50,012 nt of DNA from the NCBI GenBank assembly GCA_018335015.1, contig JAGXKX010000005.1:1-50012 (forward strand), read 5' to 3'. The position numbers and the translations under genes were made by a program. Below are positions 1 through 50,012 of the stretch, piece after piece. The notes beneath the pieces were generated by a model that had not been told where the DNA came from, ran no database searches, and saw only the letters and a program-made list of their open reading frames with translations. The stretch comes from Candidatus Bipolaricaulota bacterium (GTDB lineage Bacteria > Bipolaricaulota > Bipolaricaulia > M55B111). Positions within the stretch are counted from its first letter, which is position 1, and each line of letters starts with the position of its first letter.

Positions 1-411
1 GCCAGAGTAAAGGTAGATGGAGAAGTAGAAGGTTCAATCGACTATGGGATGGTAATATTTTTGGGAGTTAAACAAGACGACGGCCGGACTCAGTTAGAGG
101 AATTACTCCAGAAAGTAGTCGACCTCAGGATATTTCCAGACGAGGAAGGAAAGATGAACCTCTCGATTAAGGATATAAGAGGAGAAATTCTTGTGGTTTC
201 TCAGTTCACGCTCTACGCCGACGTTAGTTCGGGCCGCAGGCCCGGTTTCTCCCGGGCGGGAGACTACGAAGAGGCAAAATTACTCTACGAAAACTTTGTT
301 GAAGGACTTAAAGAAACGCTAGAAACCAAGGTTGAGTCCGGGAAATTTGGAAGTCACATGAAAGTCGAGTTGACCAACGACGGGCCAATCACGTTCCTGG
401 TTGAAAGTTGA
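1..411 (+). CDS. dtd: D-aminoacyl-tRNA deacylase, 5' truncated by window edge
   Basis: Frame 1 is open from base 1 (ARVKVDGEVEGSIDYGMVIFLGVKQDD...), with SQFTLYADVSSGRRPGF and NDGPITFLVES motifs typical of Dtd. The ATG at 49 is internal. Confidence 0.9.
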   Translation, partial: ARVKVDGEVEGSIDYGMVIFLGVKQDDGRTQLEELLQKVVDLRIFPDEEGKMNLSIKDIRGEILVVSQFTLYADVSSGRRPGFSRAGDYEEAKLLYENFVEGLKETLETKVESGKFGSHMKVELTNDGPITFLVES

Positions 412-474
412 AAAGCCACCAGCCCTACATTAAAATCAGGGGAGATTTGAGAATACAGAACACGAGGAGGAAAT

Positions 475-666
475 ATGGCAGTACCAAAGTTCAGGACATC
501 GAGATCGAAGAAAAGGTCCAGACACGCGGGAAACAAGCCAGTAGTTGATCCTACTGCCACGGAATGCCCCCATTGTCACGAGTTAAAGCTCCCTCACCGC
601 GTCTGTGCCAGCTGTGGCTATTACAAAGGGGAGCAAATTTTAAAGGTAGAGGAAGAAGAGGAATAG
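475..666 (+). CDS. rpmF: 50S ribosomal protein L32
   Basis: MAVPKFRTSRSKKRSRHAG start and CPHC...CASCGYY zinc-binding cysteines; SD aggagg upstream. Confidence 0.93.
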   Translation: MAVPKFRTSRSKKRSRHAGNKPVVDPTATECPHCHELKLPHRVCASCGYYKGEQILKVEEEEE

Positions 667-842
667 ATATAGATACCAAGTTACCCTCCTCCGGTTCGGA
701 AATTAATTTTTGGAACCACTAACTTAGGATTCACAGGTTTTACGGAGGTACTCGAAAGCTTCGGGATTTTTGTGTTTCGAAGTAAGTCAATCCAATAGGA
801 CCAGATCACTTCTTTCCATTTTTCTAAGGGGTTGAAGTTCCC

Positions 843-1304
843 ATGGGAAAGACAGTTGCGAGAAACAAGCGTGCATACAGGAATTTCGACTTTGAGGAGT
901 TCTACGAGGCGGGCATCGTCCTCAAGGGCACCGAAGTAAAAAGTCTCAGGGCCGGTAGGTGTAGCCTGAAGGACGGATACGCAAAAATTACCGACGGAGA
1001 AGCCTTTCTCCACAGTGTCCACATAGCCCGATACGAAGAGGGAAACAGAGAAAACCACGAACCAAGGCGGAAGAGAAAACTTCTGTTGAGAAAGCCCGAG
1101 ATCAAGAGGTTGATAGGCAAGACACAGCAGAAAGGGTACTCTCTTATTCCCGTGGAAATCTACTTCAAGAGTGGTTATGCAAAGGTAAAACTAGGACTGG
1201 GAGAAGGCAGAAAGGAGTACGACAAGCGCCAGAAGATAAAAGAAAAGGATCAACAGAGGCGGATCGAAAAGGAGCTCAAGGAAAGGAGCAGAAACCAGTA
1301 TTAA
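843..1304 (+). CDS. smpB: SsrA-binding protein
   Basis: NKRAYRNFDFEEFYEAGIVLKGTEVKSLRAG..., KLGLGEGRKEYDKR; classic SmpB. Confidence 0.95.
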   Translation: MGKTVARNKRAYRNFDFEEFYEAGIVLKGTEVKSLRAGRCSLKDGYAKITDGEAFLHSVHIARYEEGNRENHEPRRKRKLLLRKPEIKRLIGKTQQKGYSLIPVEIYFKSGYAKVKLGLGEGRKEYDKRQKIKEKDQQRRIEKELKERSRNQY

Positions 1305-1322
1305 TCATCGATCGGGATAAAT

Positions 1323-1880
1323 ATGACTGAAACCGACGGCGGGCGAGTTATAAGATCGGTAGAAAGTTCAAAGTTTGAATTGGTTAGAGGGGACATAACA
1401 AAACAGGAAACGGAAGCAGTGGTAAACGCGGCCAACAAAAAACTAGCTCCCGGGGGCGGAGTAGCTGGAGCCATACACCGCGCCGCGGGAGATAAACTCT
1501 GGGAGGAATGTAAGGGTCTCGGTGGATGCGAAACCGGGGAGGCCAAGATAACGAAGGGGTACGAGCTACCCGCAAACTACGTTATCCATACAGTGGGACC
1601 CGTCTACAGTAACTCTCCCGAGGATCCCAAACTACTGGAGTCTTCCTACCGAAATAGCCTGGAACTAGCCCGGGAAAACGGGCTCGAAAGCGTATCTTTC
1701 CCCTCTCTAAGTACAGGAGCATTTGGTTATCCCGAACGAGAAGCCGGAAAAATAGCAATTAACACGATAATCGACTTTTTATCCAATCATTCTCAACCAG
1801 AACTCGTCCGGCTGGTGCTTTACGGAAAGTCTTCCTTCGACCTGCATAAAGAATTATTGTCCGATATTTACTGCGATTAA
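1323..1880 (+). CDS. Macrodomain protein (O-acetyl-ADP-ribose deacetylase type)
   Basis: VVNAANKKLAPGGGVAGAIHRAAG and SLSTGAFGYP motifs of MacroD-like proteins. Confidence 0.9.
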   Translation: MTETDGGRVIRSVESSKFELVRGDITKQETEAVVNAANKKLAPGGGVAGAIHRAAGDKLWEECKGLGGCETGEAKITKGYELPANYVIHTVGPVYSNSPEDPKLLESSYRNSLELARENGLESVSFPSLSTGAFGYPEREAGKIAINTIIDFLSNHSQPELVRLVLYGKSSFDLHKELLSDIYCD

Positions 1881-1999
1881 CTCTTACCCCAAGTAATCCG
1901 GGAACTGCAGTTTGGCCGAACGGCTTAATTAACGTAAAGTTAATTTTGTTTATTTCAAATTAGTCCAGGTCAACAAAAATTTCCGTTCACCCAAGTTAA

Positions 2000-3637
2000 A
2001 TGGAAGCTGATATAATGAGCGATAACTTCGACAGGTCCGAAAAGAAGTACATCTTTGTCACTGGAGGGGTACTTTCCGGTCTCGGGAAGGGTATAATAGC
2101 TGCTTCGCTCGGACTTCTCTTGAAGTCCCGGGGATACAGGCCTACACTGCAGAAGGTCGACCCGTACCTCAACGTCGACGCCGGAACGATGAATCCTTAT
2201 CAACACGGCGAGGTCTTCGTAACCGACGACGGAGCCGAAACCGATCTCGACCTGGGCCATTACGAACGGTTCATAAACGAAGACCTGTCCGGAGTAAATA
2301 ACGTCACTACCGGAAAGGTCTATTCTTCGGTTATGGAAAAGGAACGTAAGGGGGAATATCTGGGCAAGACGGTTCAGATAATTCCTCACATCACGGACGA
2401 AATTAAAAGAGATATAAACGAACCCCTCCGGGACTCCGACTCGGACCTGATTATCACGGAGATCGGTGGTACGGTCGGAGACATAGAGAGTTTGCCCTTC
2501 CTCGAAGCGTTGAGACAGATGAAGGACGAAATTCCTCCGGAGAACGTTTCATTCATTCATTTAACCCTGGTGCCATATCTAAAAACATCCAAGGAACTAA
2601 AGACGAAACCGACCCAGCACAGCGTAAAAGAATTAAGGGGGATAGGAATAACTCCCGACATTATAGTGGCCAGGTGCGACCGGCCCCTGCCTCAATCGGT
2701 CCGGGAAAAAATTGGACTTTTCTGTGACGTTCCAAAGCAAAACGTTATAGAGGGCCGCAACCTCGACATTATCTACGAAGTTCCGCTGGCAATGGCGGAC
2801 GAAGAGCTCGACGAAAGGGTCCTGGAAAAATTGAGCTTGCCCAAACGGGACCAGAACCTATCAAGCTGGTCTTCCAGGGTTGAACGGATTAAAAACCCCG
2901 ATAAAAAGGTGACGATAGGAATGTTCGGAAAGTATACCGAACTGGAAGACGCCTACATTAGTATAACTGAAGCCTTCCAGCACGGGGCAGCGGAAACAGG
3001 TATAAAACCTGAATTTTCCTGGTTCTCCTCCGAAGATCTGGAACGGGACGAACTCGGCGACCACATGGAGGAAGTAGACGGAGTAGTTATTCCTCCCGGT
3101 TTCGGTGAACGTGGCGTGGAAGGTAAAATAGCCACGGCCAAGATTGCCCGAGAGAACGACGTACCTCTATTTGGAATATGTCTCGGCATGCAGGTAGCAA
3201 CTATCGAGTTTGCCCGAAACGTCATAGGAATGGAGGAGGCCAACAGTACCGAATTCGCACCCGAAGCATCCGATCTCGTAATAGACCTGATGCCGGAACA
3301 GATCGATATCGAAAAGAAGGGCGGAACAATGCGGCTCGGTAGCTACGAAACTACTATAAAAAATGGAACGAGGTCAGAAGAGATATACGGAAGAAATACG
3401 ATAGAAGAACGGCACAGACATAGGTACGAATTCAACAACGATTACAGGGAAACCTTCGAAGAAGCGGGCATGGAACTGGCTGCAACCTCGCTGGACGGCC
3501 AGCTTGTCGAGGTAATAGAGCTTAGAGACCACCCGTGGTACATCGGCGTGCAGTTCCATCCCGAATTTAAATCTCGCCTCGAGGATCCCCACCCGCTCTT
3601 TTCCAGCTTTCTCAGAGCCTGTGACCGAGAGGCCTAA
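2000..3637 (+). CDS. pyrG: CTP synthase
   Basis: KYIFVTGGVLSGLGKGI...; glutaminase motif FGICLGMQ; 545 aa. Confidence 0.97.
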   Translation: MEADIMSDNFDRSEKKYIFVTGGVLSGLGKGIIAASLGLLLKSRGYRPTLQKVDPYLNVDAGTMNPYQHGEVFVTDDGAETDLDLGHYERFINEDLSGVNNVTTGKVYSSVMEKERKGEYLGKTVQIIPHITDEIKRDINEPLRDSDSDLIITEIGGTVGDIESLPFLEALRQMKDEIPPENVSFIHLTLVPYLKTSKELKTKPTQHSVKELRGIGITPDIIVARCDRPLPQSVREKIGLFCDVPKQNVIEGRNLDIIYEVPLAMADEELDERVLEKLSLPKRDQNLSSWSSRVERIKNPDKKVTIGMFGKYTELEDAYISITEAFQHGAAETGIKPEFSWFSSEDLERDELGDHMEEVDGVVIPPGFGERGVEGKIATAKIARENDVPLFGICLGMQVATIEFARNVIGMEEANSTEFAPEASDLVIDLMPEQIDIEKKGGTMRLGSYETTIKNGTRSEEIYGRNTIEERHRHRYEFNNDYRETFEEAGMELAATSLDGQLVEVIELRDHPWYIGVQFHPEFKSRLEDPHPLFSSFLRACDREA

Positions 3638-4426
3638 TTAACTTCTGGGGAGGTAAAGCTTCCTGTCGATCAGGTAGTATCCGGACCAGGCAACTATTAA
3701 AATACTGACCAGGTGAGCTGCTCTGATTGGTCCGATCCAGAGGCTTCCCGCACGAAAGAAACTTACTATTGATCTGCCGATCGAATAAGTTATCAAATAA
3801 GTAACCCCGATAAATCCGGGCCTGTATTTACCTTTCCCCAGCTTCCATAAAAAGGCAAATATCAACAAATCCAGGATCATTTCGTAGATCATCGTTGGAT
3901 GGAGGCTCTGATTTGGAAATCTCCCGCCCGCCGCCGTTTTCTCCGGGAAGACTACCCCCCATGGAAGTTCGGTGGGGTAGCCGAATGCGTCTCCATTCAA
4001 GAAGTTACCGACGCGGCCTATAGCCTGGCCCAGAATAAGCGCGGGAGACAGTGCGTCAGCGAATTCTCCCAACTCCACGCTTTTCCACTTCACGAAGATC
4101 AGCAAACCCGCCAATCCGCCGACCAGCCCTCCGTGAATTGCCAATCCGGAGAGTCCAAAACCGTTCCCCCCTCCCAAGCCAAAAAACGCTCCAGGGGCTC
4201 TTAGAAAATAATCGAGATGGAACAAAGCGTAGTAAATCCGCGCGCCAATTAACCCCAGAGGAAATGAAAGGAGTATGAAATCGATCAAATCGTTTAAATC
4301 CAGGCCCAAACCTTTCCTCTTGGCTTCTTGATTAAGTACACCCAAACCTACCAGTAGAGCAACGGCGTAGGCAACTCCATACCACCTAACGGTCAAGGGA
4401 CCCAGAGTAAAAGCAATGGGCTTCAT
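3638..4426 (-). CDS. lgt: Prolipoprotein diacylglyceryl transferase
   Basis: MKPIAFTLGPLTVRWYGVAY..., GRVGNFLNGD signature. Start re-assigned to the internal Met at 4426; the ORF extension overlaps the upstream gene. Confidence 0.93.
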   Translation of the reverse strand: MKPIAFTLGPLTVRWYGVAYAVALLVGLGVLNQEAKRKGLGLDLNDLIDFILLSFPLGLIGARIYYALFHLDYFLRAPGAFFGLGGGNGFGLSGLAIHGGLVGGLAGLLIFVKWKSVELGEFADALSPALILGQAIGRVGNFLNGDAFGYPTELPWGVVFPEKTAAGGRFPNQSLHPTMIYEMILDLLIFAFLWKLGKGKYRPGFIGVTYLITYSIGRSIVSFFRAGSLWIGPIRAAHLVSILIVAWSGYYLIDRKLYLPRS

Positions 4427-4428
4427 CT

Positions 4429-6033
4429 TTACCCTCCGAGGGTTATTATGAGAATCTGTAAAAGGCCGATCAGGAAACCTATTAGAGCACCGAACCATGT
4501 AATTGCCCTGAACTGATTCCCCGTAACATCCAGAATCAACTTTTCTACTCTTAGAGTCGAAAACTCCTCAACTTCACCCCTGACAAGCTCCTTTACGTCC
4601 AGCGCGCTCAGAATATTTGAACCTTCCCGGGCCACTACTTCCGTCAACTCGCCCACTACGGGTCCGGCAAAAGGAGTAAGTAGTTCCGGGTCAACCCACC
4701 TAGAAAGCCTTCCCAGTTTCTTTCTCTGTAAGTCGTGAAACTTTCCCTCTACTACTGAGACGAGCTTATCCTGAACTCTTTCCGACTTTAACGAATCGAC
4801 CACGTACCCGCTGATCGCCCTCACCAGCGCTTCCTTTTCGTCTTCCCTGTCCAGCTCTACCAGCTCACCCACTTTCCTGTGCTCGGAGTTTTTCAGCACG
4901 ATCATCAGCCCTTCGAGCACGAGCGACTGAACGCGCTCGTTTTTTATCAGGGTCACGGAAAAATCCGTCAGTATTTCAGCAAGTTTTATCCCCACTTTAT
5001 CGGTCCAGCCGAGGTCAGAAAGATCTTTTTGAAGAGCCTTTTCCAGGGAGTCGACGGCGGAGTTTGTCAACTCCTTCCTCATCTCCTCCTGTGACAGCAA
5101 ATTTTTCAGCCTCGGGACTCCGTCCTCGATTATATCCTTGACCTTTGCCCGCAGCTTATCCCTGGGGAGAACGAGGGTTTCAAGGAACCCAAGTTTGATC
5201 TGGTCCCAGACCGAGTCCTCCTCGAACTCACCGTGAATTTTTTCGTCAAGCAGGTCAACAACGAGTCCCTCTATTCTCGTTCGCAGCTTCGGGCGGTCAA
5301 GAAGCTCCGCACCCTTCTCGAGTAGTGACGGGAGGTAGGCTTCTACCTGCCGGACGATTAATTCAGTAAGCTCTTCTCCCAGGTATTCGGCGACGCAGCT
5401 CCCGTCATCCTTCAGCTCGGCGATCTTGGCCTCCCAGAACTCCCGGATATTATCCTCCAGATCATCGTTTTCGGCCAGACCTGAAAGTATCTTTTCAAAC
5501 TTTAGCGCAAGTTCTTCGTAGGATAGTCGATCTACTAATTCTCCAAGTTTCTTTTCCGAAAGGTCCTTGACCCCGGCCTCGATAACTTCTTTCAAGAGGT
5601 TTTCCAGCTGTTCCCCGGACACCAGGTTTTCCATCCCGGCCTGGATTTCTCTAACGAGCCCTTCTATCAGTGTATCCAGGTCCGACTCCGTATCCTCCGG
5701 AACCATTTCCCTTATAGAACCTCGCTCTTTCTTCAGGGTCCGGGTTATCCAGCTTTCTAGCGTTTTCTTAAATTCAGCCCTAACTTCGGGAGAATCAATC
5801 CTGGCCTCGAGTGCCGCGGGTGTCAGCAGGTGTTCCCCTACAGCCCGGCCAATATTCTCAGCTATATCCGATTTTCTCCTGGGAATAAGGCCGGGGGTAA
5901 AGGGTATCCGGAAGCCAAAAAATTTCTTCTCTTCCAGAGGCCTGAACAACATCCTGATGGCTATCCAGTTTGTCGAATAGCCTATAATGCTTGCGACCAC
6001 GGGAAGACCTAGAAGATAAAGTTCAAACTCCAT
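4429..6033 (-). CDS. DUF445 family membrane protein
   Basis: GYSTNWIAIRMLFRPLEEKKFFGFRIPFTPGLIPRRKSDIAENIG N-terminus and a C-terminal TM; DUF445 pattern. Confidence 0.85.
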   Translation of the reverse strand: MEFELYLLGLPVVASIIGYSTNWIAIRMLFRPLEEKKFFGFRIPFTPGLIPRRKSDIAENIGRAVGEHLLTPAALEARIDSPEVRAEFKKTLESWITRTLKKERGSIREMVPEDTESDLDTLIEGLVREIQAGMENLVSGEQLENLLKEVIEAGVKDLSEKKLGELVDRLSYEELALKFEKILSGLAENDDLEDNIREFWEAKIAELKDDGSCVAEYLGEELTELIVRQVEAYLPSLLEKGAELLDRPKLRTRIEGLVVDLLDEKIHGEFEEDSVWDQIKLGFLETLVLPRDKLRAKVKDIIEDGVPRLKNLLSQEEMRKELTNSAVDSLEKALQKDLSDLGWTDKVGIKLAEILTDFSVTLIKNERVQSLVLEGLMIVLKNSEHRKVGELVELDREDEKEALVRAISGYVVDSLKSERVQDKLVSVVEGKFHDLQRKKLGRLSRWVDPELLTPFAGPVVGELTEVVAREGSNILSALDVKELVRGEVEEFSTLRVEKLILDVTGNQFRAITWFGALIGFLIGLLQILIITLGG

Positions 6034-6479
6034 AATTTTCTCCTGAATTTTGAATTTAAAAACCGGGACTCACTCATTAAATATAGGCTCCGATAAGGGG
6101 AAAAGAAAGTTCGAGTGCTACCTTGAAAAAGCAGTTAGTTACCAAAATTCTCGATTGAACACAACCACGACTTTGCGTATACAAATTTTTCGGATAATTA
6201 ACCGTTTCAAATAAACCACAGGACCTTTATAATAAGTTCCGACAATATATAAATTATGCGCCAGTATTTTTATGGAATCTCGAAAACAACAAAAAGTTGC
6301 GAAACAAAAGCGAGTGGCTAAAATAAGGGGGCTATTGTATTTAATCCGACCATACAGCTCTTTTTTAGACCATTATTTTACTTTTGCGACAACAGCAATA
6401 CGTGCTGAATTAAGATTTAAGGTAAATAACAGTTATACTTGTGGGCGTATTTCCGATACTACGCTCGGGAGGGGGTAAG

Positions 6480-9158
6480 ATGCCAGCTGAAAAACTAGAT
6501 AAAATTTTCAATCCAGAATCTTTAGCCGTTATCGGTGCAAGTGAAAAAGAGGGCTCCGTTGGGGCTACTTTGATGCAGAACATCGTCGAAGGCTTCGAAG
6601 GGGAAATTTACCCTGTCAACATCAACAGAGAAACGGTAATGGATATCGAGGCGTTCTCCAGCGTAAAGGATGTTGACAGCGAAGTAGACCTCGCCATCAT
6701 AGCCACGCCGGCCAAGACAGTTCCCGATATAGTGGACGAATGCGGGGAATCGGGAATCGAAGCAGGGATAATAATTTCCGCGGGTTTTAGCGAAACGGGG
6801 GAGGAAGGAAAAAAACTGGAAGAAAAACTCGAGTCCGCCAGGCAAAAACACGGAATGAGGCTTCTGGGGCCAAATTGCCTGGGGACCATCAGGCCCGGCC
6901 AGGACTTGAACCTTACGTTCCTCCGTAAAGACCCGGCCGCCGGCAAAGTAGCTTTCTTATCCCAGAGTGGTGCTATGGGCTCGGCGATTCTCGACTGGTC
7001 GACTAAAGCAAAAGTCGGTTTCAGCGCCTTCGTTTCCGTGGGAAACATGTTGGACATTGACTTCGGTGATTTAATTGATTACTTCGGCCAGGACCCCAAA
7101 ACCAATAGCATCATAATGTATATGGAAACGGTAAAACACGCGGAAAAGTTCATGAGCGCGGCAAGGGGATTCGCAAGAACCAAGCCGATCCTGGTAGTAA
7201 AGGCGGGCAAGTACTCAAAGAGCGCCGAAGCCGTGGCCTCTCATACCGGATCACTGGCAGGGGAGGACCAAATATACGATGCAGCCTTCAAGCGGGTGGG
7301 TGTTACTCGCGTCTCCGACGTAGACGACCTTTTCAGCAGCTCGGAAACACTTAGCAAGCAGAGCCTGCCGGACGGAGCAAAAATTGCCGTGATAACCAAC
7401 GCCGGAGGACCTGGAATCATGACGACGGATGCCATACTCGATTCCGGCGGCGAGTTAGCGGAACTCAGCCCCGAGACGAAGCAGGAACTAACCGAACTAT
7501 TGCCTGAACACGCCAGCGTAAATAACCCCGTAGACGTACTGGGTGACGCCGGATCACCTCGTTACAAAGACGCAATTAGAACGTGTCAGGAGGACGAAAA
7601 AGTCGATGGCGTAATCGTAATATACGCCCCACAGGGAGAAGCCACGGCCAGGGACGCTGCGGAAGCGGTAACGTCAGTTTCCAAGGAAACGGAAAAGCCG
7701 ATAGTTACCTCTTTTATGGGAGCGGGAGAAGTTGCTCAGGGACGACAGTACTTACGAGAGGAGAACGTCCCCACCAGACCGACGCCGGAGCAGGCAATAA
7801 GTGCCTACATGTACATGCATCGCTACGCCCGAAACCTTGAACTCCTCTACGAAACTCCCGAGGAACTCCCGGTAAACAACCAACCTCCTCACCACCACTT
7901 AAAAGCAATGGTGAGGAAAGTACTGCGGTCCGAGAGGTCGACGCTGACCGAAGTCGAGTCGAAGAAATTTCTCAACACTTACGACATTCCCACTTCTATA
8001 ACCAAAATTGCCGAAACAGCCAACCAGGCAGCTAATAAAGCTTATGAAATCGGCTATCCGGTCGTTTTGAAGGTCTATTCTCACGACATAACCCACAAAA
8101 CTGACGTGGGTGGTGTCGAACTTAACCTGGGGAGCAAAGAAGAAGTAAAGCAGGCCTACGAAAGGATAGTCTCCCGAGCCAGAAACCATCGGCCTTCTGC
8201 CGAGATCCTTGGAGTAACCGTCCAGAAGATGTTTTCCAACGTCGATTACGAACTGATCCTTGGTTCAAAGAAGGATCCCCTGTTCGGCGCGTCGATCCTG
8301 TTTGGCCGTGGTGGAACTGGTGTAGAACTTTACAAAGACACTGCAGCCGGATTCCCTCCGTTAAACCAGGTCCTGGCTCATAGGCTCATGGAAGACACTA
8401 AGGTTTATAAATTACTCAAAGGATATAGAGGGAAAGAGGGCGCTGATATTCGGGAACTGGAAAAGCAACTAATCAGATTCTCCCAGCTAATAATTGACTT
8501 CCCCGAAATCAAAGAAATCGACATAAATCCTCTTGCGGTAATAGACGGGTCTTTCAAAGCCCTTGATGCCAGGATCATCCTCGACGATAGCTACAAAGGC
8601 GAGAGAATTGAAAAAACCCACGAACACCTTGCCATCGAACCCTACCCGAGACAGTACTCGGAAGAGTGGAGGCTGGACGACGGGAGGAACGTGACCCTGA
8701 GGCCAATAAAACCGGAGGACGAACCGTTGGAATTCGAACTGTTTGATTCCTTCTCCGACAAGACGTGGCGCCAGAGGTTCTTTGGCCCGAGGACGGAAGT
8801 TTCTCACAGGGAAATGACCAGATACACGAATATCGACTACAGGCGGGAAATGGCTATAATCGGTATCCTGGAAGAGAACGGAGACAAGAAAATGATAGGC
8901 GTAGGTCGTTTGATAATAGGCCCCGACCAGGATACCGGAGAATACGCGGTAGTCGTTGGTGACCCCTGGCAGAGGCTCGGTCTAGGCGAGAAACTGTCGG
9001 ATTCGATAATAGGTGTAGCCGAGGACAAAAACCTACAAAGTATTTACGCGACGATTCTAAAAGAAAACAAACCAATGCTCCAGCTGGCACGCAAGATGGG
9101 ATTTGAGGAAAAAGAGAGAAATTCAGATACGGTCAAAATGGTACTGCAGCTCAGATAG
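6480..9158 (+). CDS. ADP-forming acyl/acetate-CoA ligase (alpha-beta fused) with C-terminal GNAT acetyltransferase domain (PatZ-like architecture)
   Basis: FNPESLAVIGASEKEGSVG CoA-binding start; SHTGSLAG; ATP-grasp region; C-terminal LRPIKPEDEPLEFELFDSF...GDPWQRLGLGEKL GNAT. Start ATG 6480 after SD ggaggggg. Confidence 0.9.
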   Translation: MPAEKLDKIFNPESLAVIGASEKEGSVGATLMQNIVEGFEGEIYPVNINRETVMDIEAFSSVKDVDSEVDLAIIATPAKTVPDIVDECGESGIEAGIIISAGFSETGEEGKKLEEKLESARQKHGMRLLGPNCLGTIRPGQDLNLTFLRKDPAAGKVAFLSQSGAMGSAILDWSTKAKVGFSAFVSVGNMLDIDFGDLIDYFGQDPKTNSIIMYMETVKHAEKFMSAARGFARTKPILVVKAGKYSKSAEAVASHTGSLAGEDQIYDAAFKRVGVTRVSDVDDLFSSSETLSKQSLPDGAKIAVITNAGGPGIMTTDAILDSGGELAELSPETKQELTELLPEHASVNNPVDVLGDAGSPRYKDAIRTCQEDEKVDGVIVIYAPQGEATARDAAEAVTSVSKETEKPIVTSFMGAGEVAQGRQYLREENVPTRPTPEQAISAYMYMHRYARNLELLYETPEELPVNNQPPHHHLKAMVRKVLRSERSTLTEVESKKFLNTYDIPTSITKIAETANQAANKAYEIGYPVVLKVYSHDITHKTDVGGVELNLGSKEEVKQAYERIVSRARNHRPSAEILGVTVQKMFSNVDYELILGSKKDPLFGASILFGRGGTGVELYKDTAAGFPPLNQVLAHRLMEDTKVYKLLKGYRGKEGADIRELEKQLIRFSQLIIDFPEIKEIDINPLAVIDGSFKALDARIILDDSYKGERIEKTHEHLAIEPYPRQYSEEWRLDDGRNVTLRPIKPEDEPLEFELFDSFSDKTWRQRFFGPRTEVSHREMTRYTNIDYRREMAIIGILEENGDKKMIGVGRLIIGPDQDTGEYAVVVGDPWQRLGLGEKLSDSIIGVAEDKNLQSIYATILKENKPMLQLARKMGFEEKERNSDTVKMVLQLR

Positions 9159-9293
9159 GCGGAGGAACAAAAGGAGAAGAGTAAAATTCTGGAGTTCAAT
9201 ATAATTATAATTCAGGGTAAAAGAGGTGGAAATTAGTTAGAATTTCACCTTTAAAAATACTATTTACCAACAAATCCATAGGAGGGTAATAAA

Positions 9294-11252
9294 TTGACTG
9301 AACCAAAGCAATGGGTCAAAGAAGACCCCGAAAAAGAGGACGTATTTTGGCCTACGGAGAAAATGAAGGAAAAAGCGTGGGTCTCGGACGAGTCCATCTA
9401 CGAAGAAGCCCTCGAGGACCCTCAGGGGTTCTGGGCAAAACACGCGGAAGAAGGTATAGACTGGTACGAGAAGTGGGACGAGGTCTACACTGAAGAACCT
9501 TACGACTACGAATGGTTCGTAGGTGGCAAGCTTAACCTCTGCTACAACGCGATCGACAGGCACGTGGAGAACGGAAAAGGAGACGAGGAAGCAATAATCT
9601 GGGAGCCCGAACCCACGGACCAGGAAACCGTTAGGTTGACTTACTCCGAACTTTTAGAAGAGGTTTCCAAATTTGCCAACGTTCTGGAAGGATTTGGAGT
9701 GGAAAAGGGAGATAGAGTCGGTATATATATGCCGATGATTCCGGAAGCGCTGATAGCAATGCTCGCCACGGCTCGAGTCGGAGCCGCACACAGCGTTGTT
9801 TTCTCCGCATTTAGTCCTGATTCTCTCAAAGATAGGCTCGAGGACGCGAATGCAAAAGTTCTGGTAACGGCGGACGGTTACTACAGGCGAGGAAAACCGC
9901 TGAACCTGAAGAAGAACGCCAACAAGGGCCTACAGGGAAGTCCCGTGGAAAACGTCGTCACAGTAAAGAGAACGGGAAAAGACGTTGAAATGCATGAAGG
10001 TAGAGACCACTGGTATCACGAACTGATGGAAGACGCCGACCCCGAGCACGAACCGGCAGTGATGAATAGCAGCGATCTCGCATTCATCCTTTACACGAGC
10101 GGAACAACCGGTAAGCCCAAAGGGGTAATGCACCACGTAGGTGGATACGCCGTACAGGCATACCTGACGGCAAAATGGAACTTTAACCTAAATGACGACG
10201 ACATCTTCTGGTGTACGGCCGATGTGGGCTGGATAACAGGCCATACTTATATCAACTATGGACCTCTCCTCAACGGCGTTACCACGGTCGTCTACGAAGG
10301 AGCACCCGACTATCCCGAATACGACCGGCTCTGGGAAATCGTAGAGGACGAAGGAGTTACCGGATTCTATACGGCACCAACTGCTATCAGGATGTTCATC
10401 AAACAAGGAACTAAATGGCCGGACAAGCACGATCTTTCCAGCTTGAGGGTACTGGGTACCGTTGGAGAACCGATAAATAAGGACGCCTGGATGTGGTACT
10501 TTGAGAACATCGGTGGTGGGCGTTGCCCCGTCGTAGATACCTGGTGGCAGACGGAAACTGGCGCGAACGTAATCAACGCACTACCGGGCATCGGGCCCTT
10601 CATCCCGACTTACGCCGGTAAACCATTCCCGGGAATCGACGCCGAACTTCTAGATACCGAAGGAAATCCCGTTGGAGTCGACGAAGGGGGGTATCTAACG
10701 ATCAGATCCCCGTTCCCGCCCAGTCTAATCAGAGGAGTCTACAAAAGGCCGGAAAAGTTCAAGGAAGAATACTGGAGCGAATACGGTCCGGAATACTACT
10801 TCACGAGTGACGGAGCCAGAAAGGACGAGGACGGAAACATCAGAATTACCGGTCGACTGGACGACGTAATGAATGTAGCCGGACACAGGCTGGCAACTGG
10901 CGAGGTGGAGAATGCACTTGGCAAACACGAGTCAGTCGCCGAACCAGCGGTCGTGTCCCGCCCTGACGAAGTGAAGGGAGAAGTTCCTGTGGCCTTTGTC
11001 ATGCTGGAAAAAGGTGCCGACATAGACGAAGAAACCCTACAGGAAGAACTTATCCAGCTGGTGGACGACACTATAGGACCGACAGCCCGTCCCGCCGACA
11101 TAATAATTGCAGATGAGGTTCCAAAGACGCGATCCGGTAAGATAATGCGTAGAATACTAAAGAGCCTTGTCAGGGGCGAAGACGTCGGAGATCTGACAAC
11201 GCTAAGAAATCCTGAAACCGTAGAAGAGCTGCAGGAAAAGCTTAGCGAGTAA
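9294..11252 (+). CDS. acsA: AMP-forming acetyl-CoA synthetase
   Basis: [45 protein letters not shown] start after ggagggtaataaa. Confidence 0.95.
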
Positions 11253-11283
11253 CTAAACTCGTCAAATTCACAAAACGGAGTGA

Positions 11284-11856
11284 TTGAACTTGGAGATCAA
11301 CGAAGACGTAGCCAATCCTGCACCTCTGGGTCTGGGAGGGTTCGCGTTATCAACTTTCATTCTTAATCTCGTTAATTCCGGCCTGGTAGCCGGGGGATCG
11401 CTTGGTATTGTCATGCCCATGGCGATAGCCTACGGCGGGCTAGCTCAACTGCTGGCCGGTATGTGGGAATTCAGGCGCAACAACATTTTTGGAGCTACGG
11501 CCTTTTCCTCTTTTGGAGCTTTCTGGATAGGCCTTGCTTCCTTCTTTTTCCTTGAGTGGGCAGGAATAATTACCGATGTACCCAAGGAAGGGATCGCAGT
11601 TGCTCTGATCGCCTGGGGAATATTTACGTTCTACATGACCATCGCGTCCCTGCGCGAGCCGAAGGCTATTATGTGGATATTTATCACCCTGACTATTTTA
11701 TTCTTCCTGCTCGCCTGGGGAGAATTTAACCCGACGATCGCTAGGATCGCTGGATACGAAGGCCTTTTATGCGCCTCGATAGCTTGGTATTCGTCTGCCG
11801 GCGTAATTATAAATACGATGTTCGGGAGAACTGTTCTTCCTCTGGGAGAACGGTAA
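11284..11856 (+). CDS. satP: GPR1/FUN34/YaaH (SatP) family acetate/succinate transporter
   Basis: ANPAPLGLGGFALSTFILNLVNSGL...GGLAQLLAGMWEFRRNNIFGATAFSSFGAFW family signature. Confidence 0.93.
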   Translation: MNLEINEDVANPAPLGLGGFALSTFILNLVNSGLVAGGSLGIVMPMAIAYGGLAQLLAGMWEFRRNNIFGATAFSSFGAFWIGLASFFFLEWAGIITDVPKEGIAVALIAWGIFTFYMTIASLREPKAIMWIFITLTILFFLLAWGEFNPTIARIAGYEGLLCASIAWYSSAGVIINTMFGRTVLPLGER

Positions 11857-11886
11857 AAGTTACCCGACATAATTAACCAGTCATGG

Positions 11887-11917
11887 CCCCGGACCCGTCC
11901 AAAGGGTTCGGGGTTTT
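11887..11917 (+). terminator. Rho-independent terminator
   Basis: CCCCGGACCC-GTCCAAA-GGGTTCGGGG followed by TTTT, downstream of satP. Confidence 0.85.
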
Positions 11918-12036
11918 CTTGATTTCTCCACTCTTAATAGACCATAATTTACTGAGTGCTTATGGTTTTTATCGGCTGCCATTCCATCGCTATGAATTTA
12001 CAGGATATTTAAAAATGATCAGTATCCAAATTAATT

Positions 12037-14652
12037 ATGTTTGATAAAGTAAAAAAGGCCGTAGACTGGGTTTTTGGGCAGACCAACGATCAGAAGCTAT
12101 CCAGGCTCCGAAATTACGTCGACCGGGTAAACGACCTCGAGGACGAAGTAGCTGATCTATCGACGGAAGAAATGAGGAAAAAGACCAAGGAATTCAGGGA
12201 GAGAATTTCTTCCGGAACGGACACGGACGAACTGATACCGGAAACTTTTGCCCTGGTGCGGGAAGCCGCCAAGAGAGAAACGGGAATGAGACCTTACGAC
12301 GTGCAGATCATCGGAGGGGTGGCTTTGCACCAGAGAAGAATAGCGGAGATGGCAACGGGGGAAGGAAAAACCCTCGTCGCCACCATGCCCGCCTATCTAA
12401 ATGGCCTTACCGGTCAGGTCCACATCGCCACGGTCAACGATTACCTGGCACAGCGAGACAGAAACTGGATGGGACCAATATACGAGACTCTCGGCCTGGA
12501 CGTATCGGTAATCCAGGAAGATATGGACGTAGAAGCCAGGAAAAAGGCCTACGAAGCTGATATAGTCTACGGCACGGCAAACCAGTTCGGGTTCGACTAC
12601 CTGAGAGACAACATGGTCATCTCGCGGGACCAACGGGTAGGGGCCAATCGGGATTTCGCGATAATCGACGAGATCGACAGCATATTGATAGACGAAGCCC
12701 GAACCCCGCTTATAATTTCCGGCTCCACCGAAGAATCCACCAAGCTATACAAGAGGTTTGCCCGACTGGCGCCGAGATTTGAGAAGGGCCAGGATTACGA
12801 AGTCGACGAAAAAAATCAGTCAATATCCCTCACCGACGAAGGGGCAAACAGAGCAGAAAATTTCCTGCATCTCGACGACCTTTACTCCCCCGAAAATATC
12901 ACCATGCTCCACCACCTCAAGACGTCGCTGAAAGCCGAGGAATTCTTCCAGAAAGACGAGGACTATATAATTCAGGACGGGGGGGTAGTCCTTGTGGACG
13001 AATTTACCGGCAGGTTGATGCCTGACAGGAGATTGTCAGAGGGTTTACACCAGGCAATAGAAGCAAAAGAAGGTATGATGGTCCAGAAAGAGAACCAGAC
13101 CTTCGCCCAGGTAACCCTGCAGAACTTCTTTCTCCTTTATGACGGGTTAAGCGGAATGACGGGAACGGCAAAAACCGAGGAAGACGAGTTCGAAGACATC
13201 TACGATCTCGACGTAGTTGTGGTCCCAACAAACGAACCTTTAAGAAGGGATCATAAGCCCGACGTAATCTTTAAGACCAAAAAAGCCAAGTACGAAGCAG
13301 TTGCCGAGGAGGTCGAAAGGCTCCACGAAATAGGCCGGCCCGTCCTGGTCGGGACGAATGCTATTGAAAAATCCGAAAGGTTAAGTTCTCTCCTGGATAA
13401 ACGCGGGGTGCCTCACGAGGTCTTGAACGCTAAAAACCACGCCCGTGAGGCCGAAATAATAAAGGACGCCGGTCAACCCGGTGCTATAACGATAGCGACC
13501 AACATGGCGGGAAGGGGAACGGATATAAAACTTGGAGAAGGAGTTGCCGAACTTGGCGGACTCCACGTGCTCGGGACTCAGAGGCACGAAAGTCGCAGAA
13601 TCGATAACCAGCTTCGTGGCCGGGCTGGAAGACAGGGTGATCCTGGATCCTCCCAGTTTTACCTTTCCCTCGAAGACGACCTCCTCAGAATATTCGGTGG
13701 CGACAGAATCGATTCTATAATGGATAAAGTAGGCATGGAAGACGGGGAAGCCATCGAACATCAATTATTAACCAAGGCTATCAGGCGGGCCCAGAAGAAG
13801 GTCGAAGGAATAAACTACGAAAGACGCAAGAACGTTTTAAAGTACGACAAGGTACTCGCCCAGCAAAGAGAAGCTATCTATAGTCTGCGTGATCACTTCG
13901 TCCTAACCGAGGAAGGTAGCAGCTGGGAAGAAATAGACAGTTACCTGCAACCCGTCCTGACGGATTTTTCGGAAGACCTTCTCGAACAGTACGGCCTGGA
14001 GGACGGAGGTGAAGAAGAAAGACTTGAAGACCTGGAGAACGAACTGGCCGAGTTTCAAAATTATTCACCGGCAGAGGAGCTGTCGGAAAATAGCCAGAGC
14101 CTGGAGGACTCCGTAAGGGATATCGTAGGATCAAACTGGGAAAATCAACTGGAGAAGTTTAAAAACACTAACCAGGTTAGCCCGGAACTGATAAAATCAA
14201 TAATAATAAAGGTTATCGACAGGGAATGGCGCCAGCATCTTTACGTTATCGACGATCTGAAAGCCGGAGTGGGCTGGTCGTCCTACGGCGGCAAGGATCC
14301 GCTGGTCGAGTTTAAACGGGAGTCTTTCCGCCTATTTCAGGACATGAGACGGGAGTTAAGGCGGGAGATAGTCGAACTCCTGGTGAAGTCTCGAATAGAT
14401 ATTAAAGGTGGCGAAAAACCGGTTGAATCGGAAGTAGATACCTCAAAATTCAATTTCCAGGCGAACCAGGGGAGTTCGGGCCTGCCCGAAAAACAATCCG
14501 GAGACGGTAAGGCTTCTTCCTCATCAAAAGCTAAACCCGACACCTCATCTCAAGGGGAGCAGCGAATAGTGGAAGACGAACCGGGCAGAAACGATCCCTG
14601 TCCCTGCGGAAGCGGAAAGAAATATAAGTACTGCTGTGGCGCAAAAGATTGA
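12037..14652 (+). CDS. secA: Preprotein translocase ATPase SecA
   Basis: MATGEGKTLVA, DEIDSILIDEARTPLIISG, C-terminal NDPCPCGSGKKYKYCCG. Confidence 0.97.
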   Translation: MFDKVKKAVDWVFGQTNDQKLSRLRNYVDRVNDLEDEVADLSTEEMRKKTKEFRERISSGTDTDELIPETFALVREAAKRETGMRPYDVQIIGGVALHQRRIAEMATGEGKTLVATMPAYLNGLTGQVHIATVNDYLAQRDRNWMGPIYETLGLDVSVIQEDMDVEARKKAYEADIVYGTANQFGFDYLRDNMVISRDQRVGANRDFAIIDEIDSILIDEARTPLIISGSTEESTKLYKRFARLAPRFEKGQDYEVDEKNQSISLTDEGANRAENFLHLDDLYSPENITMLHHLKTSLKAEEFFQKDEDYIIQDGGVVLVDEFTGRLMPDRRLSEGLHQAIEAKEGMMVQKENQTFAQVTLQNFFLLYDGLSGMTGTAKTEEDEFEDIYDLDVVVVPTNEPLRRDHKPDVIFKTKKAKYEAVAEEVERLHEIGRPVLVGTNAIEKSERLSSLLDKRGVPHEVLNAKNHAREAEIIKDAGQPGAITIATNMAGRGTDIKLGEGVAELGGLHVLGTQRHESRRIDNQLRGRAGRQGDPGSSQFYLSLEDDLLRIFGGDRIDSIMDKVGMEDGEAIEHQLLTKAIRRAQKKVEGINYERRKNVLKYDKVLAQQREAIYSLRDHFVLTEEGSSWEEIDSYLQPVLTDFSEDLLEQYGLEDGGEEERLEDLENELAEFQNYSPAEELSENSQSLEDSVRDIVGSNWENQLEKFKNTNQVSPELIKSIIIKVIDREWRQHLYVIDDLKAGVGWSSYGGKDPLVEFKRESFRLFQDMRRELRREIVELLVKSRIDIKGGEKPVESEVDTSKFNFQANQGSSGLPEKQSGDGKASSSSKAKPDTSSQGEQRIVEDEPGRNDPCPCGSGKKYKYCCGAKD

Positions 14653-14737
14653 TTTTTCTACCCACAATTTTATTGAATTATCACTAATTCCGGTTATAAT
14701 AATGTTAACCATAAGAATCTTAAGGAGGTGCTTTTTT

Positions 14738-14833
14738 ATGGATCCTGTAACAGCAAGTTGGTTTGTACTTGGGTTTTTCTGGTCTCTCTGGGCGGCTGCT
14801 TTCCTCTCATTCATGGGATGCGGGGTTTGTTAA
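14738..14833 (+). CDS. 31-aa single-TM microprotein candidate
   Basis: MDPVTASWFVLGFFWSLWAAAFLSFMGCGVC*, preceded by a strong SD (aaggaggtg, about 9 nt spacing). The ORF track has it only as the tail of a spurious longer ORF. Confidence 0.6.
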   Translation: MDPVTASWFVLGFFWSLWAAAFLSFMGCGVC

Positions 14834-14874
14834 CCAGTTCCAGAAACGAAAGACGCCGTTAACAGGTGATTTGA

Positions 14875-15651
14875 TTGTCTAAGAAGACTGTATTGTACAT
14901 AGGGGTAGTGTTAATTATTGCCCTGTTTTTCCTGGCTAATTCTGCAGCAGGGGAGAAGATAGAGGATAAGTTGTCCAGGATTGTCAGGTTAGAGCTTGGC
15001 CTTGACTCGGAAATATATCAGGTTATCGAGACGGAGTATCAGGGAGAAAAGGTCGTTCTGGTCGTTATTTTCGGAAACGAAAAGGCGTATAACAGTTCTC
15101 TGGGTTCCGATATAAAATCGGCTCTGAGAAAGCACCAAGGTGAAACACCGGTCGCGGTCTCAGCATTGACCAGAAATAAAGACGTAAGCTTTAGACCTTA
15201 CGCCCTGAGAATTATTCAAAACGGTCAGACTTCCCAGGCAAATCAGGTAATTGGAATAACGAATGGCTTTGCAGAAGGAAGGATGCCTGAAAAAGTTCCG
15301 ATCGAAGGCAAGGTTTTCTGGGGAAGTAAAGGACTCATCACTCTGGGAAGTTCGTTTGATTCAACCACCTCTTTTAAAATAAAATACGGCACTACAAGTG
15401 CCAGCTTTGCCCTGGGATCTACCGGAACAACACAGGAAGAGCAGGAAATAGGCGAGATATCAGGGGAGAACGAGAAGGCCGAGTTGGAGAACGAGAAGAC
15501 CGAGATGGAAGGTTATGAAGATGGCAATGTTTCCGAGGGAAAAACCGAAAACTCCCCCCCTGTCAGCAACAAGAGTTCTAAATCCGGGCAGGGTTTAGCT
15601 CTTCTGGCTCAATTTGGAACCCTGTTAGCAATTACACTTTCTCTTCTGTGA
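14875..15651 (+). CDS. Hypothetical secreted/anchored protein
   Basis: TTG start after aggtga; N-terminal signal segment VLYIGVVLIIALFFLANSAAG; acidic low-complexity stretch; hydrophobic C-terminus GLALLAQFGTLLAITLSLL. Confidence 0.7.
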   Translation: MSKKTVLYIGVVLIIALFFLANSAAGEKIEDKLSRIVRLELGLDSEIYQVIETEYQGEKVVLVVIFGNEKAYNSSLGSDIKSALRKHQGETPVAVSALTRNKDVSFRPYALRIIQNGQTSQANQVIGITNGFAEGRMPEKVPIEGKVFWGSKGLITLGSSFDSTTSFKIKYGTTSASFALGSTGTTQEEQEIGEISGENEKAELENEKTEMEGYEDGNVSEGKTENSPPVSNKSSKSGQGLALLAQFGTLLAITLSLL

Positions 15652-15691
15652 TAGAAAGTAGCCAGGTTAGAGATAACAGTTACAAATACTA

Positions 15692-15723
15692 ACTGGGGCA
15701 GGCGATTCGAGTCCTGCCCCAGT
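15692..15723. terminator. Bidirectional hairpin terminator
   Basis: ACTGGGGCAGG-CGATTCGAGT-CCTGCCCCAGT, perfect 11-bp arms between convergent genes. Confidence 0.85.
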
Positions 15724-15744
15724 AACAATTTTACGGCTTTATAG

Positions 15745-16125
15745 TTAAGCTTCTTCTTTTAAATCTTCGTATTCGGACTCATCCATCAGAGATTCTAGTT
15801 CCGTTTCATCCTTCATATCCAGTTTTACAAGCCAGCCCGACTCAAACGGAGATTCGTTTATCTTCTCCGGCTCACCCTCGAGGGATTCATTGACTTCCGT
15901 TACCACACCGCCAATCGGTGCCTCAACGTCAGAAACCGACTTTACTGATTCGATAACGACAATTTCCTCTCCCTGTGAGTACTCTTCCCCCGGATCAGGT
16001 AACTCGACAAACACTATATCCCCCAGCTGTTTCTGAGCAAAGTCGGTCACGCCAACGGTGACTGTCCGGCCTTCTATCCTTACCCAGTCATGATTCTCAG
16101 TATATTTCATATCTTCTTCGGCCAT
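15745..16125 (-). CDS. gcvH: Glycine cleavage system H protein
   Basis: YTENHDWVRIEGRTVTVGVTDFAQKQLGDIVFVELPDPG and lipoyl site VIESVKSVSDV. Confidence 0.95.
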   Translation of the reverse strand: MAEEDMKYTENHDWVRIEGRTVTVGVTDFAQKQLGDIVFVELPDPGEEYSQGEEIVVIESVKSVSDVEAPIGGVVTEVNESLEGEPEKINESPFESGWLVKLDMKDETELESLMDESEYEDLKEEA

Positions 16126-16272
16126 AATACCTCCTCTTTATTGATCATTGTAGTTAATAGTAGACCTGATGCAACTTCTTAACCAGCTAAAACCCTTCAC
16201 CCGATTATTGTCGAGAAACCCAGTTTTCATTGCAACCAAGAAACCGATTAATTATATTTAATCGGTGAAATC

Positions 16273-17274
16273 ATGGATTTCGTAATTCTTGCAGCGGGAA
16301 AAGGGACCCGCATGAATTCGTCAAAACCGAAGGTACTACATGAAATTGGTGGAAGGTCTTTAATTGAACATTTACTGGAATCAATCGATCCCTTAGAATT
16401 ATCTCGCGTTATCGTAGTAGTCGGATACAAGGGGAGATTAGTTAGAAACTCGCTGGCGGGCCGGGATATTGACTTTGCGGTACAGGAAGACCAGAGAGGC
16501 ACGGCTCACGCTCTCCAGCGGGCAAAAGATAAAATCGAGAGTGACGCTTTTCTGGTCGCTCCCGGGGATCTTCCTTTAGTAAAAACCTCTTCACTGGAAA
16601 CGTTTATAGAGTTTGCAAATAATAAAAAAGCAGATCTTGCGCTCCTGACGGTCAAAAGGGACGATCCCACCGGCTATGGCAGGATCGTAAGGTCTGAAAC
16701 CGGCGGTATAGAAGAAATAATCGAGGAACAGGACGCCGACGAGGAAGAGAAAAAAATAAAAGAAATCAACGCGGGAATCTACTTCATGCATAACCGGGAA
16801 GATTTATGGCAGGAACTTGATTCGATAGGTACGGCAAACGCTCAGGGCGAGTACTACTTAACCGACCTGGTAAAACGCTTCGCTAACAGAGGGAAAAAGG
16901 GCGCGGGGTTCGAGGCGGAAGAGCCGAAAGAATTCCTTGGGGTAAATACAAGAAAAGATCTCGTATTTGCGGGAAACGCACTTAACCGGAGGAAAGTACA
17001 CTCGTTACTTGAGTCGGGAGTCACCTTAGTTGACCCGGAATTGACGGTTATCGAGAGTAAAGTTAGCATAGGCCAGGATACAATTATAGAGCCTTTCACT
17101 ATAATCAAAGGAGAGACCTCAATCGGTCCAAACGCCCAAATAGGTCCCCACGTGGAAATCGTCGATAGTGAGGTCGGCCAGGGAGCAGAGCTAAGTCATG
17201 CAGTTGTAAAAAGTGCCTCAGTCCGAGAAAACAGCTCGGTCGAGCCGTTTAGTTTTCTTGGACCTAATAGATGA
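16273..17274 (+). CDS. glmU: GlmU-like N-acetylglucosamine-1-P uridylyltransferase, short form with truncated left-handed beta-helix
   Basis: VILAAGKGTRMNSSKPKVLHEIGG; QGEYYLTD; ends after about 5 hexapeptide-like rungs (333 aa against about 450 aa for full GlmU). Confidence 0.85.
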   Translation: MDFVILAAGKGTRMNSSKPKVLHEIGGRSLIEHLLESIDPLELSRVIVVVGYKGRLVRNSLAGRDIDFAVQEDQRGTAHALQRAKDKIESDAFLVAPGDLPLVKTSSLETFIEFANNKKADLALLTVKRDDPTGYGRIVRSETGGIEEIIEEQDADEEEKKIKEINAGIYFMHNREDLWQELDSIGTANAQGEYYLTDLVKRFANRGKKGAGFEAEEPKEFLGVNTRKDLVFAGNALNRRKVHSLLESGVTLVDPELTVIESKVSIGQDTIIEPFTIIKGETSIGPNAQIGPHVEIVDSEVGQGAELSHAVVKSASVRENSSVEPFSFLGPNR

Positions 17275-17334
17275 CTAAGCTCCATACTAATTCCGAAGAT
17301 AGGTTCAAAAACCAAATAAACTGAGGAGATAAAA

Positions 17335-18282
17335 TTGCAGGATCTTAAAATAATTGCGGGAAATTCAAACCCCGAGCTGGCTCAAGAAATTGTTTCTAAC
17401 CTGGACAAAAAGTTAACCGAAGCTTCAGTAGACAGGTTTCCGGACGGAGAAATACACGTCCACATACAAGAGACGGTAAGGGGAGCGTCGGTTTTCGTCG
17501 TCCAGTCCATATCGCCTCCCGTGAACGAAAATCTCGTGGAATTGCTTCTGATAATCGACGCGCTAAAGAGGGCTTCGGCGAAACAAATAGCGGCCGTCAT
17601 TCCCTACTACGGCTATGCCCGTCAGGACAGAAAGCAGACTGGCAGGGTTCCGATTAGTGCAAAGCTGGTTGCAAATATCATATCCACTGCCGGAGCGGAC
17701 CGTATCTTAACGGTAGATCTGCACGCAGGTCAGATACAGGGCTTCTTCGACATCCCAGTAGATAACCTTCGAGGGGATCCGGTTCTGGCAAATAACCTCA
17801 CCGACGAGGTCTCCTCCGAAGGGGGCGTAGTAGTCAGTCCAGACGTTGGAGGGGCAAAAAGGGCAAGAAAAGTATCTCAAAAACTGAACCTACCCCTTGC
17901 CATAGTAGAGAAGAAAAGGGATAGACAGGACGGAGGTGTGAAGGTCTTAAACCTGATTGGCGAAGTTGAATCCAAGCGGTGTCTGATTGTAGATGACATA
18001 ATAAGTACGGCGGGGACTTTAACGGAGGTGGCGGAGATACTGGCAGAAAGAGGGGCAAGCCATATAGAAGCTATATGCACACACGGTATTTTCGCCGAGG
18101 ACGCCCTGGAATACATCGAAGAGTCTCCAATAAACTCCGTCACCGTGACGAATACGATTAAAAACTCTGACGCGGAAAAAGTCGACTTTATCAACCACAT
18201 CTCCATGGGAGATTTATTCGCCCGAACGATAAAACGTATATACGAGGAAAAATCGGTGTCGACTTTGTTCCCCCATTCCTAA
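17335..18282 (+). CDS. prs: Ribose-phosphate pyrophosphokinase
   Basis: PYYGYARQDRK, CLIVDDIISTAGTL; TTG start after gaggag. Confidence 0.96.
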   Translation: MQDLKIIAGNSNPELAQEIVSNLDKKLTEASVDRFPDGEIHVHIQETVRGASVFVVQSISPPVNENLVELLLIIDALKRASAKQIAAVIPYYGYARQDRKQTGRVPISAKLVANIISTAGADRILTVDLHAGQIQGFFDIPVDNLRGDPVLANNLTDEVSSEGGVVVSPDVGGAKRARKVSQKLNLPLAIVEKKRDRQDGGVKVLNLIGEVESKRCLIVDDIISTAGTLTEVAEILAERGASHIEAICTHGIFAEDALEYIEESPINSVTVTNTIKNSDAEKVDFINHISMGDLFARTIKRIYEEKSVSTLFPHS

Positions 18283-18340
18283 TATAATTGTTTAAAGTAA
18301 GACGGACTTAGAAATAGAAATTCAAAGAAAGGTGATATTG

Positions 18341-19072
18341 ATGTCAACGCTTCAGGTAAGTGAAAGAGAATCAGAGAAAAATCCGAATACTCTGCGCCGC
18401 GAGGGCAAACTACCGGCAGTACTGTATGGACCCGAGCGGGACTCGGTCAGCTTAACGATAAACAAGAAAAAGATGAAGGAGCTATTGAACGAGATAACGA
18501 GAAGTACCAGAGTTGAGCTGGAGCTCGATGGCGACGTTCATGAGGTATTCCTTCGGGATATCCAATACGACCACCTAACCGACGAACCGATACATATCGA
18601 CTTCTACGAAGTTCCGGACGACCACCCGGTAGAAATGGAAATTCCGGTAGTCACGGTTGGAACACCGGAAGGAGTGAGCTCAGGCGGAATTTTGGACCAG
18701 CTGATGGAAACCATAACTGTATACGGTGAGGCAAAGGACATACCTGAGATACTCAGACTGGATGTCGAGGAGCTTGAAATTGGTGACTCAATCCACGTAT
18801 CGGATCTCGATCTGGGCGACTTAGAAATCCTGACACCTGAAGATAGAACCGTACTCTCAATTTTGGCTCCGAGAAAGGAAATAGAGATAGACCTCACGGA
18901 ACCCACCATAGGCGAGGAGCTGCTGGGAGAGGAAGAAGAATTAGAAGCAGAAGAGGAACTTGAAGAGGGAGAATTGGAAGAGGAACTTGAAGAGGGAGAA
19001 TTGGAAGAAGGAGCCGCCGGAGAAGAGGGAGAAGAACCCGAACCGGAAGAAGAGAGCGAAGGAGAAGAATAA
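18341..19072 (+). CDS. rplY: 50S ribosomal protein L25/general stress protein Ctc with long acidic C-terminal tail
   Basis: NTLRREGKLPAVLYGPERDSVSL, HIDFYEV; ATG at 18341 after aaaggtga. Confidence 0.92.
   Translation: MSTLQVSERESEKNPNTLRREGKLPAVLYGPERDSVSLTINKKKMKELLNEITRSTRVELELDGDVHEVFLRDIQYDHLTDEPIHIDFYEVPDDHPVEMEIPVVTVGTPEGVSSGGILDQLMETITVYGEAKDIPEILRLDVEELEIGDSIHVSDLDLGDLEILTPEDRTVLSILAPRKEIEIDLTEPTIGEELLGEEEELEAEEELEEGELEEELEEGELEEGAAGEEGEEPEPEEESEGEE
18952..19005 (+). repeat. Perfect tandem duplication of a 27-bp unit within rplY
   Basis: AGAGGAACTTGAAGAGGGAGAATTGGA x2, in frame, encoding EELEEGELE twice. Confidence 0.95.
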
Positions 19073-19083
19073 CCAAATTATTA

Positions 19084-19109
19084 GGGAGCACTTTTGTTAG
19101 CTCCTTTTT
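19084..19109 (+). terminator. Rho-independent terminator after rplY
   Basis: GGGAGC...GCTCC followed by TTTTT. Confidence 0.8.
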
Positions 19110-19203
19110 GAAACAGGGATTAACTGTTTTTCCGGCTGGTACCAACTTTGAAATGATCAATATTATTTACATATAATTCTACAGATGAAGAGTTCTCTGG
19201 GAG

Positions 19204-21696
19204 GTGAGCTTGGTGAGTAACATGTACAAAAAGTTTTCGAAAAAGTCGATGGAGATAATGGCTACGGCATACGACGAGGCGGAAAAGTTAAACGATAAGG
19301 CAGTCTCCCCGGAACATCTGCTACTGGCTCTTCTCAGGGCCAAAAACACCAGAGTGTATAAATTCCTGAAAGATAACGGGCTGTCCTATCACCACGTGCT
19401 CAGAGTGGTCAAACGGAACGATGAAGAAGAATTATCCCTTCCGCTACAGGACGAACTGGAGCCGACGTCCCAGTTGAAGAAAATAATGAAGATGGGTTAC
19501 GACGAAGCTAGGTCCAGCCAGGGCGAAAACAAAATCGAACCCGCTCATCTCCTGATAAGCATCTTAGAGGAAGGTAACGGTACTGCTTCCTCGGTAATAA
19601 AACAATTCGGCATAACTACCAGAAAGGCACGATCCTACTTCTCCATGGTCCGGAAAAGCGATGCCAACCAGGGAATGGAACTCAAATTACAATCGACGGA
19701 AAAGGGGAGTCAGGAAGAAGGAGTTCTCGAGGAATTTGGGAGAAACTTAATCGAAGAAGCCAAACAGGGAGAACTCGACCCGGTAATTGGCAGGGGTAAA
19801 GAGATAAACAGAGTAATCCAGACCTTGACCCGGAGAAAAAAGAACAACCCTGTCCTTATAGGCGAAGCCGGCGTAGGAAAAACGGCGATAGTCGAGGGAT
19901 TAGCCCAGAAGATAGCCAACCAGGAAGTTCCCGGTATCCTGACGAACAAGAAGATATACGAAGTCGATATGGCCGCGATGGTCGCCGGGACCAAGTATAG
20001 GGGGGAATTTGAGCAAAGGCTCAAAGCCCTGATCAACGAGGTCACTAACAAGGACGAAGTAATCCTGTTCATCGACGAACTAAGCACGGTCGTGGGAGCC
20101 GGTGGAGCTGAGGGCGCTATAGATGCTTCTTCGATCCTCAAACCACCCCTAGCTTCCGGGGCGATCCAGAGTATCGGAACGGCAACGATCGACGACTACA
20201 GAAAGTCCGTCGAAAAGGACCCCGCGTTAAAACGCCGGTTTAAGACGATTACCGTGGATGAACCGACAATTCAACACACGATAGAAATACTTGAAGGTAT
20301 CCAGGATAGATACGAAAACCACCACAACGTCAAGATAACCGAAGAAGCCATCGAACAGGCGGCAAGGCTGAGCGACCGCTACATAACCGGACAGTTCTTA
20401 CCCGATAAAGCAATAGATCTTATCGACGAAACAGCCGCAAAAGTAAGGCTGGATAACTTCAACTTACCCCCGGAATTAAGAGAAGTTTCGAGGGAACGGC
20501 TTACGATCAAGCAACAGGAAGAAGAAGCAACTAACTCGGGAGATTACGAAAAAGCGGCAGAACTGAGGGACCAGAGAAGAGAACTTACGGAAGAACTTGA
20601 AAATTACGAAGAGAACGAAGATAGGTCCCAAAACGGCGATGGCCTGGTTGAAGGTAAGGACATAGCAGAAATGGTCTCTTCCTGGACGGGAGTTCCGGTA
20701 GGTCGGCTCCAGAAAGAAGAGAGAAAACGGATGGTAGACATGGAGCAGGAGATCCACAAGCGGTTAATCGGCCAGAACGAGGCAGTAAATGCGATCTCTC
20801 AATCCCTGCGCAGAGCTTACGCCGGAGTAAAAGACCCCAATCGTCCGATCGGATCCTTTATGTTCCTCGGACCGACAGGAGTAGGAAAAACCGAACTCAG
20901 TAAAACTCTGGCCGAATTCCTGTTCGGAGACGAAGAGGCCTTAATCCGGGTGGACATGTCCGAATACATGGAGAAATTCAACGTTTCCAGGTTGACCGGC
21001 GCACCTCCCGGTTACGTAGGATACGAAGAGGCGGGTAAACTAACCGAAGCGGTCCGTCATAGGCCACACTCGGTGATCCTGTTTGACGAGATCGAAAAGG
21101 CCCATCACGACGTCTTCAACATTCTGCTTCAGGTCATGGAAGACGGCGTGCTTACTGATTCTCAGGGACGACAGGTCAATTTCCGAAATAGCGTTATGAT
21201 AATGACTTCGAACCTCGGCGGAAAGCTCATAACCGACAAGACCCAGCTGGGATTCGGTTCCAAAGAAGTCGACTCAAAGGAATCCTACGAAGAGATGAAG
21301 AGCATGGTTATGGACAAGGTTAAGGACGAGTTCAGGCCTGAATTTCTGAACCGTCTTGACGATCTCGTCGTGTTCCACCAGCTGACAGAAGACGAAGTAT
21401 TTAAGATTGCCGAACTAATGCTGGATAGGCTTCGGGAGAGGTTGATCGAAAAGCACGGATTGAATTTGGAAATATCTCAACCCGCAAAAGAAGTTCTAGT
21501 TGAAAAAGGATACGATTCCAAGTACGGAGCGAGGCCGATGAGACGGACCATAGAACGATTAATAGAGAACAAGATTTCCGACCATCTGTTACAGGGTGAT
21601 TTCGACGAAACCAGCATCATCTCCGTAGATTCCGAGGACGGAGATATCCTTCTCGAGGGGGTAAATAACAAGAGCGCCATCGGCGTTGGAGATTGA
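19204..21696 (+). CDS. clpC: ClpC-type AAA+ ATPase
   Basis: Clp-N repeats, GEAGVGKTAIVEGLA, UVR-like linker (EEATNSGDYEKAAELRDQRREL), GPTGVGKTELSKTLAEFLFGDE. The true start may be GTG 19213. Confidence 0.93.
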   Translation: MSLVSNMYKKFSKKSMEIMATAYDEAEKLNDKAVSPEHLLLALLRAKNTRVYKFLKDNGLSYHHVLRVVKRNDEEELSLPLQDELEPTSQLKKIMKMGYDEARSSQGENKIEPAHLLISILEEGNGTASSVIKQFGITTRKARSYFSMVRKSDANQGMELKLQSTEKGSQEEGVLEEFGRNLIEEAKQGELDPVIGRGKEINRVIQTLTRRKKNNPVLIGEAGVGKTAIVEGLAQKIANQEVPGILTNKKIYEVDMAAMVAGTKYRGEFEQRLKALINEVTNKDEVILFIDELSTVVGAGGAEGAIDASSILKPPLASGAIQSIGTATIDDYRKSVEKDPALKRRFKTITVDEPTIQHTIEILEGIQDRYENHHNVKITEEAIEQAARLSDRYITGQFLPDKAIDLIDETAAKVRLDNFNLPPELREVSRERLTIKQQEEEATNSGDYEKAAELRDQRRELTEELENYEENEDRSQNGDGLVEGKDIAEMVSSWTGVPVGRLQKEERKRMVDMEQEIHKRLIGQNEAVNAISQSLRRAYAGVKDPNRPIGSFMFLGPTGVGKTELSKTLAEFLFGDEEALIRVDMSEYMEKFNVSRLTGAPPGYVGYEEAGKLTEAVRHRPHSVILFDEIEKAHHDVFNILLQVMEDGVLTDSQGRQVNFRNSVMIMTSNLGGKLITDKTQLGFGSKEVDSKESYEEMKSMVMDKVKDEFRPEFLNRLDDLVVFHQLTEDEVFKIAELMLDRLRERLIEKHGLNLEISQPAKEVLVEKGYDSKYGARPMRRTIERLIENKISDHLLQGDFDETSIISVDSEDGDILLEGVNNKSAIGVGD

Positions 21697-21702
21697 TAAT
21701 GG

Positions 21703-23046
21703 ATGGCATACAAATGTAAAAGCTGCGGATACACTTCTGTCGAATGGCTCGGACGTTGCCCAAAATGTGGAGATTGGGATAGTTTCCGACAGAGTGAATC
21801 CGAAGATACCTCGGGGAAAGACATCGTAGACGAAGCCCCAAAACCGCTTTCGGAAATTTCGTTCGATTCAAAAGAGAGATTGCCAACTGGCATCGGGGAG
21901 TTCGACCGCGTTCTGGGTGGTGGATTAATACCCGGATCCGTAACTCTGCTTGGTGGAGATCCCGGTATAGGGAAATCCACTCTGCTCCTTCAGGCTGCAA
22001 CCAATTTAGCCAAACGAGGAAAGGTACTTTATATCTCAGGCGAGGAGTCCTCGAAGCAACTCAAGATGAGGGCGGATCGCCTTGGCCTTTCCGCGGACGA
22101 TCTGATTATATATAGCGGACAGAGCCTGGAAAATGCGGTTTCACACCTCAACGAACTGGAACCTATCTGTGTTATCGTGGATTCAATCCAATCCCTTCAG
22201 AGCACCGGCAATTCTTCTTCTCTCGGAAGCACAAAGCAGGTTCGTGAACTTGGCCGTGAATTTACCAGACTTGCAAAAAAGAAAGATATTGCTACTCTAT
22301 TAATTGGCCATATTACGAAATCCGGAGATTTTTCCGGACCCAAAACTATTGAACACCTGGTAGATTCCACTGTATATTTCGAAGGGAAGCGGGATAATAA
22401 CGTCAGAATGATGCGCCCCGAAAAAAATAGGTTCGGTTCAACCAGGCTTCTGGGTCTATTCCAGATGACGGAGAAAGGGCTTCAGGAAATATTAAACCCT
22501 TCCCAGTTCTTTGCAAAGAAAAACGGTCATTCAGACCAAAAAGGAACTACCACGGTCTGCACTGTCGAGGGAACACGGCCCATACTGGTTGAGATCCAGG
22601 CCCTCGTTACTCCATCAAATTCTGGAGGAAGCGCTCAGAGGCGTACCACCGGTCTGGACTACAACCGAGCTTCTCTACTGTTCGCGGTCATCCAAAAACA
22701 ACTTGGAATTAATCTGCAGGAGTTCGACATTTACCTTAACGTAGTTGGAGGGTTCAAGGTCGAGGAGACAGCCGCCGACCTCGGTATAGTCAGCGCCATC
22801 CTATCCAGCTTCCAGGATAGAAAGATCGATAGCCAGACGGTGATAATCGGGGAAGTTGGGTTAAGCGGCGAAATAAGACCGGTAAAGAATTTAAAGTCGC
22901 GAGTGAACGAAGCCGAAAAACTGGGGTACAGAAAAGCTTTAATACCCGAAAACCACGCGAAGTCGAACGAACTGGAGACAAACGTGGATATCAGGCCGGT
23001 CAGCGTCCTCGCCGACGCAATCTCGGAACTTGAATTGAGGGAATAA
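21703..23046 (+). CDS. radA: DNA repair protein RadA
   Basis: CKSCGYTSVEWLGRCPKCGDWDSF zinc finger; GGDPGIGKSTLLLQ; C-terminal Lon-like domain. Confidence 0.96.
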   Translation: MAYKCKSCGYTSVEWLGRCPKCGDWDSFRQSESEDTSGKDIVDEAPKPLSEISFDSKERLPTGIGEFDRVLGGGLIPGSVTLLGGDPGIGKSTLLLQAATNLAKRGKVLYISGEESSKQLKMRADRLGLSADDLIIYSGQSLENAVSHLNELEPICVIVDSIQSLQSTGNSSSLGSTKQVRELGREFTRLAKKKDIATLLIGHITKSGDFSGPKTIEHLVDSTVYFEGKRDNNVRMMRPEKNRFGSTRLLGLFQMTEKGLQEILNPSQFFAKKNGHSDQKGTTTVCTVEGTRPILVEIQALVTPSNSGGSAQRRTTGLDYNRASLLFAVIQKQLGINLQEFDIYLNVVGGFKVEETAADLGIVSAILSSFQDRKIDSQTVIIGEVGLSGEIRPVKNLKSRVNEAEKLGYRKALIPENHAKSNELETNVDIRPVSVLADAISELELRE

Positions 23047-23047
23047 C

Positions 23048-24112
23048 ATGCCATTCGAGACCTTAGAAGAATTACTGGAGAAAATTGCTCCCGGTACAAC
23101 CCTGCGAGAGGCGATAGATAGGATAGTGGAACAGGGGCACGGAGGACTTCTAGTTCTTTCCTCCCTGGAAGAGATAGAGGATATAATAACCACCGGGTTC
23201 CAGATAGATTCGGAGGTCACCTCCCAGCGACTGAGCGAATTGTCGAAAATGGACGGAGCAATTGTCATCGATAACGATCTCAGGAGAATTACCTATGCAA
23301 ATGCCCATCTTTCACCCGATCCTTCGATAGAAAGCCTGGAAACAGGTACCAGACATAAAGCAGCAGAACAAACTGCGAAGCAGTTAAGATTACCGGTCAT
23401 CACAATTTCCGAGAGGAGGGACAGGGTAACGGTTTACTACAAAGATCAGCGGTATATTCTTAGAGACATCTCGACGATCATGTCCAAGGTGAACCAGGCA
23501 CTGCTTATCATGGATCAATACAGAGGAAATTACGACGAGGCAATTCAGGAGTTAACTGCTCTCGAGCTGGATGGAAACGTGCTGCCGTTTCACGTAGCCA
23601 ATCCGCTAACGAAGATCGGTCAAATGTTGACTCTAAGGGAAGAAATTTTGAGGATGTTTGTCGAACTGGGAGAAGAAAAAGCCCTCCCCGGCCGCCAGTT
23701 GGATAACATGATTGCCGGGATAGAAAGCGATCTGGAGTTCATTGTAAAAGACTTCAAGAAAACGGAGCCGGAGGAAAACTTCGAGGACATTAGGGAAAGT
23801 ATAATTGATCTCTGTACCGATACACCCCCATCTACCAAAGAAATAATGGGGTTACTCGGTTATGAAGAGGAAGATCTCGACGACTTTCTCTTCCCTCGCG
23901 GTTACCGCGTTCTCCATCAGATACCACGGTTACCTCATACGGTCATAGAGAGGATGGTCGACAAGTTTGGCAACCTGGAAGGGATACTGTCTGCGAACAA
24001 AGAAGAGCTCCAGGAGGTCAAGGGAATAGCGGAGACCAGATCCGATACAATCAAAGCTGGGCTGAAACGTCTGGAAAACAGAGTTACTTTAATGGAGGAG
24101 TTAGAAACTTGA
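23048..24112 (+). CDS. disA: Diadenylate cyclase DisA
   Basis: DAC domain DGAIVIDNDLRRITYANAHLSPD and GTRHKAAEQTAKQ; C-terminal HhH region. Confidence 0.93.
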   Translation: MPFETLEELLEKIAPGTTLREAIDRIVEQGHGGLLVLSSLEEIEDIITTGFQIDSEVTSQRLSELSKMDGAIVIDNDLRRITYANAHLSPDPSIESLETGTRHKAAEQTAKQLRLPVITISERRDRVTVYYKDQRYILRDISTIMSKVNQALLIMDQYRGNYDEAIQELTALELDGNVLPFHVANPLTKIGQMLTLREEILRMFVELGEEKALPGRQLDNMIAGIESDLEFIVKDFKKTEPEENFEDIRESIIDLCTDTPPSTKEIMGLLGYEEEDLDDFLFPRGYRVLHQIPRLPHTVIERMVDKFGNLEGILSANKEELQEVKGIAETRSDTIKAGLKRLENRVTLMEELET

Positions 24113-24927
24113 ACAATATCGAGAAAATTAAAGAATCGACTAATTTATTACACAATAGATTGTCCGGTGAACCACAGATCGGCCTGGTACTTGGTTCGGG
24201 ACTTTCGGAAAGCTTAACGCCATTGCTGGACGAAGTCGAAGAAGTTGGCTGGAGCGATATTCCTCACTTCCCGGAACCGACCGTGGAGGGCCACGAGGGG
24301 AAATACCTTCACGGAACTCTGCACGAGGAGGAAGTACTAATTCAACAGGGCAGGATTCACTGGTACGAGGGACTTCCCTGGGACGACATAATCTACCCGA
24401 TAAGGGTCCAGAACCACCTGGGGGTCGAAAAGTTAATCATGACAAATGCGGCCGGAGGTATAAACGAGGATTTTTCGCCCGGCGATCTGTGCTTGCTAAC
24501 CGATCATATTAATTTTTCCGGTGACAATCCTCTCCGGGGACCGAACAACGACGAATTCGGCCCCAGGTTTCCGGACATGTCCCACACCTACGATCAGGAA
24601 TTCAGAGAAATCGCCACCGAGGCCGCCGATAACCTCGGAATAGACCTTCAGCAAGGAGTCTACGCGATGACGTCGGGGCCCAGCTACGAGACACCGGCGG
24701 AAATAAGAGCACTGAGAACGCTCGGTGCCGACCTGGTCGGGATGTCAACTGTCCCGGAAGCTATTACGGCAAATCATTCCGGGATGGAAGTACTTGCTAT
24801 ATCCTGTGTAACGAACAAGGCAGCGGGTATGCAGGATAAGCTGACGCACGAAGAGGTCCTCAAGGTTACGGAAAAAACGAATGAAAAGCTTGGTACACTT
24901 ATAGGAGAGATAGTCAAGAGACTTTAA
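24109..24927 (+). CDS. punA: Purine-nucleoside phosphorylase
   Basis: GLVLGSGLSE, MTNAAGGIN, GPSYETPAEIRALRTLGADLVGMSTVPE; TTG start overlapping the disA stop. Confidence 0.94.
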   Translation: MNNIEKIKESTNLLHNRLSGEPQIGLVLGSGLSESLTPLLDEVEEVGWSDIPHFPEPTVEGHEGKYLHGTLHEEEVLIQQGRIHWYEGLPWDDIIYPIRVQNHLGVEKLIMTNAAGGINEDFSPGDLCLLTDHINFSGDNPLRGPNNDEFGPRFPDMSHTYDQEFREIATEAADNLGIDLQQGVYAMTSGPSYETPAEIRALRTLGADLVGMSTVPEAITANHSGMEVLAISCVTNKAAGMQDKLTHEEVLKVTEKTNEKLGTLIGEIVKRL

Positions 24928-24985
24928 CATTCCAGCCCGGATCGGGTAAATAGAACTTTCCAAACTAAAACCGGAGGGTCCCGGG

Positions 24986-25954
24986 CTACTCTTGCTTTTT
25001 CTTTTTCTTCTGAACTACCTTCCGGAAGCTTCCTATCGACCGGTACTTTTCCCGTCTCTTCGCTAACAAAGTCTCCCGGTCGTAATCTCTTAACTCCTTT
25101 AGATGGTCGGAAATAGAATCATCAAGGTTACCGGCCACAGTTTCGAAATCCTCGTGGGCTCCTTTTCCTTCTGGAATTACCTCGTCAACCACACCTAATT
25201 CTCTGGCATGCTCTGCAGTAAGTTTGAGTGCTCGGGCAGCTTCGTCCGCTCGCTCGCGGTCGTTCCAGAGAATGGCGGCGCAGCCTTCCGGGGAAATTAC
25301 GGAATAGATAGAATTATCCAGCATAAGCACCCGGTCCGCTGCACCAATTGCTACAGCACCTCCACTGCCACCTTCACCGATAACCAAGGAAAGCGTGGGA
25401 ACCTCCAGGGATACCATCGTAGATATACTCCGGGCTATCATTCCACCGATATTAAGCTCTTCCGCTTCTTTCCCGGGATAGGCGCCAGGCGTATCTATAA
25501 GCGTCAGTACCGGGAAACCAAATTTTTCTCCCAGCTTCATCAACCTGCGCGCTTTCCTGTAGCCTTCGGACCGGAGCATGCCAAAATTAGTTTTCTGGGA
25601 CTGCTCAGCATCCCCTCCTTTACTCTGGGCGATAACAACTATAGTCTCTCCATCGTACTTAGCCAGACCGCCCTCCAGGGCACTATCGTCTCCAATTAAC
25701 CTGTCACCACGAAGGGAATAAAACTCTTCCGTGAGGTAGTTAATGTAGTCTTTTGAATCGGGCCTGTCGGGGTGTCGGGCCAGTTTCACACGATCCCAAT
25801 CATCCAGGCTTTCTTCAGTTGGCTCCTTGCGTTGAGCCAGTTTATCGGTCAGGTTATCTATCTCCTGACTCAAATCCAATCCGTTCTTGGAGTTAAGCTT
25901 TTTCAACCGTTCGATCTGCTTCTCCAGCTCTTTTAACGTTCTTTCCTCACTCAT
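24986..25954 (-). CDS. accA: Acetyl-CoA carboxylase carboxyltransferase subunit alpha
   Basis: LARHPDRPDSKDYINYL, TLIDTPGAYPGKEAEE, IGEGGSGGA. Confidence 0.96.
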   Translation of the reverse strand: MSEERTLKELEKQIERLKKLNSKNGLDLSQEIDNLTDKLAQRKEPTEESLDDWDRVKLARHPDRPDSKDYINYLTEEFYSLRGDRLIGDDSALEGGLAKYDGETIVVIAQSKGGDAEQSQKTNFGMLRSEGYRKARRLMKLGEKFGFPVLTLIDTPGAYPGKEAEELNIGGMIARSISTMVSLEVPTLSLVIGEGGSGGAVAIGAADRVLMLDNSIYSVISPEGCAAILWNDRERADEAARALKLTAEHARELGVVDEVIPEGKGAHEDFETVAGNLDDSISDHLKELRDYDRETLLAKRREKYRSIGSFRKVVQKKKKKQE

Positions 25955-25956
25955 TT

Positions 25957-26796
25957 TTAGTTAAAAAACCCCATAATCTTTGAAAGTTCGTTTCTCATCG
26001 ACTCCCTCTCGACTACCGAATCAACTATACCGTGTTCCAGAGCAAATCTGCTCGATTGGAAATCTTGGGGTAAGTCCTCGCCAATTGTCTCCTCGATCAC
26101 TCTCCGGCCGGCAAACCCGATCAACGCTCCCCTTTCGGCTATAGTGATATCTCCCAGGCTGGCTATACTCGCTTCGACGCCAGCCGTTGTTGGATAGGTC
26201 ATAACCGAAATAAACGGTAAACCCGCTTCTGACAGTAAATCCCTCGCAGAAGTCGTCTTGACCATCTGAAACAGGGACAGGATCCCTTCCTGCATTCGAG
26301 CCCCACCGGAAGAGCTTACCAGGGCGAACGGCAGGTCTTCTTCAACCGATCTTTCTATGCCACTAACGATCTGCTCACCCACTACAGACCCCATGGACCC
26401 GCCGATAAACCGAAAATCCATAACTCCCAGTACCAGGGGATTTTCTTCGATCTCCCCCGTTCCAACTATGATAGAATCGAACATTCCCGTCTCCGTTTGA
26501 TTTTCTTCTACCTTTTCTTCGTAGGTCTGGGTATCGACGAAATCCAGAGGATCGTCGGATTCTATCCTTTTTGTCTTATCCGAGAAGGATTCCTCGTCCA
26601 CCAGGGTCTTAATCCTCTCTTTTGCGGTCAAAAAGAAGTAGGCGTCACAGTTGGGACAGACGTGGTTGTTTTCCTTGAGTTTCTTCTTGAAAATAAGTTT
26701 CTCGCAGGATTTACACTTGACCCATAAAGCCTCGTCTTTTTCTTTCTCTTCCTCAAAATCTACTCTCAGGTATTCTTCGTCGCGGAATAACGGCAT
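25957..26796 (-). CDS. accD: Acetyl-CoA carboxylase carboxyltransferase subunit beta
   Basis: CKSCEKLIFKKKLKENNHVCPNCDAYF zinc ribbon; SSSGGARMQEG. Confidence 0.96.
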   Translation of the reverse strand: MPLFRDEEYLRVDFEEEKEKDEALWVKCKSCEKLIFKKKLKENNHVCPNCDAYFFLTAKERIKTLVDEESFSDKTKRIESDDPLDFVDTQTYEEKVEENQTETGMFDSIIVGTGEIEENPLVLGVMDFRFIGGSMGSVVGEQIVSGIERSVEEDLPFALVSSSGGARMQEGILSLFQMVKTTSARDLLSEAGLPFISVMTYPTTAGVEASIASLGDITIAERGALIGFAGRRVIEETIGEDLPQDFQSSRFALEHGIVDSVVERESMRNELSKIMGFFN

Positions 26797-26797
26797 A

Positions 26798-27469
26798 TTA
26801 ATCCCCTTTCAAGACCTTTGGTCCAACACTATTGTCCAGAAATTTGGAAGGTATTACAATCCCCATCGACAAAACCAACCTCAATCCCTCTTCTACAGTA
26901 AGATCCAGGTAAGTCAGGTCCTCTTTGGGAAGAAATACGGTCATGCCGCTCATAGGATTGGGGGTCGTAAATACGAAAGCCGCAACCGATTCTTCGCCAA
27001 CTATCTCTTCGACCTCCCCGAGATTTTCATTCGTGACAAAGCCTACCACGTAAGTACCTCTCCTCGGGTATTCAAACATAACTACGTCTCTAAAAGTGGT
27101 GGATTCGCTGCTCAATATAGCGTTAATTATCTGCTTAACCGTAACGTACATCTTGTTTACCAGCGGGGTAGAACCAATCATCCTATCCAGGAGAGAGTAA
27201 ACCTTTCTGCCAACGTAAATTCGAGTAACCAATCCTACCAGAAAAACCAGAAACAGCGTAAATATCGCTCCGATTCCTGGAAGCCATTCCCTGCCCACCG
27301 TCATCCTCAAAAAATTCCCTACCAATCGTCCAAAATCCGACCCTTCCCCGGTAAACCTTAGGAACATCCGGTATATTAGCCATAAAATATAGAACGTAAA
27401 TCCCGCGGGAAGGATGACGAGCAACCCATTTATGAACGTATTCTTTATATATGCAAGTACTCTTTTCAT
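26798..27469 (-). CDS. DUF502 family membrane protein
   Basis: NTFINGLLVILPAGFTFYILWLI..., GSTPLVNKMYVTVKQI, VFVFTTPNPMSG-like motif. Confidence 0.88.
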   Translation of the reverse strand: MKRVLAYIKNTFINGLLVILPAGFTFYILWLIYRMFLRFTGEGSDFGRLVGNFLRMTVGREWLPGIGAIFTLFLVFLVGLVTRIYVGRKVYSLLDRMIGSTPLVNKMYVTVKQIINAILSSESTTFRDVVMFEYPRRGTYVVGFVTNENLGEVEEIVGEESVAAFVFTTPNPMSGMTVFLPKEDLTYLDLTVEEGLRLVLSMGIVIPSKFLDNSVGPKVLKGD

Positions 27470-27582
27470 GGTGGAGAAGAATCAATTATACTGGACTAAT
27501 TCTAGTAGATGACAACCCATCTGTCTAACTTGAGAAATCCGACCGTTGGAACCTGTCAAATAATGGATTATAATCAACCAAA

Positions 27583-27759
27583 ATGCGAAGAGTCAATTGG
27601 ACAATAACGGAAAAACAGCACAAGGAACTACAGAGATTATCCCGAGAGACTGGCCTTCCTATATCAGAGCTGGTCAGGCGTTCTCTGGATAAATACCTAG
27701 GTCTGGTGGGGGAAGAGCCTTTGAATGGACTTGAAGAAGAGGACCGAGGTTCGGAATAG
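27583..27759 (+). CDS. Ribbon-helix-helix (CopG/Arc-like) DNA-binding protein, 58 aa
   Basis: MRRVNWTITEKQHKELQRLSRETGLPISELVRRSLDKYLGLVGEEPLNGLEEEDRGSE*. Missed by the supplied ORF track because it is below 60 aa. Confidence 0.75.
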   Translation: MRRVNWTITEKQHKELQRLSRETGLPISELVRRSLDKYLGLVGEEPLNGLEEEDRGSE

Positions 27760-27819
27760 ACTGTCTTACTCCCTACCGGAGCAGTCACGGAGAAGTCGAA
27801 GGAAGTAGAGGAGGTCAAC

Positions 27820-28980
27820 ATTTTTAATATTGCCACTTCAGAAGAGATAAAAAACGGAGAAATTACCGACGTATATTTCGAAAGAACTCAAAGGATTCTG
27901 GAAGAAAATAATATCGATAAAAATGTTAGAATGGAAGTAAGAACGAAGAGCGTGCCGGGAAAAGGTCCTGGTGTACTCTCCGGGCTCGACGAGGTTACTC
28001 AGCTACTCGAAGGTACAAGCAACTCCGTCTGGTCGATTCCGGAGGGAAGTGTTTTTCTGCCTTACGAACCGGTAATGATAATTGAGGGCCAGTATCGGGA
28101 CTTCTCTCCCCTGGAAACTCCCCTACTGGGTCTCCTATGCCAGGCAAGCGGTATTTCTACTAAGGCGCGGGTCGTAAAGGAAGCGGCAAAGGATAATCCC
28201 GTATTCCACTTTGGGTCTCGAAGAATGCATCCGTCCATTGCTCCGATGATCGGCCGCAGTGCCTATATAGGGGGATGTGCCGGAGTGGCAGTCTCGAAGA
28301 CAGCCAAACAGCTGGGTCTGAAACCGGTCGGTACTATCCCACACGCCCTAATCCTAATACTGGAGGATTCCACCACCGCCACGGGAATGTTCGAAAAAAT
28401 CTTCAGCGATGAGGTAAACACCGTTGCCCTGGTAGATACGTTTGGCGACGAAAAGTTCGAAGCACTGGAAAACGCCGATTTAATCGAAGGGCTGAACGCA
28501 GTTAGACTGGACACTCCTTCTTCCCGCCGCGGGGACATGAAGGAAATAGCCAGAGAAGTCAGGTGGGAACTGGACCTCCATGGATTTTCCGACGTTGATA
28601 TCTTCATTTCAGGAGGGCTGGACGAAGAAAGTATCCCCGCTCTCAACGAGGTCGCGGACGCATACGGAGTCGGTACTGCCATATCAAACGCTCCGGTAGT
28701 CGATTTCTCTCTGGATATAGTAGAAATAGAAGGGGAGCCCGTATCCAAGCGGGGCAAGAAGTCCGGCGCCAAGCAACTTTACCTTTGTGGCAACTGTGGC
28801 GAAAGGCTGGTAAGGACGTTTGGAGAAACAGCCCTAAAATGTCCCAGCTGCGACGAAAGAGCGGAACCGATCATGGAAAAAATTATCGAAAACGGGGACG
28901 TGCTTAAAGAGCCCCAGACGGCAAAAAAGATAAGAGATTATTCGATTTCTCAACCATTTATCGCGGAACACCGGGCTTAG
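27820..28980 (+). CDS. Nicotinate phosphoribosyltransferase-like protein with C-terminal zinc ribbon; likely ATT start
   Basis: Frame is open upstream of the annotated ATG 27931: (ATT)FNIATSEEIKNGEITDVYFERTQRILEENNIDKNVRMEVRTKS, matching the NAPRTase N-terminus; SD gaggagg 5-9 nt before ATT; C-terminal CGNCGERL...CPSCDE. Confidence 0.82.
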   Translation: MFNIATSEEIKNGEITDVYFERTQRILEENNIDKNVRMEVRTKSVPGKGPGVLSGLDEVTQLLEGTSNSVWSIPEGSVFLPYEPVMIIEGQYRDFSPLETPLLGLLCQASGISTKARVVKEAAKDNPVFHFGSRRMHPSIAPMIGRSAYIGGCAGVAVSKTAKQLGLKPVGTIPHALILILEDSTTATGMFEKIFSDEVNTVALVDTFGDEKFEALENADLIEGLNAVRLDTPSSRRGDMKEIAREVRWELDLHGFSDVDIFISGGLDEESIPALNEVADAYGVGTAISNAPVVDFSLDIVEIEGEPVSKRGKKSGAKQLYLCGNCGERLVRTFGETALKCPSCDERAEPIMEKIIENGDVLKEPQTAKKIRDYSISQPFIAEHRA

Positions 28981-29128
28981 CGAAAAAGTCCGGGTTCTTG
29001 ACTGGTTTGTTAGCCGGCGACTCACCAAGGTTCAATATACTATACTTGGTTACGATTTCAAAACCCTGACGGTCCGACAAGTTGCATTAGACCATTAGAT
29101 TTCCAACAATTATCTCGAGGTGATTTAG

Positions 29129-29875
29129 GTGAATTTTTCGAAGAGAAATTTAGTAATTTTCTCTCTTGTCTTACTATTGGTTACGCCCACTCTCGGAGTT
29201 CTGGCTCAGGAAGACGGGGCCGAGCAGCAATCAGGTCAGCAAGGACAACCCACTGTCTTAGCGACGGTAAACGGATCGGAGATAACTGATCAGCAACTAT
29301 CACAAAGGACTCAGGTGTATCAGATAATCATGACCCTCTCCCGGCAGTTCAGGTCTTTTGCGCAGTTCCTGATGACCAGCGAAGCCGGCAATACTTTCCT
29401 GACAGAATATCGAAAATACATGCTGGAAAATCTAATTGAGCAGGAGTTACAGCTACAGAAGATGGACGAACTCGGGATAGAGGTTAACGACGAGGAAATC
29501 CAGGAGCAAATTGATAACATTATCGAAAATAACGACCAGTTCGAGGACGAAAAAAGCCTCGAGGATTACCTGAAGAACAATCAAAATATGTCCCTTGACG
29601 ATCTTAAAGCGAGTATAAGACAAAACCTCAGGCAACAAAAACTGAGGGAAGAAGTAACCGGGCAAGTAGAGGTAACCGAAGAAGAAATAACTTCCTTTTA
29701 CGAACAAAACAAGCAGAATTATACGGACGATGAAGGCAACGTAAAGCCCCTAGAGGAAGTAAGAGATCAGATCGAAGGAACAATAAGAAATCAGAAGGGT
29801 AATGAAGCCTGGACCAATTGGCTCGAAGAGGTCAAAGAGGAAGCATCGATAGAGAAAAACCTAGAAAACTTATAA
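29129..29875 (+). CDS. Secreted SurA N-terminal-domain chaperone-like protein (no rotamase domain)
   Basis: Signal peptide FSLVLLLVTPTLGVLAQ; VNGSEITDQQLSQR; MLENLIEQELQLQKMDELGIEVNDEEIQEQI. Confidence 0.8.
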   Translation: MNFSKRNLVIFSLVLLLVTPTLGVLAQEDGAEQQSGQQGQPTVLATVNGSEITDQQLSQRTQVYQIIMTLSRQFRSFAQFLMTSEAGNTFLTEYRKYMLENLIEQELQLQKMDELGIEVNDEEIQEQIDNIIENNDQFEDEKSLEDYLKNNQNMSLDDLKASIRQNLRQQKLREEVTGQVEVTEEEITSFYEQNKQNYTDDEGNVKPLEEVRDQIEGTIRNQKGNEAWTNWLEEVKEEASIEKNLENL

Positions 29876-29908
29876 CCCCGGGTCGCTTATTCCGAAAGTC
29901 TATAAATA

Positions 29909-29956
29909 ATTCCAAGAAGAGCACACGACTTTACGTGCAGGTGCTCTTCTTGGAAT
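29909..29956. terminator. Bidirectional terminator with perfect 16-bp arms
   Basis: ATTCCAAGAAGAGCAC...GTGCTCTTCTTGGAAT between convergent surA-like and ddl. Confidence 0.88.
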
Positions 29957-30042
29957 CTTACTCTATTCAATGAATTTCTCTTTATAAGTTTCCTGAGCTT
30001 CCATGATGGATCTCTTCTTTAGACTACCTCCTGAAAAACCTA

Positions 30043-30990
30043 TCAATCCAGAGCAGAGATTGCCATCCTTTCTACAAGCTCACCGAAATCAATCCCTGCC
30101 TCCCTGGCCGCCTGAGGAAGGTCGCTAGTTTCGGTCATTCCAGGCAAAGTGTTTACTTCCAGGCCGTAGATTTCTTTCTCCTGACCAAGCATGAAATCAA
30201 CTCGACTATATCCCCTGCATTCGAATTCAGAATGGGCACGAAGAGCCTGATCCTTTACCGATTCCGCCAGGCTATCTGGTACCCGAGCCGGACAGATGAA
30301 CTCCGTTTCGCCGGGTGTATACTTTGCCGTGAAGTTAAAAAAACGTTCCCGCTCGACATTCATCTCAACCAGAGGTAAGGGGGTAGGTTCTCCATCCTCA
30401 TCCAGAACACCGGCCGTGACCTCCTTGCCGTCAATGTATTCCTCGATAAACAGGCGTCCGTATTCGGTCCTAACCTGATCTATTTTCTCAATCAGGTCCT
30501 CCTCGTTATCCGCTATCTCCACTCCTCGACTGGAACCTTCACCGACAGGTTTTACGATTACTGGATACGTTAGCTCGTCCGAAACCAGATCAATCAGCAG
30601 AGAGAAGGAGCGGCCCGCTCCTTCTACGTAGTCAGGGGTCTTGATCGAAGCCCGGCGAAAAGCCTCCTTGGAATATAACTTATTCATTGCGATCGAACTT
30701 CCCAGAGGACCCGTTCCCGTATAGGCAATATCCAGGATATCGAGTAAAGCCTGTATAGTACCGTCCTCGCCAATACCGCCGTGAAGTGTGTTAAACACGA
30801 TATCTGCATCCACTACCAGGTCCAGAATTTCGTCCTCGTGGCTGAATTCTCCCTTGATAGGATTAAACTCTTTCCTTCCCTTTTTCAGCGCTTCGTAAAC
30901 GTTATTACCACTCTTTAACGAGACTTCCCGCTCTGAGGAAGTACCTCCCATGAGAACACAAATGTCAAGTTCCTCGTCGAGCTTGACCAT
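30043..30990 (-). CDS. ddl: D-alanine--D-alanine ligase
   Basis: CVLMGGTSSEREVSLKSG, PVIVKPVGEGSSRGVE, EVNTLPGMTETSDLPQ; start at internal Met after aggagaaac. Confidence 0.95.
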   Translation of the reverse strand: MVKLDEELDICVLMGGTSSEREVSLKSGNNVYEALKKGRKEFNPIKGEFSHEDEILDLVVDADIVFNTLHGGIGEDGTIQALLDILDIAYTGTGPLGSSIAMNKLYSKEAFRRASIKTPDYVEGAGRSFSLLIDLVSDELTYPVIVKPVGEGSSRGVEIADNEEDLIEKIDQVRTEYGRLFIEEYIDGKEVTAGVLDEDGEPTPLPLVEMNVERERFFNFTAKYTPGETEFICPARVPDSLAESVKDQALRAHSEFECRGYSRVDFMLGQEKEIYGLEVNTLPGMTETSDLPQAAREAGIDFGELVERMAISALD

Positions 30991-31412
30991 AAAAGTTTCT
31001 CCTTTCAAAAGTTTATTTACAGGTTAATAGTAATTTCTCCCCGATAAAAGTCAAGAACCCCGCCGCCCCAAGGGACGGGGCTTTATCGGCAAGTGTTGAT
31101 AAAAGAAAGACTACGGGAACCCAATTCGAAAATAAAAAAATCCCCTCAGTAAAAGGAATATTTGGAATCTCCACTACTCAATTCTTTTTCCATCGTACGA
31201 AAGCGAAACTTAATTCATGAAGGTTGACTTCATTTTTCACCTACTAGCTCTCCACCCCTAACCTGGCAACTAATTTAACCTTTAAAACTCAGCAGTATAG
31301 GTAATCCGGCAGCCAGGTAAGAGGTGGAAAGGGTTATTCGGGCTAGTGATCTAAATCCGCCGTTGGTGAAAGAACTGAGCACTAATTAGTGAAAAAAAAT
31401 AACTTATTAGAA

Positions 31413-32294
31413 TTAACCCTGGAGCAACCTCGCGGCCTTAACCGTATTCGACATTATCAGGGTGGTAGTCATCGGTCCGACTCCTCCCGGAACCGGTGTT
31501 ATCCGGGATGCTTTCTCCTTCACGTTATCGTAATCCACGTCACCGGTTATGCCGCTCTCTGTCTCGTTTATTCCTACGTCCACCACCACGGTCCCTTCAG
31601 AGATCATATCAGCGGTTATAAAGTTCTTTTTACCCACTGAAGAACAAACAATATCCGCTCGCCGGGTCTTTTCTGGCAGATCGCCCGCCTGATATTCGCA
31701 GAGCGAAACCGTCGCATAGCCTTCCCGCAAAGCGAGCAGCGAAAGCGGGAGTCCAACAGCCCCGCCCCCAACGACGAGAAATTCCTTACCGGCAAGATCG
31801 ATATCCGAATACTTCAGTATTTCCATTACCGCGTAAGGGGTCGCCGGCAGCATGACTTCCGGATCATCCTTCAGGTCTTCGTAACTCGCCCTGACAGCTC
31901 CTCCCGAAAGCAACTTTCCGCTATTTGCCGGATTAATGCAGTCCACGTCCTTCTTCGGGTTTATCTCGTCCCTCAATTCTCCGATGTCCAGTCCCTCGGG
32001 TAATGGTAACTCGATAAATAACCCGTGAACGGACGGGTCTCCGTTTAACTCCCTTATCTTACTTACTAAATCTTCATTCGAAATACCCTCTTCTAGCTTG
32101 ACTCCTTTGTAATCTATCCCTAAATCCTCGGCCAGTTTCTTCTTCGTTCGGTAGTAAACCTTTGCTCCCGGATCATTGCCGACGAGAACGGGAGCAATTG
32201 CCGGTTGCACTCCCTCTTCTTTTAGACTTTCTACTTCCTGTTTCAGTTCTTCTCTGTAAGTTTCCGCTATTTGATTACCGTCTATCTTTGACAT
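31413..32294 (-). CDS. folD: Bifunctional methylenetetrahydrofolate dehydrogenase/cyclohydrolase
   Basis: VGNDPGAKVYYRTKKK, TPVPGGVGPMTTTLIMSNT; MSKIDG start after aggaggga. Confidence 0.95.
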   Translation of the reverse strand: MSKIDGNQIAETYREELKQEVESLKEEGVQPAIAPVLVGNDPGAKVYYRTKKKLAEDLGIDYKGVKLEEGISNEDLVSKIRELNGDPSVHGLFIELPLPEGLDIGELRDEINPKKDVDCINPANSGKLLSGGAVRASYEDLKDDPEVMLPATPYAVMEILKYSDIDLAGKEFLVVGGGAVGLPLSLLALREGYATVSLCEYQAGDLPEKTRRADIVCSSVGKKNFITADMISEGTVVVDVGINETESGITGDVDYDNVKEKASRITPVPGGVGPMTTTLIMSNTVKAARLLQG

Positions 32295-32308
32295 TGTCCC
32301 TCCTGGCG

Positions 32309-32878
32309 TCACATGTTGTTTTTCTCACTAATAAGAGTCAGGGCTTCGTCCCTGGCCGCCTTATCCGTCTTGAATTTGCCCCTTATCGCAGAAGTAACCA
32401 TTTTGGAGCCCGGTTTTTTTACTCCCCTTATCGTCATGCATAAGTGCTCCGCTCGTATTTTAACCAGAACTCCATAAGGTTCGATTTTTTCCATTAGAAC
32501 GTCGGCCACCTGAGATGTCAATCTCTCTTGAATATGCGGCCTGCTGGATGCGGTTTCCAGAGCTCGCGCCAGCTTACTCGCACCGACAATTCTGCCGTTT
32601 TTGGGCATGTAAACGATACTTGCTTCACCCATAATCGGAAGCAGGTGGTGCTCGCACAGGGACTGGAATGGTATGTCATCGAGCACCACCATCTCCTTAT
32701 AATCTTCCTGGAAAAACGTCGAAACCTCTTTACCCGGGTCGGTACCTATCCCGGAACAGATCTCTTCCATCATCCGGGCGACTCTCTCCGGAGTCTCTTT
32801 TAACCCGGGCCTGTGGAGGTCTTCTCCTATTCCTTCCAGTATTAATTCTGTTCCCTTGGCTATCTTTTCTCTGTCCAT
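32309..32878 (-). CDS. folE: GTP cyclohydrolase I
   Basis: SLCEHHLLPIMGEASIVYMPKNGRIVGASKLAR, HLCMTIRGVKKPGS. Confidence 0.95.
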   Translation of the reverse strand: MDREKIAKGTELILEGIGEDLHRPGLKETPERVARMMEEICSGIGTDPGKEVSTFFQEDYKEMVVLDDIPFQSLCEHHLLPIMGEASIVYMPKNGRIVGASKLARALETASSRPHIQERLTSQVADVLMEKIEPYGVLVKIRAEHLCMTIRGVKKPGSKMVTSAIRGKFKTDKAARDEALTLISEKNNM

Positions 32879-32899
32879 TTATTCTCCAAGATCTTTATA

Positions 32900-34633
32900 T
32901 TAGAATAAGCCTTCTACGTTGCCTTCTTCGTCAATATCTACGTCTTCGTAAGCGGGTTCGGACGGAAGGCCTGGCATGGTACTCATCTCTCCGCACAACG
33001 GGTAGACGAAACCTGCACCCACGCTAGCTCTAACCTCGCGAACCGGCAGGGTAAAGCCAGTCGGCACGCCCTTCTTCTTCGGGTCGTGCGAGAGTGACAG
33101 GTGGGTCTTCGCCATGCAAATCGGCAGATCGCCAAAGCCAGATTCCTCGTAGTCCTTTATTTGCTTTTCCGCTTTGTTCGCGTATTCGACTCCTTCGGCA
33201 CCGTAGATTTCCGTGGCGATGGTTTCTATCTTCTCTTTGATGGATTTATCCAGGTCGTAGAGGAACTCGAAGTTGGACTCTTCTTCAGTAGCCTGGACAG
33301 TAGCTTCGGCAAGATCGACCGCTCCCTCTCCACCATCGGTGAAGTGGTTTGACTCTACGGCGTCGAACGCGCCCGCTTCCAGCGCCTTTTCCTTTACCAG
33401 TTCTACTTCCTTGTCCGTGTCGGTGTGGAACCTGTTTACGGCAACCACAACCGGCACGCCGAATTTCTGGGCAATTTCTATGTTTTTAGCGAGGTTTTTT
33501 GTGCCTTTTTCGAGTAATTCCAGGTTTTCTTCTTTGTATACCGGGTCAAGTTCCTTACCTGCTACGACTTCAGGACCTCCACCGTGAGTTTTAAGTGCTC
33601 TCACAGTGGCAACGAGTACGACTGCGTCGGGTACGTTGCCGCTGTACCGACATTTGATATTGAAGAACTTCTCCATGCCGATATCAGCACCAAAGCCGGA
33701 TTCCGTAACTACGTAATCGGCAAGCTTTAGCCCAACCATGTCGGCCAGGTTGGAGCTATTGCCGTGAGCTATATTTGCAAACGGGCCGGCGTGGACGAAT
33801 GCTGGTTGGCCTTCCAAGGTCTGGAGCAGGTTGGGCTTTACGGTATCCTTCATAAGTACTGTCGCCGCTCCCGCCGCTCCGAGATCTTCTGCCGTAACCG
33901 GTTCTCCATCCCAGGAATATCCGAGAACGATCTTACCGATTCTCTCTCTGAGGTCATGAAGACCGTCCGTCAGTCCGAGTATCGCCATTAGCTCGGAAGC
34001 GACTGTGATGTCGAAAGCACTTTCTCTGGGGTAACCGTCCCACTTGCCGCCAAGGCCGACGTTTATGTTTCGCAGGGCCCGGTCGTTGAGGTCAACAACT
34101 CTATTCCACGTTATGGAGTATGGATTGATATCCAACTTCTCCTTGCCCTTCTCTTTCCACGCTTCGTCAGAGTAGTTCCGCTCGTGCATCAACCGGGCGT
34201 CTAGCGCTGCCGCTATAAGGTTGTGGGCCGCTCCTATGGCGTGAATATCCCCGGTGAGGTGGAGGTTAAAATCTTCCATCGGGATTACCTGCGAGTAACC
34301 TCCTCCAGCTGCTCCACCCTTGATGCCGAATGTCGGTCCCTGGGAAGGCTGGCGAATTGCAGTCATCACTTTCTTTCCAATCTTCCCCAGAGCCTGGGTT
34401 AGTCCGATATTCGTCGTAGTCTTTCCTTCGCCCAGGGGAGTCGGCTGGATAGCCGTCACGTCGATATATTTGCCATCCGGTTCTTCTTTTCTATCCTCGT
34501 ACGCATCGAGTTTCACTTTTGCCTTGTAGTCGCCGTAAAGTTCTAACTCGTCCCGGCTAAGTCCTACTTTTTTCGCAATTTCTTTTATTGGCTTTAAGTC
34601 AGCCGATTGAGCGATTTCAATATCGCTTTTCAT
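32900..34633 (-). CDS. fhs: Formate--tetrahydrofolate ligase
   Basis: [51 protein letters not shown]. Confidence 0.97.
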
Positions 34634-34731
34634 GAAATATACCTCCTGTTTGAATTAAGAATCGATCAAGATCCTAAATTTTTTTCGGCCTGCTTCCAGA
34701 CTGCCACCACGGGTACCGACATGGAATTCCA

Positions 34732-35517
34732 CTAATTGCCTCTCTTGTATTTAAGGTATTTTAGGCAATTTTTGTCCATGCCCAGAAGAGCCTCGGCAGC
34801 TTTTAGCGTATCCATCATGGGCTTGTCGGTCGGATCGATCAAAGCAGCGTCAAGCCCCGCCTCCAGCAACATAGCAAAAACGGTTCTGTTGATAAGCGCT
34901 CTGTCCGGAAGGCCAAAGGACATATTACTTAACCCGATATTTGTTTTTACACCAAACTTCTCCTTAATTTCCCTGACCGAGTCTATTACGTACCGTCCCT
35001 GTTCCTGATTGCTCCCTATCGTCATGGCTATAACGTCTATATAAAGCCGGTCCTCCTCTATCCCGAGACTGTCGCACTTTTTCAGCAACGCTTCCGTTTC
35101 GTTTAACCTGTCTTCTACCGTCTCGGGCATTCCTTCTTCTCCCATCGCTAAACCGATTATCTCGGCGTCGGAATCGGCCGCTACTTCTCTGGCCCTCGAT
35201 TTGTCTTCTTCGTTACTTATGGAGTTAATTACCGGCCTGTTTTCGACCTTCTCCAGGGCGAACTCCAGCACTTCCGGGTCCGGTGTATCTATACATATTC
35301 TGACGTCGTCGACTTCGTCTTCAACTAGATCGATCAGCCAATCCATGTCAGACTGTTCTTCTTCCATCGATTCCCCGGCATTAAGGTCAATTACGTCCGC
35401 CCCGGTTTCTGCTTGATCCCGAGCTAGCTTTCGAATGAGTTCCTCGTCCTTTTCCTTCAGGGCCTGCTTAACTTCGTCCCTAGTGGAATTGATTAATTCA
35501 CCAATTGTCAAGAACAT
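34732..35517 (-). CDS. Methyltetrahydrofolate:corrinoid methyltransferase (AcsE/MtgA-like)
   Basis: IGELINSTRDEVKQAL, GADVIDLNAGESMEEEQSDMDWLIDLV, LYIDVI, GLSNMSFGLPDRALINRTVFAMLLEAGLDAALIDPTD; colinear with AcsE. Confidence 0.88.
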   Translation of the reverse strand: MFLTIGELINSTRDEVKQALKEKDEELIRKLARDQAETGADVIDLNAGESMEEEQSDMDWLIDLVEDEVDDVRICIDTPDPEVLEFALEKVENRPVINSISNEEDKSRAREVAADSDAEIIGLAMGEEGMPETVEDRLNETEALLKKCDSLGIEEDRLYIDVIAMTIGSNQEQGRYVIDSVREIKEKFGVKTNIGLSNMSFGLPDRALINRTVFAMLLEAGLDAALIDPTDKPMMDTLKAAEALLGMDKNCLKYLKYKRGN

Positions 35518-35632
35518 AGATCTTTACCTCCAGATTTCAGGTTTTTCTTCTCAAGAAGTTTCTTTTTCCTTAACTTCCTAACGTTTAAACTACAACGGCG
35601 AATTATTACTTCATGCAATATGAAATCTCAGC

Positions 35633-37087
35633 TTAATCCCGGTCTTCTTTTCTCCACCTCAAAACGGGTTCGCGGGCGGCTTTTGTCTCATCCAGCCTGC
35701 CCACCGGGGTGGTCTTCGGAGCTTCGTGGAGCAATTCGGGGTCCTCCGAGGCCTCCTCTGCGATACTAAGCATTGCTTCTGCAAATTCATCCAGTGCTTC
35801 TTTGGGCTCCGTTTCAGTTGGTTCAACCATTAACGCCTCTTTAACGATTAACGGGAAGTAGACGGTCGGCGGGTGAAAACCGTAGTCCAGGAGTCTCTTG
35901 GCTATATCCACCGTTTTAATTCCCTCTCCCACCCCGCTCCCGCTGAGCACGAACTCGTGTTTACAGAGTCCTTCGTAGGCAACTCTGTACGCGTTCTTCA
36001 GCTGCTGCTTTAGATAGTTTGCGTTAAGCACGGCGTTCCCGCTAACTTCTCTTAAACCTTCATCCCCCAGGGCTTTAATGTAACTGTAAGCTTTAACCAT
36101 TATTCCAAACGGACCGGAAAAACTATTTACCTTGCCTATAGATCGCGACTTGTCATAAGAGAATTCGTAGCCATCCTCGTTTTTCTCAACAGTCGGCACG
36201 GGCAGGTAAGGTACCAGTTTACGATTAACTCCAACCGGTCCTGCCCCCGGACCACCGCCTCCGTGCGGCGTGCTAAATGTCTTGTGTAAATTGAAGTGAG
36301 TAATATCCATACCGATATCTCCGGGCCGGACCCTGCCCAGGAAAGCGTTGAGGTTAGCCCCATCGAAATAACACAATCCCCCGGCGTCGTGAACGATCTC
36401 CGCTATTTCGGTGATATCCGTTTCAAAAATACCCAGCGTATTGGGAACGGTGAGCATAATTCCCGCCGTAGTATCTCCAGCTGCACTCCTAAGTTGTTCG
36501 AGATCCACAGTCCCTTCTTCATTTGATTCTATCTCCATCGCGTCAAAACCAGCTACCGCCGCCGAAGCCGGGTTTGTACCGTGGGAGGAATCTGGAAGCA
36601 ATATTTCCCTTCTCTGATCCAGTTCACCGTTGTCCTCGTGATACTTTCGAATCATGAGCATACCCGTGAGTTCCCCATGAGCACCAGCCGCCGGTTGAAG
36701 CGCAATACCGGCCATTCCGGAGATACTTTTCAGCATCTCTCCAAGCTCGTACATCAACTCCAGGTTGCCCTGAACCAGGTCTTCCGAGGCCAAGGGATGT
36801 TGATTCTGAAATCGGGAATACTTAGCCAGATCCTCCATAGGCTTAGGGTTGTGCTTCATGGTGCAGGAACCAAGCGGATATAAACCGTCGTCCACGCCGT
36901 AATTCTTTTTCGAGAGTTCAGTGTAGTGCCGAATAAGCTCGGGCTGGCTAACTTCTGGAAGTCCCGGCTCGTCCGACCTCAATAATCTGTCGTCGAGTTC
37001 CTCCTCCGGGGTTACTTCCGCAAAGGTCTCCTCTTTAAAAGAAGTGCCCGTCTTACCTTGCTCGCTTTTATCGAAGATCGTGGTCAT
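35633..37087 (-). CDS. gcvPB: Glycine dehydrogenase (decarboxylating) subunit 2
   Basis: SCTMKHNPK, DSSHGTNPASAA, NLHKTFSTPHGGGGPGAGPVG; start re-assigned to MTTIFDKSEQ. Confidence 0.95.
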   Translation of the reverse strand: MTTIFDKSEQGKTGTSFKEETFAEVTPEEELDDRLLRSDEPGLPEVSQPELIRHYTELSKKNYGVDDGLYPLGSCTMKHNPKPMEDLAKYSRFQNQHPLASEDLVQGNLELMYELGEMLKSISGMAGIALQPAAGAHGELTGMLMIRKYHEDNGELDQRREILLPDSSHGTNPASAAVAGFDAMEIESNEEGTVDLEQLRSAAGDTTAGIMLTVPNTLGIFETDITEIAEIVHDAGGLCYFDGANLNAFLGRVRPGDIGMDITHFNLHKTFSTPHGGGGPGAGPVGVNRKLVPYLPVPTVEKNEDGYEFSYDKSRSIGKVNSFSGPFGIMVKAYSYIKALGDEGLREVSGNAVLNANYLKQQLKNAYRVAYEGLCKHEFVLSGSGVGEGIKTVDIAKRLLDYGFHPPTVYFPLIVKEALMVEPTETEPKEALDEFAEAMLSIAEEASEDPELLHEAPKTTPVGRLDETKAAREPVLRWRKEDRD

Positions 37088-37089
37088 CT

Positions 37090-38433
37090 CTATTCCACCT
37101 CGCCCCTCATCAAATCGACGAAATGATCCAATTCGTCCTTCTTCACCTTTTCCGTAACTGCAACGAGCAGGAGGTCTTCCCACCCCGCCTCTTTCAAGGT
37201 GTCGGGATGAAGAAGATCTACCCCGTTCTGCTTCATCTTCTCCCAGATATCACAGGGGTCACCGGGTACCTTGATCGCAAACTCATTAAAAAACGGCTGG
37301 TTCCAGGCCAGTTCAATCCCGGGCAGATCCGTGAGTTCATCCGCGAGGTAATGTGCTTTGTCCCAGTTAATCTTTGCAAGAGATTTGAGCCCGGAGGGAC
37401 CCAGAGAGGCAAGGTATACGGTAGCCGCTAAGGCATTTAATGCCTGATTCGTACAGATGTTGGACGTAGCTCTTTCCCTCTTTATGTGCTGCTCACGCGT
37501 CTGCAGAGCCATGACGTAACCTCCATTACCCTCTCGATCAACCGTCTTACCGGAAACCCTCCCCGGCAGGTAACGTAAGTAATCCTTCCTGGTAGCAAAA
37601 AGACCCAGTAATGGTCCCCCGAAATTCATTGGATTGCCCAGGGGTTGCCCTTCTCCTACCACTATGTCAGCCCCAAAGTTCCCCGGTGGCTCAAGTAAAC
37701 CGAGAGATATTGGGTTGGAACTCACGATAAGGAACGAATCTTTCAGCTCCTCCTTAAGCCCACTAAGGTCTTCGACAATTCCCATATAATTGGGGGACTG
37801 GACAACCAGCCCAGCAATAGAATCTTCGCTGGCCAGTATTTCCTCTAAATTAATCCTGTCGATCCGACCGTCCCTGGTGCCAAGCTCGATAACCTGATTT
37901 TCTTCCAGAGGCAGGTAAGTTTCGATTACGTCTCTATAGCGAGGATTCAGAGTCTCGCTTACGATAACTTTGTCTTTGCCCAGATACTCCTGAGCCATCA
38001 ATACGGCCTCGGCTGCCGCCGAACCCCCGTCGTACATGGAGGAATTTGCAATATCCATGCCAGTTAATTCAGATATTTCCGTCTGGAACTCGAACATCCA
38101 GGTTAGAGTGCCCTGGCTAATTTCTGCCTGATAGGGGGTATAAGCGGAATAGAATTCAGATCTCCCGGTGACGTGGGAAACTATGGAAGGAATGAAATGA
38201 TCGTAAAGCCCGGCGCCAAGTAGGCTCAATCGGTCGCCAGGCTTTTCGTTACGATCAGCTATCGCTTTGACGGATTCCTTTAATTCAAGCTCCGTCTCTC
38301 CTTGACCGTCTACTAAATCTTGCTCTACCTTCAGGTCATCCGGGATATCGGAAAACAATTCCCTAAGGGAATTGACGCCGATATCCTCGAGCATCTCCCT
38401 CCTGTCGCTGTCCGTATTGGGGATAAAATCCAT
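37090..38433 (-). CDS. gcvPA: Glycine dehydrogenase (decarboxylating) subunit 1
   Basis: FYSAYTPYQAEISQGTLTWMFEFQTEISELTGMDIANSSMYDG; NICTNQALNALAATVYL. Confidence 0.95.
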   Translation of the reverse strand: MDFIPNTDSDRREMLEDIGVNSLRELFSDIPDDLKVEQDLVDGQGETELELKESVKAIADRNEKPGDRLSLLGAGLYDHFIPSIVSHVTGRSEFYSAYTPYQAEISQGTLTWMFEFQTEISELTGMDIANSSMYDGGSAAAEAVLMAQEYLGKDKVIVSETLNPRYRDVIETYLPLEENQVIELGTRDGRIDRINLEEILASEDSIAGLVVQSPNYMGIVEDLSGLKEELKDSFLIVSSNPISLGLLEPPGNFGADIVVGEGQPLGNPMNFGGPLLGLFATRKDYLRYLPGRVSGKTVDREGNGGYVMALQTREQHIKRERATSNICTNQALNALAATVYLASLGPSGLKSLAKINWDKAHYLADELTDLPGIELAWNQPFFNEFAIKVPGDPCDIWEKMKQNGVDLLHPDTLKEAGWEDLLLVAVTEKVKKDELDHFVDLMRGEVE

Positions 38434-38447
38434 GAGGGATCCTGAAG

Positions 38448-39083
38448 TTAACTAGTTAACTTCTTAACAAGCCTGGATGCTGCCGCCGCGTCTGCCGCGT
38501 AACCGTCAGCGCCAATTTCATCCACGAAGTCCTGAGAAACGGGCGCGCCGCCAATGGCTACTTTCACCTGATCCCTGATGCCTTCTTCCTCCAGCGCTTC
38601 AATAACTTCGGGCATGTGAGTCATGGTGGTCGTCAGCAGGGCAGACATTCCAAGCACGTTTGCGTCGTTTTCCTTGACCGCCTCGACAAACTCCTCCGCG
38701 GGCGTTTCTGGACCAAGGTTGATGACCTCAAACCCGGCACCTTCAAGCATCATGCTAACCAGATTCTGGCCGATGTCGTGCAGATCACCTTCGACAGTCC
38801 CCATGACTACGATACCAGCTGGCTCGACACCGGATTCAGCCAGGAGTGGACGCAACAATTGCATGGCTCCTTTCATCGCCTCGGCAGAAAGCAACATCTC
38901 CGGAACGTACCTATCGCCACTTTCGTATTCCTCTCCGACCTCGTCCATTGCTGGAACCAGGCCTTCGTTCAGGATTTTTTCCGGCTCCAGGCCTTCATCT
39001 ATTGCCTTTTCAGTCAACTCCACCGTCTTGTCTTCGTCCATGTCGAACACAGCTTGACCCAATTCTTCAAGTAAGTCGCTCAT
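38448..39083 (-). CDS. Corrinoid (cobalamin-binding) methyl-carrier protein, MttC/MtgC-like
   Basis: GTVEGDLHDIGQNLVSMMLEGAGFEVINLG (DxHxxG cobalamin motif); N-terminal helical cap with EMLLSAEAMKGAMQLLRPLL. Confidence 0.92.
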   Translation of the reverse strand: MSDLLEELGQAVFDMDEDKTVELTEKAIDEGLEPEKILNEGLVPAMDEVGEEYESGDRYVPEMLLSAEAMKGAMQLLRPLLAESGVEPAGIVVMGTVEGDLHDIGQNLVSMMLEGAGFEVINLGPETPAEEFVEAVKENDANVLGMSALLTTTMTHMPEVIEALEEEGIRDQVKVAIGGAPVSQDFVDEIGADGYAADAAAASRLVKKLTS

Positions 39084-39163
39084 TCTAACATAAACCTCCT
39101 CAAGTCTTTTTTACCCTTTGTGAGATCATTATATCCCTTGAAACTGCAGTTACAAGCAAAAAG

Positions 39164-39182
39164 GTGGGATAAATTATCCCAC
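39164..39182. promoter_or_regulatory. Perfect palindrome upstream of the corrinoid gene (operator or small terminator)
   Basis: GTGGGATAA-A-TTATCCCAC, about 80 bp upstream of the corrinoid protein start; followed on the minus strand by CTTTTTG. Confidence 0.45.
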
Positions 39183-39267
39183 AAAAACAACATTTATCTT
39201 TGGCGCTACGGGAATAGTAATACCAGGTCTATAGTTGAAAATACTTCTCAGGTTGAAGGAGGGTAGC

Positions 39268-39381
39268 TTGATTACTTTTTTAATCGCCGTGGTGGAAAAA
39301 GAAATGATCTTAACAGGAAAGTTTTCCAGGCTTATCCCAGATCAGGACAGAAAAGAGGAAGTTAAACAACTAAGAACCTAA
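39268..39381 (+). CDS. Possible 37-aa small ORF
   Basis: TTG start after aaggaggg: MITFLIAVVEKEMILTGKFSRLIPDQDRKEEVKQLRT*; the only plus-strand candidate in the cluster. Confidence 0.3.
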   Translation: MITFLIAVVEKEMILTGKFSRLIPDQDRKEEVKQLRT

Positions 39382-39453
39382 CTAATCTCCCCCTCTTTTA
39401 GAAAGACTAAAAAGTGCCCCCGCTAGTCATCTCTCTAACGTGGCTGGCAAATC

Positions 39454-40350
39454 TCAAAGGGCCTCAATACCTTCAAGCCAATAATTTACCAATTCGGGGT
39501 GGGCACTAACAAACTTAGTCGCCGCATTCCGTTTCCTCTTATCGAATAAGCGGGTCAATTCATTCACCAGGTCTATAGAGAGATGAAAACGGCTTAAGAA
39601 CCGGGTGACCCTATTCGGGTACTTCTCCATCAGATCCTTTCGGGCAAGGAGATTTACAACCTTTTCATCGGTCAGTTCGCTAATAAATCTTGTATTGTAA
39701 AGGCTAAAAGGGACACTTGGACGATTTAGCGTGATTAATAACCACTCTTTGCTCCGAATAGCACGGTTAAGCTCGGAGATTGCGACCATTTCATTTATCT
39801 TCACCAGTTGGTAACTACTTAGTCCTTTTACTGTGTCCATAATTCTACGCGAATTCTCCAGGAGTGAACTCTCCGACTCTATACCAATTATTTCTTTATT
39901 CAAGTTGTTCATGACCTCCGGCTTAGCAAGGTCCTCTGGCGAGTTCAATTTAGTTTTCGGCACGTAATCTGGTACGGCCCAGCCCCCCACTACGTCCTCG
40001 TACACCGGCCCCAGGTTGCATACTTTGCCGGCAAAGTTGTTCCACGTTCTACTTCCCGGTCGAGGAAGTTTCATACCTAGAAATAGGTCAGCCTCACCGT
40101 CCGAAGTCTTTTTCAAACCGACCTGAGCGTATTGTATTTTTTTATTCACATTCCAACCCAATTCTTCTTCTAAAAGGTATGTAATCAACTCAGCTACGGG
40201 CATATATTCCGTTTCCGGAACTACGTAAAAATCTATTGCATCTTCCTTCGCTGTTGCCGTCGGGGGGGATAAAAAAATCGCCACCGTGACGAGGGCCAAA
40301 AAAACGAAGAGGGAAAGAGGTTTCTTGATTAAATCAAGTTGCGAACTCAT
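39454..40350 (-). CDS. Divergent OpuAC/ProX-like substrate-binding protein paralogue
   Basis: Signal peptide ...TATAKEDA; aligns along its length with the neighbouring OpuAC (GPVYEDVVGGWAVPDYVPKTKL vs GPMYEDAKLTWAVPTYVPEDEL) but lacks the pocket Trp motifs. Confidence 0.8.
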   Translation of the reverse strand: MSSQLDLIKKPLSLFVFLALVTVAIFLSPPTATAKEDAIDFYVVPETEYMPVAELITYLLEEELGWNVNKKIQYAQVGLKKTSDGEADLFLGMKLPRPGSRTWNNFAGKVCNLGPVYEDVVGGWAVPDYVPKTKLNSPEDLAKPEVMNNLNKEIIGIESESSLLENSRRIMDTVKGLSSYQLVKINEMVAISELNRAIRSKEWLLITLNRPSVPFSLYNTRFISELTDEKVVNLLARKDLMEKYPNRVTRFLSRFHLSIDLVNELTRLFDKRKRNAATKFVSAHPELVNYWLEGIEAL

Positions 40351-40422
40351 ATATTATTCCTCCTTTTGTGAGGGCCGCGAATTTGGTCCATTACAATCAT
40401 TCGAGTGGTCCTATTAATAAGG

Positions 40423-40450
40423 AAAGGGTGGGGAGTCGTCCCCACCCTTT
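40423..40450 (-). terminator. Hairpin terminator downstream of opuAC
   Basis: AAAGGGTGGGGA-GTCG-TCCCCACCCTTT, 12-bp arms. Confidence 0.85.
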
Positions 40451-40492
40451 AAAAGAACTAATGTTAACCTAAATTTAAGGATGTCCTAACAG

Positions 40493-41383
40493 TTATCCCA
40501 GAGCGTCTACTCCGTTGACAAAGAAGTCGATGATTTCAGGGTGTTCCTCTGCAAACTGTGCTCCTGCCCCTTCTCCCATATCGGAGTACATTGCCGACAG
40601 TTCGTTGACCATGCCAATCGGGAGGTAGAAGCGACTAATAAACTCACTCAGCTTGTTCGGGAACACCTCCATGAAGTCCTGCCGGCCGATCATGTGGACC
40701 CTTTCTTCAGAACCTAACAGACCTTTCGGTTCCTCCAGATTCCTGAGATCGAATCGACCGTAAGCGGAATGGGGTTCCCACAGAGTCACAACTATCCACT
40801 CTTCATTCTGTGTCGCATCCTTTAGTGCAGCTTGCATAGCCGCTCCACTTCCTTCTAGTAGATCGTAGTCCGAGAGGGCGTCGTATTCCTCAAGCATCTT
40901 CTCCGACTGCTGCATAATTCCGGCACCCGGATCAATGCCCGTAATTTCCGCGCCCAGCTTTTCCTTCACCGATTCCTTAGCGAGGTCTTCTACTGAAGCC
41001 AGTTCGTCCTCCGGTACGTAAGTAGGTACTGCCCAGGTCAATTTCGCGTCTTCGTACATGGGCCCGAAGTCAATTACCTCAGCACCATATTTCTCCGTGT
41101 AAGCCTGGTGAGTTATGGGCTGCCAGGATTCGATAAGCAGGTCAAGTTCCTGGTCGGATGCTGCCGCATAAGCCACACCGATTGACGGGTTCGTAACCTC
41201 CACGTTCATTCCGAGCTCGGTCCTTACTACGTACTGAATCAGATCCGCAATTCCGAGAGCTTCTTCCCAGGCAACGGCCCCGATGTTAAGGGTTTTGTCC
41301 TGAGCCCTAGCGGGTGTCGAAAGAAAACCAATAGTCAGGGCAAGAGAAAAAACGACTACGAGTGCAAAACGTGCTTTTTTCAA
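40493..41383 (-). CDS. opuAC: Glycine betaine/quaternary-amine ABC transporter substrate-binding protein
   Basis: GAVAWEEALGIADLIQYVV, DLLIESWQPITHQAY, IVVTLWEPHSAYGRFDLRNL; signal peptide ending TPARAQ. Start is likely TTG 41383 after aggagg. Confidence 0.9.
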   Translation of the reverse strand: MKKARFALVVVFSLALTIGFLSTPARAQDKTLNIGAVAWEEALGIADLIQYVVRTELGMNVEVTNPSIGVAYAAASDQELDLLIESWQPITHQAYTEKYGAEVIDFGPMYEDAKLTWAVPTYVPEDELASVEDLAKESVKEKLGAEITGIDPGAGIMQQSEKMLEEYDALSDYDLLEGSGAAMQAALKDATQNEEWIVVTLWEPHSAYGRFDLRNLEEPKGLLGSEERVHMIGRQDFMEVFPNKLSEFISRFYLPIGMVNELSAMYSDMGEGAGAQFAEEHPEIIDFFVNGVDALG

Positions 41384-41521
41384 TGAACCCACCTCCTGAT
41401 AAAAGTGGAAGGAAGTTTAAATTTTTCGACTCTAACAAACTCTTTCTGTAGTTACCATAAAGGCACCGAAATATCTACTCGCCAATATCACCCCCGTCGG
41501 TTAATAATTGAACTTTTTCGA

Positions 41522-42607
41522 TCATTCTTCTCTAGCGCCAATATTTGAAGTCGCTCTATCAAGGATCATCGCAGTAAATACTACTGACAGGCCAGCAACG
41601 AAGCCCTGACCGACACGCATGCGCTGAATCCCCCGAACAACTTCTCCACCCAGGCCTCCGGCTCCAATCAACGCGGCGACTACTGCCATGGAAAGTGCAA
41701 GCATTATACTCTGGTTCACTCCGGCCATTATTGAAGGCCTGGCCACCGGGATCTGGACTTTGAGTAACAACTGCAAGTAATTACAGCCAAATGCTTCCCC
41801 GGCCTCGACGAGTTCCTGAGGCACCTCTCGGATTCCTAGGTTGGTCAGTCTAACCGATGGTGGGTAAGCAAATATTACGGTAGCAACTGCTCCCGGAGCG
41901 GCTCCCAAACCGAAGAATAGTACCGCGGGTATCAGGTAAACAAATACGGGCATAGTCTGCATCAAATCCAGTACAGGCCGAATCATGTTATCTACCGTGT
42001 CCGAAATAGCCGCCAGTATTCCCGAAGGAATACCGAGACTTATCGCGATAAACGCCGACGTTAATGTAAGCGAGAACGTTTCCGTAGTCTCCACGTATAA
42101 ACCGAAGTTAGCGGCCAACCATAATGTAATGAACCCGAGGAGACCGGTAGTAATTTGTCCGGACAGATACCAAAGCAGGAAGAAAAGGATCAATGACCAA
42201 AGAGGAAACCTTATATCAAGCCCGGCAACGGTAACCACGAAGATAGGGATCCATTGAATAGCCGCCAAAATTGCCTCGTTTATCGTATTTAGAACAAGTT
42301 GAATGAAATCGAATAACGGGGAAATGTTTAGGTTCAACCAATCCACTACGGCAACCGTCCACTCGTCAAGCGGGATGGGTGCAGGCTTTGCCGGTAACTC
42401 AATTAAGGGTGTTCCTACCCTGGCGGAGACCGTAAGCGGATACAAAAATACCCAACCTAACGTACCTAATACCAGGCCAAAAACCTTCTCTATGGAACTA
42501 TTAAACTTACTCATTGCGCCTCCATATTCCATACTTTTATTCAAAAAACCCTTTAAACTTTTTCCTGGCATTTTAACTATCCTCTTCATCTCGTCCCCTA
42601 AATTCAT
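41522..42607 (-). CDS. opuAB: Glycine betaine/proline ABC transporter permease
   Basis: [52 protein letters not shown]..., [35 protein letters not shown]-type EAA loop and TMs. Confidence 0.93.
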   Translation of the reverse strand: [361 protein letters not shown]

Positions 42608-43782
42608 GACGAAGAACCCTGCCTACCCTTTTCGAGAAGACCCTGAAGGATATTTTTCTCCCCCACGAACCCAATGAACTCATTATTTTTTAGAACGACA
42701 ACCGGGTGTGAAGTATAGGCTAACCTGGCTTTCATTATTTCACTAATTGGTGTTTCCGGAGAAGAAAACAGGAGAGCATCCTCTTCTATCCGCTCGTACT
42801 CGTCAATTGGTCTCAAGGAGACCGGCGCGCCTGATATATACCCTTTTACGACCTCTCCCTCGTCGTTGACTTCAACCTCCGTAAGCTGGTCCAGCTTTAC
42901 CCTGTTCTCTTCATCGACCCGGAAATCCTTTTCCGCAACTGTTTCGGCCCGTAGAACGTCCGAAGGGTCAGCGTTTTCTACGAAATCAGCTACGTATTCA
43001 GTCTTTGGATTAACGATGATCTCCTCCGGCACGCCTTTCTGGACCATTTTCCCGCCGTCCATTATCGTGATCCTATCTCCGACTTTAAGTGCCTCGTCAA
43101 GGTCATGGGTTACAAAAAGGATGGTCCGCTGCATGTTCTCCATCAAATCGAGCAATTCGTCCTGCATTTCCACCTTGATTAACGGGTCAAGTGCCGAAAA
43201 AGGCTCGTCCATTAATAGAACCTCGGCCCCAGTGGCCAGTCCCCGGGCTAGACCAACTCTCTGCTGCATCCCCCCTGAGAGTTGAGAAGGGTAGGAATCG
43301 CCAAACCCTTCAAGCCCGACGACCTCAATGAGTTCTTGTGATTTCCTTTCTCTTTCTTCCTTGCTTATGCCCTGAATTTCGAGCCCAAACCCCACATTGT
43401 CCAGAACCGTCCTGTGAGGGAATAGTGCAAAATTCTGAAAGACCATGCTGACCTGAGTTTCCCTGATCTCTCTCAATTCCTCTTTCTCAGCGGAAGTGAT
43501 GTCGTAATCTTTTCCATCGGAATGTAACGTTATACGGCCCTTCGTTGGCTCTACTAACCTATTTACGCACCTTAACAGGGTGGACTTGCCCGAACCGGAA
43601 AGCCCCATTATGACAAACAACTCGTTGTTCTTTATTTTGAATGTTATGTCCTGGACACCAATAACATGGCCAGTTTCTTCTCGGACTTCGGTTTTACTAG
43701 CACCTTTATCAATCAACTCAAGCGCCTCTTCCGGTTCGTCACCGAAAATTTTGTAGACACCCTCTAACTCAATTGAAGGCAT
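42604..43782 (-). CDS. opuAA: Glycine betaine ABC transporter ATP-binding protein with CBS-type C-terminus
   Basis: MGLSGSGKSTLLRCVNRLVEPTKG, LSGGMQQRVGLARGLATGAEVLLMDEPFSALDPLIK; ATG 43782 after gggagga; overlaps opuAB by ATGA. Confidence 0.95.
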   Translation of the reverse strand: MPSIELEGVYKIFGDEPEEALELIDKGASKTEVREETGHVIGVQDITFKIKNNELFVIMGLSGSGKSTLLRCVNRLVEPTKGRITLHSDGKDYDITSAEKEELREIRETQVSMVFQNFALFPHRTVLDNVGFGLEIQGISKEERERKSQELIEVVGLEGFGDSYPSQLSGGMQQRVGLARGLATGAEVLLMDEPFSALDPLIKVEMQDELLDLMENMQRTILFVTHDLDEALKVGDRITIMDGGKMVQKGVPEEIIVNPKTEYVADFVENADPSDVLRAETVAEKDFRVDEENRVKLDQLTEVEVNDEGEVVKGYISGAPVSLRPIDEYERIEEDALLFSSPETPISEIMKARLAYTSHPVVVLKNNEFIGFVGEKNILQGLLEKGRQGSSS

Positions 43783-43880
43783 TTTTTCCTCCCGCAAGAG
43801 TTAATCTTTACGTCTGTTTGTTTAATTATAAATAGTACCGGAAAAAAACCAAATTTCGCCAAAAATAACCGATTTAACTT

Positions 43881-43896
43881 TACATTGAAAAATGTA
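43881..43896. promoter_or_regulatory. Inverted repeat upstream of opuAA
   Basis: TACATT-GAAA-AATGTA, about 100 bp upstream of opuAA. Confidence 0.35.
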
Positions 43897-43974
43897 GTTT
43901 AAAATTGCTTATTAAACTTTCCTCAAGCTAACTATAGCTGACCTACCAGTTAATACTTGAAGTTATTGTAAAGA

Positions 43975-44002
43975 GCGAGGGGAATCAGTGGATTCCCCTC
44001 GC
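43975..44002 (-). terminator. Hairpin terminator downstream of the mttB pair
   Basis: GCGAGGGGAATC-AGTG-GATTCCCCTCGC, 12-bp perfect arms. Confidence 0.8.
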
Positions 44003-44012
44003 AGTTAAGTCT

Positions 44013-45461
44013 CTACAGTCTATCAATTACGGTCTCTATCTTTTCTTTGACTTCTTCAGAGAGCGGCTTCGGCTCGTGTTCTTCCAGTATTTCCTGAACT
44101 TTCTCCCGGAGTCTCTCTTCCATGGATTTCGACCCTTTATCCATCCAGGTATCGGGGACGTCCCTATCCATCAAGGTAGGATGCCAGGCCACTTCTTTGA
44201 AGTTATCCATGGTATGCTCGTGCGTCAGGTGATCTCCTTCGGGCCCGACTTCGTCTATGACGTCTAGAGCCAGAGTGTAATCGTTGACCTCGATCCCGTC
44301 GGTGAATTTCTTGATCATTCCCACTATTTCGTCCACCATGGCAATTTGTTCCAGAGAACCAGTGGAAGCGGACTCCATGTAACCTACATCGTGGACGAGA
44401 TTTGCTCCACTCAGGGCCGAATACAGAACCGAAAGTGTAGATTCGATACCCGATTGCTGGTCAACTATTTTCGAATCAGTACAACCGGCGGTGCCCCAGG
44501 TGGGAAGCTCGTAGTAATGGGCTATGTCCATATAGGCCGCCGTGGCTAGTTCTTTTTCTGGAGCTCCGTAGGCAAGGACCGCGGTCTGCATATCCATTAT
44601 CGAAATAACTCCACCGACAAAGAACGGCAAGCCCTCGTTCTTAAGCTGGGAAACTACCAATGCGGAAAGGTTTTCTGCGTTGCCCTGGGCTAGTTGGCCG
44701 GCCAGCGTGACCGGGGCACTCGCTCCAGCCTGCGGTATGGGTGTGTGAACTGTGGGCAACCCGTACTCAGCCGTAAGAAGCAATTTCCTGGAGGCGTCCT
44801 TGTCGTGAGTGAGGGGTGAAATGGGCTCAGAGTAGGATACGATAAACGGCTTGTGCAACAATTCTTCTTTGCTACCCGCCACTGCCGAAGCCATTTCGAT
44901 TATATCTTCCACGCCTTCGTTGGTATAACTCCATACCACAATCGGTTTCGTGGTATTCTTTATCATGGCTTCAAATTCGTGTCTATCCGAGTGTTCGTGA
45001 GGTACGTCGTCTATCGTGCCCAGTCCCATAACCCAGTCGATGTTGTCCAGAGCATCCACCAGTTTTGCGGCATCGGCCGTATCCTTTTTCCTAAAAGGTC
45101 TCCGCTCGCCCGTCTCCGTGTCCCGCATGTTTAACAGAGTGGGTCCGAGACCGAAGGTCACGTTGTTACCTCCAAGAGTAATGGGATTCTTACCTTCTCT
45201 ATCGTACAGGTAAGTCTGAGCAGGTGCCGCGTCAATTGCCCACTCCACGAGTCCGGGAGGAAAATATACCCTATCACCTTTAACTCTACAGCCTGCTTCA
45301 TCCAATAGGTCTCGGGTCTCTTTGAGGTGAAAATTGACCCCGGTTTCCTGAAGAATTTCCAGCGAAGCTTCGTGTATGTCCCTGATCTGCGATTCCGATA
45401 GCACCTCAAAACCTACCTTATCTTGGGACGATTTGTTGGCAAATAGTTGATTTTCTAACAT
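44013..45461 (-). CDS. Trimethylamine methyltransferase (MttB/COG5598) family protein, non-pyrrolysine; candidate betaine:corrinoid methyltransferase, copy 1
   Basis: 482 aa uninterrupted; IHEASLEILQETGVNFH, PIPQAGASAPVTLAGQLAQGNAENLSALV, GTAGCTDSKIVDQQSGIE. Confidence 0.88.
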   Translation of the reverse strand: MLENQLFANKSSQDKVGFEVLSESQIRDIHEASLEILQETGVNFHLKETRDLLDEAGCRVKGDRVYFPPGLVEWAIDAAPAQTYLYDREGKNPITLGGNNVTFGLGPTLLNMRDTETGERRPFRKKDTADAAKLVDALDNIDWVMGLGTIDDVPHEHSDRHEFEAMIKNTTKPIVVWSYTNEGVEDIIEMASAVAGSKEELLHKPFIVSYSEPISPLTHDKDASRKLLLTAEYGLPTVHTPIPQAGASAPVTLAGQLAQGNAENLSALVVSQLKNEGLPFFVGGVISIMDMQTAVLAYGAPEKELATAAYMDIAHYYELPTWGTAGCTDSKIVDQQSGIESTLSVLYSALSGANLVHDVGYMESASTGSLEQIAMVDEIVGMIKKFTDGIEVNDYTLALDVIDEVGPEGDHLTHEHTMDNFKEVAWHPTLMDRDVPDTWMDKGSKSMEERLREKVQEILEEHEPKPLSEEVKEKIETVIDRL

Positions 45462-45470
45462 TTTTCCTCC

Positions 45471-46928
45471 TTAATACTTTACATCTCGTTTTTCTCTTTC
45501 TTCCTCAATTATCTCATCCAGTTTTTCCTGTGTACCCTCGGCGAGAACGTCGGCCTCGTAACTCTCCAGAATCTTGTCCCTCTTCTCGCTAACCCTATCT
45601 CCCATAGACTTCTCCCCGTTCTTCTTCCAGTTGTCGTAGTTAGTCCGGTCCATGAGAGATGGCTGCCAGTGCTCCTCCTTAAAGTTGTCCATTGTATGAG
45701 AAGTGTTCAGGAAGTTGCCTTTCGGACCGACTTCGTTTATCAGGCCGAGAGGGATATTGTCGCCGGAAGTGTCGATACCTTCCATAATTCTCTTTACCAT
45801 ACCTATTATTTCATTGCTCATCACCAGCTGGTCGTAGGAATAGAGAAGGCCTGAAGCCAGATAACCCACGTCGTGGATAAGATTTGCTCCCACCATGGAC
45901 TGGGTCGCGATATTGAAGGTAGCTTCAATAGCCGCCTGAGTATCTACCAGCTTGGAATCCGTTACACCCGCCGTACCGAACATCGGTAGGTCCAGGAAAT
46001 TACTCATTTCAGCCACGGCACCGTTCATAAGGGCAAACTCCGGACCGCCGTAGACGAACCCGGAAGTCTTCATGTCCAGGATGGAATAGATACCGCCCGT
46101 TATCATCGGCGCACCCTCGTTTACCAGTTGAGCCAGGGTTATCCCGGTGAGCGATTCGGCAATACCCAGCGCAATAGAGCCAGCAAAAGTCATTGGACTG
46201 ACCGCACCGGCTGAGGGCATAGGGGTGTAAATTGTGGGCAGGTTGTGTTTAGCGCCGAATATCGTCTGAGCCATAACTTCCTTGCTGTGGCTCAGCGGAG
46301 TAACCGGCTCTATGTAATGCATTATATAGGGCTTAGACTTAAGTTTTTCTTCTCCGCCCACGGCAATCGACGCCATGTTAAATATGTCCTCCGTGCCTCT
46401 TTCATCCCAGGAACAGAACATGACGGGTTTTGATGTATTCGCCATTACCTGCCGCGCTTCCAGTATGTCCTGGACGTTTTCTTTCTCCTTCCTCAATAAA
46501 CCAATAGGAGAAGAAAAGTCAATATTATCGAGAGCGTCGCAGACTCTGGCCCACTTTTCAATATCTTCCGCTACGGTCTGCCTGATTTCTCCTTCTTCAT
46601 CAAGTGTTCTTGGAACATCAGTTCCCGAGCCAAAATAAGAATTTGTTCCACCCAGCCTCATGGCCATATCTCCATGCCTGTCGTAAATTAGCACCTTTTT
46701 TGGAGCCTTCTCGACCGCGTCGTTAACCATATGAGGTGGGAGATAAACCATGTCATCCTCTACTCTGGCTCCCGCGCCGGCAAATATGGACCTTGCCTCT
46801 TCGTGATCTACTTTTACTCCAGTATTCTGGAGTATCTCCAGAGAGGCATCGTAAATTTGCTCCTTATCATCCTCGGAAAGTATGTTGAACCGAGGAGTTC
46901 TGTTTACAAATTTATTTGACTGTAACAT
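45471..46928 (-). CDS. Trimethylamine methyltransferase (MttB/COG5598) family protein, non-pyrrolysine, copy 2
   Basis: IYDASLEILQNTGVKVDHEEA, TPMPSAGAVSPMTFAGSIALGIAESLTGI, GTAGVTDSKLVDTQAAIE; start re-assigned to MLQSNKF after ggaggttt. Confidence 0.88.
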   Translation of the reverse strand: MLQSNKFVNRTPRFNILSEDDKEQIYDASLEILQNTGVKVDHEEARSIFAGAGARVEDDMVYLPPHMVNDAVEKAPKKVLIYDRHGDMAMRLGGTNSYFGSGTDVPRTLDEEGEIRQTVAEDIEKWARVCDALDNIDFSSPIGLLRKEKENVQDILEARQVMANTSKPVMFCSWDERGTEDIFNMASIAVGGEEKLKSKPYIMHYIEPVTPLSHSKEVMAQTIFGAKHNLPTIYTPMPSAGAVSPMTFAGSIALGIAESLTGITLAQLVNEGAPMITGGIYSILDMKTSGFVYGGPEFALMNGAVAEMSNFLDLPMFGTAGVTDSKLVDTQAAIEATFNIATQSMVGANLIHDVGYLASGLLYSYDQLVMSNEIIGMVKRIMEGIDTSGDNIPLGLINEVGPKGNFLNTSHTMDNFKEEHWQPSLMDRTNYDNWKKNGEKSMGDRVSEKRDKILESYEADVLAEGTQEKLDEIIEEEREKRDVKY

Positions 46929-47094
46929 ATAAACCTCCAGAACTTTTTTTATTAAACCAATATACATTCAATATACTAACATGAGGCAAAAAAAATCGCA
47001 AATACCTTCTTTTAGTTCTCGTATTCCCACTGTTTGGCTTTATTTAATCTTCACAGCTAAACGATAAATCCGTCTCGCGGACCACCCCCGCTTT

Positions 47095-47736
47095 TCAAAT
47101 GGTCTCGTCTCTATTTCCGGCACTGATAAATTGATTCTTAATTTCGTCTATGAAATCTTCCATGTGAGATGCCAGTATTCGCCCGCTTCTCTTTTCGTCA
47201 CCAGCCGAAAGAGCCTCAATCAATTCGGAAAATTCTTCTGCAAACGTTCCCATAAACTTCTTCGTCCTGGGAAAGACCCATATCCTTACTGACTGCTGTC
47301 TGAGCTTTCGTAGGTTCTCGACAAGGACGGCGTTTCTCGTAGATTCGTTTACCAGTTCATGTGCCCGGGAGTCGAGTTTCATAAGCTTTTTAGGATCCTT
47401 CTCCGCCTTCATCTCGTCCACAAGTTCCCTCAATTCTTCAAGTTTCCCTTCATTGATCCGCCTGGCAGCAAGCTTTCCCGCCAGGCTGATGAGATAGCTC
47501 CGGACTTCAAACAGATCCCGAAGTTCGTGAAAACTTACTGTAGAAACGTAAGTGCCACTGTGGGGAACAGTTGTGATCAATCCCTCGCTTTCCAGTTTTA
47601 TAAAGATTTCTCTCAGGGGAGTTCTACCTATGTCAAACTCCTCCCGGAGTTCTTTTTCCCGTAGCTGTTTTCCGGGTTCATAATCCAGATAGACTATTCT
47701 CTCTTTTATTATTTCTAGTACCTTATCTCTTTCCAT
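47095..47736 (-). CDS. GntR family transcriptional regulator (FCD type)
   Basis: Winged HTH KQLREKELREEFDIGRTPLREIFIKLESEGLITTVPHSGTYVS, then FCD-like helical domain (LRDLFEVRSYLISLAGKLAARR). Confidence 0.93.
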   Translation of the reverse strand: MERDKVLEIIKERIVYLDYEPGKQLREKELREEFDIGRTPLREIFIKLESEGLITTVPHSGTYVSTVSFHELRDLFEVRSYLISLAGKLAARRINEGKLEELRELVDEMKAEKDPKKLMKLDSRAHELVNESTRNAVLVENLRKLRQQSVRIWVFPRTKKFMGTFAEEFSELIEALSAGDEKRSGRILASHMEDFIDEIKNQFISAGNRDETI

Positions 47737-47932
47737 TATTGCAGCCGCCCTCTAGTTAAATTTTTAAATACATCCTGCAGATAATTCGCTGGAAACGACA
47801 CTAACCTATCCAAAATTATATTTTCAGCTAAAATTTAGCTCATATCTAATTAGCAATATTTCGATCTAATACTACCAATATATAATCTTCAAGAATATTA
47901 TATGGTCTGATCGCAGTTAGTCAACTTACCCT

Positions 47933-49846
47933 TCAATTCAAACTAGGAGTACCGACCGCGGTTACGTGGACCTTTCCTCTTCCGTGGTTGAACGGATCTT
48001 TGCTGACGTGAAGGTTTATATCCTCTCCTCCCGACTCTCGAACCAGATTACTGGCGCTTCTTTTCCCCAGCCTTACGGCCTCATCCATCGCCACTTCCTC
48101 GTCCTCCACCTCGATCGTCTTCCTGTTATCCGGAAGAAATACCAAGAACTCTTCCGTCTCCGGCTTTTCTACAACCAGAACATCAATTCTTCTCGATACG
48201 CGTCCAGTTACCGCACCAACGGCGTTGCCTACTTCGAAGTTTTCTACCTCCAGAAAATCTGCTCCCAGGTTCTCGGCCACCCGGGGAAGAAATACACCCG
48301 CAGGAGCCCCCACTCCGATAACGGGGTAGTCCAACTCGAACTTCACGGACATACCTTTAGTCCCTTCGTCCTTACAGTAGTACCACAGAGAGTTGCCCTC
48401 GAACTCACAGCCAGGCTTCTCTTCCAGGATAAATTTTTTCACTACTTCGTAGGAAATTTCTTTCTCGAACGACTCCTTTACCTGGGAGGCAAACCGAGCA
48501 GGTTCCTGTCCCCTTTCCCGGGCCAGTACGTCAGTACCAATCCTCGGTGCCTCCCTGCTCCCGGCCGTATACTCTCCAATTACATGGAGCAGGTCTGTCG
48601 GAGTTAAAGCCACCCTGCGAACTAAACCCAGCCTTTCCAGCTTTCGCAAGTAGTAATTGCCCCGAATCAGACCTTCTTCCCGGGCAATATCCATAAGCCT
48701 ACTCCTATTCATCATTTCGTCGCCGATCAATTTATAAAACTTAACTTCCGAGTCCGTTAGCTGGCTCAAATCTTCACCGACCCCTTTTCTCTTCTCGACG
48801 AACGAGGCATCTTCATAGAGGTCCACTTTATCCAGTAGCTCTTCGGATAAATCTCCAAAAGCCAGCGGCATTGCTGTCCGTGGACCAAATACCAGGTTAC
48901 CTTCTTTATCCAGTTCAATCTGACTATCCCCACCAAGACCATTGCTCCGGAGGTCCATCGACCGAACCTTGGTTCTCCACTTTCCAACCGAAACACCAGA
49001 ATTAGCCAGTGTGGGTAAGCCGTTCCTCAGTACCGCGACGTCCACCGTGGTCCCTCCAATATCTATCACCACACCGTCGTCCTTATTCGACAGCCATCGG
49101 GCACCTATCGCGCTCGCCGCGGGTCCGGAAAATACGGTTTCTATCGGCTTTTTCTTGACCTCCCCGGATTTAGCTAGCGTCCCGTCACTTTTTACGACCA
49201 ATAGGGGGGCATGGATTCCCCTCTCCCTCAGAGCCGACTTTGCGCTATCGATAAACGAATTAATTATCGGCACTACTTTTACGTTCAGCACTGCGGTAAC
49301 CGCCCTCTCGTAGAATCCGAGTTGTGGGGAAAGGTCGTGCCCGGTAATTATGGGCCTGCTGGTTTTTTCCTCAATTATCTTCCGGACCCGATTTTCGTGA
49401 GTCGGGTTTCTAACCCCAAAATACCCCGAGACGGCAAATCCGACCACCTGATCCTTCCACTCTTCAACGAGAGTAGCTGCTCTTTCCTCGTCTAAAGGTT
49501 CGAGTTCCTCACCCCGAGGATTGAACCTGCCCGGAACGTAACCTCGCCTGGATCTGGGAAACTCCTGGTTCTCACTCGGTTTCCAGCCCAGGGTTAAAAG
49601 GCCCACAGGACCTCCCCTGCCCTCGACAATGGAATTAGTGGCGAGTGTCGAGGAAAGAGAAACCTGAATTACGTTATCGGGATCAATTTTTCCAATAACT
49701 TCGTCTATCGCTTCGAATATTCCCCGGGATAGATCGTCGTGCGTGGTCCGGACTTTGGTCACTTCTTCAATTCGCTCCTCTTCCTGATCGAATAGAACGG
49801 CATCGGTAAAGGTATCCCCGGCGTCGACGCCCACGGCGTAATCCAT
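47933..49846 (-). CDS. HyuA-like hydantoinase/oxoprolinase family ASKHA ATPase with internal wHTH-like segment
   Basis: MDYAVGVDAGDTFTDAVLF, SSTLATNSIVEGRG, VVIDIGGTTVDVAVLRNG phosphate motifs; ATG after ggaggtaata. Confidence 0.85.
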   Translation of the reverse strand: MDYAVGVDAGDTFTDAVLFDQEEERIEEVTKVRTTHDDLSRGIFEAIDEVIGKIDPDNVIQVSLSSTLATNSIVEGRGGPVGLLTLGWKPSENQEFPRSRRGYVPGRFNPRGEELEPLDEERAATLVEEWKDQVVGFAVSGYFGVRNPTHENRVRKIIEEKTSRPIITGHDLSPQLGFYERAVTAVLNVKVVPIINSFIDSAKSALRERGIHAPLLVVKSDGTLAKSGEVKKKPIETVFSGPAASAIGARWLSNKDDGVVIDIGGTTVDVAVLRNGLPTLANSGVSVGKWRTKVRSMDLRSNGLGGDSQIELDKEGNLVFGPRTAMPLAFGDLSEELLDKVDLYEDASFVEKRKGVGEDLSQLTDSEVKFYKLIGDEMMNRSRLMDIAREEGLIRGNYYLRKLERLGLVRRVALTPTDLLHVIGEYTAGSREAPRIGTDVLARERGQEPARFASQVKESFEKEISYEVVKKFILEEKPGCEFEGNSLWYYCKDEGTKGMSVKFELDYPVIGVGAPAGVFLPRVAENLGADFLEVENFEVGNAVGAVTGRVSRRIDVLVVEKPETEEFLVFLPDNRKTIEVEDEEVAMDEAVRLGKRSASNLVRESGGEDINLHVSKDPFNHGRGKVHVTAVGTPSLN

Positions 49847-50012
49847 TATTACCTCCAGTTTATATAGAGAAACCTCGGGTTAGGCAGTAATCTCAGACCG
49901 TAACCCCTCATAAGAAAGCAGTGTCAACCTAATGATGAAATTTCGCTTATTTGCCGTATTATTCCCAACTTTCAAAAATTTAATTCACGCGGAGGCATAA
50001 CTCAAAGTCAAT

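Follow-up and report, generated by a model that had tools for sequence, protein, structure and literature searches.

A conserved gene island in a KB1-group bacterium places pyrrolysine-free MttB proteins beside a betaine-class importer and one-carbon genes

A gene island in a halophilic Candidatus Bipolaricaulota bacterium of the KB1 group appears to encode a route from osmolyte uptake to one-carbon metabolism, in which a betaine-class compound would be imported and demethylated by MttB-type enzymes onto the corrinoid protein MtgC, with MtgA passing the methyl group to THF for oxidation or for use by ACS/CODH. We put the probability of this reading at roughly two in three. The window analysed was the entire 50,012-nucleotide contig C95, one of 152 in a genome that is 86.7% complete; Great Salt Lake MAGs are the closest named relatives of the host. 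The island lies on the minus strand at 31413–49846. A sequence-only reading had proposed that an MttB/corrinoid/MtgA module free of pyrrolysine adjoins a betaine-class ABC importer and a THF one-carbon branch here. HMM searches support this, locating every gene that it had named with strong scores, including two substrate-binding proteins that it had not counted separately (Table 1). On the basis of a Shine-Dalgarno-like sequence upstream and of ortholog lengths (485 and 484 aa), the starts of MttB-B and GcvPB were revised, most likely to 46928 and 37087, respectively.

Table 1. Coordinates and supporting evidence for the island genes and for GcvH, positions as in the window
Feature	Position	Strand	Evidence
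HyuA-like (hydantoinase/oxoprolinase-type) ATPase, 637 aa	47933..49846	-	PF05378/PF01968
GntR/FCD transcriptional regulator, probable local regulator	47095..47736	-	PF00392/PF07729; orthologs 77–93%, same position
MttB-B, non-pyrrolysine MttB-superfamily methyltransferase, 485 aa	45471..46928	-	PF06253, E 3e-109
MttB-A, non-pyrrolysine MttB-superfamily methyltransferase, 482 aa, starts 9 bp past MttB-B	44013..45461	-	PF06253, E 1e-103
OpuAA/ProV-type ATPase, betaine-class ABC importer	42604..43797	-	TIGR01186, 340.6 bits, above cut-off
OpuAB/ProW-type permease, 4-bp overlap with OpuAA	41522..42607	-	TIGR03416, 289 bits (below cut-off of 363); PF00528
SBP1, OpuAC-type binding protein	40493..41392	-	PF04069, 2e-54
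SBP2, OpuAC-type paralog	39454..40350	-	PF04069, 2.2e-25
MtgC-like corrinoid protein, DLHDIG at residue 100	38448..39083	-	NF047996, 220.9 bits
GcvPA, glycine dehydrogenase subunit 1	37090..38433	-	NF001696, 557 bits, above cut-off
GcvPB, glycine dehydrogenase subunit 2	35633..37087	-	NF003346, 740 bits, above cut-off
MtgA-like methylcorrinoid:THF methyltransferase	34732..35517	-	NF005719 (PRK07535, AcsE-like), 266.6 bits, above cut-off
Fhs, formate–THF ligase	32900..34633	-	NF010031, 803.6 bits, above cut-off; PF01268
FolE, GTP cyclohydrolase I (pterin supply)	32309..32878	-	TIGR00063, 207.6 bits, above cut-off
FolD, methylene-THF dehydrogenase/cyclohydrolase	31413..32312	-	PF00763/PF02882, above cut-off
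GcvH, lipoyl H protein, partner of GcvPA/PB	15745..16125	-	PF01597, 1.5e-42

The gene order of the island is repeated in G042/L010 and G043 and partly in G041, G044 and G045; an arrangement that recurs in relatives in this way is more than chance. Intergenic spacings of 166–370 bp suggest several transcripts as opposed to a single operon, and scans for promoters and terminators gave a signal no higher than in shuffled sequence. A 12-pair stem lies downstream of SBP1 (40450–40423) and an 8-pair stem with a T tail upstream of MtgC (39182–39164). The proteins are acidic and salt-adapted.

By sequence, MttB-A and MttB-B are members of the non-pyrrolysine MttB superfamily: both pass the PF06253 cut-off, neither gene has an in-frame stop, and the Pyl position holds C in MttB-A and V in MttB-B. 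In being free of pyrrolysine they resemble DhMtgB (PDB 2QNE, 9YCE), and the sequence-only reading had taken them for MtgB-like betaine methyltransferases, an assignment that phylogenetic analysis with DhMtgB does not support. In the tree, DhMtgB joins an MttB encoded on contig C125 with 100/100 support, whereas both island proteins (32% identity to DhMtgB for MttB-A, 30% for MttB-B) fall in a separate clade of 35 rows, likewise supported at 100/100. Five betaine-site residues have been predicted for DhMtgB by docking, not from a ligand-bound structure: Y94, N199, R309, H345 and F/Y353 (PMC6855144). The corresponding positions read P/E/W/H/A in MttB-A and T/E/F/H/G in MttB-B, each keeping one of the five (H345), while the C125 protein, which is 50% identical to DhMtgB, keeps all five. 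The island MttBs are probably not classic glycine-betaine MtgBs, and the step from glycine betaine to dimethylglycine is most likely carried out by the C125 MtgB-type enzyme.

Either or both island MttBs might still be glycine betaine methyltransferases, acting as functional MtgBs of a second clade. The betaine-class importer adjoins them, MtgC models give the corrinoid protein its highest scores, and the content and protein sizes of the island match a cluster of strain DCMF that shows strongly elevated levels on glycine betaine and whose 485- and 488-aa enzymes the authors label glycine betaine methyltransferases (PMC9768040). Against this stand the fully supported placement outside the DhMtgB clade, the single retained residue of a docking-derived set and the presence of a better MtgB in the same genome, and we consider the proposal somewhat improbable.

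Aligned with Lactococcus OpuA, SBP1 carries the tryptophan-cage residues W42, W90 and W205 followed by PH, and looks betaine-type; SBP2 is without these tryptophans, as are three aligned SBP2 orthologs. The appearance of SBP1 argues against use by the MttB pair of some other quaternary amine (choline, proline betaine, carnitine or similar) delivered via OpuA, with the C125 MtgB taking glycine betaine. Such a division of labour would agree with pocket residues unlike those of MtgB, and elsewhere the MttB paralogs of one genome specialise by substrate yet share one corrinoid protein (PMC8604678). However, the island holds no substrate-conversion gene (dehydrogenase, kinase or racemase), in contrast to C96 and the clusters with proline racemase-like genes, and this alternative appears unlikely.

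The island MttBs' clade has a conserved Glu in place of Asn199 in 34 of its 35 sequences. This Glu could hold a protonated amine, as would suit a pyrrolysine-free tertiary-amine methyltransferase that demethylates dimethylglycine, the product of MtgB, possibly with help from the HyuA-like ATPase. The MtgB on the other contig could supply the substrate. DCMF can use dimethylglycine for growth but not trimethylamine (PMC8163858). For the betaine cluster of this strain, which encodes MTIs of 485, 488 and 471 aa and a hydantoinase, the authors suggest a possible role with two substrates (PMC9768040). Nevertheless, we regard this role as quite unlikely. Clusters that include proline racemase-like genes (L065, L067, L068) show the same Glu, which may simply mark other quaternary amines; a sarcosine-oxidase-like trio on contig C147 could handle dimethylglycine oxidatively; and no non-pyrrolysine MttB is known to act on a tertiary amine. 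More doubtful again is the extended scheme in which the pair, possibly with HyuA, works after MtgB on dimethylglycine, with betaine losing its methyl groups one by one to leave sarcosine or glycine for the glycine cleavage enzymes of the island.

The MTI proteins, a corrinoid protein with DxHxxG and a THF methyltransferase are all encoded in the island, forming a three-component corrinoid methyltransferase set. The top NCBIfam model of the corrinoid protein is MtgC_2, with a score below the exception-model cut-off of 370 bits. MtgC is the sole PF02607 protein in the source genome, and six family genomes each have one methyltransferase-type corrinoid protein; a second PF02607 match in G045, 25% identical to MtgC over 134 aa and with its frame broken by a stop, is probably not one. 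The MtgA-like protein is 37.5% identical to the genome's own AcsE, encoded on contig C72. Because a single corrinoid protein accompanies 4–11 MttB genes in each of the six family genomes (seven in the source genome), MtgC and MtgA look like a hub common to the genome's MttBs, by analogy with MtqC/MtqA in Eubacterium limosum. A second corrinoid protein could be absent from the incomplete MAG (87%).

MetF, Acs/CODH and an activase are missing from the window, as the sequence-only reading had noted. Absences here carry little weight, since the window is one contig of 152, and the apparent gaps in the route are filled elsewhere in the genome. A genome-wide search found two MetF, an intact-looking acsB/C/D/E-cooS operon on C72 and two RACo-type activases, one of 618 aa on contig C5 and an AcsV-like one on C72. 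The C5 protein is closer to RACos adjoining MttB modules in G086 and Victivallales L011 (41% and 38% identity, respectively) than to AcsV (35%). With FolD and Fhs, both the methyl and the carbonyl branch of the Wood-Ljungdahl pathway (MetF, FolD, Fhs, AcsB/C/D/E, CooS) are represented. No lipoyl H protein other than GcvH turned up in the genome, and GcvT is part of an SHMT-GcvT fusion on contig C109; with these partners, the GcvP subunits fit a role in glycine cleavage. A search for GrdB-type proteins (PF07355) gave no match in the genome, and none in the control genomes either.

Full-length orthologs of the HyuA-like protein (59–85%) occur in only three other genomes, which are of the same family and carry them within the island, while other matches in the phylum span residues ~4–325 only. 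The protein is possibly a helper of the MttB/corrinoid module. A role as corrinoid activase is not favoured, the genome having RACo-type activases. An AlphaFold2 model of the protein with four orthologs reached a mean pLDDT of 42.7 and was unusable.

From these genes we infer substrates, direction and physiology as follows. OpuA with SBP1 would import a betaine-class osmolyte. A methylated ammonium compound, whether glycine betaine itself, a closely related molecule or the product formed from glycine betaine, would donate a methyl group through the two MttBs to MtgC, the cell's single corrinoid protein, which the C5 RACo-type activase would reactivate. MtgA would pass the methyl group on to THF. 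Methyl-THF may then be oxidised by MetF, FolD and Fhs, yielding formate, ATP and reductant, or alternatively be joined with CO by the C72 ACS/CODH, as in acetogens; MtgC, MtgA, Fhs and FolD would serve all seven MttBs. If demethylation goes to completion, GcvPA/PB, GcvH and the GcvT fusion could cleave the resulting glycine. A purely biosynthetic function, in which the importer brings in osmolyte and the methyl module feeds methyl-THF and one-carbon units with no part in energy metabolism, is very unlikely: the salt-adapted acidic proteins and the presence of FolE and GcvP, suggestive of a general one-carbon locus, speak for it, but Fhs-FolD beside MtgC/MtgA, ACS/CODH and the number of MttB genes per family genome exceed biosynthetic need.

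In E. limosum, MtqC, MtqA and RamQ are common to MtpB, MtcB and MtyB (PMC8604678). The inferred sharing here would be similar, with several MttBs per corrinoid protein and THF methyltransferase, and in both cases the THF methyltransferase gene lies among those for methyl-THF oxidation; in contrast to E. limosum, the corrinoid protein is itself encoded beside the THF genes, with the activase at another locus. In content and protein sizes, the island also resembles the 'architecture B' cluster described for glycine betaine in strain DCMF, Sporomusa ovata and Ca. Frackibacter (PMC9768040), with two MttBs of ~485 aa, a corrinoid protein of ~210 aa, an MtgA of ~265 aa and a hydantoinase-like protein. 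Unlike that architecture, it has one corrinoid protein in place of two, includes gcvP, fhs, folD and folE, and is unlinked to the MtgB (471–472 aa type); it also has an ABC importer where DCMF has a BCCT. Betaine demethylation in the KB1 group is not new: Nigro et al. (2016) proposed it from a 25%-complete single-cell genome of KB1 from Orca Basin (PMC4993014), and the island fits that pathway, sharing with it the bacterial group, a ProU importer, MttB-type methyltransferases, THF and Wood-Ljungdahl genes and glycine decarboxylase. Beyond that model, the present analysis separates MtgB-type from other MttBs, points to one corrinoid hub and a candidate activase, and compares gene order among relatives.

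The question of which enzyme demethylates dimethylglycine anaerobically, already a recognised one, can now be framed around two enzymes suited to expression and a single corrinoid partner. In brines, where glycine betaine is a major osmolyte, KB1-group bacteria have been suggested to consume it. One genome now provides candidates for most of the steps, with the MtgB-type gene at a locus apart from the conserved island.

The gene set from which the sequence-only reading proposed pyrrolysine-free betaine methylotrophy was confirmed, all on the minus strand, with corrected start codons for MttB-B and GcvPB. The host (G000; 1.96 Mb, 86.7% complete; the window is its complete contig C95) belongs to the KB1/Acetothermia group. 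A study of a partial single-cell genome from this group (PMC4993014) already put forward betaine uptake together with MttB-type demethylation that feeds the Wood-Ljungdahl pathway. The nearest named relatives of MttB-A come from Candidatus Bipolaricaulota MAGs labelled GSL, taken as Great Salt Lake, and the island proteins are acidic (D+E to K+R of 1.60), as expected for a salt-adapted cell.

Locations and contents of the island and related loci
Feature	Location	Strand	Contents
Island	window 49846-31413	-	In order: HyuA-like ATPase, GntR/FCD regulator, MttB-B, MttB-A, OpuAA, OpuAB, two OpuAC-type binding proteins (SBP1, SBP2), MtgC-like corrinoid protein, GcvPA, GcvPB, MtgA/AcsE-like methyltransferase, Fhs, FolE, FolD
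SBP2	window 39454-40350	-	Conserved betaine-type binding protein, tryptophan cage lost
GcvH	window 15745-16125		Glycine cleavage partner
MetF, C58	L019:7758-10871		Coded near large subunit of NiFeSe-type hydrogenase
SHMT-GcvT fusion, C109	L028:496-3723	-	Serine hydroxymethyltransferase, degenerate GcvT-like stretch, full GcvT; reading frame open for at least 1075 aa, running off contig end
MtgB-type gene, C125	L023:9282-12187		Alone, without adjoining betaine importer; threonine synthase/homoserine dehydrogenase genes one side, divergent metK other
MttB pair, C96	L022:2838-12880		With GntR, Opu-type importer, iron alcohol dehydrogenase, GlnA-like enzyme
Sarcosine-oxidase-like trio, C147	L095:5250-8597		Fer2_4/Pyr_redox_2 (471 aa), ferredoxin-like (166 aa), SoxB-like (427 aa); adjoins M24/creatinase-like gene
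MttB locus of G080, a distant relative	L070:6842-15142		One run: MtgA, proline racemase-like, MttB, MtmB-family protein, corrinoid protein, molybdopterin oxidoreductase

Spacings within the island are 9 bp (MttB-B/MttB-A), -4 bp (OpuAA-OpuAB), 14 and 2 bp (MtgC-GcvPA-GcvPB) and 21 and -4 bp (Fhs-FolE-FolD), while wide gaps between SBP2 and MtgC (370 bp), MttB-A and OpuAA (215 bp) and GntR and the corrected MttB-B start (~166 bp) suggest several transcripts. Two other genomes of the family, G042 and G043, keep the entire island in the same order, HyuA to FolD. Parts were recovered from G041 (HyuA to OpuAB on one contig, MtgC to MtgA on a second), G045 (GntR through two binding proteins, plus MtgC-GcvPA) and G044 (binding protein through FolD, up to its contig end). 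This conserved layout is consistent with anaerobic methylotrophy that supplies the Wood-Ljungdahl pathway. Direct MttB-A orthologs were confined to this family in a phylum survey (79-88%, plus one copy at 67%), other matches in the phylum being ≤45%. The MttB/MtgC module is also present in another phylum, since a Victivallales MAG (L011) carries MtgA and MtgC, a third MttB and a RACo-type activase alongside the MttB pair.

The window's MtgC is the single PF02607 protein of its genome. Five other family genomes have one each (G045 has an extra broken match, seemingly unrelated), against 4 to 11 MttB genes per genome. At 70-87% completeness, any one of the six genomes could lack a further corrinoid protein by chance, but their agreement makes a general artefact unlikely. 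This resembles Eubacterium limosum, in which MtqC and MtqA are common to MtpB, MtcB and MtyB (PMC8604678); the best reading of MtgC-MtgA-Fhs-FolD is thus a shared hub, which we infer all the MttBs use. The C96 MttB pair may be for choline or an amino alcohol.

The steps noted as absent from the window (metF, Acs/CODH and an activase) were all found on other contigs of the genome. Two MetF-type proteins are encoded on C58 and C69, and an operon on C72 reads acsB-acsC-AcsV-(unnamed 280-aa gene)-acsD-AcsE-CooS. A second RACo protein, on C5, has ferredoxin, linker, middle and ASKHA domains; with 41% (G086) and 38% (L011) identity to RACos beside MttB-MtgC modules and 35% to the C72 AcsV, it is closer to the former. 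GcvPA/GcvPB, GcvH and the GcvT forming the C-terminal part of the C109 fusion make up a predicted glycine cleavage set. GrdB had no match in the genome, a weak negative because the control was also silent.

The expectation that the island MttBs are MtgB-like was not borne out. In a tree of 55 rows, the reference glycine betaine methyltransferase DhMtgB, the Sinorhizobium meliloti 4YYC protein and the C125 MttB grouped at 100/100, whereas MttB-A and MttB-B fell in another 100/100 clade of 35 rows. At the five DhMtgB positions predicted by docking to hold betaine (Y94, N199, R309, H345, F/Y353; PMC6855144), the residues are P, E, W, H, A in MttB-A and T, E, F, H, G in MttB-B, where only the histidine is retained, against Y, N, R, H, Y in the C125 enzyme. 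MttB-A, MttB-B and the C125 enzyme share 32%, 30% and 49.6% identity with DhMtgB, respectively; the C125 gene is thus the better MtgB candidate. These mismatches lower the case for MttB-A and MttB-B as MtgBs, not that for demethylation of betaine-like compounds by the island, because its gene content closely matches architecture B of strain DCMF, a cluster strongly raised on glycine betaine (PMC9768040). By content and sizes, DCMF corrinoid proteins (210 aa), MttBs (485, 488, 471 aa), MtgA (265 aa) and a hydantoinase-like protein (668 aa) (PMC9768040) are likened to MttBs of 485, 482 and 472 aa, MtgC of 211 aa and HyuA of 637 aa in G000. HyuA goes with this island: it is found at full length in only four family genomes, G000 included, in each case adjoining the GntR-MttB pair. 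No named domain was found in its C-terminal half.

In SBP1, W42, W90 and W205 align with tryptophans in the binding domain of Lactococcus OpuA, and the PH motif that follows the last of them is kept; SBP2 and its 3/3 aligned orthologs lack all three.

Betaine and dimethylglycine, but not trimethylamine, support growth of DCMF (PMC8163858), and its dimethylglycine enzyme is not known (PMC8163858, PMC9768040). In the clade of the island MttBs, Asn199 is replaced by Glu in 34/35 rows and an Asp follows His345 in 35/35; this Glu could take a proton from a tertiary ammonium. It also occurs in MttB pairs with Opu importers in G044 (L065), G043 (L067) and G045 (L068), adjoining a proline racemase-family gene in L065 and a same-sized, same-placed gene in the others, which suggests proline betaine-type substrates. 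A competing dimethylglycine route would be the sarcosine-oxidase-like set on C147. In a second island of G042 (L064/L009), homologs of this trio (41-51%) are flanked by an Opu importer on one side and an MttB pair on the other, together with aldehyde ferredoxin oxidoreductase, suggesting that this lineage demethylates oxidatively, with formaldehyde as the product.

The general scheme has already been published for the KB1 group, a hub of this kind for E. limosum, and the type of cluster for DCMF and Sporomusa; added here are the separation of MtgB from the island MttBs, the single hub and the whereabouts of the missing steps. The island MttBs are also put forward as a concrete and testable candidate for the enzyme that demethylates dimethylglycine, and the oxidative route would partly answer the published puzzle of the fate of dimethylglycine in KB1.
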